Shown here in pieces: positions 1 to 64,000 of a stretch of DNA of 64,000 bases. Every line of letters begins with the position of its first letter. The stretch's first letter is position 1. The stretch covers positions 1 to 64,000 of the forward strand of contig CANQFC010000001.1 of the NCBI GenBank assembly GCA_947598155.1, in the 5' to 3' direction. The stretch is from an uncultured Clostridia bacterium (GTDB lineage: Bacteria; Bacillota; Clostridia; Oscillospirales; Acutalibacteraceae). The notes beneath the pieces are model-generated. The model was not told the origin of the DNA, ran no database searches, and worked only from the letters and a program-made list of their open reading frames with translations. The position numbers and the translations under genes were made by a program.

Positions 1-66
1 TCCTTTGGTCTCTTCTTTTTCAATTTCTCCTCTTTACTTCCTTTGTTCAGTTTTTAGGGTGTATTT

Positions 67-142
67 GCACCATTAGCTCAGCTGGTAGAGCACCTGACTC
101 TTAATCAGGGTGTCCAGGGTTCGAGTCCCTGATGGTGTACCA
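67..142 (+). tRNA. tRNA-Lys (CTT)
   Basis: A full cloverleaf can be drawn: a 7-bp acceptor stem, the D-arm GCTC/GAGC, and a CCTGA/TCAGG anticodon stem with loop CTCTTAA, giving anticodon CTT. The T-arm is CAGGG/CCCTG. The CCA end is encoded at 140-142. It is the first member of a tRNA/5S cluster read on the plus strand. No promoter is visible in the 66 bases before it. Confidence 0.96.
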
Positions 143-153
143 TCAGTAGATAC

Positions 154-229
154 GGCCCGTTGGTCAAGTGGCCTAAGACTCCGGCCTCTCACGCCGGCAA
201 CAGCGGTTCGAATCCGCTACGGGTCACCA
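154..229 (+). tRNA. tRNA-Glu (CTC)
   Basis: The acceptor stem GGCCCGT/ACGGGTC, the anticodon stem CCGGC/GCCGG around loop CTCTCAC (anticodon CTC), and the T-arm AGCGG/CCGCT are all intact, with an encoded CCA. It lies 11 bases after tRNA-Lys and is probably cotranscribed with it. Confidence 0.96.
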
Positions 230-275
230 ATACACGGACTTTGTCCAAAAAATAATCGGCTTAAACGGTCGATTA

Positions 276-390
<115 letters not shown>

Positions 391-398
391 ATAAATAT

Positions 399-474
399 TC
401 CTCCTTAGCTCAGTCGGTAGAGCATGCGGCTGTTAACCGCAGGGTCGTTGGTTCGAGCCCGACAGGGGGAGCCA
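399..474 (+). tRNA. tRNA-Asn (GTT), island integration site
   Basis: Acceptor TCCTCCT/AGGGGGA (one G-T pair), anticodon loop CTGTTAA (GTT) and T-arm TTCGAGC are intact, with encoded CCA at 472-474. Its last 45 bases recur exactly at 51216-51260, so the gene is the attachment site of the island. This copy is complete. By the usual mechanism its 3' half was supplied by the incoming element. Confidence 0.97.
430..474 (+). repeat. attL-like direct repeat (3' part of tRNA-Asn)
   Basis: These 45 bases, from the anticodon stem to the encoded CCA, are identical to 51216-51260. Identity stops at the next base upstream (GGC here, GCC there). Anticodon loop to CCA end is the segment typically used as the crossover site by tRNA-targeting tyrosine recombinases. 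A recombinase remnant lies on this side. Confidence 0.93.
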
Positions 475-476
475 CT

Positions 477-521
477 TTAAACCTTTGAAAACACTACGCT
501 TTTCAAGGGTTTAATTTTTTT
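477..521 (+). terminator. Intrinsic terminator after tRNA-Asn
   Basis: A 15-bp stem (left arm 477-491, right arm 500-514, one T-G pair) with an 8-base loop is followed by seven T residues. It ends the Lys-Glu-5S-Asn transcript. It lies inside the left att repeat, so it came with the island and replaced the ancestral terminator now at 51261. Confidence 0.85.
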
Positions 522-724
522 GCACGATTTTTCATAATCTACTTTTCCCCCGATTGAAAAACTTTTGCGAAAAAATCCAGGCACTTATTTTACCCGGAGC
601 AATTTAAAATCAAAAAAAATTCTCCCGATTTCAAAAAAATTGGGAGAATTTTTTGTGGTATTTTCGGCTGAAATACAAAAGCATTAGAACTGGTTTAGTA
701 ATAAAATGTTTCCAACTTTTTTTG

Positions 725-1245
725 CTAACCTTCTAATGCTTTGGCAGCAGATGAGAATACATGTTGAGTCTTGTGCTGACGCTGGAATGCCTGAGCATTT
801 TTGCGACCATTAGAATATCCATACCGTTTCCAAATATCTCGTTGCAAAGGTGTGCCAGAGCGTATGAAAATTTGTTTCCGTAATTTCGGCCTGTTCCATG
901 ACATCCTGATAGTATTTGTAGAAAACTCTTGGCTCAATCAGCGTGTTTTTCACACCGATGAATACAAAATCTTCTTTGGAATGAACGAATTTGTTTTTTT
1001 GATTTTCAGTAGATTATTTTCTGCTTGTACTCGGCAAACTTTTTTGCAAAACTCGGGAACATATAGATATCACGCACGGAAGTCTTGGTTTTCGGCTAGG
1101 TAATCTTCAAGTCGGCTTTCTTACGTTAGGATTGTCAATGTTGCGCTTGCGATTGAGCTACTTTGAAATATGGATTACACCTTCGTCAAAATCGACATCT
1201 TTCTATTGCAATTCCATAACCTCACCCTTAGGAGTGAAAGCAAAT
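725..1245 (-). pseudogene. Degenerate tyrosine recombinase/integrase (C-terminal part)
   Basis: Read on the minus strand and stitched across frames, this gives the phage integrase catalytic domain. Segments in order are FTPKGEVMELQ, then a stop where Trp is expected, KDVDFDEGVIHISK, PKTKTSVRDIYMF, and NTLIEPRVFYKYYQDVMEQA. They are followed by FHTLWHTFATRYLE and, in another frame, MVAKMLRHSSVS and MYSHLLPK. Several stops and at least one frameshift (near 820) break it. The catalytic HxLRH box reads HTLWH, so the second catalytic Arg is lost. The later His and the Tyr survive. The N-terminal arm-binding region is not recognisable. Its place next to the tRNA-proximal att repeat is where an island integrase belongs. 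Confidence 0.87.
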
Positions 1246-2169
1246 GGCTAAAAAGATTTTGGAAATGATAATTCATCTCAAGCTTGGGAAAAGGACGCGG
1301 ATATTGTGTATTAGAAATCCAGCATTTATTAGAGTTGTTTCAATCAATATTTGAGACAAATGCTTATGGTGGAAAAGAAAAAGGCCATCACGTTTATCCC
1401 CGTTTCCGACAAAAAGGGATTTAAATACAAAAACGTTGACACAAAGCTACAGCGTGATTCAAATCTTTTACAACCGATATGGAAAACCGCATAGGAAATG
1501 AAATCGTCTATCGAATGGTTTGCGTCATATCATGTTGCCATAAAGAACAATGATATTACCGCATTCGGCGATAACGTCGCCCGATTCCGCGCGGAATACC
1601 CGACCGAGTTGAAACGACTATCAATGAAATGCTGAACGCATACCCTGACAATCCGCGAATTCGAAAGGATCAACGGATGTTTTTGAAGGTGTTTAGCAGA
1701 AAAAAATGAAAGGAAGAAGATTATGGAATTTGCCCAAACAGCATATGCAAGAAATTTTTTTGAACACCAGTTACCTGAATTGATCAGAGCGCAGAATTGC
1801 ATTGCCGATAATCTGGAAGCTTAGAGATCGATAAGTAGCGCTCCCGCGGCCAGAACGGCATTTATTTGTTATGAGGAGAATTTGGTATCCATCTATCCAG
1901 ATGCTTGAAACATCAACAATATGTTGATGATGTCGGATATCAAACTCGCTCGCAAGTGGGCGACCAAGTCCTTTCAACACGCGGCAGCGAACAAATATTT
2001 TCCTCTATCAGAGCATGAACGCGATGATCTTATGGGAAATATCGGCGAAATTTTACAAGTGATTGGATTTACCGCGAAGGCAAAAAAGGCGCTGCTGCAG
2101 TGTCGCTCGAAACTTATTATTTTATTGAATTTATAAAGGAGGAATGCGGAAAAATAAGGTCAAAGGATA
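1246..2169. other. Decayed region without an intact gene
   Basis: No open frame here looks like a complete gene. Plus-strand stretches with protein-like composition are broken by stops. Examples are about 1377-1490, a 33-codon frame at 1723-1824 with a fair ribosome binding site, and about 1921-2136. Together they suggest one or two decayed genes, but I do not recognise the products. A Shine-Dalgarno-like AAAGGAGG at about 2134-2141 precedes an 8-codon frame whose TAG overlaps the GTG start of the next gene. Confidence 0.4.
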
Positions 2170-2682
2170 GTGTTTTCATTGAAAGATTTTCTAAAGGTTC
2201 TATATGTTGCAACTGTCGGATTGCTTGTAGCCGTTTTTGCTTATCCTGCGATTCACGAGATTGGGCACTTCTTAGCGGCGTTGACCTGTGGATGTACAGT
2301 TGCAGAAATTCACGTGTTTCCCATTGCGTTTATCAAATGCGATATCGGCTCGCTTGGTTCTTACGATAAAATTTTCGTAGGACTGTCCGGTATGGCGTCC
2401 CCTTTTTTATTGTCCGTACCGAGGGTCAAAAACTTTCGGCTTTGGTTCCCGCTTTTCGTGATGCGGGGCATTTGTTTTCTGTCTTTTTTGATTTCAGGAT
2501 TCAGTATCATCCTGTCTTGGAGGGGAAAGATCGTTCAAAACGAGGACATCATCCAGCTTCTCGGAATCTGCGCAGATGGCAAACCAATCATATATGCTTT
2601 TGTCATTGTCATGACGGTTCTGTCGTTTGTTATTATCGCTGTTGACAAGCCAATCAAGCGATTTCTTGCTTATTTAAAGTAG
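2170..2682 (+). CDS. Small membrane protein with HExxH motif (M50-like)
   Basis: This 170-residue protein is mostly hydrophobic, with about four membrane segments. The motif HEIGH (about residues 29-33) sits at the end of the first segment, as in site-2-protease-like M50 metallopeptidases, where the two His bind zinc and the Glu is catalytic. The usual M50 second motif (an Asp in the third core helix) is not obvious, so activity is uncertain. It may instead be an M50-like fold with another role. The GTG start overlaps the TAG of an 8-codon leader frame, suggesting translational coupling. TTG at 2179 is an alternative start. It stands alone between decayed DNA and the operon A promoters. Confidence 0.6.
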   Translation: MFSLKDFLKVLYVATVGLLVAVFAYPAIHEIGHFLAALTCGCTVAEIHVFPIAFIKCDIGSLGSYDKIFVGLSGMASPFLLSVPRVKNFRLWFPLFVMRGICFLSFLISGFSIILSWRGKIVQNEDIIQLLGICADGKPIIYAFVIVMTVLSFVIIAVDKPIKRFLAYLK

Positions 2683-2692
2683 AAAAAAAGCA

Positions 2693-2712
2693 CTTTCTCC
2701 GTAAAGGAAAAG
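2693..2712 (+). terminator. Weak hairpin after the HExxH gene
   Basis: CTTTCTCC and GGAAAAG pair with one bulged base around a 5-base loop. A short T run (CCGTATTTTT) follows a few bases later. This could be a poor terminator for the preceding gene. The stem is short and the T tract is displaced, so confidence is low. Confidence 0.3.
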
Positions 2713-2902
2713 CACCGTATTTTTGCATAAAACTAACAATTCGACGCAAAAAGTCTATTTTTTTCTGTGGCCACGCAGATAAAAGCCTTCTTGCTTACAA
2801 CAGATGACCCTTTTAATTTTTGAGACAACAGGTTAATTTGTTGAGTTGTGAGCGCTTTAGTTTCACAGGGAATGAACATGTTTTGACCATTATCAAATCT
2901 AC

Positions 2903-2965
2903 TTTTTACATTTTAACGGCGTTTTTTGACGAGAAACGACTTTTTTCGGAATTAGATATTAGAAT
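2903..2965 (+). promoter_or_regulatory. LytTR-type repeat and promoter of operon A (site 1 of 4)
   Basis: TTTTTACA at 2903-2910 and TTTTGACG at 2924-2931 are direct repeats exactly 21 bp apart. A -10 like TAGAAT lies at 2960-2965, 36 bp after the start of the second repeat. The same arrangement precedes 17636, 21583 and 36746. Two half-sites two helical turns apart with a weak -35 is the layout of LytTR-activated promoters such as those of AgrA and ComE. A further TTTTGACC at 2881 may extend the site. The regulator is inferred to be the LytTR protein at 15532. Confidence 0.72.
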
Positions 2966-2991
2966 AACCACTGTGTTCAAGTGCGTTTATA

Positions 2992-3020
2992 TTGATAAAA
3001 GCTGCCTTTTGTGCTATAAT
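2992..3020 (+). promoter_or_regulatory. Vegetative-type promoter of operon A
   Basis: TTGATA (2992-2997), a 17-bp spacer and TATAAT (3015-3020) make a near-consensus sigma-A promoter downstream of LytTR site 1. The leader from here to the phosphatase start is about 310 nt. I see no riboswitch in it. A 51-codon frame (3165-3320) lacks a ribosome binding site and is probably chance. Confidence 0.72.
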
Positions 3021-3337
3021 GACACATTAAATTGAGACAATTTAGCTTGTGATGAACCGTTAGGTCTATGCAAGATTCCGGATACAATGACTGCAAATTT
3101 TTTTATACGATTGTTTCGTAATTATTCAAAAAAATCGTAGAAGAAATGAAAACAAAGTGTTCACATGGATACCAAAGGGCGCAAGCAGACTTCCAGCAAT
3201 ACCTCGCATATAACCCGACGCCTTATTGCTCATTGTTTGTATGAAAATAAACCGTCAAAAACAGCTCATCCTAACGATTGCGCACATAGATTGGAAGGGT
3301 GTAACAAAGTATTTTTCTGAAAGAGTGGAGAAAAAAG

Positions 3338-4105
3338 ATGAATTTTCTTGTATCAGCCAATACAGATATCGGACTCACAAAGAATACGAATCAGGACTGC
3401 CTGTCAGTAAAAGTCATCAACACGGATCAAGGTCGCATGGCCTTTGCTTTGCTTTGCGACGGAATGGGTGGACTTGCCAAAGGCGAAGTTGCAAGCGCAT
3501 CTGTGATTCGTGCATTCAATCATTGGGTAAATGAACAGCTACCGGTTCTTTCCGCTGCGCCGATAGACGAGGAAATGATTAAGAACCAGTGGAATGACAT
3601 TGCCCAAAGTCAGAACAGAACGATACAGGAATATGGCGGAAAATTGGGAGTAAAATTAGGCACCACAATTGTTTTGCTGCTTATAACAGAGGAAAAATAC
3701 TTTATTATGAATGTGGGAGATTCTCGTGCATATGAGATAAGCGACAATCTTTATCAGCTTACTAAAGACCAAACGTTTGTGGCAAGAGAAGTGGAATTGG
3801 GCAATATGACTTCGGAACAGGCAGAAAACGATCCGCGCAGAAGCGTGCTTCTTCAGTGCGTTGGGGCGTCTGAAACCCTGTGTCCTGATTTTTTTGTCGG
3901 CAAATCAAAATCCAACGCAGCATACATGCTATGTTCGGATGGGTTCAGGCACGAAATAACTCCTCAAGAGATTTATGACAAAATGCAGCCGGACGTATTG
4001 CTTAACAATGCGACTATGAATCAGAACACCGTCGATTTGATTGAGCTGAACAAACAACGCAATGAGCGAGATAATATCTCGGTTGTGTTGATCAGAACGT
4101 TCTGA
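3338..4105 (+). CDS. PP2C-family Ser/Thr protein phosphatase
   Basis: At 255 residues this is the usual length of a bacterial PP2C (PppA/Stp/PrpC type). The expected motifs are present: the N-terminal DIGLTKNTNQD, LLCDGMGGLAKGE with the metal-binding Asp and Gly, MNVGDSRAYEI, MLCSDGFRHEI, and a terminal RDNISVVLI. It should remove phosphate from Ser/Thr in the cytoplasm and has no signal peptide or membrane segment. The ATG is 17 bases before the end of a GGAG-containing binding region. The kinase starts 17 bases downstream, so it is likely to reverse that kinase's phosphorylations. It is the first gene of operon A and has a paralogue at 19424. Confidence 0.95.
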   Translation: MNFLVSANTDIGLTKNTNQDCLSVKVINTDQGRMAFALLCDGMGGLAKGEVASASVIRAFNHWVNEQLPVLSAAPIDEEMIKNQWNDIAQSQNRTIQEYGGKLGVKLGTTIVLLLITEEKYFIMNVGDSRAYEISDNLYQLTKDQTFVAREVELGNMTSEQAENDPRRSVLLQCVGASETLCPDFFVGKSKSNAAYMLCSDGFRHEITPQEIYDKMQPDVLLNNATMNQNTVDLIELNKQRNERDNISVVLIRTF

Positions 4106-4122
4106 GAAGGGAGAGCCGGAAA

Positions 4123-5802
4123 GTGCTTGAAATAGGAACACTCGTTGATGGAAAATATAAAATTCTGAATAAAGTCGGACAAGGCGGTATGAGCGTCGTT
4201 TATCTTGCCATGAATGAAAAGGCGAATAAACAATGGGCAGTCAAGGAAGTTCGTAAGGATGGCGTTCTGGACTTTGAATCCGTGAAACAGGGGCTTGTAG
4301 CTGAAACCGACATTTTGAAAAAGCTCAGCCATCCGAATTTGCCGAGTATCGTCGATGTTATTGATACAGTTGATTCGTTCATCATTATTATGGATTATAT
4401 TCAGGGCAACTCGCTCAATAAGGCGCTGGAGGAGTATGGCGCTCAACCTCAGGAAAATGTCATTGAGTGGGCGAAACAGCTCTGCGATGTGCTCGGGTAT
4501 CTTCATTCGCGTGTTCCTCCCATTATTTACAGGGATATGAAGCCTGCCAACATTATGCTGAAGCCGGACGGCAATGTTACTTTGATCGACTTCGGAACGG
4601 CAAGAGAATTCAAAGAGAAGAATCTTGCGGATACGACCTGTCTCGGGACGGTAGGCTATGCGGCTCCCGAACAGTTCGGCGGTATGGGGCAGACAGATGC
4701 GCGTACCGATATCTATTGCCTTGGTGCAACGCTTTATCATCTTGTTACCGGTATGAATCCCTGCGAGCCGCCGTATGAGATCAAGCCCATTCGAGAAATT
4801 AATCCCGCGTTGTCCAGCGGTCTCGAAAGAATTATATTAAAATGCACACAGAGAGATCCGAACGATCGATACCAGTCGGCAGCCGAGCTGATGTATGCGC
4901 TGGAGCATTATGAAGAAATCGATGATATCTATAAGAAAAAGCAGAAGAAAAAGCTGATTGGATTTCTTGTAAGTTGCATGATGACTCTGGTTTTTGCCGC
5001 AACGTCTGTGTGGGGCTATGTTTCGGCGGAGGGCAAAAAAAGCGAAAACTATGACAATATCCTAAAAAGTGCCGAAAAAGCAGAGAACTATTATGACGCG
5101 ATTCTGACCGATCCCACAAGGACGGAAGCATATTTGCAACTAAACGAATTCCTAACCTCAGATTATATTCTTACAAAAGAAGAGGGCAAGGAGCTGCTTC
5201 AAATACAGGCAGGCCTTAGCCAGGTGAACGGCGCCGGATTCACGGAAAACATTGACGTCCTTGAAAAATTGAAGTCGGAGAATCATAACGGCTATTATGA
5301 CGTGTGCTTCATCACCGGATGGAATTTCCTCTCTTATTATGATACTGAAATGGATCGTGACAGGTATTCCAATGCCGCAAAATGGTTCAAGGAAGTAAAG
5401 GATGTCGATTCGGAAAATGGTTCTATTGCCGCTATCTTCTACGACATTTTTGAGTGTACGGACAAAATCAATCAGCTCCACGGCGGAAAAGTCATTCAGA
5501 CGCAGGATCTCAATGCACAAAGAACCAAACTTTGGTCAATGGTTCAGGAGTTGAAAACTAAGTCGAACGATTATGCCGACGACTTTAAGATCCAAACATG
5601 GATCGAAATAGACAAGCTGGTCAATAACAATATAAGCGATTTTCTCGAAGTTGCTTCCAAGAACGATCTCGTTTCTCTATTAAACCAGATTCGAAGCGAC
5701 ATTTCCAAGGTGCGCGGATCCAATCCTGAAATTGTGAAATTGATTGAACAACTTAAAATATCAACCGCAGATACAATCACAAGAATTGAAACTGCTAAGT
5801 AA
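4123..5802 (+). CDS. Membrane Ser/Thr protein kinase (PknB-like cytoplasmic domain)
   Basis: This is a 559-residue kinase. Residues 12-270 are a Hanks-type domain with P-loop GQGGMSVVY (19-27), catalytic Lys41, YRDMKPAN (catalytic Asp138), DFG at 156-158 and GYAAPEQF. The catalytic loop has YRD instead of HRD, a common variant. A lysine-rich stretch precedes one membrane helix (about 278-300). The outer part, about 255 residues, looks all-helical and has no PASTA domains, so the sensed signal is probably not muropeptide. GTG is chosen as start because AAGGGAG lies just upstream. Likely substrates are the TTVL-bearing island proteins. Confidence 0.94.
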   Translation: MLEIGTLVDGKYKILNKVGQGGMSVVYLAMNEKANKQWAVKEVRKDGVLDFESVKQGLVAETDILKKLSHPNLPSIVDVIDTVDSFIIIMDYIQGNSLNKALEEYGAQPQENVIEWAKQLCDVLGYLHSRVPPIIYRDMKPANIMLKPDGNVTLIDFGTAREFKEKNLADTTCLGTVGYAAPEQFGGMGQTDARTDIYCLGATLYHLVTGMNPCEPPYEIKPIREINPALSSGLERIILKCTQRDPNDRYQSAAELMYALEHYEEIDDIYKKKQKKKLIGFLVSCMMTLVFAATSVWGYVSAEGKKSENYDNILKSAEKAENYYDAILTDPTRTEAYLQLNEFLTSDYILTKEEGKELLQIQAGLSQVNGAGFTENIDVLEKLKSENHNGYYDVCFITGWNFLSYYDTEMDRDRYSNAAKWFKEVKDVDSENGSIAAIFYDIFECTDKINQLHGGKVIQTQDLNAQRTKLWSMVQELKTKSNDYADDFKIQTWIEIDKLVNNNISDFLEVASKNDLVSLLNQIRSDISKVRGSNPEIVKLIEQLKISTADTITRIETAK

Positions 5803-5816
5803 AGGGGGTTGCATTT

Positions 5817-6362
5817 GTGTCATACGAAGTATTAAGGTATATATTCATCGGTGCGGCCGCACTCAGCGGACTGATGTTGATCGTTTCCGTGATGCTTTTC
5901 ATTTTCCTTAAGATACCGAGTGTAATCGGTGACTTAACCGGCGCTACTGCGAAAAAGGCGATAGAGAAGATTCGAAACCAAAATGAAAGCTCTGGGGATA
6001 AGATTTACAAATCCAGCGCCGTTAACCGAGAACGCGGAAGGTTGACAGATAAGATTTTCGCATCCGGAAATATCATTAAATATGAAACGAATCCTTTGGG
6101 TGGTGCAATGGCAACTGCAAAAATTGCCACGCAGGAGCTGTTGGAAGATAGTCCATCAAATGAAACCACCGTCTTGGGTGCCGAAAAGGATGACGGAACT
6201 ACTGTATTAAGTGAGGACACTTCCGTTTTAGACAATGAAACGACTGTGTTAAGTTCACAAGGCGAGCAGGCAGAGATGCTGACCAAATCGCGACGGAGAT
6301 CGAAAACCTTTGAAATTGAGTACGAGATTACCTTTATTCACACGAATGAAGTGATTGTATAG
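5817..6362 (+). CDS. Membrane-anchored protein with four TTVL-type motifs
   Basis: The 181-residue protein has one N-terminal membrane segment (about residues 7-31) and a polar, probably disordered tail. The tail carries ETTVL (116-120), GTTVL (127-131), DTSVL (134-138) and ETTVL (141-145). Similar motifs occur in the FHA protein at 32776 and the kinase at 18671. If the first Thr is phosphorylated, Leu at +3 suits FHA recognition. I infer a phosphorylated docking platform for FHA proteins at the membrane. No known family is recognised. The GTG start has AAAGGGGG eight bases upstream, and the gene follows the kinase by 14 bases. Confidence 0.85.
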   Translation: MSYEVLRYIFIGAAALSGLMLIVSVMLFIFLKIPSVIGDLTGATAKKAIEKIRNQNESSGDKIYKSSAVNRERGRLTDKIFASGNIIKYETNPLGGAMATAKIATQELLEDSPSNETTVLGAEKDDGTTVLSEDTSVLDNETTVLSSQGEQAEMLTKSRRRSKTFEIEYEITFIHTNEVIV

Positions 6363-6370
6363 GTGAAGAT

Positions 6371-6904
6371 ATGAACAGAAAAAAAGTTGATGTTATATGG
6401 CTTTGCATATCGATTATTTCCTATTTTTTGATGTCGGTTATGTTTCTGCTGATGCCGCTTGACAATATGGTGCCTTCGTTGAGGGACAGTAAAACGACCA
6501 TTGTTGTTGGTATCGGCTTTTGGGGCTTTATGATTATCGGAATCGCCGCACAAATTATTTTAGCGATGAGATGGAAAGCATGGTGCCGATTGCAGCGCAT
6601 CAGTGAGAGAAGAAGCACTGCACGAAAGCTTGGAGCGATCTCTTTTGGCGCAAACGTCATAGCCGTGATTGCAGATATCGGTGTGATCATATCGCTTTGC
6701 GGGCTGATTGTTTCGGTGATATTCACAGATGCCGCCGGCTATATGTGTTACGTATTTCTTGCGGCTTTCAGTTTTACATTTTGTATGCACTGTATTTTCA
6801 ACGGTAAAATTTACTACCACATTACCCATAATTACGACGGCAACGTTAAATACGCTCGTACCATTAAAATAAATGAACATCAGAAGATAGAAGGAGAGCA
6901 ATGA
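6371..6904 (+). CDS. Four-helix membrane protein of unknown function
   Basis: The 177-residue protein has about four hydrophobic segments (about 9-32, 39-61, 93-118, 121-143), a short basic loop after the second, and a charged C-terminus. I do not recognise the family. It starts 8 bases after the TTVL protein and its stop overlaps the start of the giant surface protein (ATGA at 6901-6904). Coupled translation and a role in handling or anchoring that protein are possible, but this is inference. Confidence 0.8.
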   Translation: MNRKKVDVIWLCISIISYFLMSVMFLLMPLDNMVPSLRDSKTTIVVGIGFWGFMIIGIAAQIILAMRWKAWCRLQRISERRSTARKLGAISFGANVIAVIADIGVIISLCGLIVSVIFTDAAGYMCYVFLAAFSFTFCMHCIFNGKIYYHITHNYDGNVKYARTIKINEHQKIEGEQ

Positions 6905-9900
6905 CAATGACAAGAATCAAGAATTCACTCGGATATCAAGCGCTGGCTTTATTTTTGAGCTTTATAATGCTGTTTGGATTGATTCCGATCAGCGGGATAT
7001 CGGCAAATGCTACTGAAAGTCAGTATGGAACTCTGTCTGGTATAACGGCAGACGGCACGTTGATGAATTCAACAGGAGCTAATGCCACCATTACATATTC
7101 AAATGGAGCCACTTTGGACTGGGCGGCACAAAATCCGGACATTGGCCGCTCGGTTGACGGTTGGTGGATCGGTGTAAAAATGACTGCTCCTGAGGATATG
7201 AAGACTGAGGAGAGCTTTGAAGGAGTAACGTTAAAATCCAAAGGAAGCAGCGGTGTCTGGTCAGAGCCGAAGCAATTTTGGGGTGCCAAAGACTCGGATA
7301 ACGCTGCTTCGGTTCATTTCATCGAACTGTGGGGAGCGATTGATGAAGAAAAATTGAATGACGCTCTTGCCTCTGGCAGTACGATCCAATATCAGTGGGA
7401 ATTTGACTGGAATGCCGATGACGCATATGAGCAGACCGCCACGCTCATTATTGATCCGCATAATATAGTATTAAAAAAATCCGATGCTACGGTATATCCG
7501 AAGGTTGCGGGACTGGGAACAGTCTCCTACTATAACGACGGTATTACGGTTTCAAACGAAAATGGAAGCTATGTTAATGCTGCATTCACATCGTCTGTTA
7601 CACTTTCATGGGTGGCCGCAAACATCGAAGCCGGAAGGACACAGGACGGCTGGTGGGCTGGGCTTAAAATAACAGCTCCCGACGCATTAAAAACCGAGGA
7701 CGATTTTTCCGATGTTACCTTCAAATCCAAAGGGTCATCCAACGAATGGTCGGATCCGAAGAATTTCTGGGATTACAAAGACTCTACCGATCCTGAGGGC
7801 CTTCAATTTTTGGGTCTGTGGGGACTTTTGACGGATGCGTACCTTAAAAGCGCAGCCACCGCTGACAGCAACATTGTGTATTCTTGGAAGTTTGACTGGA
7901 ATAAAGACGGCATATATGAGCAGCAAGTCAATCTGAGCATTGATCCGTCTAAAATTACGTTGAAAGATAGCGGGGGAAATCAGGTTTACCCGACCCTTGG
8001 AACGGTCGAACCCTACACGGGTGGTACCGTTTCCGGAGTTACCGGGAACATAAACGTCACGGTAGATCAAACAACGCTGAACTGGTCTCCAAAGCAGCCG
8101 GACATCGGAAGAGCCGAGGACGCATGGTGGGTCGGCATTAAGGTCACGGCGCCGGATTATGACAAGTCAGTTTTGCAGGACGCAAAATATCAACGGAAAT
8201 CCGCTTCAGATTGGTCTGGGGCTCTCTCGTTCTGGGATAAGAAGGATTCTGATGAAGGAGCCGATAGTCAGTTTATCGGCCTTTGGATGCCTTTGACGCC
8301 CGCCAAGCTCAGAGAAGCCAAGGCGGCAGAAAATAATATTGTCTTTGAATATCAGTTCGACTGGAATAATGACGGTAACTACGAGCAGCGGATTACAGTC
8401 ACCATTGTTCCCAGCGATAGAATCGTTTTGAATAAGATCGATCAGACAGGATTCGCCTTTGAAAATGAATCGCCGGTCGATCAATGGGCAGGACAGGAAT
8501 TTATAAACAAGGCAAGTGGCGGTCAGAGTTCCGGAAAGATTGAATACAGCATAATTTCGGGCAACGATATCGCAACGATCAACAAGGATACGGGAACAGT
8601 TAAGTTTTCTCAGGCCGGTAAAATCACCGTTAGAGCGACAAAATACGGTGACGATACCTACAACGACGCGACGGCGGAATACACGGTGACGGCTATCCGT
8701 TATCCTCAGACTGAATTTAAATTCGCAACGTCAAACCCCAGTGCAATTCCGTATGCTGAAGGTAAGATATTTGAGAACCCAGCAACCGGTGGGAGTGGAA
8801 GCGGTGAAGTAACGTATCGGATCATTTCCGGCGAAGAGTGTGCAAAAATTGATGCCAAAACCGGTACTGTCACTTTGCTAAAAGCCGGACAGATTACTGT
8901 CGAGGCGAAAAAAGCGGCCGATGCATTTTACAATGAGACCACGGTGACTTATACGTTGACCATCAATCGCGGTACGCAGGATGCGCTAGTATTTTCGACT
9001 CTTCCTAAAAACAAAGAGCTTGTATATCAGACCTCTCCGTATGAGAATGTCATCTCAGTCAGCGGAGGGAATGGAACAGGTGCTCAAGTGTTTTCTATTG
9101 TCGATGGGGAAGAGAATGCTACCATAACCCCTGATGGTAAGATCACGACCTTGCAGGCAGGAACATTTACGGTGCGTGTTGAAAAAGAGGGCGACGATTG
9201 CTATGCTGCCGCAACTCCTATCGAGGAGACGTTGACCGTTGTCAGGGCGGATCAGACGACCTTTGCTTTCACATATCCTACGCCCAATCCAGTAACTTAT
9301 AACGAAAACAATAACACGTTTGAGAACCCAGCAATTGGTGGCGAAAGCGCCGGAAAGGTTACATATGATATTCTCACACCCGGCGGAGACAGCATTGTTG
9401 ATATTGCGGATGATGGAAAGCTAACCATCAAGAGGGCCGGAGAGGTTACGATCAGCGCTACGAAAGCCGAAGATAATAAATACAAGTCGAAAACAATTCA
9501 ATATACGCTTACCATTCAAAAGACTGATCAGACCTTTACGTTTAAGGACGGAGATAATGTATCCAAGTATTACGGAATCAAGAGTTACATCAATGAAGTC
9601 GTTTATACCAAGAACCCTGATGCGGCTGATGGAACAGGATACGGCACCGGTGCGGTGACTTATGAGGTTTCCGGCGATTTAATCGGTGCGTCTGCCGGCG
9701 TCGACGGAACGATTACCTTTACCGATTCCGATTTGAAAGTCGGTACGATCACGGTAAAAGCGAAAAAAGAAGCTGATGAGTGCTATAACGAAGTCGAAAA
9801 GACATACACCCTGACGGTTGCTTATCTTCCGACTCCTGATAAGCCGTTCACATTGAGCGGAGAGACGAAAAACGACAGCGGCTGGTACACGGGAGATGTG

Positions 9901-12900
9901 ACGATCACGCCGGCTGCCGGGTATAGCGTCAGTTACAACGGTGTGCTTTCGACAAACGATTGGGCTGAGTCTGTTGTTTACTCCACCGAGGGAACCAATT
10001 CGCCGAAGATTTTCCTAAGGGACGCAGATGGTTCAATCACAGACGCTATTGTTGTCGAAAATTTGAAAATCGACAAGACAGACCCGACAGATGTCAGTAT
10101 CAGTTACAGCAATTCCTTACTGGACAAAGTCCTTGAAACGTTCGGCATTTATAATGCTCCAGTTACCGTTAAGCTGACTGCAAAAAATGTGTACTCTGGC
10201 ATAGACTCCTTTACCTACAACTACAATGATGCGGATGTAACGGTTCAAAAATCAGATATTTCATTTGAAAATGGCGGAGTTGCTACATATGAGTTCAAGA
10301 TCAATCCCGAATATCGCGGCGTTGTTCAGATGACCGCGACGTCTGCCGCCGGACGTTCGGTAGCCGTGACAGGAGATAAAACCCTTGTTGTGGATTCTGC
10401 CAAGCCTGAACGCTCTGTGTCTTATGAATTTGCATCCGAAAATCACAGAGAAGACGACGGAAAAATCTACACCCAGGGCTCTACCACGGTGCATTTTGAG
10501 ATTGACGAGACAAACTTTGATCTGGCCGACGAGCCTGTTGTCAAGGTCAATGAAATTGCGGCGGCTCTTGATTGGACGCAAGATGGTGTAACGCAAAAGT
10601 GGAAGGCGGATGTGACGATTTCCACCTCCGGCGCTCATAAGATCGCTCTTACATACACAGACGTTGCAGGCAATGAAATGGAATCGTATGAAAAAACGAT
10701 CATCATAGACGCCACCGCGCCGGTTGTTACCAGCTTGACCTATGACAACAACACTGCAAAGAATGGGAACTATTACAGCGCTCCAAGAAAAGCAACGATC
10801 AAGATTTTCGAAGAGTATTTTAAGCCAGAGGAATTTATATTTGGCGTGGAGGCAACGGATGTTGCGGGCAATGCCATTTTGAAGGACGGCGTTGCTCTGT
10901 CGGAAACATACCTTGCGTACCTCAAAAATCCTTCCAACTGGAAATCGACCGGAAATATCCATACCGCAGAAGTTACATTCGATGACGATGCAAAATATAA
11001 AATCACCCTCGATTATACCGACATTGCCGGCAATAAAATGGAGCAGCAATCGGATGAATTCATTGTTGACCAAACCGTATCGACGAGTTTGCAAATCAGC
11101 TATAGCCAGTCGATCATTGAAAAAATGATCGAAACGCTTACTTTTGGCTTTTACAATCCTTCTGTTGAAGTAACGCTTAAGGCTGAGGATATTACTGCCG
11201 GTGTCGACTACTTTGTATGGACCTATACGCAGGAAGCCGGAACCAGTACGACAAAGAACGTTAGCGCAAGAACCGTAACGATTCCGAACAAAGACGTCAA
11301 ATATTCCGAAGACGGCAAGACGGCGACCGCAACCTTCACGCTGGAAGGAACGGATGCAGAGCAGTTCAGGGGTTCGATTTCCTTTGACGTCTATGACCGT
11401 TCAGGGAATAAGGAATCGACGTCTGACAGCAACCGGATCAACGTTGTGGATACCATTTCTCCGACCAGAAGCGTGAAATACTCTGAAGCCCGTGTGATGG
11501 ATGAAACGACCCTTATGGACATCAAGTCCTACACTGAGGCAGACCACGATCACGTCAAGCTTTACTATGAGAAAGAGGCAGTAGTTACCTTCATCGTTGA
11601 TGAAGCAAACTTCTATGCCGAAGATGTCAAGATCAAGGTGAACGGTGAGGATCGGGCGCCTACGGACTGGAAACAGAACGGAGACGTTTGGACCGGCACG
11701 ATCACGATTTCCGGCGATGGGGATTATGTGGTCACCATGGAATACACAGACCGTTCCAACAATGTCATGGAGAGCTACACCTCACCGAAGATTGCGATTG
11801 ACAATACCGCTCCTACGATTTCGGTATCGTATGATCCGACCGATGCCGTAGCAAACGAGAAATATTTTAATACCAATCGTTCCATGACGGTAACGGTTAC
11901 TGAGCACAATTTCCGCGCCGACGACCTGAAAGTAAAGGTTACGGCGAAGGATGCGAGTGGCGTGGCTATCGCCAATGAGGCGGAGGTCGTGAAGGAGATC
12001 TCGGATTACCTGACTGACCGTGCCCATTGGAAGAGTATGGACGACACCCATGTTGCGACCGTTTCGTTTATGGAGGACGCGCAGTATGACGTCACCATTG
12101 ATTACAAAGATATGATTGGAAATGCTGCAGTACAGTATGCTGCGCCGCCGTTCGTTGTCGACCATCTTCAGCCAAGCGAGCCAGTTATCGAATATAGCGA
12201 CAATATTAACTTCTGGGATGTAATCGCGAATAATGTTACGTTCGGATATTATACCTGTAATCCGTCTGTTACGGTTACGGTAACTTCTTCTGATGAAACC
12301 TCGGGCATCGATTACTTTGAATGGATTTATACCAAGCAGGATGGGATAAGCAGTGCACATGTTGATAAAGACAGCGGGAGATTAGATGTTAAAATAGCGG
12401 AAGAACAACCGAACAAGAAGGTCGCGACCGCATCATTTACATTAACCGCAGATGAGGCAAAACAGTATAGAGGGCATATTTCCGTCACAGCTTTCGATCG
12501 TTCTACCAATCGTAACGATACGTCCGACAGCAATCGGATCAACATCGTTGACACGATTTCTCCGAAGATCAACGTGACGTATTCTTCAGACGGCGCGAAT
12601 GTTCGATATATCGATGAAGCTCTGAATGACGTAAATGATTTTGCATCTGCAACGAAGGCGTTTTTCAACAAAAATGTCAAAGCGACAATCTCCATTGATG
12701 ATGCAAACTTCTTTGAGGGCGTTACCGCCAAAGACGGCGTCATTCAAGGTGACACAGTCGAAGATTATGTGATCCATGAGGTCGGTATTCTTCTCACAAA
12801 GACAGATAAAGCCGGGAATGTGACAAGAACGGAGTATCTGCCGGAAGGCGCTACGCAGAAGTATGCGGACGCGATCGCCAACCCAGTCACATGGACGCAT

Positions 12901-15378
12901 AACGGTGACAAGCACACCTTTGAAATCGAGTATGCCGACGATGCGGACTATGTACTCACGGTAGAATACACAGATTTGTCCGAAAACGAAGCGAAAATCA
13001 CAGCGAGCGACAGCAAGACAGCGACTGCCAAAACTTATGTATCGAAGACGGTTACGGTGGATAAGATCGCTCCGGTGATCGACGTGGATTACAAAAATTC
13101 CGACGTCAAGAACACGGTTCGCGACAATGAGGGTCACGACAGACAGTATTTTGACAAGGGGCAAACCGCGACCATCACGATTACCGAACACAACTTCCGC
13201 CCAGATGATGTGGTCATCAAGATAAAGGCGAAGGACGTTGTGGGCTCGAATGTGTTCTCGAGCTGCGATGCTGACGGCTATGTTAACCAATATGCCTCTG
13301 AAGGCCGAAGCAGGGAGGAATGGGCTGAACTGACTCCCTATACGGACACGGCAACCTGGAGAAGAGACGGCGACACCTTTAAGCTCGTGCTAGACTATAC
13401 AAGCGATGCAAACTACACCTTTGATATTGAGTACAGGGATTTAGCCGGGAATGATGCCGCCGATTATTCAAGTGATTACTTTACGGTTGATAAGACTGCG
13501 CCGAAGAATCTTGCGGTGGCGTACAGTACAAACGTGTTTGAAAACGTGCTGGAATCGGTCACCTTCGGGTACTACAATGCACAGATGACTGTCACGCTTA
13601 CGGCTGAGGACGATACCTCCGGTATCTATCATTTCCTGTACAGCTATGTCAAGAGCGAAGGCGTCAGCGATGTGAATGCCGAGCTGATTGACGATGCCAT
13701 TAACAGTGCTGCCATCAGCTATGACGGAGCCAAAGCTACCGCAGAATTCAAAATACCGAAGTATGTTTTGGCAAACGACAATCAGTTCAACGGAACGGTG
13801 CGCTTTACTGCTTTTGACCGTGCAGAGAACAAGATGGATATGAGCGATACCGAAAGGATCATCGTTGATAACATTAAGCCTACAATAAACGTTACATATA
13901 ACGATCCCGTCAGGAAGGTCAATAATATTTCGTATTATGCGAATACTGCCAACGTAAGTGTGGATATCAACGAGGCAAATTTCTTTGAGCAAGATGTCCG
14001 CATTACTGTTACCAAGAACGGACGCAATTATGCGATCAAGGATCTGGTGTGGAACAATGCCAGCGTAGATAAGCATACCGGCACATTTACGCTTCCTGAC
14101 GACGGCGATTACATTGTTTCCGTAACCTACACCGATCGGTCCGGCAATGTGATGGACAGCTATCAATCCAATCGAATTACGGTTGATAAAACAAAGCCGA
14201 CCGTGAGCGTTTCGAACATTAAGAACAACTCGGCCAACAAGGACGATGTTTACACGTTTACCATCACTGCAAATGACACAAACATCGATTTTGAGACCTT
14301 TAAGCCGGAGCTGAAGGCGCTTGTCAGAAATGAGAGCGGAAATTATAGCGTGAAATCGATTCCGCTTGGCGATGTCAAAACGGTTGAGGCAGGCAAGACC
14401 TATTCGTTCACCGTTCAAAATCTCGATGAGGATGCAGCATACACTCTTACCAGCGTGGTAAGAGATATGTCCGGCAACGAATATGTTAATATAAAACTTG
14501 ATGACGGAAACGAATACGGAAATATTCGGTTCTCCATCAACAGAAACGGCTCCACATTTGCCGCAAACGAATTTACTTCCGACCTCGTTGAACAGTATTA
14601 TGTGTACAGCATTGATAACGATATTGTGCTTGAAGAAATCAATGTCGATCCGATTGAAAACTATATTGTCAAACTGAACGGTGAGGCGCTCCAAGAAGGC
14701 AAGGATTATACCACAACGATCACCAATCAAGATGGAAAGTGGAGCAAGAGAACATATGTGATCCATAAGAGTCTTTTTGAAGCGGAAGGCGAGTACAGCA
14801 TTGTTGTTGAATCGACCGATAAGGCGTCGTCAACGGCATACAGCGATGTCAAAAACTTAAAGATCGCATTTGTCGTTGACCGGACCGAGCCTGTTCTTAC
14901 CGTTTCGGGCGTTGAAGATGGCGGACGGTATCAGATCGACGAACAGCCGGTTACCGTAATTCCTACGGATGACGGAGGAAGGTTGTACAGCTTTAAGGCG
15001 ATTGTTTTTGATGCGAGCGGTAATCCGCTCAAGAAAGACGGCGAGGATGTCAGCGTCAGATTCGATATGGCTGGCGAGGAGTTACTGAAATATCTGGACG
15101 AACATGAGGGCAAGATCGTCTTCACAATTCCCGAAGGACTTGAAAATCAGGTTCAGCTAATTTGCAACGATTGTGCTGTTAAGGCTGACGGAACCACGAA
15201 TGAATATAATTACACCTATACCAAGGTTACGGTGTCTCAAAGCAGATGGGTTATCTTCTACGCGAATAAACCGCTGTTCTATAGTTCTATTGCCGGAGTC
15301 GTTCTTCTGGCAGGTATTGTGACCGGATTGATCATTTTCCTGAAAAAGCGGGAAAAAGCTGGAAAGGCAACTAAGTAA
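6901..15378 (+). CDS. Giant Ig-like-repeat surface protein
   Basis: The 2825-residue protein has a signal peptide (cleavage likely after SANA, about residue 37) and a C-terminal membrane helix (about 2793-2815) followed by KKREKAGKATK. There is no LPxTG motif, so it should stay membrane-anchored. Residues about 40-510 hold three copies of a Trp-rich unit with GWWIG/GWWAG/AWWVG and FDWN. About 515-980 holds five or six bacterial Ig-like units (motif TGTV...AGxITVxAxK). About 1050-2480 holds many Ig-like units marked by YTDxAGN/YTDRSxN and NRINVVDTISP. Adhesion or surface display is likely. The ATG at 6907 is an alternative start. Long antisense frames inside it reflect repeat composition. Confidence 0.9.
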   Translation: MTMTRIKNSLGYQALALFLSFIMLFGLIPISGISANATESQYGTLSGITADGTLMNSTGANATITYSNGATLDWAAQNPDIGRSVDGWWIGVKMTAPEDMKTEESFEGVTLKSKGSSGVWSEPKQFWGAKDSDNAASVHFIELWGAIDEEKLNDALASGSTIQYQWEFDWNADDAYEQTATLIIDPHNIVLKKSDATVYPKVAGLGTVSYYNDGITVSNENGSYVNAAFTSSVTLSWVAANIEAGRTQDGWWAGLKITAPDALKTEDDFSDVTFKSKGSSNEWSDPKNFWDYKDSTDPEGLQFLGLWGLLTDAYLKSAATADSNIVYSWKFDWNKDGIYEQQVNLSIDPSKITLKDSGGNQVYPTLGTVEPYTGGTVSGVTGNINVTVDQTTLNWSPKQPDIGRAEDAWWVGIKVTAPDYDKSVLQDAKYQRKSASDWSGALSFWDKKDSDEGADSQFIGLWMPLTPAKLREAKAAENNIVFEYQFDWNNDGNYEQRITVTIVPSDRIVLNKIDQTGFAFENESPVDQWAGQEFINKASGGQSSGKIEYSIISGNDIATINKDTGTVKFSQAGKITVRATKYGDDTYNDATAEYTVTAIRYPQTEFKFATSNPSAIPYAEGKIFENPATGGSGSGEVTYRIISGEECAKIDAKTGTVTLLKAGQITVEAKKAADAFYNETTVTYTLTINRGTQDALVFSTLPKNKELVYQTSPYENVISVSGGNGTGAQVFSIVDGEENATITPDGKITTLQAGTFTVRVEKEGDDCYAAATPIEETLTVVRADQTTFAFTYPTPNPVTYNENNNTFENPAIGGESAGKVTYDILTPGGDSIVDIADDGKLTIKRAGEVTISATKAEDNKYKSKTIQYTLTIQKTDQTFTFKDGDNVSKYYGIKSYINEVVYTKNPDAADGTGYGTGAVTYEVSGDLIGASAGVDGTITFTDSDLKVGTITVKAKKEADECYNEVEKTYTLTVAYLPTPDKPFTLSGETKNDSGWYTGDVTITPAAGYSVSYNGVLSTNDWAESVVYSTEGTNSPKIFLRDADGSITDAIVVENLKIDKTDPTDVSISYSNSLLDKVLETFGIYNAPVTVKLTAKNVYSGIDSFTYNYNDADVTVQKSDISFENGGVATYEFKINPEYRGVVQMTATSAAGRSVAVTGDKTLVVDSAKPERSVSYEFASENHREDDGKIYTQGSTTVHFEIDETNFDLADEPVVKVNEIAAALDWTQDGVTQKWKADVTISTSGAHKIALTYTDVAGNEMESYEKTIIIDATAPVVTSLTYDNNTAKNGNYYSAPRKATIKIFEEYFKPEEFIFGVEATDVAGNAILKDGVALSETYLAYLKNPSNWKSTGNIHTAEVTFDDDAKYKITLDYTDIAGNKMEQQSDEFIVDQTVSTSLQISYSQSIIEKMIETLTFGFYNPSVEVTLKAEDITAGVDYFVWTYTQEAGTSTTKNVSARTVTIPNKDVKYSEDGKTATATFTLEGTDAEQFRGSISFDVYDRSGNKESTSDSNRINVVDTISPTRSVKYSEARVMDETTLMDIKSYTEADHDHVKLYYEKEAVVTFIVDEANFYAEDVKIKVNGEDRAPTDWKQNGDVWTGTITISGDGDYVVTMEYTDRSNNVMESYTSPKIAIDNTAPTISVSYDPTDAVANEKYFNTNRSMTVTVTEHNFRADDLKVKVTAKDASGVAIANEAEVVKEISDYLTDRAHWKSMDDTHVATVSFMEDAQYDVTIDYKDMIGNAAVQYAAPPFVVDHLQPSEPVIEYSDNINFWDVIANNVTFGYYTCNPSVTVTVTSSDETSGIDYFEWIYTKQDGISSAHVDKDSGRLDVKIAEEQPNKKVATASFTLTADEAKQYRGHISVTAFDRSTNRNDTSDSNRINIVDTISPKINVTYSSDGANVRYIDEALNDVNDFASATKAFFNKNVKATISIDDANFFEGVTAKDGVIQGDTVEDYVIHEVGILLTKTDKAGNVTRTEYLPEGATQKYADAIANPVTWTHNGDKHTFEIEYADDADYVLTVEYTDLSENEAKITASDSKTATAKTYVSKTVTVDKIAPVIDVDYKNSDVKNTVRDNEGHDRQYFDKGQTATITITEHNFRPDDVVIKIKAKDVVGSNVFSSCDADGYVNQYASEGRSREEWAELTPYTDTATWRRDGDTFKLVLDYTSDANYTFDIEYRDLAGNDAADYSSDYFTVDKTAPKNLAVAYSTNVFENVLESVTFGYYNAQMTVTLTAEDDTSGIYHFLYSYVKSEGVSDVNAELIDDAINSAAISYDGAKATAEFKIPKYVLANDNQFNGTVRFTAFDRAENKMDMSDTERIIVDNIKPTINVTYNDPVRKVNNISYYANTANVSVDINEANFFEQDVRITVTKNGRNYAIKDLVWNNASVDKHTGTFTLPDDGDYIVSVTYTDRSGNVMDSYQSNRITVDKTKPTVSVSNIKNNSANKDDVYTFTITANDTNIDFETFKPELKALVRNESGNYSVKSIPLGDVKTVEAGKTYSFTVQNLDEDAAYTLTSVVRDMSGNEYVNIKLDDGNEYGNIRFSINRNGSTFAANEFTSDLVEQYYVYSIDNDIVLEEINVDPIENYIVKLNGEALQEGKDYTTTITNQDGKWSKRTYVIHKSLFEAEGEYSIVVESTDKASSTAYSDVKNLKIAFVVDRTEPVLTVSGVEDGGRYQIDEQPVTVIPTDDGGRLYSFKAIVFDASGNPLKKDGEDVSVRFDMAGEELLKYLDEHEGKIVFTIPEGLENQVQLICNDCAVKADGTTNEYNYTYTKVTVSQSRWVIFYANKPLFYSSIAGVVLLAGIVTGLIIFLKKREKAGKATK

Positions 15379-15385
15379 TTCCATA

Positions 15386-15420
15386 CACCACGGCAGGGAT
15401 ATACCATCCCTGCCGTGGTG
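15386..15420 (+). terminator. Strong hairpin after the giant surface gene
   Basis: A perfect 15-bp stem (CACCACGGCAGGGAT with its complement) has a 5-base loop and lies eight bases after the stop codon. No T tract follows on either strand. It may act as an RNA 3'-end stabiliser or an atypical terminator between operon A and the regulator genes. Confidence 0.6.
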
Positions 15421-15531
15421 AAATGTGTCTTATGACTTCAAACGCACGTAACAAAAGTCGTTGTGGCGGCAAATAATAAACAGCGTCTAAGTTGAATGGT
15501 GCGGAATTACAATATTACAGGGGTATCATTC

Positions 15532-16242
15532 ATGATTGAGATTTTTGTGTGTGATGATGATCAAACAATTACAGACTATTTGAAATTTTTCATAATGAAA
15601 CGATACGGTGATGATATCCAAGTGCTGGCATTTAATAAGTGTTCGGATCTCGTCAATATGGTTGAGTTTAATGAAAGGATTCCCGATGTTCTCATTATGG
15701 ATGTAAATCTTCAGGATGGAAACGGGATCAAAACTGTAAAAAAGTTGCAAAATATGCATCAAAGCATTAAGGTAATTTATCTGACCGGTATCATTCAGTA
15801 TGCAACAGATATTTTTCAGACAGATCCGGTCTATTTCCTTACCAAACCGATTAACGAAAACAAATTAGCCGACGCCATCAAAAAGGCGATCAATCAAACT
15901 GAAAATGACAGATCGGATTCTATTGTAATTAAGACGAATGGATCCGAAGTATTGATATACAGAAGGGAAATCATTTATGTGGAAAGCAAAGGCAGAAAGC
16001 TGGTTTTCTACATGAACAACGGTCATGAGATCGGCGTATATGAAAAGATGGACGCCATGCAGGAACAGCTCGGCTCGACATTTGTCAGAAGCCATAAGAG
16101 CTTCTTAATCAATATGAAATATATTGTTGAGCGAAACAATCAAGAATTCTGTCTCAGCAACGGAAGGGCATTACCGATAAGTAAGCCAAACTTGAAGGAA
16201 GCAAAAATGAAGTTCATAACATATCTGGGGGAATGTTCATGA
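15532..16242 (+). CDS. LytTR-family response regulator (AgrA/LytR-like)
   Basis: This protein of about 236 residues has an N-terminal receiver domain with acidic cluster CDDD, phosphoacceptor Asp in LIMDVNLQDG, and Lys in FLTKPI. Its C-terminal LytTR DNA-binding domain contains YVESKGRKL, FVRSHKSFLIN and LPISKPNLKEA. LytTR proteins bind paired sites about 21 bp apart. Such pairs occur at four island promoters, which are the predicted targets. An upstream ATG-less extension to 15496 is possible, but AGGGG at 15519-15523 supports the ATG at 15532. Its stop overlaps the start of the kinase gene (ATGA). No repeat pair is seen before this gene itself. Confidence 0.93.
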   Translation: MIEIFVCDDDQTITDYLKFFIMKRYGDDIQVLAFNKCSDLVNMVEFNERIPDVLIMDVNLQDGNGIKTVKKLQNMHQSIKVIYLTGIIQYATDIFQTDPVYFLTKPINENKLADAIKKAINQTENDRSDSIVIKTNGSEVLIYRREIIYVESKGRKLVFYMNNGHEIGVYEKMDAMQEQLGSTFVRSHKSFLINMKYIVERNNQEFCLSNGRALPISKPNLKEAKMKFITYLGECS

Positions 16243-17534
16243 GTCCTCTTTTTTATGAACTGGTCGTTTACATATGTGAAGCTGTTATTATCGAATCACT
16301 GTATATCAATCTACTTCATCCCGAAATCAAAGTTATATTTATTTTTTTGCTTTGGCCGGAAACTGTCGTTTTGGGAATTGCCCTAACTCCATCGTTTTCA
16401 CTTATTCGCATTGCTCTGATTGCAATTTTTGAGTTTGTTGTGATCATCGTTGCATTTGAAGATAAATTTACGCACAAGCTGCGAAGTTTTCTGTTCATTG
16501 AAGCAGTAAGTTTGGTAAGTGGATTTATTTCATACTTTTTAATTGGTATGTTCACGAAAAGGTGGCCGCCGTTTCTAAAAATGTGTGCCGGCGGTGATTG
16601 CACTTACGTACTGCTGTATTTAGTTGTCCTGTCGATTTTAGCGTCCATGGTTTTCCAGTTGGCAAAAAAGATCAGAAGCATCGAGTTACCGTGGGTTTTG
16701 GGCACGCAGTTTGTGATCGGCGTCGGGGAATGCATCGCGATTTTGGCCTTTGCAAATAACAATGCCGGAGTTATTCCAATCACGGATGCTGCATTTATTG
16801 TGGCTTCTATTGTGTGCCTTGTGGCCGCTAATCTTTCCGTGGGCATTTTTGCTTCGTTTTTATTTCAGCAATTTACGCAGTCAAGCGGAATCGATTTCGG
16901 AAAAGAACTCAGCAATATGGAATACAAGTATTATGAGATGTCTGTTCAAAACGAAAAAAAGATTCAAGCGCTCCGGCATGATATATCAAATCAAATCCAG
17001 ACAGTATATTCACTATTGGTGAACGGCGAGAGTCAAAAGAGCCTTGAAATGGTGAACGAGCTTCGGAAACAATATGAACATGTTGACCAGCTTATATATT
17101 GCGATAACTCGGTTCTCAACATCATATTGGCAAACAAAAAAGCCGAGGCTGAAAATCAGGGAATTGAGGTACAGATACGAGTCAAAGATTATCCGAAAGA
17201 ACTTCCAATCAGCGACTTTGATCTCTCGACAGTTGTGTGTAATATGATCGACAATGCCATTAGAGGATGCATATGCAGCAACCAGTCGCACCCGAGGATG
17301 GTCGTTGAAATTGTCCGTAAAAATCAGTATTTGGTTGTTCGTATATTGAATTCCTGCATTGTCAGTATGAACATAGAGAATACAGACCGTATCGAATCAA
17401 CGAAATCCAATTCGCAGACCCACGGATTCGGGATGGCGATTATTGCCGGCATTGTAAAAAGGTATAAAGGCGACTTTGTCGTTTCGGCACAGAACGGCTT
17501 GTTTACCGCTACTGCCGTTATGTCAATCAAATAG
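16239..17534 (+). CDS. AgrC-like sensor histidine kinase
   Basis: About 431 residues. The first 200 are six or seven membrane segments, followed by a coiled linker and a dimerisation box ALRHDISNQ whose His is the phosphorylation site. The ATPase part has an N-box MIDNAIRG and a G-box HGFGMAI, as in the HPK10/GHKL kinases that sense peptides (AgrC, ComD). The ATG at 16239 overlaps the regulator's stop and has GGGGGA at a good distance. ATG 16233 is too close to it. No AgrB/AgrD-like peptide gene is seen nearby, so the inducer is unknown. Confidence 0.92.
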   Translation: MSPLFYELVVYICEAVIIESLYINLLHPEIKVIFIFLLWPETVVLGIALTPSFSLIRIALIAIFEFVVIIVAFEDKFTHKLRSFLFIEAVSLVSGFISYFLIGMFTKRWPPFLKMCAGGDCTYVLLYLVVLSILASMVFQLAKKIRSIELPWVLGTQFVIGVGECIAILAFANNNAGVIPITDAAFIVASIVCLVAANLSVGIFASFLFQQFTQSSGIDFGKELSNMEYKYYEMSVQNEKKIQALRHDISNQIQTVYSLLVNGESQKSLEMVNELRKQYEHVDQLIYCDNSVLNIILANKKAEAENQGIEVQIRVKDYPKELPISDFDLSTVVCNMIDNAIRGCICSNQSHPRMVVEIVRKNQYLVVRILNSCIVSMNIENTDRIESTKSNSQTHGFGMAIIAGIVKRYKGDFVVSAQNGLFTATAVMSIK

Positions 17535-17536
17535 AA

Positions 17537-17598
17537 TTTTTACATTTAAACATTGGCTTTTTACAAAGTTAAGACATCCCATGAAATTTGTGTATGAT
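17537..17598 (+). promoter_or_regulatory. LytTR-type repeat and promoter of operon B (site 2 of 4)
   Basis: TTTTTACA occurs at 17537-17544 and again at 17558-17565, exactly 21 bp apart and both perfect. A -10 like TATGAT at 17593-17598 is 35 bp after the start of the second copy. The site begins just after the stop of the histidine kinase gene and serves the second kinase, PP2C and CpaF. Confidence 0.78.
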
Positions 17599-17635
17599 TG
17601 AAGTTATCGGTTGGGATGATAGGAAGGTGTAAAAC

Positions 17636-19405
17636 ATGGATATTAATCAGGTGTGGCCCGAATGGCACGAGGATTGCGTGCTTGGTGAGGGCTCATTTGG
17701 GAAAGTTTATAGGGCAAAAAGAGTAGAGTACGGACGTACGTTTTATTCTGCGATTAAGGTCATTAGTGTTCCGAAAACGCAACAGGAAGTCAAGAATGCC
17801 CGTTCACAGGGGATGAACGATTCTGAAATTTACAATTATTTTCAAAGCTTGGTTGATAACCTTTTGAATGAGATAACCTTGATGGATAATCTGAAAGGCG
17901 CAAAAAACATCGTCGGCATTGATGATTATAAGATTATTGAGCATGAAGGCGAGATCGGGTGGGATATCTTCATCCGCATGGAGTTGCTCACGGCGTTTGA
18001 CAGCTTTGTCTCAAACCCGGAGTTTTCCCAAAAAGATGTCATTCGACTCGGTGTGGATATCTGCTCGGCATTGGAGGTTTGTGAGCAGAACTACATCATT
18101 CACAGGGATATTAAGCCGGACAACATTTTTGTGTCGCGCTTCGGAGAATACAAGCTCGGCGATTTCGGCATAGCAAGAAAGCTTGAAGCAACACAAGCAA
18201 ATCTGTCGCGCAAGGGAACACTGAACTATATGGCGCCGGAGGTGTACAAGAGCGAAGAATACGGTGCAAGCGTTGATATATACTCGCTCGGTCTGGTGCT
18301 TTATACGCTGTTGAATAACAACAGGATCGCGTTCCTTCCGCCATATCCGCAGCCCATCACCTACAAGGATAATGAAGAGGCTCTGTCCAGACGGCTTTCC
18401 GGCGCGCCTTTGGATCCGCCCTGCAACGCGAACGCTTCACTTGGCGCCACCATTTTGAAGGCATGCGCTTATCATCCGCAAGACAGATTTTCGTCTGCAA
18501 CAGAATTTAAAAACGCTTTAATCAACGAATGGAATGTGTTGGTTCAGTCCGGAGACAACAAAGGTATTGGATTTGATGCCGCGAGGCTTGGCGGACAGGA
18601 GGACGATCGATTAAAGAATACGACAAATGACATGACGGCAAACGGGCGTCTCGTCGTAGATGAATACGCACAGGGAACAACCGTGCTGGAAGGGGATAAT
18701 CTATACGCATCTGACTACGGATATTCTCAAAGCACGGGAACACAATCCTCGATTGCCGTTCCGACAGGTAATAATGGGACAGGGTATGCGCAATCGAAAT
18801 CCAACAAGTTCTGCAAAATAGCAGCCTATCCATTGGCGCTCGCAGTAGCTGTTCTATCAATCATTATGTTAATCCATAGTGACTCCATGCTGTCTAAAAC
18901 GGTGTCGGTGTCTATGCTCGGGTTTGCGGTCGTTGCAACGATTGCAGGGTACAACAAGCTGTCCATAGGCGTCTGCATGGTTGCAGGTTCAATCGGGTAT
19001 ATTTTTGAAGGTCTGTTCGGGTTGATCGGAAACGGACTTCAAGAATTTCTGCCTGTTTTTTCAGCGCTTATTTTAGTATCTGGGGCATTGACGCTCTTAG
19101 GAGGAATATCGGTATCATCGCAAAAGGAAACGCGGCTCGGCGGGTCGATGTTTTTGTATGCATTTGTTCTCGAATGGGCGTTCTATATCTATCAGTTTAT
19201 CAACGGCCCGTTCCATGTGGATACATGGCATATATACTTCGGAGTAACCGAGATAGCGGCGTTTGTTTGGGCTTACGGCTATAACAGTAGCGAGGAAATT
19301 GTCGGCGTCAAAAAGATATTACAGATCACCACCTATGTTGCTGTCAGCGCAATCGGTATACTTGCTGTTGTTTCGACTGTGGCAACAATAAGGTCACTCG
19401 TATAA
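17636..19405 (+). CDS. Second membrane Ser/Thr protein kinase
   Basis: The 589-residue protein has an N-terminal Hanks-type kinase domain (about 10-300): GEGSFGKVY (17-25), Lys41, HRDIKPDN (Asp158), DFG at 176-178 and NYMAPEVY. A polar linker follows, with one GTTVL motif (347-351), then about six or seven membrane helices (about 396-589). This multi-helix C-terminus differs from the single-span kinase at 4123 and suggests a different input. ATG with AGGAAGGTG upstream is a clear start. The second PP2C follows closely. Autophosphorylation at the TTVL site is possible but unproven. Confidence 0.94.
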   Translation: MDINQVWPEWHEDCVLGEGSFGKVYRAKRVEYGRTFYSAIKVISVPKTQQEVKNARSQGMNDSEIYNYFQSLVDNLLNEITLMDNLKGAKNIVGIDDYKIIEHEGEIGWDIFIRMELLTAFDSFVSNPEFSQKDVIRLGVDICSALEVCEQNYIIHRDIKPDNIFVSRFGEYKLGDFGIARKLEATQANLSRKGTLNYMAPEVYKSEEYGASVDIYSLGLVLYTLLNNNRIAFLPPYPQPITYKDNEEALSRRLSGAPLDPPCNANASLGATILKACAYHPQDRFSSATEFKNALINEWNVLVQSGDNKGIGFDAARLGGQEDDRLKNTTNDMTANGRLVVDEYAQGTTVLEGDNLYASDYGYSQSTGTQSSIAVPTGNNGTGYAQSKSNKFCKIAAYPLALAVAVLSIIMLIHSDSMLSKTVSVSMLGFAVVATIAGYNKLSIGVCMVAGSIGYIFEGLFGLIGNGLQEFLPVFSALILVSGALTLLGGISVSSQKETRLGGSMFLYAFVLEWAFYIYQFINGPFHVDTWHIYFGVTEIAAFVWAYGYNSSEEIVGVKKILQITTYVAVSAIGILAVVSTVATIRSLV

Positions 19406-19423
19406 AAAAGGAAGGTGAAACCG

Positions 19424-20194
19424 GTGGCTTTTGAAATCGAAGCGGCTTGTGGATGCGCCTGCGGTTCGTCCAGAAACCAAAATGAGGATAATTTTTATTT
19501 TAAGAAAAAACATCTGGCCAGCAGAAATAAGGGATTAAAGACTCCGTTAAAATACAAAGGAAACACTGACGACATTGTTTTTTTTGCCGTGTTTGACGGT
19601 ATGGGAGGAGAGTCCCGAGGCGAGGAAGCTTCCTGCCTTGCAAGCGAAATTTTTTCAAATGGAATAAAGCAGCTTGACGATGTTGTGATTGATGGGAAGG
19701 AATTTTTCATCAATATCTGCACTAAGGCAAGCAATGCGATTTATGAGCTGGCCAGAGAAAAGCAAGTCGGGACAATGGGGACGACAATCGCAGCGCTTTA
19801 TTTTCCGCAGGATGAAGTATTTGCCTGTAATGTCGGCGACAGTAAAGTGTTTCGGATTCGTCACGGACAAATGGTACAGATATCCGAAGATCATACCGAT
19901 GAAAAGCTGCTTTCCACGATGGGTGTAACAAAAAAACCGGTATTGCTTCAGTATTTGGGTATACCTGAAAAAACGATGGTAATAGATCCGTATGTTTCTA
20001 GGGGTGATCTCCGGTCGGATGACTACTACATTGTTTGCAGCGATGGCGTTACGGATACGGTTTCGCCTTCGGAGCTGTATGAAATTGTGAAAACACAAAA
20101 GAAAACCGAAGATATTGTTCGGTGTGTAATGTCCGCAATCGCGCAGAGGGATGGGAAAGATAACGCCACTCTGATTGTCGTAAAAGTGTTGTAA
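19424..20194 (+). CDS. Second PP2C-family Ser/Thr phosphatase
   Basis: About 256 residues with PP2C motifs SSRNQNEDN, AVFDGMGGESRGEE, TMGTTIAAL, CNVGDSKVF, VCSDGVTD and KDNATLIVV. All metal-binding positions I can check are present. It is soluble and cytoplasmic. I prefer GTG 19424 because AGGAAGG ends eight bases upstream. The in-frame GTG at 19415 lies within that site. It is sandwiched between kinase 2 and CpaF, so phosphorylation of the pilus ATPase or its partners is a plausible target. The island has two kinase/phosphatase pairs in total. Confidence 0.94.
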   Translation: MAFEIEAACGCACGSSRNQNEDNFYFKKKHLASRNKGLKTPLKYKGNTDDIVFFAVFDGMGGESRGEEASCLASEIFSNGIKQLDDVVIDGKEFFINICTKASNAIYELAREKQVGTMGTTIAALYFPQDEVFACNVGDSKVFRIRHGQMVQISEDHTDEKLLSTMGVTKKPVLLQYLGIPEKTMVIDPYVSRGDLRSDDYYIVCSDGVTDTVSPSELYEIVKTQKKTEDIVRCVMSAIAQRDGKDNATLIVVKVL

Positions 20195-20206
20195 GAGGGT
20201 GAGAAT

Positions 20207-21445
20207 ATGGCCATAGAAATTGATCATGATCTTGTGCTAAAAATTAAAAAAATCGTAACGGATGAACTCCCTCTAAGTAAATTGTCGGATGAAGAACTCA
20301 CATCTGAGATTGAGGCAATTGTCGATGAAAGAACAAGCGATAAATACTATCCGATCAATTATAAGGTCGAGCTTGTTCAGCAGGTATACAGTTCGATTAG
20401 AGGATTCGGCCTGCTGGATTCCATTATAAGCGATGATACGATAACCGAAGTCATGATAAACGGTCCGGACAATATTTTTATCGAAAAAAAAGGGAAATTG
20501 ACCAAACTGAATGCCGGATTTGAAAGTCAGCGACATTTGGAAGATATTATTCAGAGAATCGTCGGCCTTGCGGGTAGAGAAGTCAACCAAGCAAATCCGA
20601 TCTGCGATACAAGACTACCTGATGGATCGCGCGTCAACGTAGTCCTTCCGCCGATTTCTCTGTGCGGACCGATCTTGACCATACGTAAGTTTTCAAAAAC
20701 GCCTATGACGATTGAGAAATTGATTGAGTACGGTTCGATCACGCAGGAAATCGCCGATAAGCTCGAGATGTTGGTTCGCGCCAAATACAATATTTTTATC
20801 AGCGGCGGTACCGGTTCGGGTAAAACAACCTTCTTAAACGCGCTTTCCAATTATATTCCCAAGGATGAACGCGTGATCACCATTGAAGATTCCGCCGAAT
20901 TGCAGATCACGGGAATTGATAACCTGGTAAGTATGGAAACCCGAAACGCAAATGCGTCAGGAGCGGGCGCAATTACCATACGCGATTTGATCAAATCGTC
21001 GTTGAGAATGAGGCCGGAACGTATCGTTGTCGGTGAGGTGCGCGGCGGAGAAGCTTTGGATATGCTACAAGCTATGAATACCGGTCATGACGGATCGCTT
21101 TCAACTGGCCATGCCAACTCAACGGATGATATGTTGAGCCGTCTGGAAACGATGGTTTTGCAGGGAGCGTCCGGACTTCCACTCCAGGCGATCCGCCAAC
21201 AAATCGGCTCCGCCATTGATATTATCATCCATCTTTCAAGACTTCGTGACAAGTCAAGAAAAACAATGGAAATCACCGAAGTCATCGGATATGTTGACGG
21301 AGAGATCAAATTGAATCCTCTTTATGTGTTTGAGGAGGATGAAAAGTCCACGATGGATAAAGTCTCCGGCTCCTTGAAAAGGACGGAAAACCCGCTCATA
21401 AACGATTTCAAACTGAGGCTCGCAGGTATCAAGACGCAAATTTAA
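20207..21445 (+). CDS. CpaF/TadA pilus assembly ATPase
   Basis: The 412-residue secretion ATPase of the Tad/GspE superfamily carries Walker A SGGTGSGKTT (199-208), an Asp box near ITIEDSAEL, and Walker B RIVVGEVRGGEA followed by the His box TGHDGSLSTGHAN. The preceding GLLDSIISDDTITEVMING region is typical of CpaF. It should power assembly (and possibly retraction) of the Flp-type pilus from the inner face of the membrane. Its partners TadZ, TadB and TadC are in the next operon, 137 bases downstream, so the ATPase is split from its membrane platform by a promoter. Confidence 0.97.
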   Translation: MAIEIDHDLVLKIKKIVTDELPLSKLSDEELTSEIEAIVDERTSDKYYPINYKVELVQQVYSSIRGFGLLDSIISDDTITEVMINGPDNIFIEKKGKLTKLNAGFESQRHLEDIIQRIVGLAGREVNQANPICDTRLPDGSRVNVVLPPISLCGPILTIRKFSKTPMTIEKLIEYGSITQEIADKLEMLVRAKYNIFISGGTGSGKTTFLNALSNYIPKDERVITIEDSAELQITGIDNLVSMETRNANASGAGAITIRDLIKSSLRMRPERIVVGEVRGGEALDMLQAMNTGHDGSLSTGHANSTDDMLSRLETMVLQGASGLPLQAIRQQIGSAIDIIIHLSRLRDKSRKTMEITEVIGYVDGEIKLNPLYVFEEDEKSTMDKVSGSLKRTENPLINDFKLRLAGIKTQI

Positions 21446-21451
21446 GGTCGT

Positions 21452-21514
21452 TTTTTACAATATAGTGTCCGTTTTTGACATTCCTGCAATTTATAAGGTA
21501 AAGGTTATTAAAAT
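21452..21514 (+). promoter_or_regulatory. LytTR-type repeat and promoter of operon C (site 3 of 4)
   Basis: TTTTTACA (21452-21459) and TTTTGACA (21473-21480) are 21 bp apart. TAAAAT at 21509-21514 lies 36 bp after the start of the second copy. The arrangement matches sites 1, 2 and 4. It starts seven bases after the cpaF stop and should drive the Tad structural genes. Confidence 0.76.
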
Positions 21515-21582
21515 AGTAATGATATACAAGTGATTTTATATGACGATCAACGACTCGAAGTGAACGGAGGAGGGCCGGTCAA

Positions 21583-22638
21583 ATGAAAATCAAGTTAGCT
21601 ATGCTTGAAAGCGATCCCAACTATCTCAAGCGAGTTGTTCCAATCTTTAATAACAAATATGCCAATGAATTAGAGGTATACTCTTTTACTGACGTTGACG
21701 CCGCGATGGGTTGTCTTGCCGAAAAAAATATAAATGTGTTCTTGGCAAGCAGCACGTTTAAAATAAACTTTGGAGATATACCCAAAAAATGCGGTTTTGC
21801 CTATTTGGTTGAGAGTCTCGACATTGATCGCATAGACAATCGCAAGGCAATTTGCAAATATCAAAAGGCCGAACTGATTTATAAGCAGGTGCTCAGCATT
21901 TATTCGGAGCAGGTGCCCAATATAACCGGTGTCGCAAATGTTGAGAACGGTTCAATGAAAACGATTGTTTTTTCATCGCCTTGCGGAGGCGTTGGAACTT
22001 CAACGGTAGCTGCAGCCTGTTCGATTTTTCTTGCAAATGCCGGATACAGAGTTTTGTTTTTAAACGCCGGTGTTTTTGGCTCCGCCGATCTGTTCTTTTC
22101 CTGTGACGGACAGTTTGATTTCAGCGATGTGATATATGCGGTGAAAAGCAATAAGACGAATAGAGCATTAAAGCTGCAAAGCACCGTCAAGCAAGACACT
22201 TCGGGTGTGTATTACTATTCTTCGGTCAAGGTTCCGCTTGATATGATGGAGATGCAGAAGGATGACTACATAACGCTGCAAAACGAATTAAAGTTGCTCG
22301 GAAGCTATGATTACGTGGTTTTGGATATTGATTTTCCGAAAAGCGTGGACGATCTCAAATTTTTTGAATTTTGCAATTCGGTAGTTTTGGTATCAGACGC
22401 TTCAGAAACAGCAGACGACAAAATGGAAAGAATGCTGCGGGGCATTCAAATTTTGGATGGAGATGCAGAAATTCCTCTCCAACCGCGTATGTCTCTGATC
22501 CTTAACAAGGCAGCAGTCAATGCACTTTTGCAATATGAAATCAGAGTATTAGGGAGCATCCCTACATATCAGCAGGTTTCTCCCGCCCAAATGGCAAAAC
22601 AGCTTTCGCTGTCCGATGTTTTCGGCCAGTTGATATAG
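21583..22638 (+). CDS. TadZ/CpaE-like pilus localisation ATPase
   Basis: The 351-residue protein has an N-terminal pseudo-receiver domain (about 1-110, starting IKLAMLESD) and a C-terminal ParA/MinD-like domain. The deviant Walker A reads GGVGTST (135-141), so the usual GKT lysine is replaced. GGVGxST is characteristic of CpaE/TadZ proteins, which act as polar or cell-surface hubs for Tad assembly. Walker B-like DYVVLDIDF is present. ATG follows GGAGGAGGG. A paralogue with an intact GKT is at 35584. Confidence 0.92.
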   Translation: MKIKLAMLESDPNYLKRVVPIFNNKYANELEVYSFTDVDAAMGCLAEKNINVFLASSTFKINFGDIPKKCGFAYLVESLDIDRIDNRKAICKYQKAELIYKQVLSIYSEQVPNITGVANVENGSMKTIVFSSPCGGVGTSTVAAACSIFLANAGYRVLFLNAGVFGSADLFFSCDGQFDFSDVIYAVKSNKTNRALKLQSTVKQDTSGVYYYSSVKVPLDMMEMQKDDYITLQNELKLLGSYDYVVLDIDFPKSVDDLKFFEFCNSVVLVSDASETADDKMERMLRGIQILDGDAEIPLQPRMSLILNKAAVNALLQYEIRVLGSIPTYQQVSPAQMAKQLSLSDVFGQLI

Positions 22639-22655
22639 CATGGAGGTAGGAGAAT

Positions 22656-23510
22656 ATGGCAAAAAAAAAGAAAAAAGTAGATGAACCGTTATATGAGGTT
22701 TCCGGAACCAATCAGCAAATGATTAACTACAAGGTCTATAAAATGTCGGGGAATGAAAAAACGTTATATTTCCTCCTTGCGTTTATTGTCGGCGCTGCCG
22801 TTGCCTACTTGTTTTACGGCGGGATCGGCAAGGATGAGTATAATAACCCGACGCTAATTACATATATTCTGGACGCAGCAGTTATGGTAGCAGTCGGTTT
22901 GGCCGCCGCTCGCCTGTTTATCCCGATCCGCAAGGGACAGATTATTGAAACGCGAAGGAAGAAACTCAGAAAGCAGTTTATTGATTTGCTTGACTCGCTT
23001 TCAACGTCCATTTCCTCCGGTAAGAACGTACCGAACGCATTTCTCGCGGCTCGCGACGATTTACTTGTTCAGTATCAACCGGATGATTACATTGTTCAGG
23101 AAGTCAACAACATTATCAGCGGAATCGAAAACAACATTGACGTCGGAAGTATGATTTTAAATTTCGGTGAAAGAAGCGGGATTCAGGACATTAGAACCTT
23201 TGGAAGGGTATTTGAAACAGCCTATTCCAAGGGCGCAAATCTGAAAGACGTTGTGCGCAACTGTCATTCGATATTGAGCAGCAAGGTTGAAATTGAATCC
23301 GAGATTGAGACAAAAGTTGCTTCCAATAAAAATGAACAAAATATTATGCTGATCATGCCGATCGTGCTGATAGCCATGATCAAGATGGCCGGATCGGATT
23401 TCGCTGCAAACTTCACAAGTCCTTCCGGAATTATCTCGACAACCATTGCGATAGCAGCTTTTGTAGGAGCGTATTTTCTCGGACAAAAAATATTGAAGAT
23501 AGAGGTGTAA
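22656..23510 (+). CDS. TadB-like pilus platform protein
   Basis: The 284-residue membrane protein has two N-terminal helices (about 37-55, 68-90), a central helical GspF/TadB-type cytoplasmic domain (FIDLLDSLSTSISSGKN, GIENNIDVG, IRTFGRVFETAYSKG) and two C-terminal helices. This is the T2SSF/TadB arrangement. It should form the platform on which CpaF acts. The N-terminus is lysine-rich (KKKKKV). It is 17 bases after TadZ and 4 bases before TadC. Confidence 0.9.
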   Translation: MAKKKKKVDEPLYEVSGTNQQMINYKVYKMSGNEKTLYFLLAFIVGAAVAYLFYGGIGKDEYNNPTLITYILDAAVMVAVGLAAARLFIPIRKGQIIETRRKKLRKQFIDLLDSLSTSISSGKNVPNAFLAARDDLLVQYQPDDYIVQEVNNIISGIENNIDVGSMILNFGERSGIQDIRTFGRVFETAYSKGANLKDVVRNCHSILSSKVEIESEIETKVASNKNEQNIMLIMPIVLIAMIKMAGSDFAANFTSPSGIISTTIAIAAFVGAYFLGQKILKIEV

Positions 23511-23514
23511 GCGG

Positions 23515-24387
23515 ATGGTTTTAAATATTATTTTCTTATCGCTTTCACTGATCGTCGGTTTTTCGTTTGTCCTATTGCTTTTAACATCAGGCGAATTTCA
23601 AGAACTGATAACACCACTTGATAAAAAGAAATTTATGATGCCGGAAATATACGGCGTGGGCTTTAAGGTCGCTAAAATCCTAAAGTTGGAGTATAAAGGC
23701 AGAGAAGCACGCCAAACGCGGGATAACATCGTTATTCTTTATGGCGAAAGATATGCAGATTATTACTTGAGAGTTTTATATGCTCAAAAAATCAGCATCG
23801 TTTACTTCGTTTTCGCTGTTATTTGTGCATTAAGCGCTCTTGCCGAAGGAACGGACAAGCTTCTTCTTTTCGGACTCGGCGTTGTGGTCTGCGGCGTTCT
23901 TTATTACTACTTTACTACATTGCCCGCCAGCCAGGTCAAGAAGAGAAGCGAAAGGTTTTTAAACGAGTTTCCAAATGCGGTTTCGACTATAGCGCTTCTC
24001 GTTAATTCCGGCATGATTCTTCGTGAGGCCTGGCGAGAGGTATCTCTTTCCGATGACACTGAACTATACATAGAAATGCGAAAGGTAAATGAAGAAATTG
24101 ATAACGGTACGTCGGAAATTGATGCGTTGTACAATTTTGCAAATCGCTGCGTGACACCGGAAATCAAAAAATTCACATCCTTTATTGTTCAGGGTCTGGA
24201 AAAGGGAAGCAAGGACTTGGCGAATGCGCTTTCCAATCAGACGAGGGAAATGTGGGAGCTAAAAAAGCAGAACACGTTGAGGCAAGGTGAACTCGCTTCA
24301 AGCAAATTAATGATCCCGCTGATGGTCATGTTCGTAGGAATACTGATTATGATTATGGGTCCGATCATGACAAACTTAGGTCTTTAA
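23515..24387 (+). CDS. TadC-like pilus platform protein
   Basis: The 290-residue membrane protein pairs with TadB. It has N-terminal and central hydrophobic segments, the T2SSF-type helical domain (FLNEFPNAVSTIALLVNSG, LREAWREVS, TSFIVQGLEKGSKDL, KQNTLRQGELASSKLM) and a C-terminal helix. TadB and TadC act as a heteromeric platform in Tad systems. The start is ATG after AGAGGTG, four bases past the TadB stop. Confidence 0.92.
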   Translation: MVLNIIFLSLSLIVGFSFVLLLLTSGEFQELITPLDKKKFMMPEIYGVGFKVAKILKLEYKGREARQTRDNIVILYGERYADYYLRVLYAQKISIVYFVFAVICALSALAEGTDKLLLFGLGVVVCGVLYYYFTTLPASQVKKRSERFLNEFPNAVSTIALLVNSGMILREAWREVSLSDDTELYIEMRKVNEEIDNGTSEIDALYNFANRCVTPEIKKFTSFIVQGLEKGSKDLANALSNQTREMWELKKQNTLRQGELASSKLMIPLMVMFVGILIMIMGPIMTNLGL

Positions 24388-24430
24388 GAGAAAGATATCT
24401 TTAAGAAAAATAAACAGGAGGAAATCAACC

Positions 24431-24649
24431 ATGTCAAAAATTATGAACAAAATCTACTTTAAGGGTCTCTCTGTGATTGCAAAAGTCAAGGAGGCGCTTA
24501 AGGACGAGCGAGGCGAATCGAATATCATTGCTATTATCATCATTCTTGCAATTGTTATTGCGCTGGCCATTATCTTCAGAAGTCAGATCACTGCACTGTT
24601 CAATAAGATTTGGAACAGTTTGTTCTCTAATGTAGATAATGTACTTTAA
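24431..24649 (+). CDS. Flp1-like major pilin
   Basis: At 72 residues this has the size and layout of Flp-type pilins in Gram-positive Tad clusters. A basic leader of about 30 residues is followed by a processing site at RG/ESN and a long hydrophobic helix (IIAIIIILAIVIALAIIF), then a short polar tail. Cleavage after Gly by the prepilin peptidase at 24734 is expected. The classic Flp Glu-Tyr pair is absent, so it is closer to the Flp1-like subgroup. A strong AGGAGG site and a downstream hairpin suggest high expression. Confidence 0.9.
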   Translation: MSKIMNKIYFKGLSVIAKVKEALKDERGESNIIAIIIILAIVIALAIIFRSQITALFNKIWNSLFSNVDNVL

Positions 24650-24672
24650 TCGGTAAAAATGGATTGAGTTAG

Positions 24673-24708
24673 ACGGCCTGCTGTTATGTTTGAATGGCGG
24701 CAGACCGT
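24673..24708 (+). terminator. Hairpin between pilin and prepilin peptidase genes
   Basis: ACGG-C-CTGC pairs with GCAG-A-CCGT around a loop of about 18 bases, with one C/A mismatch. No T tract follows. It could limit read-through or protect the 3' end of the pilin message, keeping the pilin in excess over downstream genes. This function is inferred. Confidence 0.45.
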
Positions 24709-24733
24709 AATCCTTAATCGGGAGCGTGAATTC

Positions 24734-25411
24734 ATGATTTATTTAATGTTTGTTGCAATCGCAGCGTGTTCGACAATTGCAATACTGTTATTCACCTCTC
24801 GCATGGGTGTTGTGGATCCCGGTGAGAAAATAAAGATTTATAAGAAGGCAAATGACGATACTGTTCCTTTTCAGGGAAAAAAATTAATTTTGATAACAAT
24901 GATTTGCTTTGTCATTGCTACGATTTTGCAAATCTCTTTATATAAAAACACAGGGGTTGTCAACTTTATCAAGCTGTTTGTACTGTATATAATTGTTACA
25001 GCGGCGGCAATCACTGACTTTAAACGAAAAATAATACCGAATGCGCTTATTGTTTTCGGTCTTCTCGTCAGATTCGGCATATATGTTTACGAAATATTCA
25101 GTAAGGCTGATACCAAGAGTATTCTTACAAATGATTTGATTGGATTGGCAATTGGATTTGGTATTCTCGCTGTCGTATCGTTCATTACAAAAGGCTCAGT
25201 TGGGTTTGGCGATGCGAAACTCTTTGGGATAATCGGCATTATGAGTGGTTCGTTTTGCACATACAGTACCCTGCTGGCAAGTTTGATTCTCTCAATGATT
25301 ATTTCTTTGATTGGTCTTGCCAGAAAGAAAATCGGAAGAAAAGATTCCATTCCGTTTGGACCGTGTATTGCTGCCGGATATGTTATCGTCTTGCTTTTGA
25401 CAAGCTATTAA
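24734..25411 (+). CDS. Prepilin peptidase (TadV/CpaA type, family A24)
   Basis: About 225 residues with six or so membrane helices. The two catalytic aspartate motifs of A24 aspartic peptidases are present: ITDFKRKIIPN and VGFGDAKLFG. There is no N-terminal cysteine-rich methylase domain, as usual for TadV/CpaA. It should cleave the Flp pilin and the pseudopilins. I prefer ATG 24734, which has GGGAGCG nine bases upstream. The longer frame from 24686 would place 16 unlikely residues before the first helix. Confidence 0.93.
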   Translation: MIYLMFVAIAACSTIAILLFTSRMGVVDPGEKIKIYKKANDDTVPFQGKKLILITMICFVIATILQISLYKNTGVVNFIKLFVLYIIVTAAAITDFKRKIIPNALIVFGLLVRFGIYVYEIFSKADTKSILTNDLIGLAIGFGILAVVSFITKGSVGFGDAKLFGIIGIMSGSFCTYSTLLASLILSMIISLIGLARKKIGRKDSIPFGPCIAAGYVIVLLLTSY

Positions 25412-25429
25412 GAATTGGAGTGAAGATAG

Positions 25430-26782
25430 ATGAAAAGTAACAAGCCATTAATCATTATAGCCGTTATTCTTTTGAATGTCATTGTGGTTTTTATGGTGGG
25501 ACAGAGTCTTTTTGGAAAATCCAGTTCTTATGATTTGAAAGTTGACGAGGCCAGAAAATTTGCCGAGCAGGAATTGTGTTCTAAGGCAATTGCATCATAC
25601 AGTGACGCTATTGCAGTAAAAGATTCGCTTAATCTTCGTTTGGAAATGATCGAGGTTTATAAGAAAGGGATCGAAATAGGCGAATTCGCAAACATCTACG
25701 ACGTTGTGACTGCCGTAACGCAAGCCGTGGATGCGTACAGAACCGATCCCAAGGTTTATGAAGCGGCGTGTGATCTGTTCATGCAATACGGCAAGTATGA
25801 AGACTGTGCCAATGTTTTGATGCAGGCAAGGGATCTTCATGTTTCTTCCGAGGCGATTGACGCCTACCGGGAGAAGGTTCGATATCAGTATACAAAGTAT
25901 TATGCGATGTATTCGAATGTTTTCCCGGCGTTTGATGACATGTATACGGTTGAGACGGAAGGCAATTACACTTTCCTCAACAGCGAGGCTTCGCCCGACG
26001 TCAAGGGGAGCTACACCTACGCAAGCTCTTTTGCATACGGGTACGCCTTTGTTCAGACTGAGAATGCAGATGGAGAGCGTAAGTCGTTTGTCATCAATAA
26101 AAACGGAGAACGGCAGATCTATATCAATGAAGCGGAAACCAGCTCCGGCGTAGGAAAAGGCAAGGACAAAAGTGGAAACGATCTTCTCCTTCTCGCTTGC
26201 AAGGTGGGAGATACCTATAAGTATTACGGTCTTGATGGGAAAGAACTCTTTGGAGATTATAAGTTTGCCGGACGATTCCGGAATAACGTTGCTGCCGTGC
26301 AGGAGAAGGACGGCAAATGGAAATTGATCAATGCGACAGGAGCGACTGTCATTGACAAATCATTTGACGATGTGGTTCTGAACGAATTTGATGAGTGCGA
26401 TCCGCACGGCTTTATCTTTGTAAAGGAAGGCGAGAAATACCAGCTTTACAATTACAAAATGGAGCGGATCGGTAATTTCGAATGTGACGGTGCAAAGGCT
26501 TTTGCCGGCGACTATGCAGCCTTCCGATCTGGCGATCTGTGGGGCTTTGTTGACACCGAAGGAAACGTGATTATCAACGCGCAGTATGAGGACGCCAAGT
26601 CGTTTTCAAACGGCATCGGCGCCATATACGGCGGCGGCAACTGGAAATTTATCAATCCCAAGGGTGAAGTGGTTGTTCAAGAAACCTTTGAGGATATTGA
26701 TTATTTGAGCGATGCCGGTATTTGCTTTGTGAAGACGAAAGGTTACTGGTCTTATCTAAAATTCTTCTATACCGGCAAGTAA
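25430..26782 (+). CDS. Membrane-anchored WG-repeat protein
   Basis: The 450-residue protein has an N-terminal membrane helix (about 6-25), a helical TPR-like part (about 35-170) and a C-terminal set of WG (KWG) beta repeats. Repeat marks include KDGKWKLINATG, LWGFVDTEGNVIINAQYEDA and GGNWKFINPKGEV. Most of it should be outside the membrane. WG repeats usually mediate protein contacts. It lies inside the Tad operon between prepilin peptidase and the first pseudopilin, so a role in pilus assembly or tip display is likely. Confidence 0.83.
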   Translation: MKSNKPLIIIAVILLNVIVVFMVGQSLFGKSSSYDLKVDEARKFAEQELCSKAIASYSDAIAVKDSLNLRLEMIEVYKKGIEIGEFANIYDVVTAVTQAVDAYRTDPKVYEAACDLFMQYGKYEDCANVLMQARDLHVSSEAIDAYREKVRYQYTKYYAMYSNVFPAFDDMYTVETEGNYTFLNSEASPDVKGSYTYASSFAYGYAFVQTENADGERKSFVINKNGERQIYINEAETSSGVGKGKDKSGNDLLLLACKVGDTYKYYGLDGKELFGDYKFAGRFRNNVAAVQEKDGKWKLINATGATVIDKSFDDVVLNEFDECDPHGFIFVKEGEKYQLYNYKMERIGNFECDGAKAFAGDYAAFRSGDLWGFVDTEGNVIINAQYEDAKSFSNGIGAIYGGGNWKFINPKGEVVVQETFEDIDYLSDAGICFVKTKGYWSYLKFFYTGK

Positions 26783-26797
26783 TGTGAGGTGGCAAAA

Positions 26798-28318
26798 TTG
26801 AAGCAAAAAAGGGAAAGCGGCGAAGTTGTTGTTGAAGCTTCGATCGTTGTCACGATAGTGGTTATATTTCTCTCGGTATTTCTTTATATCGGGATGATCC
26901 TGTATCAGCAATCGCTGGTATCGGTTATGGCCAATCAGACCGCTTCAAATATTGCACAGGTATACAGCAACAGCATTAAAGACCCCTTTACCGGCTATGT
27001 TGATTCCGACAGCGTCTATCAGTCTATTACGTATAGCAGTATGAAAACGGACGCTTATGTGGATGCCATGACGCAGAAGGCGAATAAGCTGGCTTACTAC
27101 CGCTTGAAGTCTTCCCGTATTTTAACGACCGGAAATCCTGACGTTCAGGTGGAGATTGTCAAAAAACCGAATGAGCTTTTAAAAAGTCAAATCGTTGTGA
27201 CGATTCGAGATCAGTATGAACTTCCGCTTGTTTCACTTTTCGGGGTTGATAATAAGCTTAAATTCTCGGCGACCGGAAGAGCCGACTGCGTGGATATCCT
27301 TGAATACTTGAACGGTGTTGAAGCAATCGGCGATCCCGAACATTCGAGCATTACTTATCTTCCGGATTCCGATACTTGCTTGATCCAGTTCTTTGACAAT
27401 AAGGTGGACAACAAGCTTCTTGCTACGGTTCCCGTTTTAAAAGGCAAGTCAATCATGTCGTCCAACTATTATACGCATTCCACGATGCCAAGTAGTCCCA
27501 TAAGCGATAAGTTTGATTTTACCGGATGGGTTTTGAGCGACGGTTCCCCGTTCTTCGCCACTACGGAGATATCGAACAATATTGCCGTCTACGGGACTTG
27601 GGAATGCACGGTTACCTTTGATCCGGCAGGGGGAACGGTTTCTCCGACAAGCAAAAAGGTTCAAGTGTGGAGCGTTACCGATTTCCCGACGCCTACGCGG
27701 TCGGGAAACTGGACTTTCCTTTCATGGAACACGGAACCGAACGGTGGCGGCGTTCAGTATTATTCCAATTCCACCGTTATTGACGATAATATCACGCTGT
27801 ATGCGCATTGGAGATGCGATCATAATTACGTGATAGACTCGCAGACGCCCGGTAATTGCATAACACATTCGCACATTACCTACAAGTGTACGCAATGCGG
27901 AAATACATATGGAGTTGATGGATCTCTCGGTGGTCATGATTATCAGTATGCCGGTATTGGAGGCTACTGGTGCTACGAAACCTATTATATTCAAAGATGT
28001 TCTATTTGCGGCATTGAATTACACTCCTTAGCTCGGGGATATGGACAACATGATTTCTCGTCAAGATGTAACGTGCCTCATTATGTAACACCCGGCACAT
28101 TCAAATGTTCTGTTTATAATTTTGTTGCTGGTCCGGATAAATGCCAAACAAACAGTCAATATCATGTTACTTGCACATATTGTGGGAAGATCAAAGAAGA
28201 AAATAGCATTAGATATGGAAATGTTTATATTAAGTATGCATATTGGTGCGGTATTCACGGCAGTGGAATCCATCAAACAGGTTGTAACCGCAATGGCGAT
28301 ATTTGGTCTTGGAGCTGA
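26798..28318 (+). CDS. TadE-like pseudopilin with InlB-type and zinc-knuckle C-terminus
   Basis: About 506 residues. The N-terminus SGEVVVEASIVVTIV with a following helix is a TadE-like pseudopilin signal. A pilin body follows to about residue 230. Next is a Listeria-Bacteroides (InlB B-type) repeat with WECTVTFDPAGG and LYAHW, then a Cys/His-rich tail with CTQCG, CSICG and CTYCG motifs. From about 27930 the DNA is more AT-rich than the 5' part. TTG 26798 is chosen because GAGGTGG lies six bases upstream. An upstream in-frame GTG overlaps that site. Likely a minor pilin displaying a variable domain. Confidence 0.83.
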   Translation: MKQKRESGEVVVEASIVVTIVVIFLSVFLYIGMILYQQSLVSVMANQTASNIAQVYSNSIKDPFTGYVDSDSVYQSITYSSMKTDAYVDAMTQKANKLAYYRLKSSRILTTGNPDVQVEIVKKPNELLKSQIVVTIRDQYELPLVSLFGVDNKLKFSATGRADCVDILEYLNGVEAIGDPEHSSITYLPDSDTCLIQFFDNKVDNKLLATVPVLKGKSIMSSNYYTHSTMPSSPISDKFDFTGWVLSDGSPFFATTEISNNIAVYGTWECTVTFDPAGGTVSPTSKKVQVWSVTDFPTPTRSGNWTFLSWNTEPNGGGVQYYSNSTVIDDNITLYAHWRCDHNYVIDSQTPGNCITHSHITYKCTQCGNTYGVDGSLGGHDYQYAGIGGYWCYETYYIQRCSICGIELHSLARGYGQHDFSSRCNVPHYVTPGTFKCSVYNFVAGPDKCQTNSQYHVTCTYCGKIKEENSIRYGNVYIKYAYWCGIHGSGIHQTGCNRNGDIWSWS

Positions 28319-28332
28319 AATGAGGTGTTGAC

Positions 28333-29046
28333 TTGAAAAAAATAATTCTTGCTACTGTCTCGGCGATTATTGCCATTATTTTAGTTTTCGGCATTATTAC
28401 TGGAGTAAATTATTTTCGAATCAGAAATAATGATAATGAAACCTCTGGAATCAAACAGGGAGAATTACTTTGGGCAACTACATATGATGAAATAAAAAAA
28501 ATTGCTGAAGAAAATTCCTTAAAAATTCTTCAGACGGATGAAAACGCCGAAAACAATGAGTTTTTCTTTGTTGACGGAGCTTCTGTGGGCGATATTCCTA
28601 TGCAAATTTATTACCGTCAAGATGAGAATGGTACTATTCAAGAGTTTTCATGTTATATTGTGCCTTTTCGTGAAGATTATGTTGATGAGGAAACTGCTGT
28701 TGCTAAAGAACATAGCGGTGCGGAGTTGAAAGCAGAAACAGAAAAGATTTTTAAGCTTCTTGAAACTATGTTTGAAGTTGAAATCGGAAACAGATATGAT
28801 ATTTTTTCTGAAACGGAGAAGCTTACAAACGATGAAACAGGGTATAAAGAAGTGCTGGAGAATAAAGCGACTCTTACTTTGGCAATCAGGGACTGGGATA
28901 AAGGACTTTGGAATTTATCCAGCATGAGTGCCGATGGAGTGGTATATTATGAACTTCTTCATCTTTATCATTCCGGCAATTTGCCTGCAGATTTTGACGA
29001 TTATGCGGTGAATGTTGATTTGCTTACGGGAACGGAAGTGGAATGA
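28333..29046 (+). CDS. Secreted or membrane-anchored protein of unknown function
   Basis: The 237-residue protein has a short basic N-terminus and one hydrophobic helix (about 4-24) with no lipobox Cys. The rest is acidic and soluble. I do not recognise it. It is AT-rich like the 3' end of the preceding pseudopilin, with which it may have been acquired. TTG start with GAGGTG upstream. Its TGA overlaps the start of the next gene. Confidence 0.78.
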   Translation: MKKIILATVSAIIAIILVFGIITGVNYFRIRNNDNETSGIKQGELLWATTYDEIKKIAEENSLKILQTDENAENNEFFFVDGASVGDIPMQIYYRQDENGTIQEFSCYIVPFREDYVDEETAVAKEHSGAELKAETEKIFKLLETMFEVEIGNRYDIFSETEKLTNDETGYKEVLENKATLTLAIRDWDKGLWNLSSMSADGVVYYELLHLYHSGNLPADFDDYAVNVDLLTGTEVE

Positions 29047-30782
29047 TGAGAGAAATAAGAAAACAAAAGGGTGTTATCACTGTTCTCGTCTCGTTGATGC
29101 TTGTTTCTGTCCTTTCCCTTGGAACGCTTGTGATTGAAGCGGGACGCTTTCAGGCGGCAAAAAATCAGTTGTCCGACGCCACTATCAGTTCCGGTACTTC
29201 TATGATTGCGGCCTACAATCCGGATCTTTATGATCGTTACGGGTTGCTTTCTATCGACAGTGAAAGATTTACGGAAGCAAGGGCAAAAGAATATTTGGAA
29301 TACAACGCTGATCTTTCTCCCGCCTTCTTGGGAAACAGGGTTTCAAGGCTGTATTCCATTGACAGCATAGAACTGCAGGGAATGTATAATCTGACATATC
29401 CGGCAATTCTCAAGCAGCAGATGCTGTCGAGAGCAAAATATCATGTGATTCCGCAGGACTATGCTCTGAACCTCTACACCATCGACGCGTTCTTTGCGGA
29501 TCTTCAAAACAAATGTGAATATGTCGTAAGCGTTTTGGAGCCGGTTGCAAACGGAACTGTTGCAGCGGGGAGTAATGAGGACGTCGATCCTGCTATGATG
29601 ACCGCTCTCAACTCGCTGTATGAAACCTTCAAGGGCATAAAGAAATACGATGAGCAGTGCAATATCACATTGAACTCGGGAACAGTTTCTCTTCTGCCGA
29701 GCACAACGGGAACAGTAGAAAGTCCCGTTCCGGCCGAGGATGCAGAAACAATTCAAAATACTTTGGCTCATGCGACATCCCTTCTCGGTGGCTCGGCGGC
29801 CAATTTGAGCACCCCGGGGACATTGTTTAGCCAAACCGACGTCAGCTTCAATTCTTCATTTATCGCTGACATGACAGACGGAATCAAGAATGTTGCGAGC
29901 TTGTCTAATCCGAATGTAGCTGCTAAAACTTATGCGGCAGACTGCGTGAATATTGCGAAGGCGATTAACAGTGCAATTGATATGCTTAGTCCGGACAAAG
30001 AAGGAAATCTTCTGTTGAACTCCTATATTTCCGAGTACTTTTCCAACCGAAATTATCTTGTAGACGGATACTCCGGTCCGGGAAAAGGTTCATCGTTTAC
30101 CGGAGAAAATGGAAATTTCGCAGCAGCCTGCGTTGAGTATATTTTTGGCGGGGACACAATCGAAAAATACAATCAAGAGAGTGCATATCATTATATTTTT
30201 GCGATTCGTTTGGTCAGCAATCTTTATGCCGTCTTGACAAATTCTTCGAGCTTTCAGTCGGATAATGCGTATGTGGCGCTTTCTCATATTGCGTGGGCAT
30301 ATTACGAAACTTGCTGTGATATGGAACTGCTGACAACATATACTGCATCTGTCCCGATGAATAAATATAATATGATTCTGAACGTCAATGCGCCGGAAGC
30401 ATCTGAGTCAGCTTTTGCATCGAGGGATTTTGTCGGAGCCATGAAACGTCTCGGAATTTTTGATGAGTCTAGAACGGAAGCACAGTTCCGGGTCTCGGGC
30501 GTTGACAGTTATTCTTACAGAGACTCGTTGGCTTTGGCTCTGTGGTTTGTTCCCAATTCCGTGAAAATGATGCGAACGGCGGATCTGATACAGCTTGAGA
30601 TGAGATATCGTGAACAATATGTTGAGTTAAAAGGCGCAACCTTCCTGATGAGCGAGCAAAATACATATTGCCGAATAAAATGCACTGCGAAACTGAATTC
30701 CATTCTTCCAATCGTTTCGCTTGGGTCAAACAGTGGTGTCAATGGGATTGCGTTCACAAGCATTAAATATGTAGGTTATTAA
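29043..30782 (+). CDS. Large Tad-associated pseudopilin (DUF5702-like)
   Basis: The 579-residue protein starts KQKGVITVLVSLMLVSVLSL, a pilin-like helix beginning after Gly. Then come VIEAGRFQAAKNQLSDA and LYDRYGLLSID, the pattern I associate with DUF5702/TadG-like proteins of Firmicute Tad clusters. The family name is from memory. The remainder is a long extracellular domain. It may be a minor pilin or an assembly factor at the pilus base. ATG start overlaps the previous stop (ATGA). Confidence 0.82.
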   Translation: MMREIRKQKGVITVLVSLMLVSVLSLGTLVIEAGRFQAAKNQLSDATISSGTSMIAAYNPDLYDRYGLLSIDSERFTEARAKEYLEYNADLSPAFLGNRVSRLYSIDSIELQGMYNLTYPAILKQQMLSRAKYHVIPQDYALNLYTIDAFFADLQNKCEYVVSVLEPVANGTVAAGSNEDVDPAMMTALNSLYETFKGIKKYDEQCNITLNSGTVSLLPSTTGTVESPVPAEDAETIQNTLAHATSLLGGSAANLSTPGTLFSQTDVSFNSSFIADMTDGIKNVASLSNPNVAAKTYAADCVNIAKAINSAIDMLSPDKEGNLLLNSYISEYFSNRNYLVDGYSGPGKGSSFTGENGNFAAACVEYIFGGDTIEKYNQESAYHYIFAIRLVSNLYAVLTNSSSFQSDNAYVALSHIAWAYYETCCDMELLTTYTASVPMNKYNMILNVNAPEASESAFASRDFVGAMKRLGIFDESRTEAQFRVSGVDSYSYRDSLALALWFVPNSVKMMRTADLIQLEMRYREQYVELKGATFLMSEQNTYCRIKCTAKLNSILPIVSLGSNSGVNGIAFTSIKYVGY

Positions 30783-30798
30783 TTAGAGGTTGATGGAT

Positions 30799-32754
30799 AT
30801 GAGAAAAAGAGAGCGTGGAATACTGTCAGTCGAGGCGTCAATTGTATTGACGTTTATGACTCTGTTTGTTCTATTTTTATACAGTTTTATCAGGGTATAT
30901 CGCGCCGAAAACATGGTCAGCCATGCAACATTGCAGGCGGCGGACGCCATGGCTCTCGAGTCATATCTCCGTGAAAACGCGTTGGATGATCAGATGGACG
31001 ATGTTGTTTATCTCGCCAATCGTCTGACCGGTGCCACTGCTTTAGACGCGGAAAATTTTGAAAGTTTGAGATCGGCAAATGTCTCGACAATTGCGAAAGA
31101 AAAGTTTATAGCAGCTGTTTCAAATACAGAGGCAAATACAAATATAATTCTTATGAATTATGGGGTAAAGGACGGACTTTCCGGTATTGATTTTTCAACT
31201 TCTACGGTCGACTTGGAGCACGACGATGTGATCGTAAATGTTTCTTATACCCTGAAAATGCAGTTCCCGATTTTTGGCGCAACCGAGCTGTCTGTTACAA
31301 AGTCGGCCAAGGCCAAGACGTTTGGGGAAATATTATTTGAAATTACCGCCGAGCCGGAAGATCCGAATATGGGTTCAACCAGCGGAAGCGGAAACTATCA
31401 GCATGGGACGACGGTTCAGATCACCGCCCATCCAAATTACGGCTATAAGTTTGTAAAATGGGATGATGGGAATACCGATAATCCGAGAACTGTTCCCGTG
31501 ACGGACGCACAAAAATACATTGCTATTTTCGAGGCTGACAGCTTTGGCATTACCACGCAGGTTTCTCCGGTCGGGGCCGGCACAGCAACAGGAGCCGGAA
31601 CCTATACGTATCTGACCACGGCAAATTTGAATGCCACCGCAAATCCCGGGTATCATTTTGTCAACTGGTCTGTCTACAAGCATAAGGACAGCACGACTTT
31701 ACTTGTATCTGATCCGAGTGTTTCACAGACGGTGGATCAGAGTTATACTTACACAGCGAAATTTAAACCAAATACTTATAATATATCAGTTGAATATGAT
31801 TGCCAATATGGGACGCCGAATGTGTCTGTTACAGAAGATAATAATTCCACAAATAGAGGGAAATCAATTGCAGTACAATACGGGAATCGCGTAATATTAA
31901 GTGCATCACAAGTTGACGGAAATACTTTTAAAGGATGGAAAATTAAAGGCAGCAATTCAATTTTTTCGACGAATTCGTCTGTTAATGTTCCTGTCCCGAT
32001 AGGTGGTGCTACATATGTTGCTGTCTACGAGGTTAATTTGTCAATATCACTTTCTGCGGGGGAAACAAATAAGCACAGCATGGTATTCACAGCAACAACA
32101 ACGCCATCTAATGCTATTGTTCAATGGAAATTTAGCGGAAATCAAGATTATTATACACTGACAGTATCGCCGGATACTCACAAAGCGACCATTGTAATAA
32201 ACGATGCGAAAATTGATTTTTCATCTTTGTCGGTTTCGAGAAGTAGTTGGGATGAAACAGTAGATGGTGGTACTGTGGCACACATAACAGGCACTGTGTT
32301 TTCCGAGGTGACAATCACCGCAAATATAAAGAATCAACCATCTGTTAATGCGAAAAAAACGGTAGTGATAGAGCCGACCGCACAAGTTTTCTATTATATG
32401 TATCGAAAAAATGGTACGAGTGATTACAGATATTATTACAACGGGGCACTGAGTCACCCATGGAATACTTACACAAAATCTGTCGGTTGTTTTCACAGGA
32501 TTTGGAGTGTCAAATATTCTGATTTTGTCAAATCAAAGACAACAGCAAGTGGAGCACTCTTCAAAAAAATAAGTGGATCAGACGATCAACATGGTCGTAA
32601 TAAGGCAAGCATTCCTGCACACCAGATACATTGTCCTAAAGAGTTAGTTGGAGGATACGGTATGACTGTGCTTGCATATCAAAATGGGAGCATAAAGGGA
32701 GAAATAAAACCCGGTGGAGGTTATTATGATTATTATTTCTCAAGAGTAAAATAA
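30799..32754 (+). CDS. TadE-like pseudopilin with InlB-type repeats and AT-rich tail
   Basis: About 651 residues. ERGILSVEASIVLTFMTLF is a TadE-like pilin start. After a pilin body to about 170 come two or three divergent InlB-type repeats marked by GYKFVKWDDG, GYHFVNWSVY and YTAKFKPN. An aromatic-rich tail follows (YRYYYNGALSHPWNTYT). The DNA turns AT-rich at about 31770, as in the pseudopilin at 26798. ATG 30799 fits the AGAGG site better than TTG 30790 or ATG 30793. Probably a minor, tip-displayed pilin. Confidence 0.82.
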   Translation: MRKRERGILSVEASIVLTFMTLFVLFLYSFIRVYRAENMVSHATLQAADAMALESYLRENALDDQMDDVVYLANRLTGATALDAENFESLRSANVSTIAKEKFIAAVSNTEANTNIILMNYGVKDGLSGIDFSTSTVDLEHDDVIVNVSYTLKMQFPIFGATELSVTKSAKAKTFGEILFEITAEPEDPNMGSTSGSGNYQHGTTVQITAHPNYGYKFVKWDDGNTDNPRTVPVTDAQKYIAIFEADSFGITTQVSPVGAGTATGAGTYTYLTTANLNATANPGYHFVNWSVYKHKDSTTLLVSDPSVSQTVDQSYTYTAKFKPNTYNISVEYDCQYGTPNVSVTEDNNSTNRGKSIAVQYGNRVILSASQVDGNTFKGWKIKGSNSIFSTNSSVNVPVPIGGATYVAVYEVNLSISLSAGETNKHSMVFTATTTPSNAIVQWKFSGNQDYYTLTVSPDTHKATIVINDAKIDFSSLSVSRSSWDETVDGGTVAHITGTVFSEVTITANIKNQPSVNAKKTVVIEPTAQVFYYMYRKNGTSDYRYYYNGALSHPWNTYTKSVGCFHRIWSVKYSDFVKSKTTASGALFKKISGSDDQHGRNKASIPAHQIHCPKELVGGYGMTVLAYQNGSIKGEIKPGGGYYDYYFSRVK

Positions 32755-32775
32755 AATCAAAGAGGAGAAATTGAA

Positions 32776-34458
32776 ATGAATTTCAAATACGAAACTCAAG
32801 GGGCCATTACATATCTGGTGTGTGAGCTTGAACCCGCAGATCAGCTTGACAACCTTACGCTTGGAATGCTGACGAACAATCATATAAATGGACTGGCGCC
32901 TGTTCTTTATACCGAAATGGACGGTCATCGATTCTTAAAGTACAACATTTCCGCCAAAGTTGCTGTAAACCAGTTTTTCAGCGGAAGTATGAATAAACAG
33001 AGAGCGATGCATGCGTTTCAAAGCATTCTAAATGCTTTGTGTTCGGCCGATGAGTACATGATCGATCAGAACTGTTTTTCGGTCAATCCGGAGCATGTAT
33101 TCCTAAATGTATCCAATTGCGAGGCGGCGTTGGTGTGTATTCCGGTTGCGACTGAAAGAAAAATCAATACAGAAGCTGCTGCATTATTTAAGCAGATCAT
33201 ATTTAATACACAATTTGATCCAAACGAGGATTCCGGATATATCACACAGATAATTTCGTATTTGAACAGTGGTTCCAACTTTACCGTTTACGGTTTCCGC
33301 GATTTGGTTCAGCGTGTTGTAAGTGGAGTATCGACTCCTGCACAGTTAGCCTCTCAAATGCAGCAGCCAACGCCTCCTCCGCAGAGTAATCCTGTCGCTC
33401 CGCCTGTTTCTTCGTTTGATTCGACAATATCAATCGATGATATGTCGGCATCTATGGGGGAACGCCCTCAACATCCTGTGAATCAGGGGACTTCCGTTGT
33501 AAATCGACAGCCGATTCAGCCTCAACCGCAGATCAGACGGCCCGTTCCTGTTCAGCCGGCGCAATCTCAATCTCAGATTCAAAAGCCGGTCATGCCACAA
33601 TCTCCTCCTGCCGTTCCGAGACCGCAGGCTCCCACACCCAATGCCGGTGTCCAGAGACCGCCGGTTCAGAATGGCCCCGGTTTTGCGATTCCCGGGCAGA
33701 GCAATCTCGGTTTTGCTGTCCCGGGGCAGAAAAAGCCGGTTGCCAATGCTGTGCCCGCACAGCAGCCGCCGCAGCCCCAACAGCCCGGTCGGGCTAACGC
33801 AGGTGCCCAGGGCGACAAGAAAATGTCGTTTTTTGGGCTTATGATGCACTATAGCAAAGAAAACGCGGCGTTATATAAAGCGCAAAAAGAGGCCGACAAA
33901 GGTCAATCAAAGCAAAAACCTGCAAAGCCTCCAAAACAACCGAAACAGTCAAAGCAACCTCAGATGCAGCAGATGCCGGGGCAGCGGCCGGGTTATCCGC
34001 CGCAACCTGGAGCTTCTTTAAATGCCATGCCCGGACAGCCTGTCGTGCCTCAGGAGACCAGACCTCCCGTTCAGCCTATACCGGTGCAAAACAGTTTTAA
34101 CGAAACGACTGTGTTGAGTGCAATAGGCGGGGAAACGACGGTTTTGAACGAGGCATCTATATCGAGCGGCCCTTACCTTACCAGAATTAAGACGGGCGAG
34201 CGCGTCTATATCAATAAGCCTGTGTTTAGGATCGGTAAGGAAAAGAGCTATGTCGATTTCTTTATTGCAGATAATACCGCAATCAGCCGCAGCCATTGCA
34301 ATATTCACTGTGAAAACGGATCGTACTTTATTGAAGATACCAACTCCACGAACCATACATATATCAATGGGAAAATTATCAACAGTAATGTAAAGGTCAA
34401 GCTTTCCAACGGTGATAAAATTCGTCTGGCAAACGAGGACTTTACGTTCTCGATTTAA
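32776..34458 (+). CDS. FHA-domain protein with N-terminal DUF6382-like domain
   Basis: The 560-residue soluble protein has three parts. Residues 1-190 match the DUF6382 pattern (TYLVCEL, LGMLTNNHINGL, KYNISAKV, MIDQN), a name recalled from memory. Residues about 195-440 are a Pro/Gln-rich linker. Residues about 468-560 are an FHA domain with FRIGKEKSYVDF, ISRSHCNI, NSTNHTYING and NGDKIRL. Just before the FHA domain are two ETTVL motifs (443-447, 453-457), as in GarA-type proteins where a phosphorylated N-terminal Thr is bound by the FHA. It is the likely phospho-reader of the island kinases. Confidence 0.92.
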   Translation: MNFKYETQGAITYLVCELEPADQLDNLTLGMLTNNHINGLAPVLYTEMDGHRFLKYNISAKVAVNQFFSGSMNKQRAMHAFQSILNALCSADEYMIDQNCFSVNPEHVFLNVSNCEAALVCIPVATERKINTEAAALFKQIIFNTQFDPNEDSGYITQIISYLNSGSNFTVYGFRDLVQRVVSGVSTPAQLASQMQQPTPPPQSNPVAPPVSSFDSTISIDDMSASMGERPQHPVNQGTSVVNRQPIQPQPQIRRPVPVQPAQSQSQIQKPVMPQSPPAVPRPQAPTPNAGVQRPPVQNGPGFAIPGQSNLGFAVPGQKKPVANAVPAQQPPQPQQPGRANAGAQGDKKMSFFGLMMHYSKENAALYKAQKEADKGQSKQKPAKPPKQPKQSKQPQMQQMPGQRPGYPPQPGASLNAMPGQPVVPQETRPPVQPIPVQNSFNETTVLSAIGGETTVLNEASISSGPYLTRIKTGERVYINKPVFRIGKEKSYVDFFIADNTAISRSHCNIHCENGSYFIEDTNSTNHTYINGKIINSNVKVKLSNGDKIRLANEDFTFSI

Positions 34459-34500
34459 GACGTTGATCAGGCGGCAGGTTGTCAGGTGGGAGAGTAGTAT

Positions 34501-35565
34501 ATGAACGAGTATTTACAAAACAAACTGAATGAGGTCGTTGCCACAAACAACATTGCTTTTATGTTGAACAACAATAACGATTTCTCTGTGACCGGCTATA
34601 AAGTAATGCAAAATCAAACGGGAGCCGGTCTGCTTCCCTGTGCAAAGCTCATGTATAACGGGAAGGTTAAACTTGTTTATATGGTTGGCAACTACAAGCC
34701 GCTTTCCTTCGCTGTGACGCGCTTTGGCGTCAATGAATTGAATGCTATTATCTTCAATCTTGTTCAGAAGGCAATTGAGATTCAGGGCAACGGCTTTTTT
34801 AGGGCCGAGAATCTTGAACTTGACTTTGATAAGATTTTTGTTGATATGAGCGATTACTCTGTGCATTTGATTTACTTCCCGATTGTGACAGGGAACACTG
34901 GAAAAATCTCAAACTTTGACAGCGAGTTTAGAATTGCTCTGATCAATTTGTTTAATAGCTTTCCTGTGTTTACAGCACCGCAATTTCAAAGATTATGCAG
35001 CGATTTATCAAACGGGTCCATGACAATCGGACTTATCTTTAAGAGACTGCAAGATAATATCAATGGTAACTATGGCGCAGGGGTCAATAACGGTTATTCC
35101 GCAAATCAAAACGATTATGGCGGGCAGCAATTTTATCCTAATCAACGACAGAACGGCTTTGCACAGCAAGATTATATAAATCAACAGCAATTTGGGCAAC
35201 AAGCATTCAACGGCGGCGGAGAATATGTCAATCAGGGATTTCAGCAACCTTTGCCGGCTCCGCAACCAACACTGCTTTTTCAGGCAATCGGCTCTCCTGT
35301 GCCGGTGAATCTCAGCATTACAGAACCCGAATACTTGATCGGTAAAAATCCTTCGATAGTGAACGGAGCAGTAACACACAATCCGGCAATCAGCAGAGTT
35401 CACTGTAAAATTTCATATACGAACGGCAAGTATTATTTGACAGACATGGGGAGCGCGAATGGCACGTTCCTAAACCAAAGCAGATTGAACAAGCAAGAAA
35501 CACGCGAGCTTCACAACGGCGATTATGTTCGGTTGGCAAACAGCGATTTTATAGTTTCATTTTAA
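34501..35565 (+). CDS. Second FHA-domain protein, DUF6382-like
   Basis: The 354-residue protein repeats the layout of its neighbour. An N-terminal DUF6382-like domain (about 1-185; FFRAENLELDFDKIFVDMS) is followed by a Gln/Asn-rich linker (about 190-255) and a C-terminal FHA domain (about 262-354; YLIGKNPSIVNG, ISRVHCKI, SANGTFLNQ, NGDYVRL). It has no TTVL motif, so it may read phosphates on other proteins. ATG follows GGGAGAG. Tandem duplication with divergence from the gene at 32776 is likely. Confidence 0.9.
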   Translation: MNEYLQNKLNEVVATNNIAFMLNNNNDFSVTGYKVMQNQTGAGLLPCAKLMYNGKVKLVYMVGNYKPLSFAVTRFGVNELNAIIFNLVQKAIEIQGNGFFRAENLELDFDKIFVDMSDYSVHLIYFPIVTGNTGKISNFDSEFRIALINLFNSFPVFTAPQFQRLCSDLSNGSMTIGLIFKRLQDNINGNYGAGVNNGYSANQNDYGGQQFYPNQRQNGFAQQDYINQQQFGQQAFNGGGEYVNQGFQQPLPAPQPTLLFQAIGSPVPVNLSITEPEYLIGKNPSIVNGAVTHNPAISRVHCKISYTNGKYYLTDMGSANGTFLNQSRLNKQETRELHNGDYVRLANSDFIVSF

Positions 35566-35583
35566 CGAGAGGAGGATAGGTTA

Positions 35584-36633
35584 ATGAACAGACCACTTAT
35601 AGTCTTGGCAGATACAGATGCAACTTATCTTATTCCGTTAGAAGAGAAACTCACCGAAGAACTGTTTGGACAAGCCGATTTGGAGGTCATAACAGATCAG
35701 GGATATTTCACGAATTATTTTGCAAGCCCGAAAACAATAGATACACTGATTGTGTCGGAGCACTTGTTCTCTGTGAAATTGAAGAAACATAACATCGCAA
35801 ATGTTTTTGTCTTATGCGAGGATAATTCGGACGATGCGGGAACCGATAATGTCACGAAGATTTTTAAATACTCTAGCACGAAGGAAATTTACAATCAAAT
35901 AATTTTTAAAAATAAAGATATCATCAGATCTCAGGCTGTTCAAAAGGAGACTAAAATAATCGTTGTTACTTCCGCTATCGGCGGATCCGGAAAGACAACG
36001 GTTGCCATGGCTCTTTCGGCAAGTCTTGCGAGAAATCACAAAAGAGTTTTGTTTATCAGCCTTGATACCATGCAGGGCTTTTCGTACTATTTAGGGAATA
36101 AATCTTCAACGCCGAGCGGAATATCGAAAGCTGCTGCCGCGCCGGAAGATAAACTGTTCGGCAGCATCATGCCCTATGTTAGAAACGAGGGGTATTATTA
36201 TCTTCCTCCGTTTAGTCGCAATATTGTTTCGATAGGTCTTGATTACGGGTTCTATGGTAAGTTGGTCAGTGCCGCAAAAAAGTCAAAGGAATATGATTAT
36301 ATCGTCGTTGATACGTGCCTCGAATTTGATGATACAAGGGCAGATATCATTCAAAAGGCCGATAAGGTGATTATGATCGTATTGCAGGATCTGGTGTCTA
36401 CTGCCAAGACGGAATTTATGATTCAGAATATTGACTGTCGGAATACAGAAAAATTTGTCTTTGTCTGCAATAAATTCAGAAGAGAAGTCAACAACGATTA
36501 TATAAACAGCTCTATAGGGCAACAGTTCATCATTTCCGAGTATGTGGATGAACTGTCAGCTCACGCCAACGAGACATTAGATGATTTTGCCGATTTAAAA
36601 GGAATCAGAAATATGGGATATGTACTGAGCTGA
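35584..36633 (+). CDS. Second CpaE/MinD-like ATPase
   Basis: The 349-residue protein has an N-terminal pseudo-receiver domain and a C-terminal ParA/MinD-like ATPase with Walker A GGSGKTT (133-139) and DYIVVDTCL. Unlike the TadZ-like protein at 21583 it keeps the GKT lysine, so it can probably bind and hydrolyse ATP. It ends operon C, next to the type VII operon, and could position either machine. ATG follows GAGGAGGA. Confidence 0.9.
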   Translation: MNRPLIVLADTDATYLIPLEEKLTEELFGQADLEVITDQGYFTNYFASPKTIDTLIVSEHLFSVKLKKHNIANVFVLCEDNSDDAGTDNVTKIFKYSSTKEIYNQIIFKNKDIIRSQAVQKETKIIVVTSAIGGSGKTTVAMALSASLARNHKRVLFISLDTMQGFSYYLGNKSSTPSGISKAAAAPEDKLFGSIMPYVRNEGYYYLPPFSRNIVSIGLDYGFYGKLVSAAKKSKEYDYIVVDTCLEFDDTRADIIQKADKVIMIVLQDLVSTAKTEFMIQNIDCRNTEKFVFVCNKFRREVNNDYINSSIGQQFIISEYVDELSAHANETLDDFADLKGIRNMGYVLS

Positions 36634-36645
36634 TTTCAAGACCGG

Positions 36646-36708
36646 TTTTTACAAAAAAGGTTTCGTTTTTGACATAGCTCCCTATTTTTCAAGTTTAAGT
36701 GATAGAAT
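36646..36708 (+). promoter_or_regulatory. LytTR-type repeat and promoter of operon D (site 4 of 4)
   Basis: TTTTTACA (36646-36653) and TTTTGACA (36667-36674) are 21 bp apart. TAGAAT at 36703-36708 starts 36 bp after the second copy. It begins 12 bases after the preceding stop and should drive the EsaB-EssC operon. This puts type VII genes under the same control as the Tad genes. Confidence 0.78.
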
Positions 36709-36745
36709 TAATCTCGGAAGTTCAGTTAAAAAGCAGGTGACTTTC

Positions 36746-36997
36746 ATGAACGAAAAAGCAATTGTGATTTTCAATATCGTCAATCGAAATTTTCAGATCG
36801 ATTTAGAGATTCCGTTAAATATATCCGCCAACGAATTGGTAACAGCTCTTAATGCTGCGTATGAGCTTGGCATAGATACGACAGACGTTAAGAACTGTTA
36901 TTTGAAAGCGGAGAATCCGATCGCATTATTAAAAGGAAACCGAATGCTTTCAGAATTTGGCGTTCGAAACGGTACCGTAATATATTTTACTGATTAA
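36746..36997 (+). CDS. EsaB/YukD-like ubiquitin-fold protein
   Basis: This 83-residue protein matches the size and pattern of YukD/EsaB, the small ubiquitin-like component of T7SSb. It has a beta-rich N-terminus with FQIDLEIPLNISANELV and a C-terminal LLKGNRMLSEFGVRNGT. YukD-type proteins bind or regulate the secretion core. ATG 36746 is preferred, with GCAGGTG seven bases upstream. The in-frame GTG at 36737 is too close to it. EssC begins 12 bases downstream, the classic pairing. Confidence 0.88.
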   Translation: MNEKAIVIFNIVNRNFQIDLEIPLNISANELVTALNAAYELGIDTTDVKNCYLKAENPIALLKGNRMLSEFGVRNGTVIYFTD

Positions 36998-37009
36998 GGA
37001 GGTTGTGAC

Positions 37010-40000
37010 ATGCAAAGTCGATACAAAGTCGTTATTTCAAATCGCAATCTCTACAAGGAAGTAGACCTTTTGCCGGATGCACCTGAGATCCGGGTAGGCA
37101 CGGAGACTGACTGTGAAGTACGTCTGCGCAAGGATCTTTTCTTCGAACAAATTGTTCTTGAATTTGTCCAACAGGGTGACCAGTGGTCAATCACTTGTTC
37201 TGACAATCTGTATATTGACGCCGGCGACGTCCGTAAACTCATGACCAAGGTGCTCAATCACGGCGATGTTTTTACCGTCAAATATCAGGGCTCTAACAAC
37301 GACGTCTTTACTGTTGAATTTTTAATTGATTTTGATAGTGACAGGCGTAAGTATGAAAGAGCAATTGATGTTTCCGGGTGTAGTGCTTTTTCTATCGGCA
37401 CTGGAAATAATTGCAATATTATTCTAAATAGTCGGTATGTTCAAAATGACTATTTAGAATTAACTTGGCAAAGCGGAAACTTTTCAGCGCGGATATTAAA
37501 TTCGACATATGGAATGTATCACAATGGTAGAAAAACTGACAAAGCAGCTATTATAGAAAATGGTGATTTCTTTTCTATCTCTGATTATTTTTTCTACTAT
37601 AAAAACGGTCACATATGGACAGAAATAAGACCGGACATTACAATCAACAATTTAAATTATGTTGATGAACCAGAACCAAATAGTTATCCGAAGTTCAATC
37701 GTAATACAAGAATAAAGACAATGATTGATGGAGGAAAGATAGAGATATTAGATCCTCCGCCGCCTTTGCAAAAGCCGAAAGGGAATATTATTTCTTCGCT
37801 CCTGCCATCATTAGTTATGGTTGTGGCAGGGCTTGCTATGTCTATGCTTTCGCCATATATGCTGATTTCAAGTGGCATAGGTGTTGTTACGGGAATAATT
37901 GGACTTATTCAAGGTAGCAAAGATTTTAAAACAATGTCCGCTGAACGCATTGTTAAGTATAATGCTTATATCGAAAATAAAAAGCTCGAAATAGAACAAT
38001 GTCGCGCCGATGAGCAAAAAACGATGGAAGAGATTTATTTATCGCCGGAGGTGGAACTAAATAATCTTGCTACATTTTCTCCACAACTTTTTGACAGAGA
38101 AAAAAACGATATTGATTTTTTAAGTGTTCGTTTAGGAACTGGTCCCGTTGAGGCCACAAGGGAAATCGACTACAAAAAACATGAGCAATTAGAAGTTGCA
38201 GATGAGCTTCAACATATTCCTGAGGCGATGTGCGATCAGTATAGATACTTGAGTAATGCTCCTATTGTGTGCAATCTAAAGAACTCAAATGCAGTCTGCA
38301 TTGTGGGTGAACCGGAATATAGGTTTGAAATTTTCAAAAATATTGTCATTGATATTTCTGTGAGACATTTTTATTCAGATGTCAAAATGTTCTTTATAGC
38401 AGAAGAGGAAAACAAAGAAAAATTACATTGGCTTAGATTTCTTCCGCATGCTTTTAATGATGATTTAGGTATAAGAAATTTAGTTTGCGATAGAGAAAGT
38501 AAAAACATTATCTTTGAGTATCTGTATAAAGTATTAACGCAAAGAAAGCAAAACAAGGAATATGATACTACAATTGTTGCATTATTCTTCGATGAGTGCG
38601 GCTTTAAATCGCATCCTGTTTCTAAATTTATTGAAGATGCAAAAGATTTAGGTATAACTTTCGTTTTCTTTGAAAACAGCATGTCTGATGTTCCACAGGG
38701 GTGCGACAGCATTATTGAAATTAAGGATGCTCAAAACGCTTGCCTAATTAATACTTTTGACAGAAGTAAAGCCAGTAATTTTATTTATTCCTGTATTCCG
38801 ACTACGCTAGCTGAAAGTGTTGTCAATATGTTGGCGCCAGTTTATACAGAAGAAATCTCGCTGGAAGGAACTTTGACAAAAAACATCTCTCTATTTGAGC
38901 TACTTAACATTATTGCTGTTGATGATATTGACTTGGGGTCTAATTGGAATTCTTCACAAGTTTTCAAATCCATGGCAGCCCCTCTCGGCGTTTCTAAATC
39001 GGGAATAGTGCATTTAGATCTTCATGACAAAGCACATGGACCTCACGGGTTAGTTGCCGGAACCACAGGTTCTGGTAAATCCGAAATATTGCAAACATAC
39101 ATTTTAACGATGTCGACTTTGTTCCACCCGTATGAAGTTTCCTTTGTTATTATTGACTTCAAAGGGGGCGGTATGGTTAATCAGTTTAAGGAATTACCAC
39201 ATCTATTGGGCGCAATAACAAACATTGATGGTAAGGAAATCAACCGTTCCCTAAAATCAATTAAGGCGGAATTACAAAAGCGTCAACGTCTTTTTGCTGA
39301 CGCTGATGTGAACCATATTGATAAATATATCAGAAAATTTAAAACTGGAGAAGTTAATATCCCGCTTCCGCATTTGATAATAATTGTGGATGAGTTCGCT
39401 GAACTTAAAGCAGAGCAGCCTGAATTTATGAAGGAGCTTATTTCAGCAGCACGTATAGGACGTAGTTTAGGTGTCCATCTGATTCTCGCGACTCAAAAAC
39501 CTTCAGGACAGGTCGATGACCAGATTTGGTCAAATTCTAAATTTAAGCTATGTTTAAAAGTGCAAAGTCAAGAAGATAGCAATGAGGTAATTAAATCTCC
39601 GTTGGCTGCTGAAATAAAGGAACCTGGCCGTGCATATTTGCAGGTTGGAAATAATGAAATATTTGAATTATTCCAATCGGCTTATAGCGGAGCTCCAGAA
39701 AGGGTGGAGAATGAGAATATTAAAGAATTCTCTATATATAGTTTCAACGATTCAGGGAAAAAGGTTCCGGTATTTGTTCAGAAAAAGAAAAAATCATCTG
39801 AGCAAAATCTAACACAATTGGAAGCAATAGTTAAATATGTAAATTCATACTGTTGCAAAAATAGCATAGAAAAACTTCCCAATATTTGTCTTCCGCCATT
39901 GCCTGATCTGCTGTTACAGCCGGATTCGTATGACGGAAATAAGGCTTATGTTGACATTGGCTTATATGATGATCCCGACAATCATATGCAAGCACCTACA

Positions 40001-41482
40001 TATGTAGATCTGCAGAATAAGAATACATTGATTATCGGTTCATCGCAGTTTGGCAAGACAAATTTACTACAATCTATTATCAAAAGTATTTCTATGCAAA
40101 CCAGCCCAAGAGAATCAGTATTTTACATTTTGGATTTTGGCTCAATGGTACTGAAGAATTTCGAGAAACTCAACCATGTTGGCGGGGTTGTCACTTCTTC
40201 TGAGGATGAGAAACTAAAAAATCTTTTCAAGTTGCTATTTGAAGAAATTAATGTCAGAAAGGAGAAACTGCTTACGGTTGGTGTCAGTTCGTTTTCCTCC
40301 TACATTGAGGCGGGATATACGGATTTGCCGCACATTTATTTAATCATTGATAATTTAACAGCTTTGATGGAACTCTACCTTTCTGACGATGATAGCTTGC
40401 TTGCCATTGCCAGAGAAGGTGTCTCTGTAGGAATTTCAATTATAATTGCTAATAATCAAACAGCCGGTATAGGATATAGGTATCTTTCAAATTTTGCAAA
40501 TAAAATTGTCCTATATTGCAATGATAGCGCAGAATATACTACCATCTTTGATCATGTTTCAATTAAGCCTGATGAGAAAGTTGGTCGATGTGTGCTGGAA
40601 ATAGATAAGAATATGCTTGAATGCCAAACTTATTTAGCTTTTGAAGGCGAAAAGGAAATTGAAAGAGTTCAGAATATGCGCGCTTTTATCGAAAAGGTAA
40701 ATAGCAAGTATACTGAATTACAAGCGAAACAAATTCCGTTTATTCCAAGCACGCTTGATGCTAAGACCATGGTGAAAGTGTATAATACAGCACCCAGTAA
40801 ATATTCTTTACCCATCGGTTTAGCATATGATGATGTCAAACCATTTGTATTAAATCTGAATGCCATAGGCATTCTGGGAATTACGGGCAAGGAAGGGTTT
40901 GGACACAAGAACTTTGTATCGCTAATTATAAAAAGCCTTATGTCGAAGTGCATGAGCAACGCAGAAATAGTAATTTTTGATGACGTAACAAGAAAGTATG
41001 CTGAATATAAAAATGACATCGCATATTACTCATTAGATGTAGCCTCGGTTTGTGGTGTTATCGAACAATGGCATACGGAACTGAAAAGAAGATATGATTA
41101 TTTGATGTTAAATAATTCGAGTAGCGCAGATGATAAATTGCTCGTTATGATTGTTCAAAATAATGATGTAGCAACTGCAATACAGTCTGACGCCACAGCA
41201 TTGGACAAGTTTAATGAGATTCTTGAACGCTATAAGGATATGGGAGTGTGTATCATTTTTGCAAATTATCCTAACACTTCTATTTCCTACGATGCGCCAG
41301 ATGCTATTCGAATAATTAAACAAAAGCAACATATTATGTATTTTGACGATTTGCAAAACCTCAAGTGTATTGATCCGCCATACGATGCAATTAGGCAATA
41401 TAAAAAACCGATATCGTTAGGCGATGGTTATTACGTCAATGACAATGATGTAATAAAACTGAAATTGATATTATCAGAATAG
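37010..41482 (+). CDS. essC: EssC-type FtsK/SpoIIIE ATPase of the type VII system
   Basis: At 1490 residues this has full EssC length and order. There are two N-terminal FHA-like domains (about 1-100, 108-205), two membrane helices (about 261-301) and three ATPase domains. D1 has an intact Walker A GTTGSGKS (684-691), DFKGGG and IIVDEFAEL. D2 has GSSQFGKT (1010-1017) and LIIDNLTAL. D3 has a degenerate P-loop GITGKEGFGHKN (about 1290-1301). It is the motor that selects and exports WXG100/LXG substrates. From about 37310 onward the DNA becomes clearly more AT-rich than the first 300 bases, suggesting a recombination joint inside the FHA region. Confidence 0.96.
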   Translation: MQSRYKVVISNRNLYKEVDLLPDAPEIRVGTETDCEVRLRKDLFFEQIVLEFVQQGDQWSITCSDNLYIDAGDVRKLMTKVLNHGDVFTVKYQGSNNDVFTVEFLIDFDSDRRKYERAIDVSGCSAFSIGTGNNCNIILNSRYVQNDYLELTWQSGNFSARILNSTYGMYHNGRKTDKAAIIENGDFFSISDYFFYYKNGHIWTEIRPDITINNLNYVDEPEPNSYPKFNRNTRIKTMIDGGKIEILDPPPPLQKPKGNIISSLLPSLVMVVAGLAMSMLSPYMLISSGIGVVTGIIGLIQGSKDFKTMSAERIVKYNAYIENKKLEIEQCRADEQKTMEEIYLSPEVELNNLATFSPQLFDREKNDIDFLSVRLGTGPVEATREIDYKKHEQLEVADELQHIPEAMCDQYRYLSNAPIVCNLKNSNAVCIVGEPEYRFEIFKNIVIDISVRHFYSDVKMFFIAEEENKEKLHWLRFLPHAFNDDLGIRNLVCDRESKNIIFEYLYKVLTQRKQNKEYDTTIVALFFDECGFKSHPVSKFIEDAKDLGITFVFFENSMSDVPQGCDSIIEIKDAQNACLINTFDRSKASNFIYSCIPTTLAESVVNMLAPVYTEEISLEGTLTKNISLFELLNIIAVDDIDLGSNWNSSQVFKSMAAPLGVSKSGIVHLDLHDKAHGPHGLVAGTTGSGKSEILQTYILTMSTLFHPYEVSFVIIDFKGGGMVNQFKELPHLLGAITNIDGKEINRSLKSIKAELQKRQRLFADADVNHIDKYIRKFKTGEVNIPLPHLIIIVDEFAELKAEQPEFMKELISAARIGRSLGVHLILATQKPSGQVDDQIWSNSKFKLCLKVQSQEDSNEVIKSPLAAEIKEPGRAYLQVGNNEIFELFQSAYSGAPERVENENIKEFSIYSFNDSGKKVPVFVQKKKKSSEQNLTQLEAIVKYVNSYCCKNSIEKLPNICLPPLPDLLLQPDSYDGNKAYVDIGLYDDPDNHMQAPTYVDLQNKNTLIIGSSQFGKTNLLQSIIKSISMQTSPRESVFYILDFGSMVLKNFEKLNHVGGVVTSSEDEKLKNLFKLLFEEINVRKEKLLTVGVSSFSSYIEAGYTDLPHIYLIIDNLTALMELYLSDDDSLLAIAREGVSVGISIIIANNQTAGIGYRYLSNFANKIVLYCNDSAEYTTIFDHVSIKPDEKVGRCVLEIDKNMLECQTYLAFEGEKEIERVQNMRAFIEKVNSKYTELQAKQIPFIPSTLDAKTMVKVYNTAPSKYSLPIGLAYDDVKPFVLNLNAIGILGITGKEGFGHKNFVSLIIKSLMSKCMSNAEIVIFDDVTRKYAEYKNDIAYYSLDVASVCGVIEQWHTELKRRYDYLMLNNSSSADDKLLVMIVQNNDVATAIQSDATALDKFNEILERYKDMGVCIIFANYPNTSISYDAPDAIRIIKQKQHIMYFDDLQNLKCIDPPYDAIRQYKKPISLGDGYYVNDNDVIKLKLILSE

Positions 41483-41498
41483 AAAAGAGGGGGATAAT

Positions 41499-41930
41499 AT
41501 GGCCAAATCTCTTGATGATTATAAGTCGGAAAAAAGAAGTTTGGAAAATCAAATAGCCAGTCGAAGAAGTCAAAACGCAAGAATTTCAGGAGAAATTTCA
41601 CGTCTTGAAGCTGCTTATGATAAATTAGGTAAAATCAAGCGCAGTAATCCTGACAATGCGGAAAAAGTAAGAGATAATACGAAACTTTCCAAAGTTGCTG
41701 GCAACGTAAAGTGGAGAGGCAAGTATAAAGATCAGTTTGATAATGCCATGAAGGATAGAGCTACGCCAGCAGCGAAAGATTTTTTTAATAGTATTGACGC
41801 AATGCAAGACGAAATCGGAAGGGCTTTAGACAGAAAACGTGGCGAGTATAATACGGGCTCGGCAATTCTAAATGGTCTTAATCGAGCGTGGAATAATGTA
41901 GCGGGCATCATCCGGAACTGGGTGAATTAA
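41499..41930 (+). CDS. Small helical LXG partner (YwqH/DUF5082-like)
   Basis: The 143-residue protein is nearly all helical, with a long coiled coil (about 1-60), a WRG motif at about residue 72 (NVKWRGKYKDQF) and a second helix pair. This is the form of LXG-associated Lap1-type proteins, of which YwqH/DUF5082 is one family. The family assignment is by pattern only. Such proteins bind the LXG domain and form the targeting complex for EssC. It lies 16 bases after EssC and before the second partner and the LXG gene. Confidence 0.75.
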   Translation: MAKSLDDYKSEKRSLENQIASRRSQNARISGEISRLEAAYDKLGKIKRSNPDNAEKVRDNTKLSKVAGNVKWRGKYKDQFDNAMKDRATPAAKDFFNSIDAMQDEIGRALDRKRGEYNTGSAILNGLNRAWNNVAGIIRNWVN

Positions 41931-41944
41931 TTGGAGGTGTCATC

Positions 41945-42223
41945 ATGGCAGAATTAAAAGCAAAACTAGATGATATAGACGCCTTAATAGGCTATATCAA
42001 AACTAATAAAGACGCCTTTGACTTATCCGTTTCCTCTGTAAAAGAACCGTCAAAATGTAAAGGGATAATGGTGTCGGAATATATCAAAAGAATTAAAAAA
42101 ATATCAGACCTTTTAGGCAAATACAAGCAATTGTTAGATAAGGATGTATTAGACATTAATATTTCAAAAGAAACCATCCGAGAGATGGATGAACAAATGG
42201 AAAATCTTTCAAAAATCGAGTAA
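41945..42223 (+). CDS. Second small helical LXG partner (Lap2-like)
   Basis: The 92-residue protein is predicted to form a helical hairpin (LDDIDALIGYIKTNKDAFDL, then SEYIKRIKKISDLLGKYKQL). It has no WXG motif. Position and size match the Lap2-type partner (DUF5344/YwqI-like) in LXG operons. Sequence similarity is not strong enough to name a family. ATG has TTGGAGGTG upstream. The LXG gene follows by 32 bases. Confidence 0.72.
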   Translation: MAELKAKLDDIDALIGYIKTNKDAFDLSVSSVKEPSKCKGIMVSEYIKRIKKISDLLGKYKQLLDKDVLDINISKETIREMDEQMENLSKIE

Positions 42224-42255
42224 CTTCTAAATGGCTGTAAAGGAGGAGGGTTAAT

Positions 42256-44619
42256 TTGTCATATACAAAAATCTATTATGATGACATTTGGGAGGCCGCA
42301 TCAAAGAGCAGTGAAAAATGCAGAGAGTGGCTGTCTAACCTTCAGGAATTGTCCAATAGTTTTGAAAAATTTGTAAATACGGAAAGCTTCAAAGGGCAAG
42401 CTGCGACTAATATGAAAAATTACCTAAATCAAGTGCACGGTATACTAATAATGATTCTCGGATCTGTTGTGCAGTCATATAGCGCACTTGCCATAGACTA
42501 TTACGGTGGCTATACACGTATTGTTGATTCGGGTGATAACAAAAAATATGGTTTGAGGTATACTACAATTGTAAGTAGCGAAGTTTGCGAGACTGGTTCA
42601 ATACAAAAAACATTAAACAATATTTTAAGATCCGCCGAGCAAGTTGTAGCTGATGCAAACAGTGTGAAAAATAGCATTTCTGATTTGGTATCAATCGCAT
42701 CTTACCCGAAAACGTATAATCTATATGAACAAATTAAGGCAGCTAAATCAAAAGCGCAAACAGTACATAATAACGCTATTGCGTATGAAGCTTCCAGAGC
42801 AAACGATTTTAATGAAATAGATAGATTAATTTCGCAAGCTTTATCAATTATTAATGCGCAGTTAGGGGAAACACGCACACCGGTTGTAAAATATGAAAAT
42901 GGCGCAATCGGGTTAATGTGCGATATAGATCAAATACGAGTAGATTTAGAGGCAACCTCTGAAAAAGTTTCGTCTATTACAGAAAATGAAAATTTTGAAA
43001 AAGACGCAGAACTTGTTCTTAATAGAGATGCTCTTATTCAAGAAGAGGAAGAGGCATCTCGAGAATGGGCCCAATGGGTCGCTGTTGGAATTGCCGTAGT
43101 AGGTGGGATTGTATTAACGGTTGTAACTGCTGGTGCTGCTGCGCCGGGCACCTGCATGATTGTTGGTGCTGCGGTTGGAGCTACTACGGCCGCAGCAAGC
43201 GGAATCGCAGATAACTATGTTAAAAATGGGACATTTTTTGAGGGGTTGGATATAAAAGAATTTGGCAAAGATGTACTTGTTGGTGCAGTCGGTGGTGCTG
43301 TAACTGGATATCTCGGGGCTGTTTCAACAGGCTCGGCAATAAAACAACCCATTGAAAAAGGGATGTCTGCGCTCGCAGATACTTTGGTGGAAGAAGGCTC
43401 CAAAGGTGTAGCAGGTGCAATTTGGGAAATGGGAGAGACAATTTATGAAGTTGGTGAAGCAATCGTTGCCGGGAAACCAGGCGACAAAATCATTTCTGTA
43501 CTAGACGCTGGAGTTGATGAAATCGAAGGTGAAGTTGCAGATACATTAAAAAATATGTCAACCAAAGGCGCAAAAAGCTTTGTTGGAGGTACTATTGCAG
43601 GTAAATTTGATATTGACACTTCTGATAAGAGCGTAATTAAGAAAATTGGAGAAAAGGCAGCAGAGGGTGCCGGAAAAGGCCTTGCGGGCGGCACAGTAAA
43701 TACACTATGGGATGTCGGCGAGGCAGTACTGGATGATGACAGTTCAACGACAGTAACATCTGCTCTAAAACAGGGCATTAAAGAAACTGTCCAAGACGTA
43801 ACCAGTTCTACAGCAGGTGCTGTTGTTTCTGAGGGCGTTTTTTCCGGTGTTGATGGTATTGACAACAAAGCGGGGAAAGTAGTAGCCGAAACTATAAAAG
43901 ATACTGTTACAGATACGGCAGAAAAAGTTGCCAGTGGCGTTACCGGCAGAACAATGGATTACGTTTATGGTGACGAAAAAGACGCTGGCAAAATCCTTGG
44001 AGACATATGGGAAGAAGATTTGGAGAGCGGAAGGACAATTGCAGAAGCTGCTGGAAGTTCTGTAGGTGAGCATATTGTTGAAGAGGTGCATAAGGATGAC
44101 AAGTTTTATAACGATCTAAAGAAAATTGATAAAGATGGTGATGGCAAGATAGAAGTTGTTCAGTTTGATGATTATGCCGTCACTAAGCAGGACTACGACG
44201 CGGCTGTTAAAAACGCAGGTAAGGGGGCATATAAGGATAAGACAGTGCAAGACATTCTTGGATTACCAAAAGATGCAGATATTAGTTCTGGCAAAAGTCG
44301 TACAGTTTCAATTGATATGACGGAAAAATATTCTTCAAGCAGAAAAACAACAGACACTGTCACTGTCGGTGGCAAGTACACATTTAGTAAAAGCTATTTT
44401 GAGTCCTCGGTAAATGTTGCTGGCACTAAGGGGTATGGAGGAAAAACTGCACAAGAAATCCTCGGGATACCTAATGATGTTGATTTATCGGAAGACAATA
44501 TAACATATAAGCGCGTCGATAATGATAAAATTGGTCAGGGTAAGGAAGTTGAACTTCACAGGGATTACAGCACAAACGCAACCAAAATTCATATTTCAAG
44601 CGTGAAACACAAATCATGA
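42256..44619 (+). CDS. LXG-domain effector with unassigned C-terminus
   Basis: The 787-residue protein has an N-terminal LXG domain (about 1-205; SFKGQAATNMKNYLNQVHG). A glycine/alanine-rich hydrophobic stretch (about 270-340) and a long low-complexity central region follow. The tail has an EF-hand-like loop DKDGDGKIEVVQ from residue 625. It then has two related units of about 40 residues (KTVQDILGLPKDADI and KTAQEILGIPNDVDL). No nuclease, NADase, lipid II phosphatase or ADP-ribosyltransferase motif is visible, so the activity is unknown. TTG start with AGGAGGAGGG upstream. No obvious immunity gene is next to it unless it is the one at 44664. Confidence 0.87.
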   Translation: MSYTKIYYDDIWEAASKSSEKCREWLSNLQELSNSFEKFVNTESFKGQAATNMKNYLNQVHGILIMILGSVVQSYSALAIDYYGGYTRIVDSGDNKKYGLRYTTIVSSEVCETGSIQKTLNNILRSAEQVVADANSVKNSISDLVSIASYPKTYNLYEQIKAAKSKAQTVHNNAIAYEASRANDFNEIDRLISQALSIINAQLGETRTPVVKYENGAIGLMCDIDQIRVDLEATSEKVSSITENENFEKDAELVLNRDALIQEEEEASREWAQWVAVGIAVVGGIVLTVVTAGAAAPGTCMIVGAAVGATTAAASGIADNYVKNGTFFEGLDIKEFGKDVLVGAVGGAVTGYLGAVSTGSAIKQPIEKGMSALADTLVEEGSKGVAGAIWEMGETIYEVGEAIVAGKPGDKIISVLDAGVDEIEGEVADTLKNMSTKGAKSFVGGTIAGKFDIDTSDKSVIKKIGEKAAEGAGKGLAGGTVNTLWDVGEAVLDDDSSTTVTSALKQGIKETVQDVTSSTAGAVVSEGVFSGVDGIDNKAGKVVAETIKDTVTDTAEKVASGVTGRTMDYVYGDEKDAGKILGDIWEEDLESGRTIAEAAGSSVGEHIVEEVHKDDKFYNDLKKIDKDGDGKIEVVQFDDYAVTKQDYDAAVKNAGKGAYKDKTVQDILGLPKDADISSGKSRTVSIDMTEKYSSSRKTTDTVTVGGKYTFSKSYFESSVNVAGTKGYGGKTAQEILGIPNDVDLSEDNITYKRVDNDKIGQGKEVELHRDYSTNATKIHISSVKHKS

Positions 44620-44663
44620 CTTGAAAGGGAATATTAACAACAAATTTAAAAGGAGAAGTTATC

Positions 44664-44981
44664 ATGGAAAACAAGAAAATCTTACCGTTAGGAAGCGTTG
44701 TCTATCTTAAGGAAGGAAATAAGAAGGTTTTAATTGTTGCAAGAGGTCTTGTTGCAAAAAACGGAGATGGTCATATTTACTTTGATTACGGTGGGGTTCC
44801 TTATCCGGAAGGACTTGTAGACGATAAGATGGCTTATTTCCAGCAGGATGCAATCAATAAAGTTGTTTTTGAAGGCTACACTGATTTGGATGATGAAGCA
44901 ACCATTGAGAAAATCAATTTGTTTGTTAAAAATCATCCTGAAATACCCAGGGGTGATGTTAAACAGCTTTTGAACAAATAA
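44664..44981 (+). CDS. DUF4176-like type VII accessory protein
   Basis: The 105-residue soluble protein begins LPLGSVVYLKEGNKKVLIVAR and has YFDYGGVPYPEG, the pattern I recall for DUF4176, a small family often beside LXG genes in T7SSb loci. Its role is not firmly known to me. Effector accessory or immunity functions are both possible. It lies 44 bases after the LXG gene with a clear AAAGGAG site and probably ends operon D. Confidence 0.78.
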   Translation: MENKKILPLGSVVYLKEGNKKVLIVARGLVAKNGDGHIYFDYGGVPYPEGLVDDKMAYFQQDAINKVVFEGYTDLDDEATIEKINLFVKNHPEIPRGDVKQLLNK

Positions 44982-45361
44982 TTTATTTGCGGATCAGTTT
45001 AAATTAATCATGATCAGGTGAGATGAGTGGAGCTAAAGCAAATAGATGTTTTTTAGTTGTAATAGCTGTAAAAGCTATTGATTTAAAGAGTTTGACTCTG
45101 CTTACTGATGAACCTTTAAACCAAGTATGATGAGTTGTTTGTCTTGATTATGCAGACCAACATGAGTTTTGCATAAATCCTTATTGGTAGATAGCGTTCT
45201 CTGTTTGGTTTAACATAGGCTATAACGAAAATGAATCAAGCAGAAGTTTCGCTTTCTATATCTCTTGAGTGATTTTCGGCTTCGGCCATAGCCAGAATCA
45301 CTTGTGTTTTTGGTATACGCATTTTGTTTATGGCTGATTGAATTTGAGAGGAGGTGAAAAA
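44982..45361 (+). other. Spacer with hairpins between operon D and WXG100 gene
   Basis: No gene is seen in these 380 bases. Two hairpins are visible. AATAGCT-GTAAA-AGCTATT (45061-45079) may end operon D. AGTGATT...AATCACT (45268-45302) encloses a GGC-TTCG-GCC tetraloop and lies in the leader of the WXG100 gene. A weak TATAAC (45221-45226) has no good -35. None of the four LytTR-type repeat pairs occurs here. Confidence 0.5.
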
Positions 45362-45658
45362 ATGGCTGGAAATCAAATCAGAATGACCCCTGAATCTATG
45401 CGTGCAAGAGCGGGCGAATATACTAATCAAGCTGAAAACATTCAGCAGATTATCAACAACCTTGATCGCTTGCTTCGGCAGCTTCAGCAGGAATGGGAAG
45501 GCGATGCTAGTAGAGCGTATGCAGAAAAATTCACTCAACTTAGACCTGGGTTTGTTAATGCCAAAAATCTTGTTGATGAAATTTCCGTTGCACTCAAAAA
45601 AGCCGCTCAGATTGTTGAAGATACTGACAAAAACATTGCAGGTCAGTTCAGAGGTTAA
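45362..45658 (+). CDS. WXG100 protein (EsxA-like)
   Basis: The 98-residue protein forms two helices around a WEG turn (QQEWEGDASRAYAEKF), the defining WXG100 layout. A C-terminal ISVALKKAAQIVEDTDKNIA helix carries a D/E-rich end resembling the YxxxD/E-type export signal region, though the Tyr is not present. It is a likely secreted substrate or structural partner of EssC. ATG 45362 with an excellent GAGGAGG site is the start. It is transcribed apart from essC and followed by its own terminator. Confidence 0.95.
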   Translation: MAGNQIRMTPESMRARAGEYTNQAENIQQIINNLDRLLRQLQQEWEGDASRAYAEKFTQLRPGFVNAKNLVDEISVALKKAAQIVEDTDKNIAGQFRG

Positions 45659-45668
45659 GTGCATGAGT

Positions 45669-45702
45669 CGGCAACCGGCTATCATGCCGGTTGTCGGGTT
45701 TT
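45669..45702 (+). terminator. Intrinsic terminator after WXG100 gene
   Basis: An 11-bp stem CGGCAACCGGC/GCCGGTTGTCG (one G-T pair) with a 6-base loop is followed by GGTTTT. It starts 10 bases after the stop codon, so the WXG100 gene forms a short separate transcript. Confidence 0.85.
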
Positions 45703-45789
45703 GCAAATCGTAGCTGTTATAATGACTTGATTAATTTATCAATTCCCTATAGATATAAATATAGAAAGTTTTTTAAAAGGAGATAAATA

Positions 45790-46641
45790 ATGAGTAAACA
45801 ATGTAAAAATTGCGGCTCTGATGTGCCGGCCGAGGCGAGGTTTTGCCAAGTATGTGGAGGCTCGGATTTCATAACGGATAATCAAGATTCAAGCCAGCCA
45901 ACTTATGTTCAAAATCAGTATAATCAAGATTCATCTTATAATCAATCTTGGCAGCCGCCTGTCCCGCCAAACAAACCTGCAAAAAAGAAAACAGGTTTGT
46001 TTGTCGGTATTGTAGTAGCAATTTTGATTGTTCTGGCTGGTATTGGTATGGTCGCAGAGAAAGTATTTCAGAAACAAGGATATAGCGGGAATTCCGGAAA
46101 TAACAGTAGCTATAACAATAACGTCAACGATAATTCATCAGATGATAGACCGGATAAACTCTATTACTCCAAGGGAAATTTCGATGGATCTGTTTATATA
46201 AACGAGTGGGCAGATATAAAATTCGCATTACCTGATGGATTCTCTAATGCAGACCAAGCAACATATAGTGCCGCAGAAACATCTAATACAGAATGTGGCG
46301 TATATTTTATCGCTGATGACACCATGAGCTTAATTTATATCTGCTACGAAAAATTGCCGACATTTCCCATCTATGATGAAGAAGATTATCTCGATTCGGC
46401 AATGAAATCACTTGAATCTGTATCGGGCGTAGCATATAAAATTCCTGAAACATATTCTACTGCTACTATTGGCGGTTATACATATAAAAAAGCCGAGTGC
46501 GAATTTAATAATGGCAATGGTGATTTTTCCAATATTTTCTATGTTAGAAAGCTTGATAATTACATGATTTATATTTCCGCAATTAGCGTAAATTCCGAAT
46601 CAAACGCGGCTTTGGTAAGCAACATAACAACCGCTAAATAA
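45790..46641 (+). CDS. Zinc-ribbon membrane protein
   Basis: The 283-residue protein starts with a zinc ribbon (CKNCGSDVPAEARFCQVCGG). A Gln/Asn/Pro-rich linker and one membrane helix (about 74-93) follow. The outer domain of about 150 residues has the pattern of a small alpha/beta fold (EWADIKFALPDGF). The ribbon faces the cytoplasm. No function is recognised. It has a strong AAAAGGAG site and lies after the WXG100 terminator, 11 bases before the next gene. Confidence 0.82.
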   Translation: MSKQCKNCGSDVPAEARFCQVCGGSDFITDNQDSSQPTYVQNQYNQDSSYNQSWQPPVPPNKPAKKKTGLFVGIVVAILIVLAGIGMVAEKVFQKQGYSGNSGNNSSYNNNVNDNSSDDRPDKLYYSKGNFDGSVYINEWADIKFALPDGFSNADQATYSAAETSNTECGVYFIADDTMSLIYICYEKLPTFPIYDEEDYLDSAMKSLESVSGVAYKIPETYSTATIGGYTYKKAECEFNNGNGDFSNIFYVRKLDNYMIYISAISVNSESNAALVSNITTAK

Positions 46642-46652
46642 GGAGAGAAATT

Positions 46653-47687
46653 ATGGCTCGATATGTTCAGGAATTTCAAGTGAATGTAGCGCCTCAAACA
46701 GTACATGCAACCATAAATCAATATTTACAATCCGAAGGTTACGAATATATTAACTACGATGGAGAAAATGTATTCAAAAAAGGTCAAGGAGTTTGGGGAA
46801 ATCCAACATTCTTCAAATTATCATACGTTGGCAATATGGTAAGACTGGAGACTTGGATGAAGTACGCGTTCTTCCCCGGCGTCTATGTTGGCGAACTGGG
46901 TATAACGGGATTTGCCGGTAGTGCTGTAAAAGGCCCTTGGAAAAAAAGAATTGCTAATATAGAAAATATACTTTCTAATATGGCAGTACAAAAAACTTAT
47001 TATCCCCCTACTTCAGTATCAAACACAGGCAATTGTTTTGATGATAATACTACACAACTTCTCAACAAAAATGACGGTTTCGAGGAAACTAGAAATATAA
47101 ATGAGAATAGGACAAATCCTGCGATTAAAAATGCACCGGTGTTTTGCAATGAATGCGGAAGCCAAATGCCTGAAGGTACAATTTTTTGTTCTGTTTGCGG
47201 TCAAAAACGTTTCGATGCGAATGCGCAGAATGCGACTTTGCCGGGCACTTCGCCTTATCAACAGTTTGAGCCGCAAACGAGTAGTTATAACTTTAACGAA
47301 ACTAACACGCCCTCGGATAGTTATCCAGTAAGTAGAAAGGAATTTATTAGTAAGTACGCACAACCCTCTTTGAGAAAAAATATTACAAGCATTGCTATAC
47401 TTTGTTATATTTGTGCTGGATTAACTTTTATTGTTTCTTGTTTATTTAATCCTATAGGAATTATCGACGCCCTAATCTTAGCCGGATTGGCCTTGGGTAT
47501 GCATTTGGCCAAAAGCAAGGTCTGTGCAATCCTCATTCTTATTCTGAGTATTATTGAGGTTTTGTTGTCTCTTGTTTCTGGATCTTTCCCGTTTTGGTGG
47601 CTCATTGCTGGAGTTTCGGCTGTCATAACCTTTAGCAAGATTGAAAAGCAGTACAAGGGCTTTATTGCAAACGGCAACAGGAATTAA
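46653..47687 (+). CDS. Zinc-ribbon protein with C-terminal membrane helices
   Basis: The 344-residue protein has an N-terminal soluble domain of about 110 residues (QEFQVNVAPQTVHATINQYL, resembling START-like or DUF folds only in outline). A central zinc ribbon (CNECGSQMPEGTIFCSVCG) and about three membrane helices at the C-terminus (about 245-330) follow. I do not recognise the whole. Its neighbours also carry zinc ribbons, so the three may belong to one complex. Confidence 0.8.
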   Translation: MARYVQEFQVNVAPQTVHATINQYLQSEGYEYINYDGENVFKKGQGVWGNPTFFKLSYVGNMVRLETWMKYAFFPGVYVGELGITGFAGSAVKGPWKKRIANIENILSNMAVQKTYYPPTSVSNTGNCFDDNTTQLLNKNDGFEETRNINENRTNPAIKNAPVFCNECGSQMPEGTIFCSVCGQKRFDANAQNATLPGTSPYQQFEPQTSSYNFNETNTPSDSYPVSRKEFISKYAQPSLRKNITSIAILCYICAGLTFIVSCLFNPIGIIDALILAGLALGMHLAKSKVCAILILILSIIEVLLSLVSGSFPFWWLIAGVSAVITFSKIEKQYKGFIANGNRN

Positions 47688-47717
47688 ACTTATCATTATG
47701 AAAAGGATGAATTATTA

Positions 47718-49607
47718 GTGAAAAAGCATATATCTTTCATTTTAGTGGCTATTCTAATAGTTTCTATGTTTTCGGGTTGCGAAAAAGCTGTAGACAAAAA
47801 CAATAATGTTGTTAACGGTGAATTTGCCGAATATTTAGTAGCCGAAAAAGTCGGCGCACTAAATAGAGACAACTTCACAACCGCTGAAGGCGGGGTCTAT
47901 TATAAAGATGAAAATAACCTTTGGGGTGTTATATCTTTTAACGGTGCACACGATACAGGAGCAATTTTTACAGATGTAACTCCCAGAGGGAAATATTTTG
48001 AAGTTACAAAGGCTGTTGTAGCTAACAAAAACGATATTGCAAGTTTAAACGCTTCTTATCTTATTGACGGCAAAGGAAATACCATTGTTGCTGGGTTTGC
48101 AACATACAGAATTATGGGTGACCGTTATATCACTGCTGCCAGGGTAACAGAGCGCACATATTCAGATGACGAAGCGGTAGTAAGTTATACCGATGAAGGT
48201 CTTAGCTGTTATGGCAGCAGTTATGATATATTGTATAAAGGCGATTGGGCAGTTTATGATATGATTACTGAAAAATTTGTTCCCGGTGCTGGTGGTTCAT
48301 ATTATACTTCAATGGATGCAAACGGTAGATATTTTTGGTTTAATGATGCGGAAAAGAATCGCGTTACATTAAACGAAAACGGTGAAACATTGCCTGAAGG
48401 AGCAAAACTTTTTGATGATGGTTCCTATTCCATTGAGGGTAAAGTGGGCGAAGTATACAACAGCAACGGCGAAATGATGTTCAGCTATGATTTAACCGGT
48501 TTTAAGCCCAGCAACGTAAGCAACGGCTACTATGTGGCCAGCAAATATGCAGACGGCGCATCAACATACGCTGTCATGGATAATAAGGGTAATATCCTTT
48601 CTTCTGAGTTCGATGATTATATTACAATATATGGACAGGTTATTCAGTGCGGGGATAAGATTTACAACTTAGAGGGCAAAAATATTCTTGAGGGAACTTA
48701 CGACAGCGTATATTTTGACAAAATGTTCGAACAAAACTGGATGGTCAGAAGCGGAGATTACTATACATTGATCGATAAAAACGGCAACGTGTTCTTTAAT
48801 GGTCCACAGGATGATGTTCACTCTGTTTGGACTGATGATTTTATAGCCTCCAAGAAAATAGATGGGGATAGTTACTACTATTCATATAAAGATAATGATT
48901 ATACTATTAAGGGTTATCACTTTGCTCCTTGGATTGTCAAAACACCAAATACTAACTCTCTCTATGACTTGGTTGATACTATGACCGGCGATAAGTTATT
49001 GGAAGGCTATAAGGATTATGGCAGTATATCAAGAAATTCTCTTGCCTATTATGTCTATGCGAAGTACGATGGCGGTGCAGATGTTTATTTGGTTGTTTCC
49101 GGTGCTCAGTTAGTAGATGTTATTAACAAAAAGAATAACCTTTTTGACGATCTTGTAACAGCTTTTGCTGAAGAAGGTATTGAAGTAACGGTAAACAAAG
49201 AAACGGGTGAAATTGCGCTTGATTCTTCTGTGCTATTCGGCGGTGATTCTTCCGAACTTACCGGTGATGGCAAAGCATTTCTTAATAAATTTATAAAAGC
49301 ATATACAACAGTTGCTTTCTCTGATAAGTATGAAGGGTTCATTTCCAAAACAATGGTTGAAGGACACACGGCTCCCATAGAAGGCAGTATATATGCGAGC
49401 GGCTTGCAGCTTTCCGAAGATAGAGCCTTAAATGTCAAGAATTATTGCTTATCTGCTGATACCGGCGTGGACATTTCAAAAATCAACAGCACACTCGAAA
49501 ATGTCGGATATTCCAACAGTAAGCCGGTTTACGATACTAATGGAAATGTTGATTTGGCTGCGTCGCGCAGAGTATCCTTTAGGTTTATTGTGAATGTAGA
49601 TTTCTAA
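47718..49607 (+). CDS. Lipoprotein with WG-like repeats and OmpA-like C-terminus
   Basis: The 629-residue protein has a lipoprotein signal with lipobox MFSGC (Cys at about 20). The middle has repeated WG/KWG-like beta units (NNLWGVISFNG, YAVMDNKGNILSSEFDDYI, YYTLIDKNGNVFFNG). The C-terminus (about 510-629) resembles OmpA/MotB peptidoglycan-binding domains: MVEGHTAPIEGS, LQLSEDRALNVKNY and LAASRRVSFRF, with the usual Asp after GHT replaced by Ala. It would link membrane and cell wall. GTG start with AAAAGGATG upstream. Confidence 0.82.
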   Translation: MKKHISFILVAILIVSMFSGCEKAVDKNNNVVNGEFAEYLVAEKVGALNRDNFTTAEGGVYYKDENNLWGVISFNGAHDTGAIFTDVTPRGKYFEVTKAVVANKNDIASLNASYLIDGKGNTIVAGFATYRIMGDRYITAARVTERTYSDDEAVVSYTDEGLSCYGSSYDILYKGDWAVYDMITEKFVPGAGGSYYTSMDANGRYFWFNDAEKNRVTLNENGETLPEGAKLFDDGSYSIEGKVGEVYNSNGEMMFSYDLTGFKPSNVSNGYYVASKYADGASTYAVMDNKGNILSSEFDDYITIYGQVIQCGDKIYNLEGKNILEGTYDSVYFDKMFEQNWMVRSGDYYTLIDKNGNVFFNGPQDDVHSVWTDDFIASKKIDGDSYYYSYKDNDYTIKGYHFAPWIVKTPNTNSLYDLVDTMTGDKLLEGYKDYGSISRNSLAYYVYAKYDGGADVYLVVSGAQLVDVINKKNNLFDDLVTAFAEEGIEVTVNKETGEIALDSSVLFGGDSSELTGDGKAFLNKFIKAYTTVAFSDKYEGFISKTMVEGHTAPIEGSIYASGLQLSEDRALNVKNYCLSADTGVDISKINSTLENVGYSNSKPVYDTNGNVDLAASRRVSFRFIVNVDF

Positions 49608-49681
49608 AAAACGCTTCGTGTGTTATAGAAAGAGCGAATGGGCTCAGTAAATACGTAATTTTCTAATTGGAGGAAAAATAA

Positions 49682-50275
49682 ATGTTTTGTCAACAATGTG
49701 GAACACAAATTGAAGATGGCTTAGCTTTTTGCACGAACTGTGGAGCCAAACAAGTACCTGCGAATACTGCACCCATAACCAATGGGGTTAATAATAGTGC
49801 CCAAACACAACCTGTTATTAATGACCAATATGCACAAAGTAATAATCAATTTAATCAACCAGTACAACCAGTAAATCTTCAATTTTATGCGCAGCCTAAT
49901 ACTTATGCCTATGCCAACATAGATCCAAATGGCTCTCCTAAAAGGGTTTCATTTGGAGAAGCCATTAAATTGTTCTTTGTAAATTATGTGAACTTTACAG
50001 GCCGTTCAACTGTAAGTGAGTATTGGTGGGCATTTCTTTTTAACTTCCTTGTGAGTCTCTGCACCTCTTGGATTCCGGTCGTGGGTCAGCTGATTACCTT
50101 GGGATTGCTTATCCCCGGTCTCGCTCTTGGCATTAGAAGATTACATGACACAGGTAAACATTGGTATTACATCTTTATGGGCCTGATCCCGCTTGCTGGA
50201 TTTATCATCCTTATAGTTCAATACTGCAAGTCAAGCGATGCTGATAATGAATGGGGACCGGCTCCAAGAAATTAA
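49682..50275 (+). CDS. Zinc-ribbon DUF805 membrane protein
   Basis: The 197-residue protein joins an N-terminal zinc ribbon (CQQCGTQIEDGLAFCTNCGA) to a DUF805 domain with about four helices. DUF805 marks are NFTGRSTVSEYWWAFLF, GIRRLHDTGKHWYYI and NEWGPAPRN. DUF805 proteins are small inner membrane proteins of unknown role, common in islands. Clear TTGGAGG site. Confidence 0.88.
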   Translation: MFCQQCGTQIEDGLAFCTNCGAKQVPANTAPITNGVNNSAQTQPVINDQYAQSNNQFNQPVQPVNLQFYAQPNTYAYANIDPNGSPKRVSFGEAIKLFFVNYVNFTGRSTVSEYWWAFLFNFLVSLCTSWIPVVGQLITLGLLIPGLALGIRRLHDTGKHWYYIFMGLIPLAGFIILIVQYCKSSDADNEWGPAPRN

Positions 50276-50345
50276 AGTTCTTTTGAGTTATGGTATAACA
50301 TTGGGCGGAAAGATCATATAAACTCCTTCGGAACAGATAATCAGA

Positions 50346-50822
50346 ATGTTTAATCATATTATAATCATTATAGCGATGTGCCTAATTTACTATCACATAG
50401 GTGGGATGGCGACAACGAACATTCTTCGTCTCACATCGGGAAACACAAGGTTGATTAACTCCTCAAAGTGTACCTGTGATAGTTGTGGAAAGAAGATACC
50501 CGCACTCCTGCAATTGCCTATCATATCGTTCCTTGTTTGCAACGGTCGATGCAGGAGCTGCGGCGCAAAAATACCGATTTATCCTCTGATTATTGAACTG
50601 ACTGTATGGTTTGGCATGAGCTTGATTACAGCCCTATTCGGGTTCGGCTGGATCGGCGTCTTGTTTAGCTACCTGTTTTATGAAACAGTCCGAATCATCA
50701 CAGTAGTCATTAGGGGAAAACGGGAAACGAGATTCGCATACTGCTACTTTGTCGCCGTTGCGTCCATGATCCCATATCTTCTGTGTTCCTTATTTGTTTC
50801 GGCGTTATACCAAATTGTATAG
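50346..50822 (+). CDS. Stand-alone prepilin peptidase N-terminal (Cys-rich) domain
   Basis: The 158-residue membrane protein has a first helix, then CTCDSCGKKI and GRCRSCGAKI (two zinc-binding CxxC pairs) with PIISFLVCNG between them and PLIIELTVWFG after. That is the DiS_P_DiS domain normally fused to the N-terminus of A24 prepilin peptidases (PilD). The catalytic aspartate half is absent here, and the catalytic protein at 24734 lacks this half. The two might work in trans, but they are 25 kb apart, so this is inference. A weak ribosome binding site precedes the ATG. Confidence 0.75.
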   Translation: MFNHIIIIIAMCLIYYHIGGMATTNILRLTSGNTRLINSSKCTCDSCGKKIPALLQLPIISFLVCNGRCRSCGAKIPIYPLIIELTVWFGMSLITALFGFGWIGVLFSYLFYETVRIITVVIRGKRETRFAYCYFVAVASMIPYLLCSLFVSALYQIV

Positions 50823-50899
50823 GATTCGAAATTCTTGCTTCTAAACAATTTGCAAACGCAAAGAGCCAGTGAACAGAAACCTGCGAGGCCTGTGACCGG

Positions 50900-50927
50900 G
50901 GGAGTCCCTGTGGGGACTCCCTTTTTT
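50900..50927 (+). terminator. Intrinsic terminator near the right end of the island
   Basis: GGGAGTCCC and GGGACTCCC pair perfectly (9 bp) around a 4-base loop, followed by six T residues. It ends transcription from the prepilin-domain gene before the right att site. Confidence 0.88.
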
Positions 50928-51042
50928 AATCGGTCGGTTAATTGCTCCGGAAGTATGACGGAGCAGAAAAAGGGAGGGTAGAGCCCATTTGAATGAACCA
51001 CAGTGTCATTTTCATTCTCGCCCATTTTGTGAATATTAGTTC

Positions 51043-51071
51043 TTGACCTTTAATTGCTTTTGAAGTATAAT
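51043..51071 (+). promoter_or_regulatory. Strong promoter without a gene
   Basis: TTGACC, a 17-bp spacer and TATAAT form a near-consensus sigma-A promoter. No plausible reading frame starts between it and the terminator at 51261-51300. The transcript would cover the right att repeat and the tRNA-Asn fragment. Apart from this promoter and the att repeat I see no feature in 50928-51260. Confidence 0.6.
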
Positions 51072-51215
51072 GAAATAGCGAAAAGGGTAGAGCACACTTG
51101 TAAAAATAGTATGACCGCAGGTTCTCGATCCGAACTGCAAAAAAATCTCTACCCCACTTTATGCCCCTGATTGAAATGGACTGTACGAGATAAATGGACG
51201 CTTTGGGGCGATTGC

Positions 51216-51260
51216 CTGTTAACCGCAGGGTCGTTGGTTCGAGCCCGACAGGGGGAGCCA
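51216..51260 (+). repeat. attR-like direct repeat (tRNA-Asn 3' fragment)
   Basis: These 45 bases are identical to 430-474 and contain half of the anticodon arm, the variable and T arms, and the acceptor 3' strand with CCA. The D arm and acceptor 5' strand are missing, so it is not a functional tRNA. It is interpreted as the original 3' end displaced by island insertion. Confidence 0.92.
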
Positions 51261-51300
51261 AAAAAGCCCTCTTTTGTCTTTGGACAAAAGAGGGCTTTTT
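51261..51300 (+). terminator. Ancestral terminator of the tRNA-Asn transcript
   Basis: A perfect 18-bp stem with a 4-base loop, starting AAAAAGCCCTC and ending GAGGGCTTTTT, directly abuts the tRNA fragment. It most likely ended the tRNA cluster before the island inserted, and now ends the orphan transcript from 51043. It may work in both directions. Confidence 0.88.
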
Positions 51301-51336
51301 ATCGAGATTTATCCATACTGCCAAGGAGAATATGAA

Positions 51337-51786
51337 ATGGATTGCGATATGTGCAAGGTTATCGAGCAAATCAAAGCGAGTAAAAATCCGTGGTTTGTTA
51401 AAGAGCTTGAAACGGGTTATGTCATTTTCGGCTGGAATCAACATTTTTACGGCTATGTGCTATTCATTTGTAAGCAACATGTGTCGGAGCTGTGGGAGTT
51501 GGAAGAAAATTTCAGGAAGCTGTATCTCAATGAAATGACGCTTGTTGCAAAAGCTGTGAAAGAGGCTTTTGGCGCTGAAAAGATGAATTACGAATGTCTC
51601 GGTAACGGGGATGTGCATTTGCATTTTCATTTGTTTCCGCGAGTAGGCGGCGATTTAGGTGCATACGGCAATAACGGAAAAGGCCCTGTGTGGTGGCTCC
51701 CGAAAGAAATTATGTGGGACAATCACAATATCCCGAATATGGAAGAACTGAAAACCATGAAAGAAAAGCTACTCAAAGTTTTATAA
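51337..51786 (+). CDS. HIT-family hydrolase-like protein
   Basis: The 149-residue protein has the histidine triad HLHFHLFPR (about residues 94-102) near the end of the fold, as in HIT proteins that cleave or transfer nucleotide phosphates. An N-terminal CDMC pair resembles the zinc site of some HIT proteins. The ATG at 51337 has AAGGAG eight bases upstream. ATG 51332 is out of frame. It is the first backbone gene right of the island. The substrate cannot be inferred. Confidence 0.92.
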   Translation: MDCDMCKVIEQIKASKNPWFVKELETGYVIFGWNQHFYGYVLFICKQHVSELWELEENFRKLYLNEMTLVAKAVKEAFGAEKMNYECLGNGDVHLHFHLFPRVGGDLGAYGNNGKGPVWWLPKEIMWDNHNIPNMEELKTMKEKLLKVL

Positions 51787-51829
51787 GGGATTCCATTTTG
51801 TATGATCACACAAAAAGGTGGTTTATGTT

Positions 51830-52358
51830 ATGGCTAACTCCATAAATATGGAAAATTATACGATAGAGGAATTTAACCGCTCCAATATAACGCCAAGTGC
51901 CAAATTGCAAATTTACCGTTTACTGCAATTTTCCGAGTATGATTTCAGCGAATACATAGGACAGATTTGAATGAGAACGGTGAATTTGCATACGAGCATT
52001 TTGCGGATTATTGCACCGATTCGGACAGAAAAATGTATTTATTGAAAATAAATGGGCATCCTGCGGGCTTTGCGTTTGTCAATCATATTGCCTATGCCGT
52101 AAAGAAAGCGATGTTTTGTGTATCGCTGAATTTTTTGTGATGAAAAAGTACCGGAAACAGGGATACGGCAGGATACTCGCACACCATATATTTGATTCGT
52201 TAAAGGGAAAATGGGAAGTTTTCCAAATGAAAAGCAACGTTTCCGCCGGTCTGTTTTGGGAAAATGTGATCGCGGGGTACACCCATAATGCCTATACGAT
52301 TTTGGATACCGAAAATGACGACGGACAAATCGGGCGGGCGTTTGTTTTTAATAGTTAA
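51830..52358 (+). pseudogene. Frameshifted GNAT acetyltransferase
   Basis: Three frames must be joined to read one GNAT protein. The first (MANSINMENYTIEEFNR...) stops at about 51970. The second continues DLNENGEFAYEHFADYC to AGFAFVNHIAY. The third carries AEFFVMKKYRKQGYGRILA, the acetyl-CoA loop (QGYGR), to FVFNS. Frameshifts are near 51965 and 52095. Unless these are sequencing errors the gene is inactive. It has no link to the island apart from position. Confidence 0.8.
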
Positions 52359-52463
52359 ATAAGAGTATATGACAGCTTGACGCGTTCATTGATTGAAAAA
52401 ATTTGCAAATTTGTGTCAAAATGACTCAATCAATTAAACAGTCAGAGGCAGAGGAGAATTTGT

Positions 52464-52901
52464 ATGACAGAAATAAGATACGCAACATTGGCAGACAAAG
52501 AAATGCTTTTAAGTAAAGACAGTCAAATAAAAGAAAATATTTGGGAGGAAACGATTAAGAGCAATCGCGAAATTATAATGCTTGTTGACGGTTCATTTGC
52601 CGGATGGCTGAGATGGAATCTCTTCTGGGATAAAATTCCGTTTATGAATATGCTGTATTTTTTTGAGGAGTTCCGCGGCAAGGGATACGGCACGCAGATA
52701 GTAAGGTTTTGGGAAAGTGAAATGGCGGGGCTCGGTTATGACAAGGTGATGACATCGTCGCAGGCTAACGAATCCGCACAGCATTTTTACAGAAAGCTCG
52801 GTTTTAATGACGCAGGAGGATTTTTTCCTTTCTGCAAGGAGTACGAAATTATTTTTACAAAAGAATTGCAGTATGATTTGCGCAGTATGAAAACACGGTA
52901 A
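52464..52901 (+). CDS. GNAT-family N-acetyltransferase
   Basis: The 145-residue protein is a complete GNAT fold. It has IRYATLADKEML at the start, FFEEFRGKGYGTQIVRFWE with the acetyl-CoA-binding RGKGYGT loop, and SSQANESAQHFYRKLGF near the end. It is soluble and the substrate is unknown. ATG follows GAGGAGAA. It is the last gene before the S10 operon. Confidence 0.93.
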   Translation: MTEIRYATLADKEMLLSKDSQIKENIWEETIKSNREIIMLVDGSFAGWLRWNLFWDKIPFMNMLYFFEEFRGKGYGTQIVRFWESEMAGLGYDKVMTSSQANESAQHFYRKLGFNDAGGFFPFCKEYEIIFTKELQYDLRSMKTR

Positions 52902-53000
52902 CGCTATCTATGGTTATATAGGCTGTAATACACAATATATAGTATATAAATCAGGGGCTTAAAAAATCTGTATATTTTACAAATTTTTTTAAAAAACTTC

Positions 53001-53029
53001 TTGCAATTTACACAAGAGTATGGTAGAAT
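53001..53029 (+). promoter_or_regulatory. Promoter of the S10-spc operon
   Basis: TTGCAA, a 17-bp spacer and TAGAAT form a good sigma-A promoter preceded by an A/T-rich stretch (about 52970-53000) that may act as an UP-like element. Transcription would start near 53036, about 310 nt before rpsJ. Confidence 0.78.
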
Positions 53030-53030
53030 A

Positions 53031-53344
53031 TTCAAGCATTCTGTGGGTATGGGCATATTCTGCCCTCACGCCGAGTGCGATATGCGATGAAGCGGTAGGT
53101 GGCTGCACGAAGATGCAGGGAATTACCGCCGAGTATGTCTGATTTAAAATCGGGCGACAAATAATGTTTCAAAAGCCTTTGCGCGTCAACCAAACGGCGT
53201 GTTTTGGCACTTGCAGGAACATTCTGCGCTTTTTTGCGCCGTCCGAAAAGATTAACCGCTTTTCGGTTTTTAAATCGGCGGAGTGGAAACACCCGGCCGG
53301 GTTGCAAACAAAAAAGCGCGCCCAAGTATTTAGGAGGAAACAAA
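53031..53344 (+). promoter_or_regulatory. Structured S10 operon leader
   Basis: The leader holds no plausible gene. A compound hairpin at 53092-53129 has outer stem GCGGTA/TACCGC, internal loop GGTGG/GGAAT and inner stem CTGCA/TGCAG. A terminator-like hairpin follows at 53243-53271. The arrangement suggests attenuation, perhaps by a ribosomal protein as in the L4-controlled E. coli S10 operon. The actual ligand is unknown. Confidence 0.55.
53243..53271 (+). terminator. Attenuator-like hairpin in the S10 leader
   Basis: CCGAAAAG and CTTTTCGG form a perfect 8-bp stem with an 8-base loop, directly followed by five T residues. It lies 73 bases before rpsJ, inside the operon leader, so read-through must be regulated or partial. 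Confidence 0.7.
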
Positions 53345-53659
53345 ATGGCAGCAACAAAAGGTAAGAAAATCCGCATCAGACTCAAAGGCTACGACCATGA
53401 CATTGTGGATAAGGCGGCGGAAAAGATTGTTGAAACGGCTAAGCGCACAGGCGCTCAGATTTCAGGTCCCGTTCCGCTTCCGACTGAGATTGAAAAGGTC
53501 ACAATCCTTCGCGCTACTCACAGGTACAAGGACAGCCGCGAACAGTTTGAGCAGAGAACTCACAAAAGGCTTATCGACATTTTAAGACCCTCGAACAAAA
53601 CAGTTGAGGCTCTTACACGTCTTGAGCTTCCCGCAGGCGTTGAAGTAGAGATTAAATAA
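53345..53659 (+). CDS. rpsJ: Ribosomal protein S10
   Basis: The 104-residue protein carries the S10 signature ([39 protein letters not shown]). It is part of the 30S head and also the NusE antitermination factor. ATG 53345 follows AGGAGG. A longer frame upstream is leader RNA. First gene of the S10 operon. Confidence 0.98.
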
Positions 53660-53728
53660 GTTATCTCGCAGCGAAACGCTTTACGGTCAAGTCGGGCGAC
53701 CGACCAATAACCAAAGGAGGAAAATACA

Positions 53729-54358
53729 ATGAAAAAAGGTCTTATCGGTAAAAAAATCGGTATGACGCAGCTTTTCGACGAAAAGGGTAAGGTTATTCCC
53801 GTAACAGTAGTTGAGGCTGGTCCCTGCACGGTAGTGCAGAAGAAAACCATTGAGAACGATGGCTATGCCGCAGTTCAGATAGGTTTCGGCGACGTTAAGG
53901 TTCAAAGAGTGAATAAACCGCAGGCAGGTCACTTTAAGAAATCGGACGTTGCCCCCAAAAAGGTTCTCAGAGAATTAAGACTTGAGGACACGGATTCAGT
54001 AAATGTAGGCGATGTATTAAAGGCTGACGCGTTTGCGGCAGGCGACAAGGTTGACGTTGTCGGCACAAGCAAGGGCAAAGGCACGGCGGGCGCTATCAAG
54101 CGCTGGAACTTTTCCAGACTTAAAGAGTCTCACGGTACAGGCCCCGTCGCAAGGCACGCAGGTTCTTTGGGTGCTTGCTCAGACCCGTCGCGCGTGTTCA
54201 AGGGAAAGAAACTTGCCGGCCACTTGGGCGCGGAGAGAGTTACGGTTCAGAACCTTGACATCGTAAAAGTAGACGCTGAAAATAATCTTATCGCAATCAA
54301 GGGCGCCATTCCCGGCCCCAAGGGCGGTATTGTAGTCATTAAAGACACAGTTAAATAA
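53729..54358 (+). CDS. rplC: Ribosomal protein L3
   Basis: 209 residues with [14 protein letters not shown] at the start, [18 protein letters not shown] and [10 protein letters not shown]3 binds 23S rRNA near the peptidyl transferase centre. AAAGGAGG precedes the ATG. Normal length. Confidence 0.98.
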
Positions 54359-54378
54359 TCAGAAAGGAGTTGAAAGAA

Positions 54379-55002
54379 ATGGCTAAATTATCGGTACTTG
54401 ATATGAAAGGCAAGAAAGTATCTGACATTGAGCTTAGCGATGAAATTTTTGCTATTGAGCCTAATATGTCCGCTATGCATCTTGTTGTAGTAAATTATTT
54501 GGCGAACCAACGTCAAGGCACTCAGTCAACTCTCACTCGTTCTGAGGTGTCCGGCGGCGGTAAGAAGCCTTGGAGGCAGAAAGGAACAGGCCGCGCAAGA
54601 CAGGGCTCGACAAGAGCTCCCCAGTGGTACCACGGCGGCGTTGCCCTCGGCCCGAAGCCCAGAGATTACGGTTTCTCAATAAACAAAAAGGTAAGAAGAC
54701 TTGCTATGAAGTCCGCTCTTTCATCTAAGGCGGCGGCCGACGAGATGATAATTCTTGACTCTCTTACATTGGACGCAATCAAGACAAAGGATGTTGTCGC
54801 GGTTCTCTCCGCTATCGGAGCCGGCAAGAAAACTCTTATCGTTCTTCCTGAGAAAAACGATATTGTTTACAGAAGCGCGAGGAATATTGCGGGCGTTAAA
54901 ACTACGCTTGTTAACACGCTTAACGTTTATGACATTTTAAACTGCGATAAAGTCGTAATTCTCAAGGATGCAGCTTCCAAAATAGAGGAGGTATACGCAT
55001 AA
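54379..55002 (+). CDS. rplD: Ribosomal protein L4
   Basis: 207 residues with [20 protein letters not shown] and [17 protein letters not shown], the extended loop of L4 that lines the exit tunnel. In E. coli, L4 also controls this operon. ATG 54379 is preferred over TTG 54370 because AAAGGAG lies upstream of both and L4 begins MAKL here. Stop overlaps the L23 start (TAATG). Confidence 0.98.
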
Positions 55003-55295
55003 TGAAACTTGCACAGGAAATTATTCTTGCACCCGTTATCACAGAAGAAAGTATGATGGGCATTGCGGATAAGAAATACGCGTTTAAGGTTGCGAAGGAC
55101 GCAACTAAGATTGACATTAAAAAAGCTGTTGAACAGCTTTTCGGCGTAAAGGTAGCAAAGGTTAACACCATGAACGTTAAAGGCCATCTTCGCCGTTACG
55201 GCCGTTTTGAAGGCTATACATCGGATTGGAAAAAAGCTTTTGTAACACTTACGGAGGATTCCAAGACGATAGAGTTCTTTGACGGAATTATGTAA
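55002..55295 (+). CDS. rplW: Ribosomal protein L23
   Basis: 97 residues, starting LAQEIILAPVITEESM, with RRYGRFEGYTSDWKKA at the C-terminal part. L23 sits at the tunnel exit and docks trigger factor and SRP. The start overlaps the L4 stop by one base, so translation is probably coupled. Confidence 0.97.
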   Translation: MKLAQEIILAPVITEESMMGIADKKYAFKVAKDATKIDIKKAVEQLFGVKVAKVNTMNVKGHLRRYGRFEGYTSDWKKAFVTLTEDSKTIEFFDGIM

Positions 55296-55298
55296 TTT

Positions 55299-55366
55299 TT
55301 ACGGGCGGTAAGGTATGGAGTTTCGGCATACTCCGCAAAGCTTCCCGTAAGGCAGTAAAAACTGCC
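55299..55366 (+). other. Structured spacer between rplW and rplB
   Basis: The 105-base gap is unusually large for this operon and folds well. TTACGGG/CCCGTAA encloses GGAGT/ACTCC, and a separate GGCAGT-AAAA-ACTGCC hairpin follows. It has no T tract. It may be an RNA processing site or a protein-binding element. Function is inferred. Confidence 0.5.
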
Positions 55367-55400
55367 CTCCCCAAACAAAACAGATAAGGAGTTGAAAGAA

Positions 55401-56234
55401 ATGTCGATTAGAGTCTATAAACCGACGTCAAACGGCAGACGCAATATGTCGGTTACAGATTATTCCGAGCTTTCAAAGGTCGCTCCCGAGAGAAGTCTTC
55501 TTGCTCCTCTCAAGAAAAACGCCGGCCGCAACAGCTATGGAAGAATTACAGTTCGCCACAAAGGCGGCGGAAATCGCAGAAAGTACCGTGTTATTGATTT
55601 TAAAAGAGATAAGACGGATGTTTCCGCAACAGTATTAACATTAGAGTACGATCCCAACAGGTCAGCTCATATAGCTCTTATTCAGTATGAGGACGGTGAA
55701 AAGAGATACATTCTCGCTCCCGTCGGCATCAAGGTAGGCGACAAGGTTGAAGCCGGTGCCGCAGCTGATATTAAGCCGGGCAACGCGCTTCCGCTTGCTA
55801 ACATTCCTACCGGTACGTTTGTACACAATGTAGAGCTTTACCCCGGAAGGGGCGGTCAGCTTGCAAGAGCGGCCGGCAACGCGGCGCAGCTTATGGCTAA
55901 AGAGAACGGAAACGCTCTTTTAAGACTTCCTTCAGGCGAGCTTCGCAATGTATCGGCTCTCTGTATGGCAACAATCGGAACAGTCGGCAATACGGACCAC
56001 GAAAACGTTAAAATCGGTAAAGCGGGCCGCACGCGCCACCTCGGCATCAGGCCGACAGTACGCGGTTCTGTAATGAACCCCAACGACCACCCGCACGGCG
56101 GCGGCGAAGGCAAGTCACCCGTAGGCCGTCCCGGTCCTTGCACACCTTGGGGCAAGCCTGCTCTCGGTTATAAGACCAGAGATAAGAAGAAGGCTTCAAA
56201 CAAGATGATAGTTAAACGCCGTAACGCTAAATAA
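55401..56234 (+). CDS. rplB: Ribosomal protein L2
   Basis: 277 residues with [31 protein letters not shown], and the catalytic-site region [17 protein letters not shown] (the conserved His near the peptidyl transferase centre is present). ATG 55401 follows AAGGAG. TTG 55392 is an unlikely alternative. Confidence 0.98.
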
Positions 56235-56255
56235 TCGGAAAGGAGCTGTTTATAA

Positions 56256-56537
56256 ATGAGCAGAAGTACTAAAAAAGGACCTTATGTCGCTGAAAGCCTT
56301 ATGAAGAAGGTCCTTGAAATGAATAAAAACGGCGAGAAAATCGTCGTAAAAACTTGGAGCCGCAGCTCAACGATATTTCCGGATTTTGTAGGTCATACTT
56401 TCGCGGTTCATGACGGCAGAAAGCATGTTCCGGTTTATGTTACCGAGGATATGGTAGGCCATAAGCTCGGTGAGTTCGCTCCGACAAGAACATTTAGGGG
56501 CCATGCAGGCTCAAAAACATCAAACAACGGCAAATAA
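56256..56537 (+). CDS. rpsS: Ribosomal protein S19
   Basis: 93 residues, starting [18 protein letters not shown], with [19 protein letters not shown] and [13 protein letters not shown]19 forms a complex with S13 in the 30S head. Spaced 21 bases from L2 with AAAGGAG upstream. Confidence 0.98.
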
Positions 56538-56558
56538 GCGAAAGGAGTGTATTAAATA

Positions 56559-56894
56559 ATGGAAGCAACAGCAAAGGCAACTTATGTGCGCATTGCGCCC
56601 CGTAAGGTTCAGATTGTTCTTGACCTTATCAGGAATAAGCCCTGCGATGAAGCTATGGCGATTCTCAAATACACACCTAAGGCTGCGTGTGAACCGCTTG
56701 AGAAGCTTTTGAAGTCAGCTATGGCAAATGCAGAAAACAACTACAATATGGATTCTTCAAGGCTCTATATTTCAGCCTGCACGGTAGACCAGGGTCCCAC
56801 TCTTAAGAGAATAAGACCCAGAGCTCAGGGCAGGGCTTACAGAATCAACAAGAAGACATCACACATCACACTTACCGTTAAGGAAGCGGAATAA
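56559..56894 (+). CDS. rplV: Ribosomal protein L22
   Basis: 111 residues with [19 protein letters not shown], the beta-hairpin segment, and [19 protein letters not shown]22 lines the exit tunnel, where macrolide resistance changes occur. Nothing unusual. Confidence 0.98.
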
Positions 56895-56915
56895 TCGAGG
56901 AGGAGGAAAAGTTAA

Positions 56916-57587
56916 ATGGGCCAGAAAGTTAATCCGACCGGTCTTAGAATCGGTGTTATTAAAGACTGGGAATCACGCTGGTATGCCAACAAGAAGGATT
57001 TTGCAGATACTCTTGTTTCGGACTACAAACTTCGTGAATATCTGCTTGAAACACTTGCTCCTGCCGGTGTTCCCAAGGTAGAAATTGAAAGAGACGCTAA
57101 GCGTGTGCGTATAAACATTCACTGCGCGAAACCGGGTATGGTTATAGGCCGTCAGGGCGCGGAGATTGAAAAGCTAAAAGAGATTTGCAAGAAAAAAATC
57201 GGCGGCGATAAAGAAGTTTTCATCAATATTGTTGAAATCAAGCAGCCAGACCTTGTTGCGCAGCTCGTTGCGGAGAACATTGCTTCACAGCTTGAAAGAA
57301 GAATTTCTTTCCGCCGCGCGCTTAAGCAGTCAATCGGCAGAACAATGAGACTCGGCGCAAGAGGCATTAAAGTACAGGTAAGCGGCCGTGTAGGCGGCGC
57401 TGAAATCGCCCGTACAGAACGCTATCATGAGGGCACAATTCCGCTTCAGACAATCCGCGCGGACATTGACTACGGCTTTGCCGAGGCCAAGACAACCTAC
57501 GGCCGTCTTGGCGTTAAGGTTTGGATTTACAACGGCGAAGTCCTTCATGAAAACCGTAAGCACAGCAAGGAAGGAGGCACAAAATAA
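56916..57587 (+). CDS. rpsC: Ribosomal protein S3
   Basis: 223 residues with [18 protein letters not shown], a KH domain ([15 protein letters not shown]) and the C-terminal [21 protein letters not shown]3 lies at the mRNA entry site and has helicase activity with S4. Its stop overlaps the L16 start. Confidence 0.98.
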
Positions 57588-58012
57588 TGCTTTTACCTAA
57601 AAGAGTAAAGTACCGCAGAGTCCAGAGAGGACGTCTGACAGGTAAGGCTTCCAGAGGCACACAGGTTACTTACGGTGAGTATGGTCTTGTGGCTCTTGAA
57701 CCTGCATGGATTAAATCAAACCAGATTGAAGCGGCTCGTATCGCTATGACGAGATACATTAAGCGTGGCGGTCAGGTTTGGATTAAAATATTCCCCGATA
57801 AGCCGATTACAGAGAAGCCGGCAGAAACCCGAATGGGTTCAGGTAAAGGTTCTCCGGAATATTGGGTAGCGGTCGTAAAGCCAGGCCGTGTTATGTTTGA
57901 AATCGCAGGCGTTCCCGAAGAAACAGCGCGTGAGGCAATGCGTCTTGCGGCAAACAAGCTTCCTATCAAGTGCAAGTTTGTAACTAAAGCAGAACAGGGT
58001 GGTGAGCAGTAA
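57587..58012 (+). CDS. rplP: Ribosomal protein L16
   Basis: 141 residues with [32 protein letters not shown] and [20 protein letters not shown]16 is near the A site of the 50S subunit. Start and stop both overlap neighbours by one base (TAATG), indicating coupling. Confidence 0.98.
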
Positions 58013-58215
58013 TGAAAGCAAGTGAGTTAAGAAAACTTTCCGCCAAAGAGTTGGATGCTAAGCTCTTAGAGTTAAAAGATGAGCTTTTCAAGCTTCGTTT
58101 TCAGGAAGCCATCAACCAACTCGAAAATCCGATGCGTATCAGTGCCGTAAAAAAGGACATTGCACGAGTAAAGACAATTATTCGTGACATTGAGCTTCAC
58201 GGCACGGATGCTTAA
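58012..58215 (+). CDS. rpmC: Ribosomal protein L29
   Basis: 67 residues: [18 protein letters not shown], then [17 protein letters not shown]. Usual length for L29, a two-helix protein near L23 at the tunnel exit. Starts within the L16 stop. Confidence 0.97.
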
Positions 58216-58236
58216 AGGTAAGGAGGGCGTTCAAAA

Positions 58237-58491
58237 ATGGAGAGAAACCTCAGAAAAACACAGGTTGGTATCGTAACAAGCGATAAGATGGATAAAACGG
58301 TCGTTGTATCAATCAAAGACAGAGTTAAGCATCCTCTTTACAGCAAAATCGTTAACAGAACCGTTAAAGTAAAGGCTCATGATGAAAATAACGAGTGCGG
58401 TATCGGCGACAGAGTATTATTGATGGAAACACGTCCTTTGTCGAAAGACAAGAGATGGCGTGTCGTTGAAATTATCGAGAAAGCAAAGTAA
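58237..58491 (+). CDS. rpsQ: Ribosomal protein S17
   Basis: 84 residues with [29 protein letters not shown] and [16 protein letters not shown]. Primary 16S rRNA-binding protein. AAGGAGG lies upstream. Confidence 0.97.
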
Positions 58492-58509
58492 TTAAAGGAG
58501 GCAATCATT

Positions 58510-58878
58510 GTGATACAGCAGCAGACTTACCTCAAGGTTGCCGATAACACCGGTGCAAAAGAGATTATGTGCATCCGCGTTCTCGGTGGTTCAGGTAGAA
58601 GATATGCTAATATCGGCGATGTCATCGTAGCGTCCGTTAAAAAAGCGGCACCCGGCGGTGTTGTTAAAAAAGGCGATGTTGTTAAGGCGGTCGTTGTAAG
58701 GTCGGCAAAAGGCGTTCGCAGAGACGACGGTACTTACATTCGCTTCGATGAAAACGCAGCAGTTATTATAAAAGAAGACAAGACCCCCAGAGGTACACGT
58801 ATCTTTGGGCCGGTTGCAAGAGAGCTTCGTGACAAGGAATTTACAAAGATTCTGTCACTTGCTCCCGAAGTACTTTAA
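58510..58878 (+). CDS. rplN: Ribosomal protein L14
   Basis: 122 residues, starting [18 protein letters not shown], ending REKEF-like [16 protein letters not shown]. It uses a GTG start (AAAGGAGG upstream). L14 contacts L19 and the inter-subunit bridge B8. Confidence 0.97.
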
Positions 58879-58893
58879 GGAGGTGCCCCGATT

Positions 58894-59226
58894 ATGAATA
58901 ATAAGGTTCATGTAAAGAGCGGCGATACAGTTGTCGTTATCAACGGTAAAAACCGTGGCAAGCAGGGCAAGGTCCTTGAGGTCAGCCCCAAAGAGGGTAA
59001 GGTTATTGTTGAAGGCGTAAATATGGTAACAAAACACGTTAAGCCCCGTCAGATGGGCGAACCCGGAGGCCTTATTAAGGCGGAGAGCGCTCTGTATGCC
59101 GATAAGGTTCAGCTTATTTGCCCAAAGTGCGGCAAGGCAACAAGAGTAGGCCACGCCATTGACCCCAAAACGGGCAAAAAGATGCGTGTTTGCAAAAAAG
59201 CCGGTTGCGGCGCTATGTTTGAATAA
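58894..59226 (+). CDS. rplX: Ribosomal protein L24
   Basis: 110 residues with the KOW motif ([20 protein letters not shown]) and [25 protein letters not shown]...CKKAGC pair suggests a zinc site at the C-terminus. L24 initiates 50S assembly. Confidence 0.97.
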
Positions 59227-59240
59227 GGAGGAACAAAATA

Positions 59241-59783
59241 ATGGCAGCAAGACTTAAAGAAATGTACAAAGCCGACGTTGTTCCTGCTCTTCAGAAGAAG
59301 TTTAACTATAAGAGCGTTATGGAAATTCCCAAGCTTGATAAAGTTATTATTAACGTTGGCTGCGGAGAGGCAAGGGATAACGCGAAGGTTATTGACTCAA
59401 TTATGGCTGACCTTGCGGCAATTACAGGTCAAAGACCCGTTAAATGCGTTGCAAAGAAGAGCGTCGCTAACTTTAAACTCCGCGAAGGAATGGTTATCGG
59501 AGCTAAGGTAACCCTCAGAGGCGAGAGAATGTATGAATTTGTTGACAGATTCTTCAACCTTGCACTTCCGAGAGTCCGTGACTTCAGAGGTATAAATCCC
59601 AACTCGTTTGACGGCAGGGGCAACTATGCTATGGGCGTTAAAGAGCAGTTGATTTTCCCTGAAATCGATTATGACAAGATAGACAAGGTTCGCGGTATGG
59701 ACATCTGCTTTGTAACAACCGCAAACACAGACGAAGAAGCAAAAGAGCTCCTCACCCTTATGGGTGCGCCGTTCGCAAAGTAA
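59241..59783 (+). CDS. rplE: Ribosomal protein L5
   Basis: 180 residues with MARLK-like start [18 protein letters not shown], the [20 protein letters not shown] region and [21 protein letters not shown]5 binds 5S rRNA. The spacing of 14 bases and AAGGAGG site fit the operon. Confidence 0.98.
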
Positions 59784-59795
59784 GGAGGGTTTCAA

Positions 59796-59981
59796 GTGGC
59801 TAAAAAATCAATGAAAGTTAAGCAGGCAAGGCCGGCTAAATATTCAACAAGAGCATACAACAGATGCAAAATCTGCGGCAGACCACATGCATACCTTCGT
59901 AAGTACGGCGTATGTCGTATCTGCTTCAGAGAGTTAGCACACGCAGGTCAGATTCCAGGCGTTAAAAAATCAAGCTGGTAA
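59796..59981 (+). CDS. rpsZ: Ribosomal protein S14, zinc form (type Z)
   Basis: 61 residues with two CxxC pairs ([20 protein letters not shown]), which make it the zinc-binding C+ form common in Firmicutes. GTG start at 59796 after AAGGAGG. It assembles late into the 30S head. Confidence 0.97.
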
Positions 59982-59994
59982 GGAGGAGAAAAAT

Positions 59995-60393
59995 ATGCAA
60001 ATCACTGATTCCATCGGCGATATGCTCACAAGAATCCGCAATGCGAATTCCGCAAAGCATGACACCGTAAAAATACCGGCGTCAAATATGAAAAAATCTA
60101 TTGCCCAGATTCTTCTTGATGAAGGTTATATAAAAGGATTCAAGGTAGAGGAAGACGGTAAACAGGGCGTTATTGAGATTGAGCTTAAATACGGCCCCAA
60201 CAAATCGTCTGTACTCACCGGTTTACGCAGAGTCTCCAAACCCGGTCTGCGTATTTATACAAATTGCGAGGATATGCCCAAGGTTATGAAAGGCCTCGGA
60301 ATCGCAATCCTCTCAACACCTAAGGGTGTTATGACAGATAAAGAGGCTCGCAAGGCAAATGTCGGCGGCGAGGTTCTCGCATTCGTTTGGTAA
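59995..60393 (+). CDS. rpsH: Ribosomal protein S8
   Basis: 132 residues with [28 protein letters not shown] and [16 protein letters not shown]8 binds the central domain of 16S rRNA and, in E. coli, represses the spc operon. AAGGAGG upstream. Confidence 0.98.
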
Positions 60394-60406
60394 GGAGGTA
60401 CAGTAA

Positions 60407-60952
60407 ATGTCACGTATAGGCAGAAAACCCATTGCGGTTCCCGCAGGGGTTGAAGTTAAAATCGACGGCAGCACTGTTACCGTTAAGGGCCCCAAGGGCA
60501 CGCTTACCCAAACAGTGCACAGCAATATGAAGGTTGAGATGAACGGCTCCGAAATAACCGTTACCCGTCCCGATGACAGCAATTTAAACAAGTCGCTTCA
60601 CGGTCTTACCCGCACGCTTATCGCAAATATGGTAGAGGGCGTTGAAAAGGGATTTTCTAAGGAACTTGAGGTTAACGGCGTAGGTTACCGTGCCGCTAAG
60701 CAGGGCAAAGACCTTGTTCTTAACGTAGGTTTTTCACACCAGGTAACGGTAAGTGAGATAGACGGTATTACAATCGACGTTCCGACGCCTAATAAAATAG
60801 TTATTTCCGGCCCCGATAAGCAGAAGGTAGGCCAGTTCGCGGCGGAAGTCCGTGAAAAGAGACCCCCCGAACCTTATAAGGGCAAGGGTATAAAATATGC
60901 CGATGAGCATATCCGTCGTAAAGAAGGTAAAGCCGGTAAGGGCGGTAAATAA
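60407..60952 (+). CDS. rplF: Ribosomal protein L6
   Basis: 181 residues with [25 protein letters not shown] and the C-terminal repeat [21 protein letters not shown]6 is in the factor-binding region. Normal length, AAGGAGG upstream. Confidence 0.98.
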
Positions 60953-60970
60953 TAGGAGGAGTTTTAAGTT

Positions 60971-61330
60971 ATGGTTACAAGACCGGATTCTAACAAAGCC
61001 AGACTCAAAAGACACAAGAGAGTCCGCGCTAAAATTTCAGGCACAGCGCAGTGCCCTCGCCTTAATGTGTTCCGTTCTCTCCAGCATATTTACGCTCAGC
61101 TTATTGACGACGAGGCAGGCGTAACGCTTGTTTCTGCTTCAACAACGGAGAAGGATTTTACACAGTACGGCGGAAACAAAGAGGCTGCCAAAAAGGTTGG
61201 CGAGCTTCTTGCGGAACGCGCAAAGGAAAAAAATATTACAGATGTTGTATTTGACCGCGGCGGCTATGTATATCAAGGCAGAGTCGCATCGCTCGCAGAG
61301 GGTGCCCGCGAGGGCGGTCTCAACTTCTAA
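60971..61330 (+). CDS. rplR: Ribosomal protein L18
   Basis: 119 residues with [37 protein letters not shown] and [15 protein letters not shown]18 binds 5S rRNA with L5. AGGAGG upstream. Confidence 0.98.
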
Positions 61331-61347
61331 GAAAGGAGAAAATCACA

Positions 61348-61848
61348 ATGGCTAAAATTGACGCTTCAGGCATTGAACTTCAGGAAAGAGTAGTTGCTAT
61401 CAACCGTGTTTCCAAAACCGTAAAAGGCGGCCGTATTATGAAATTCTCCGCTTTAGTAGTTGTTGGCGACGGAAACGGCATCATAGGTTTCGGACTCGGC
61501 AAATCAAGCGAAGTACCGGACGCTATCCGCAAGGGTATTGAGGACGCGAAGAAAAATCTTATTAAAGTTGCTCTCAAAGGAACGACTATCCCGCATGAGA
61601 TAACGGGTAAATACGGCGCAGGCGTAGTTTTACTTAAACCCGCCGCTCCCGGTACAGGCGTTATCGCCGGCGGCCCGGTTCGTGCCGTTATCGAAATGGT
61701 TGGCATTAAGGATATTCGTTCAAAGGCACTTCGTTCAAATAATCCCTGCAATGTAGTCCGCGCTACCGTTGACGGCCTTTCAAAGCTGCGCAACGCAGAT
61801 GAAGTTGCGGCCATCAGGGGTAAGTCAGTTAAAGAAATTTTAGATTAA
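61348..61848 (+). CDS. rpsE: Ribosomal protein S5
   Basis: 166 residues with [19 protein letters not shown], the [12 protein letters not shown]-type segment and [20 protein letters not shown]5 is near the mRNA entry site and affects accuracy. AAAGGAG upstream. Confidence 0.98.
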
Positions 61849-61861
61849 GGAGCGTGTTCAT

Positions 61862-62041
61862 ATGGCAAACGTAGAAGTAAAACTCGTAAAGAGTCTTATC
61901 GGTTCAAAGAAAGACCAGATTGCCACTGCCCATGCACTTGGTCTCAGAAAAATCGGAGATAAGGCAATTCAGCCGGACAATGCTCCGACTCAGGGTAAAA
62001 TTAAAAAGATTTCACATCTTATAGAGGTTACTAAGGCTTAA
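61862..62041 (+). CDS. rpmD: Ribosomal protein L30
   Basis: A 59-residue protein, starting [19 protein letters not shown], with [13 protein letters not shown] and [11 protein letters not shown]. Typical L30 length and place between S5 and L15. It has AAGGAG upstream (61850-61855), and the L15 site AAGGAGG begins at its stop. Confidence 0.96.
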
Positions 62042-62053
62042 GGAGGTGCTAAT

Positions 62054-62494
62054 ATGAAATTGCACGAACTCGCTCCGGCAGCAGGTTCTAAGAAGGATGT
62101 TAAACGCATTGGCCGCGGTCCCGCTTCAGGACAGGGCAAAACAGCCGGTAAAGGTCATAAGGGTCAGAAAGCCCGCGCGGGCAGAGGTATGCGTCCCGGC
62201 TTTGAGGGCGGCCAGATGCCTTTGCAAAGACGCCTTCCCAAGCGTGGATTTAACAACATCTTCGCAAAGGAAATCGCGGCGGTTAACGTTTCGTCGCTTA
62301 ACGTATTTGATGACGGCGCCGTTGTTGACGCTGAGGCACTCATTAACGCAGGCCTCATTAAGAAAACTCTTGACGGAGTAAAAGTTTTGGGAAACGGCGA
62401 TATAAGCAAGAAACTTACTGTAAAAGCAAACGCTTTCTCGGAAGCCGCAAAGCAGAAGATTGAAGCAGTAGGCGGAAAGGCTGAGGTGATTTAA
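62054..62494 (+). CDS. rplO: Ribosomal protein L15
   Basis: 146 residues with [38 protein letters not shown] and [12 protein letters not shown]15 is a late 50S assembly protein with a long Gly/Arg-rich extension. Two bases separate its stop from secY. Confidence 0.98.
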
Positions 62495-62496
62495 CC

Positions 62497-64000
<1,504 letters not shown>

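What the first reader, a model, noticed from the sequence alone, without database searches (positions are those of the whole stretch)
3338..45658. Combined Tad pilus, type VII-like secretion and Ser/Thr phospho-signalling locus
One contiguous set of genes, all on the plus strand, carries a full Gram-positive Tad set (CpaF, TadZ, TadB, TadC, Flp1, prepilin peptidase, pseudopilins). It also carries EsaB-EssC with an LXG effector, its helical partners and a WXG100 protein. With these are two kinase/PP2C pairs, FHA proteins, and a giant surface protein. Tad and T7SSb are normally described as separate machines. Shared promoters and shared phospho-motifs argue they work as one programmed apparatus, perhaps contact-dependent delivery with a pilus.
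Basis: partly seen in the sequence, partly recalled or inferred. Interest (0 to 1): 0.86.

Follow-up and report, generated by a model that had tools for sequence, protein, structure and literature searches.

The report
Tad pilus nested inside T7SS locus
In an uncultured Clostridia-type bacterium, a complete pilus gene set sits inside a type VII protein-secretion gene cluster, and the four main gene blocks begin with the same regulator-type DNA site, which suggests, but does not prove, that the two surface machines are switched on together.

Summary
Window 2881-45658 holds a complete Gram-positive Tad set, an EssC/YukD/WXG100/LXG type VII set, two kinase/PP2C pairs, two DUF6382-FHA proteins and a 2825-aa surface protein. 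It is not T7SSb: EssB was not found in the genome. It resembles T7SSe/f/j of Garrett et al. 2024, who already report Tad genes beside T7SSg/h and call the link unclear.
New here: (1) a Tad block lies between the giant-protein gene and J2-V-YukD-EssC. The Tad-J1-J2-V-YukD-EssC junction recurs in two named genomes, probably in a third split over two contigs. The four Tads form one clade (100/100) while EssC does not (AU p 1.9e-5): EssC-effector cassettes were exchanged beside a stable Tad. (2) Four transcription units start with a 21-bp tandem repeat, TTTT(T/G)ACA-N13-TTTT(T/G)ACA, that fits LytTR operators; the locus encodes a LytTR regulator. (3) The J-PP2C-STK-TM-giant cassette also occurs with Tad alone or T7SS alone.
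Against generality: in the family sample EssC and CpaF co-occur at chance (3 of 170, expected 2.1), and two same-genus genomes carry one half each. Co-regulation with shared phospho-control is likeliest; one physical apparatus is not shown.

The parts
2881..2931 (+). Operator-like tandem repeat upstream of PP2C_1 (three 8-mers, 22 and 21 bp apart), followed after 28 nt by TAGAAT
   Evidence: each pair scores 15 of 16
3338..4105 (+). PP2C_1 (TsxF-like phosphatase)
   Evidence: PF13672 1.4e-10; DGMGG and other motifs present
4123..5802 (+). STK_1 (TsxD-like membrane Ser/Thr kinase)
   Evidence: PF00069 5.5e-48; one hydrophobic segment
5817..6362 (+). Single-TM protein with two ETTVL motifs and one GTTVL (TsxH/K-like)
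6371..6904 (+). Four-TM protein ('memb')
   Evidence: homologues in Tad and T7SS loci
6901..15378 (+). Giant surface protein, 2825 aa (TsxI-like), mosaic of Tad-type and T7SS-type segments
   Evidence: no Pfam family over its cut-off
15496..16242 (+). LytTR response regulator
   Evidence: PF00072 5e-17, PF04397 2e-15
16233..17534 (+). GHKL histidine kinase (AgrC-like by recall)
   Evidence: PF14501 4e-18; seven hydrophobic segments
17537..17565 (+). Operator-like repeat before STK_2
   Evidence: 16 of 16, spacing 21, then N27-TATGAT
17636..19405 (+). STK_2 kinase
   Evidence: PF00069 1e-38
19415..20194 (+). PP2C_2 phosphatase
   Evidence: PF13672 3e-13
20207..21445 (+). CpaF/TadA ATPase
   Evidence: PF00437 8e-60
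21452..21480 (+). Operator-like repeat before TadZ
   Evidence: 16 of 16, spacing 21, then N28-TAAAAT
21583..22638 (+). TadZ
   Evidence: PF21194 2e-43
22656..23510 (+). TadB
   Evidence: T2SSF 0.006, below cut-off; homologues in the Tad contexts
23515..24387 (+). TadC
   Evidence: T2SSF 2e-9
24431..24649 (+). Flp pilin
   Evidence: PF16982 1.7e-14; counterparts in G629, G609, G611
24686..25411 (+). Prepilin peptidase
   Evidence: PF01478 9e-12
25430..26782 (+). WG-repeat protein, found in most Tad contexts fetched
   Evidence: PF14903 2.5e-19
26789..28318 (+). Pseudopilin-like protein with a Listeria-Bacteroides repeat domain
   Evidence: PF09479 2e-12; one N-terminal hydrophobic segment
28333..29046 (+). 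Hypothetical protein, also in the fused loci
   Evidence: 22% identity in G629 and G609
29043..30782 (+). DUF5702/TadG-like protein
   Evidence: PF18960 2e-12
30790..32754 (+). TadE-like pseudopilin with InlB-type repeats
   Evidence: PF18998 3e-23; PF07811 0.003, below cut-off
32776..34458 (+). J1: DUF6382 - linker with two ETTVL - FHA
   Evidence: PF19909 3e-19, PF00498 4e-15
34501..35565 (+). J2: DUF6382-FHA (TsxJ-like)
   Evidence: PF00498 6e-18, PF19909 6e-7
35584..36633 (+). V: ParA/TadZ-like ATPase (TsfV-like)
   Evidence: PF13614 1e-12; tree with TadZ
36646..36674 (+). Operator-like repeat before YukD-EssC
   Evidence: 16 of 16, spacing 21, then N28-TAGAAT
36737..36997 (+). YukD/EsaB-like protein (TsxB)
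   Evidence: PF08817 8e-10
37010..41482 (+). EssC ATPase (TsxC)
   Evidence: TIGR03928 over cut-off
41499..41930 (+). Small helical LXG partner (YwqH-like)
   Evidence: PF16888 3e-6, below its cut-off
41945..42223 (+). Small helical LXG partner (DUF5344-like)
   Evidence: PF17279 0.005, below its cut-off
42256..44619 (+). LXG-domain protein, presumed secreted; no known toxin domain detected
   Evidence: PF04740 4e-13, the only Pfam match
44664..44981 (+). DUF4176 protein
   Evidence: PF13780 6.5e-25
45338..45658 (+). WXG100 protein (TsxA)
   Evidence: PF06013 3e-21; TIGR03930 2e-22

Best explanation
The locus is two machines placed under one control system. A Tad (Flp) pilus and an EssB-less T7SS (e/f/j-like) have been fused so that one set of regulatory parts serves both. 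Step 1 (inferred): the locus-encoded GHKL kinase/LytTR regulator senses an unknown signal and binds the 21-bp tandem repeats upstream of four units (PP2C_1..giant; STK_2-PP2C_2-CpaF; TadZ..pilins-J1-J2-V; YukD-EssC-LXG), so pilus, secretion ATPase and effector are made together. Step 2 (inferred): the membrane kinases phosphorylate the ETTVL threonines in J1 and the single-TM protein; the FHA domains of J1/J2 bind them in a GarA/OdhI-like switch that licenses assembly or activity, and the PP2Cs reset it. Step 3 (speculative): the pilus, whose pseudopilins carry adhesin-type repeats, holds a neighbour or surface while EssC exports the LXG protein. Shown: gene content, recurrent junction, single-clade Tad with exchanged EssC, the repeat, motif specificity. 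Inferred: binding, phosphorylation, joint deployment.
For: Same junction (Tad..TadE2-J1-J2-V-YukD-EssC) in G629 (Ruminococcus sp. RGIG2051) and G609 (Clostridiales RUI438), CpaF-EssC start distances 16.8-17.0 kb as in the window; probable in G611, split over two contigs. Tad genes of the four: one clade 100/100. EssC of the fused loci not one clade, AU p 1.9e-5 for window+G629 and 6e-42 for window+G629+G609; J2 and V reject the EssC grouping, p 2.5e-6 and 5e-86. Repeat: 5 plus-strand matches (>=15 of 16, spacing 20-22) at 4 unit starts within 48.3 kb, against 1 in 433 kb of the same genome; 0 of 241 own-genome ORF upstreams reach 14. Spacing matches LytTR operators (9-bp repeats, 12-bp spacer; PMC2766830 and PMC6193735, passages). 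Of the four fused or probably fused loci, the regulator pair was seen in the window and G629 only; of 69 YukD upstreams in named loci only G629's reaches 14. (E/D)TTVL: 20 of 60 J1-labelled, 5 of 33 TM, 4 of 64 STK_1, 1 of 71 V proteins, 0 in the other families.
Against: No genome-level excess of EssC with CpaF in the family (3 of 170, expected 2.1, p 0.36); weak excess in the class sample (20 of 33, expected 14, p 0.02, not corrected for relatedness). Only 2 of 61 named EssC loci with at least 8 kb upstream show Tad genes. G001 and G003 carry one half each. The repeat was noticed by eye in window gaps, then scored, so its statistics are post hoc; there is also one antisense match inside a coding region (27185). 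G629 reaches 15 and 14 at two units but only 13 and 10 at the other two; G609 and the visible parts of G611 lack the repeat and the regulator. Another promoter-like site (2992-3020) also lies before PP2C_1. A second, unlinked signalling cassette in the genome (L043/L053) could serve one of the machines. No expression or binding data.
Confidence: 0.6

Rival explanations
1. The two systems are neighbours by accident: recombination through the homologous cassettes carried by both Tad and T7SS loci joined them, and they work separately.
For: Both kinds of locus carry J-PP2C-STK-TM-giant cassettes; the window's giant gene is a mosaic; its PP2C/STK are Tad-type; no family-level co-occurrence excess; the fused state is rare (2 of 61).
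Against: The junction persists across diverged genomes (CpaF 81-89%) although EssC was exchanged; the same operator-like repeat begins the Tad and EssC units in the window and, more weakly, in G629; Tad-T7SS adjacency also exists with a different Tad type and an EssC whose match lacks the FHA part (PMC11217815).
Confidence: 0.25
2. One physical apparatus: the Tad basal machinery and the EssC complex assemble together, with the paired TadZ-like ATPases and J proteins as joint scaffold.
For: Tight interleaving J1-J2-V-YukD-EssC after the Tad genes; V is related to TadZ; DUF6382 is mainly a Tad-locus domain in the class sample (122 of 127 DUF6382 genomes have CpaF, expected 54).
Against: Each half occurs alone in relatives; J2-V-YukD-EssC stand without Tad genes in the flank of most named loci. 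No interaction data.
Confidence: 0.1
3. Assembly artefact joining two loci.
For: The genome is a 33-contig assembly.
Against: The same order at the same junction in G629 (127.9-kb contig) and G609 (127.9-kb contig); the window lies at the start of a 444.8-kb contig.
Confidence: 0.02

Closest known systems
T7SSe / T7SSj (Garrett, Higginson and Palmer 2024, PMC11217815; abstract, sections on identification and on T7SSd-j, and discussion read)
   Same: EssC with FHA-type N-terminus, YukD, WXG100, membrane kinase (D), PPM phosphatase (F), giant protein with signal and C-terminal TM (I), DUF6382-FHA (J), short TM protein (H/K)
   Different: Here there are two J proteins and a TadZ-like ATPase (V, described for T7SSf), and a whole Tad operon with a second kinase/PP2C pair and a LytTR two-component pair lies inside the cluster. 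The sections read mention no Tad genes for e or j; supplements were not seen.
T7SSf (same paper)
   Same: TadZ-like ATPase V next to J, YukD, EssC; PPM phosphatase
   Different: T7SSf has no kinase and no other Tad genes, as described there; here both are present.
T7SSg / T7SSh (same paper)
   Same: Tad genes beside the T7SS genes
   Different: Those EssC proteins lack FHA domains, and this cassette is not among their listed components. In G289-type loci found here (EssC match without the FHA part) the adjacent CpaF is a 489-494-aa type, 29-30% identical to the window's, so the association looks separate.
Gram-positive Tad loci with J-PP2C-STK-TM-memb-giant (G001, G229, G242, G524, G445; this work)
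   Same: Same core Tad genes and a homologous signalling/surface cassette directly downstream
   Different: No EssC near the locus or, at E 1e-40, in the genome; gene order TadZ-CpaF rather than CpaF-TadZ; no STK_2/PP2C_2 match in the fetched stretch of these five.
Myxococcus Kil (Tad) pilus with needleless T3SS* (PMC12075869, abstract and outline seen)
   Same: A Tad pilus whose function depends on a second, secretion-type complex; pilus-tip variable domains
   Different: Gram-negative, T3SS-like partner, shown by experiment; here the partner would be a T7SS and nothing is tested.
GarA/OdhI FHA phospho-switch (PMC5448819, passages seen)
   Same: ETT-type motif in a flexible segment outside an FHA domain, Ser/Thr kinase
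   Different: J1 has a DUF6382 domain in front and two tandem motifs; no phosphorylation shown.

Membership tests
T7SSb | EssC with C-terminal ATPase domains, TIGR03928 | tested here: met
   1131.9 bits against cut-off 778.4
T7SSb | EssB/YukC pseudokinase | tested here: not met
   PF10140 0 matches in own genome, control B. subtilis rings
T7SSb | EsaA and EssA | tested here: inconclusive
   No match among the 30 proteins of 3338-46641 scanned with Pfam; genome not searched with their models
T7SSe/T7SSj | Kinase D, phosphatase F, giant I, DUF6382-FHA J, YukD B, WXG100 A in one cluster | tested here: met
   giant assigned by size, end segments and place
T7SSe | Second WXG100 (A2) plus both H and K | tested here: inconclusive
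   One WXG100 over cut-off; one single-TM protein and one four-TM protein
T7SSe/T7SSj | pThr-binding residues conserved in the EssC FHA domains | tested here: inconclusive
   J1/J2 keep an SRxH pattern; the EssC FHA regions do not show it by eye
T7SSe/T7SSj | EssC groups with TseC/TsjC in a tree | not tested
   Their reference sequences were not fetched
T7SSf | TadZ-like ATPase V with receiver domain beside J and EssC | tested here: inconclusive
   ParA/MinD-type ATPase that aligns with TadZ; the PF21194 receiver model did not match V
T7SSf | No kinase in the cluster | tested here: not met
   Two kinases
T7SSg/T7SSh | EssC without FHA domains | tested here: not met
   FHA match 128-190, 4e-7
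T7SSg/T7SSh | Tad genes adjacent | tested here: met
Tad pilus (Gram-positive) | CpaF, TadB, TadC, TadZ, Flp pilin, prepilin peptidase, TadE-type pseudopilins | tested here: met
   TadB and TadE models below cut-off
LytTR regulon | Direct repeats of about 9 bp with 11-13 bp between, just upstream of promoters, and a LytTR regulator | tested here: met
   spacing from PMC6193735 and PMC2766830 passages
LytTR regulon | Binding of this regulator to the repeats | not testable with these tools
   needs EMSA or footprinting

The most novel reading that the evidence does not exclude
A Gram-positive counterpart of the Myxococcus Kil/T3SS* arrangement: a Tad pilus with adhesin-bearing tip pilins grips a neighbour, and the same quorum-type LytTR circuit and phosphothreonine switch gate a T7SS that delivers LXG effectors on contact.
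Probability: 0.25. Interest if true: 0.9.

Novelty: new variant of a known kind. Interest (0 to 1): 0.72.

Why it matters
Garrett et al. (2024) left open whether Tad genes beside T7SS genes mean common regulation or coincidence. This locus offers a concrete, testable answer: one operator-like sequence before both machines, a regulator in the locus, and evolutionary evidence that the Tad stays while EssC is swapped. It also shows that parts described as T7SS components (J, D, F, H/K, I) occur with Tad pili in genomes where no EssC was found, so they look like a portable phospho-signalling/surface cassette rather than T7SS core.

Tried and rejected
DUF6382 as an EssB-like pseudokinase: suggested by eye; hhalign of the J alignment against the kinases gave probability 0.14%, Pfam scans of 54 J proteins gave no kinase or YukC match among the 25 of 54 families shown, and in the PDB profile search (60 of 65 rows shown) the good matches covered the FHA part, with one row at E 0.13 elsewhere. 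Not supported.

Clean insertion of a Tad block into an intact T7SS locus: too simple. The window's PP2C_1/STK_1 are Tad-type, the giant is mosaic, and EssC/effectors come with an L124-like T7SS while J2/V go with G629.

AgrA consensus (ACAGTTNAG, recalled) pairs: none found in the window. The repeat found is different in sequence; published LytTR repeats vary in sequence but keep spacing.

Mobile-element origin of the main locus: the right flank is the S10-spc ribosomal operon; no integrase among the 40 window proteins scanned, which is not a systematic search. The second cassette elsewhere does lie beside an integrase.

Genome-wide co-occurrence as proof of coupling: fails in the family sample.

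Full report
OBSERVATION. Inside 3338-45658 gaps between genes are 44 nt or less except for five of 101-356 nt: giant-RR 117, HK-STK_2 101, CpaF-TadZ 137, V-YukD 103, DUF4176-WXG100 356. The strongest promoter-like site of the 2600-22000 scan is at 2992-3020 (11 of 12), and a clear terminator lies at 50898-50923; scans were run on 2600-22000 and 33000-51000 only, and promoter counts overall are little above shuffles. The locus is flanked on the right by the S10-spc ribosomal operon.

WHAT KIND OF T7SS. EssC passes the T7SS EssC model, but EssB was not found in the genome, so T7SSb is the wrong name. The set kinase, PPM phosphatase, short TM protein, giant protein, DUF6382-FHA, YukD, EssC, WXG100 is that of T7SSe/T7SSj, and V is described for T7SSf, in Garrett et al. 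2024 (PMC11217815; abstract, results sections on identification and on T7SSd-j, and discussion read; supplements not seen). The same paper reports Tad genes beside T7SSg and T7SSh and says it is unclear whether this is common regulation or coincidence. Searches (15 of 17 listed), 85, 86, 87 in an open-licence PMC library listed no other paper whose title or abstract start points to a Tad-T7SS link; subscription papers and preprints are not held.

Among 40 genomes (own and relatives), EssC at E below 1e-100 is in 4 (G000, G003, G025, G037) and CpaF at E below 1e-100 in 2 (G000, G001). G003 (same genus) has the T7SS cluster with the cassette and no Tad-type CpaF; G001 (same genus) has Tad plus the cassette and no EssC. 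In 170 family genomes EssC (E 1e-40) is in 13, CpaF (E 1e-30) in 28, both in 3; expected 2.1, p 0.36. Of these 3 only the window has the two on one contig; in G550 and G520 they lie on different contigs. In a class sample of 393 genomes: EssC 33, CpaF 167, both 20 (expected 14.0, p 0.02, relatedness ignored); only the window has the two within 25 kb among listed matches, G289 and G335 at 26 kb (only 150 CpaF matches were listed, so these are lower bounds). So there is no general rule.

DUF6382 IS MAINLY A TAD DOMAIN. In the same sample 127 genomes have DUF6382; 122 of them have CpaF (expected 54, p 6e-56), and in at least 88 it lies within 15 kb of CpaF, 85 of 89 such pairs on the same strand. 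It lies within 15 kb of EssC in 4 genomes (places copied by hand from the outputs).

A PORTABLE CASSETTE. J-PP2C-STK-TM-(memb)-giant occurs with Tad and no EssC nearby (complete in G001, G229, G242, G445; G524 to the edge of the stretch fetched; partly or at contig ends in others), with T7SS and no Tad in the stretch fetched (G003, G541, G045, G321 and a number of named loci), with both (window, G629), and with neither: at own-genome C1 310.5-321.7 kb an FHA protein with a trypsin-like protease domain in place of DUF6382, then PP2C-STK-TM-memb-giant, beside a phage-type integrase. At E 1e-40 no EssC was found in G229 or G242, nor in G524 or G445; G001 has only FtsK-level matches. Trees place the window's STK_1 and PP2C_1 among Tad-locus copies; the giant protein matches Tad giants best at residues 1 to about 1300 and Tad or stand-alone giants at the C-terminus, and T7SS giants best at about 1500-2400. 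So no single history fits the whole cassette.

THE FUSED STATE RECURS. Of 61 with at least 8 kb upstream of EssC, 56 have J2 and V upstream, 24 have the giant directly before J2, and 2 have Tad genes: L127 (G609) and L147 (G629). G629 is collinear with the window from PP2C_1 to EssC, Flp included, apart from one extra small ORF before STK_2, with different genes downstream; G609 is collinear from STK_2 to EssC, with no cassette match upstream. In both, CpaF and EssC start 16.9-17.0 kb apart, against 16.8 kb in the window. G611 has giant-STK_2-PP2C_2-CpaF-TadZ-TadB-TadC-Flp-peptidase on an 8.9-kb contig and J2-V-YukD-EssC-LXG on another; fusion is likely, not shown. CpaF was sought in 50 of the 80 genomes: 32 have it; several are of other types and on other contigs.

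TAD STAYS, EssC CHANGES. CpaF+TadB+TadC of the window, G629, G609 and G611 form one clade, 100/100, with G001 next (100/99) (32 rows). EssC of the window groups with L124 and L125 (82% identical, effector-side genes 71-95%), which have no Tad at that junction, and not with G629 or G609 (AU p 1.9e-5 and 6e-42), while J2 and V reject the window-L124-L125 grouping (p 2.5e-6 and 5e-86) (27 rows chosen from 62, groups named after seeing the data). So recombination fell between V and YukD, and an EssC-effector cassette was exchanged beside a stable Tad-J2-V block. Direction is not settled.

SHARED OPERATOR. Reading the gaps showed TTTT(T/G)ACA twice, 21 bp apart, before STK_2, TadZ and YukD (16 of 16 by construction of the motif). 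A scan then found a fourth, with a third copy, before PP2C_1 (15 of 16). A -10-like TAnnAT follows 28 nt further at three of the four sites (27 nt, TATGAT, before STK_2), and a similar hexamer 28 nt after the repeats before YukD and TadZ of G629. The 48.3-kb locus has 5 plus-strand and 1 antisense match; 433 kb of other own-genome DNA has 1. The upstream regions of 241 own-genome ORFs never reach 14. G629, which also has the regulator pair, scores 15 before YukD and 14 before TadZ, but 13 and 10 at the other two units; G609, and G611 where visible, have neither pair nor sites. Of 69 YukD upstreams in the named loci only G629's reaches 14. Among non-fused Tads one (G520) also reaches 14 before TadZ, and G459 and G633 reach 13, a score that 8 of 241 background upstreams also reach, so the site may or may not be older in Tad loci. 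LytTR regulators bind 9-bp repeats about 12 bp apart, just ahead of the -35, with low sequence but high spacing conservation (PMC2766830, PMC6193735; passages). The assignment of this regulator to these repeats is inference, and the motif statistics are post hoc.

PHOSPHO-SWITCH. (E/D)TTVL occurs in 20 of 60 J1-labelled FHA proteins (the label is by best match and includes the protease-FHA protein), 5 of 33 short-TM, 4 of 64 STK_1 and 1 of 71 V proteins, and in none of the other families collected; the reversed motif occurs 0 times. In the J1-labelled proteins the sites lie 105-128 residues from the C-terminus, just ahead of the FHA domain. Most J1-labelled copies (40 of 60) and all 70 J2 copies lack this exact motif. 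In the whole own genome the DNA pattern (glutamate form) has 8 matches against 4 for the reversed control; 7 are in frame, all 7 in J1, the TM protein and the FHA protein of the second cassette. GarA carries its ETTS phosphorylation motif in a flexible segment outside the FHA domain (PMC5448819, passages). Both kinases keep the glycine loop, Lys, (H/Y)RDxKPxN and DFG, and both PP2Cs keep DGMGG.

INDEPENDENT PRECEDENTS. In G289, G232, G335, G187 and G408 an EssC whose match to the window begins after its FHA region lies beside a 489-494-aa CpaF, 29-30% identical to the window's (neighbours checked by Pfam in G289 only). This fits T7SSg/h, so Tad and T7SS were probably joined at least twice. In Myxococcus a Tad pilus works with a needleless T3SS in contact killing (PMC12075869, abstract). 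The window's pseudopilin-like proteins carry Listeria-Bacteroides and InlB-type repeats, as one would expect of adhesive tips; this is analogy only.

VERDICT. A real, recurrent, probably co-regulated Tad-T7SS fusion in Clostridia; a new variant of a known kind, with a testable regulatory logic. A single physical machine is not shown.

Noticed in passing
[quoted passage not shown]
   Followed up: partly
window 50346-50822: Free-standing prepilin-peptidase N-terminal (A24_N, PF06750) domain of 158 aa after the locus; the Tad peptidase at 24686 matched only the A24 catalytic domain.
   Followed up: no
window 42256-44619: The LXG protein aligns over almost its full length with those of L124 and L125 (74-82%), unlike polymorphic LXG toxins; no toxin domain was recognised and its role as a toxin is unproven.
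   Followed up: partly
window 26789-32754: Tad pseudopilin-like proteins carry Listeria-Bacteroides (PF09479) and InlB-type (PF18998) repeats, possible adhesive pilus tips.
   Followed up: no
L109, L118, L221: Weaker 21-bp-type repeats lie upstream of TadZ in some non-fused Tad loci (G520 14 of 16, G459 and G633 13 of 16); LytTR control of Tad may be older than the fusion.
   Followed up: partly
L049-L052, L065-L068: Very similar Tad-cassette architecture in G001, G229 and G242 (G242 is outside the window's family) with CpaF 75-82% identical to the window's, which may mean horizontal transfer of whole Tad-cassette loci.
   Followed up: no
window 45790-50275: Run of zinc-ribbon, WG-like and other small proteins after WXG100; ZnR1 is conserved (57-66%) behind the EssC cassette in L124 and L125.
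   Followed up: no
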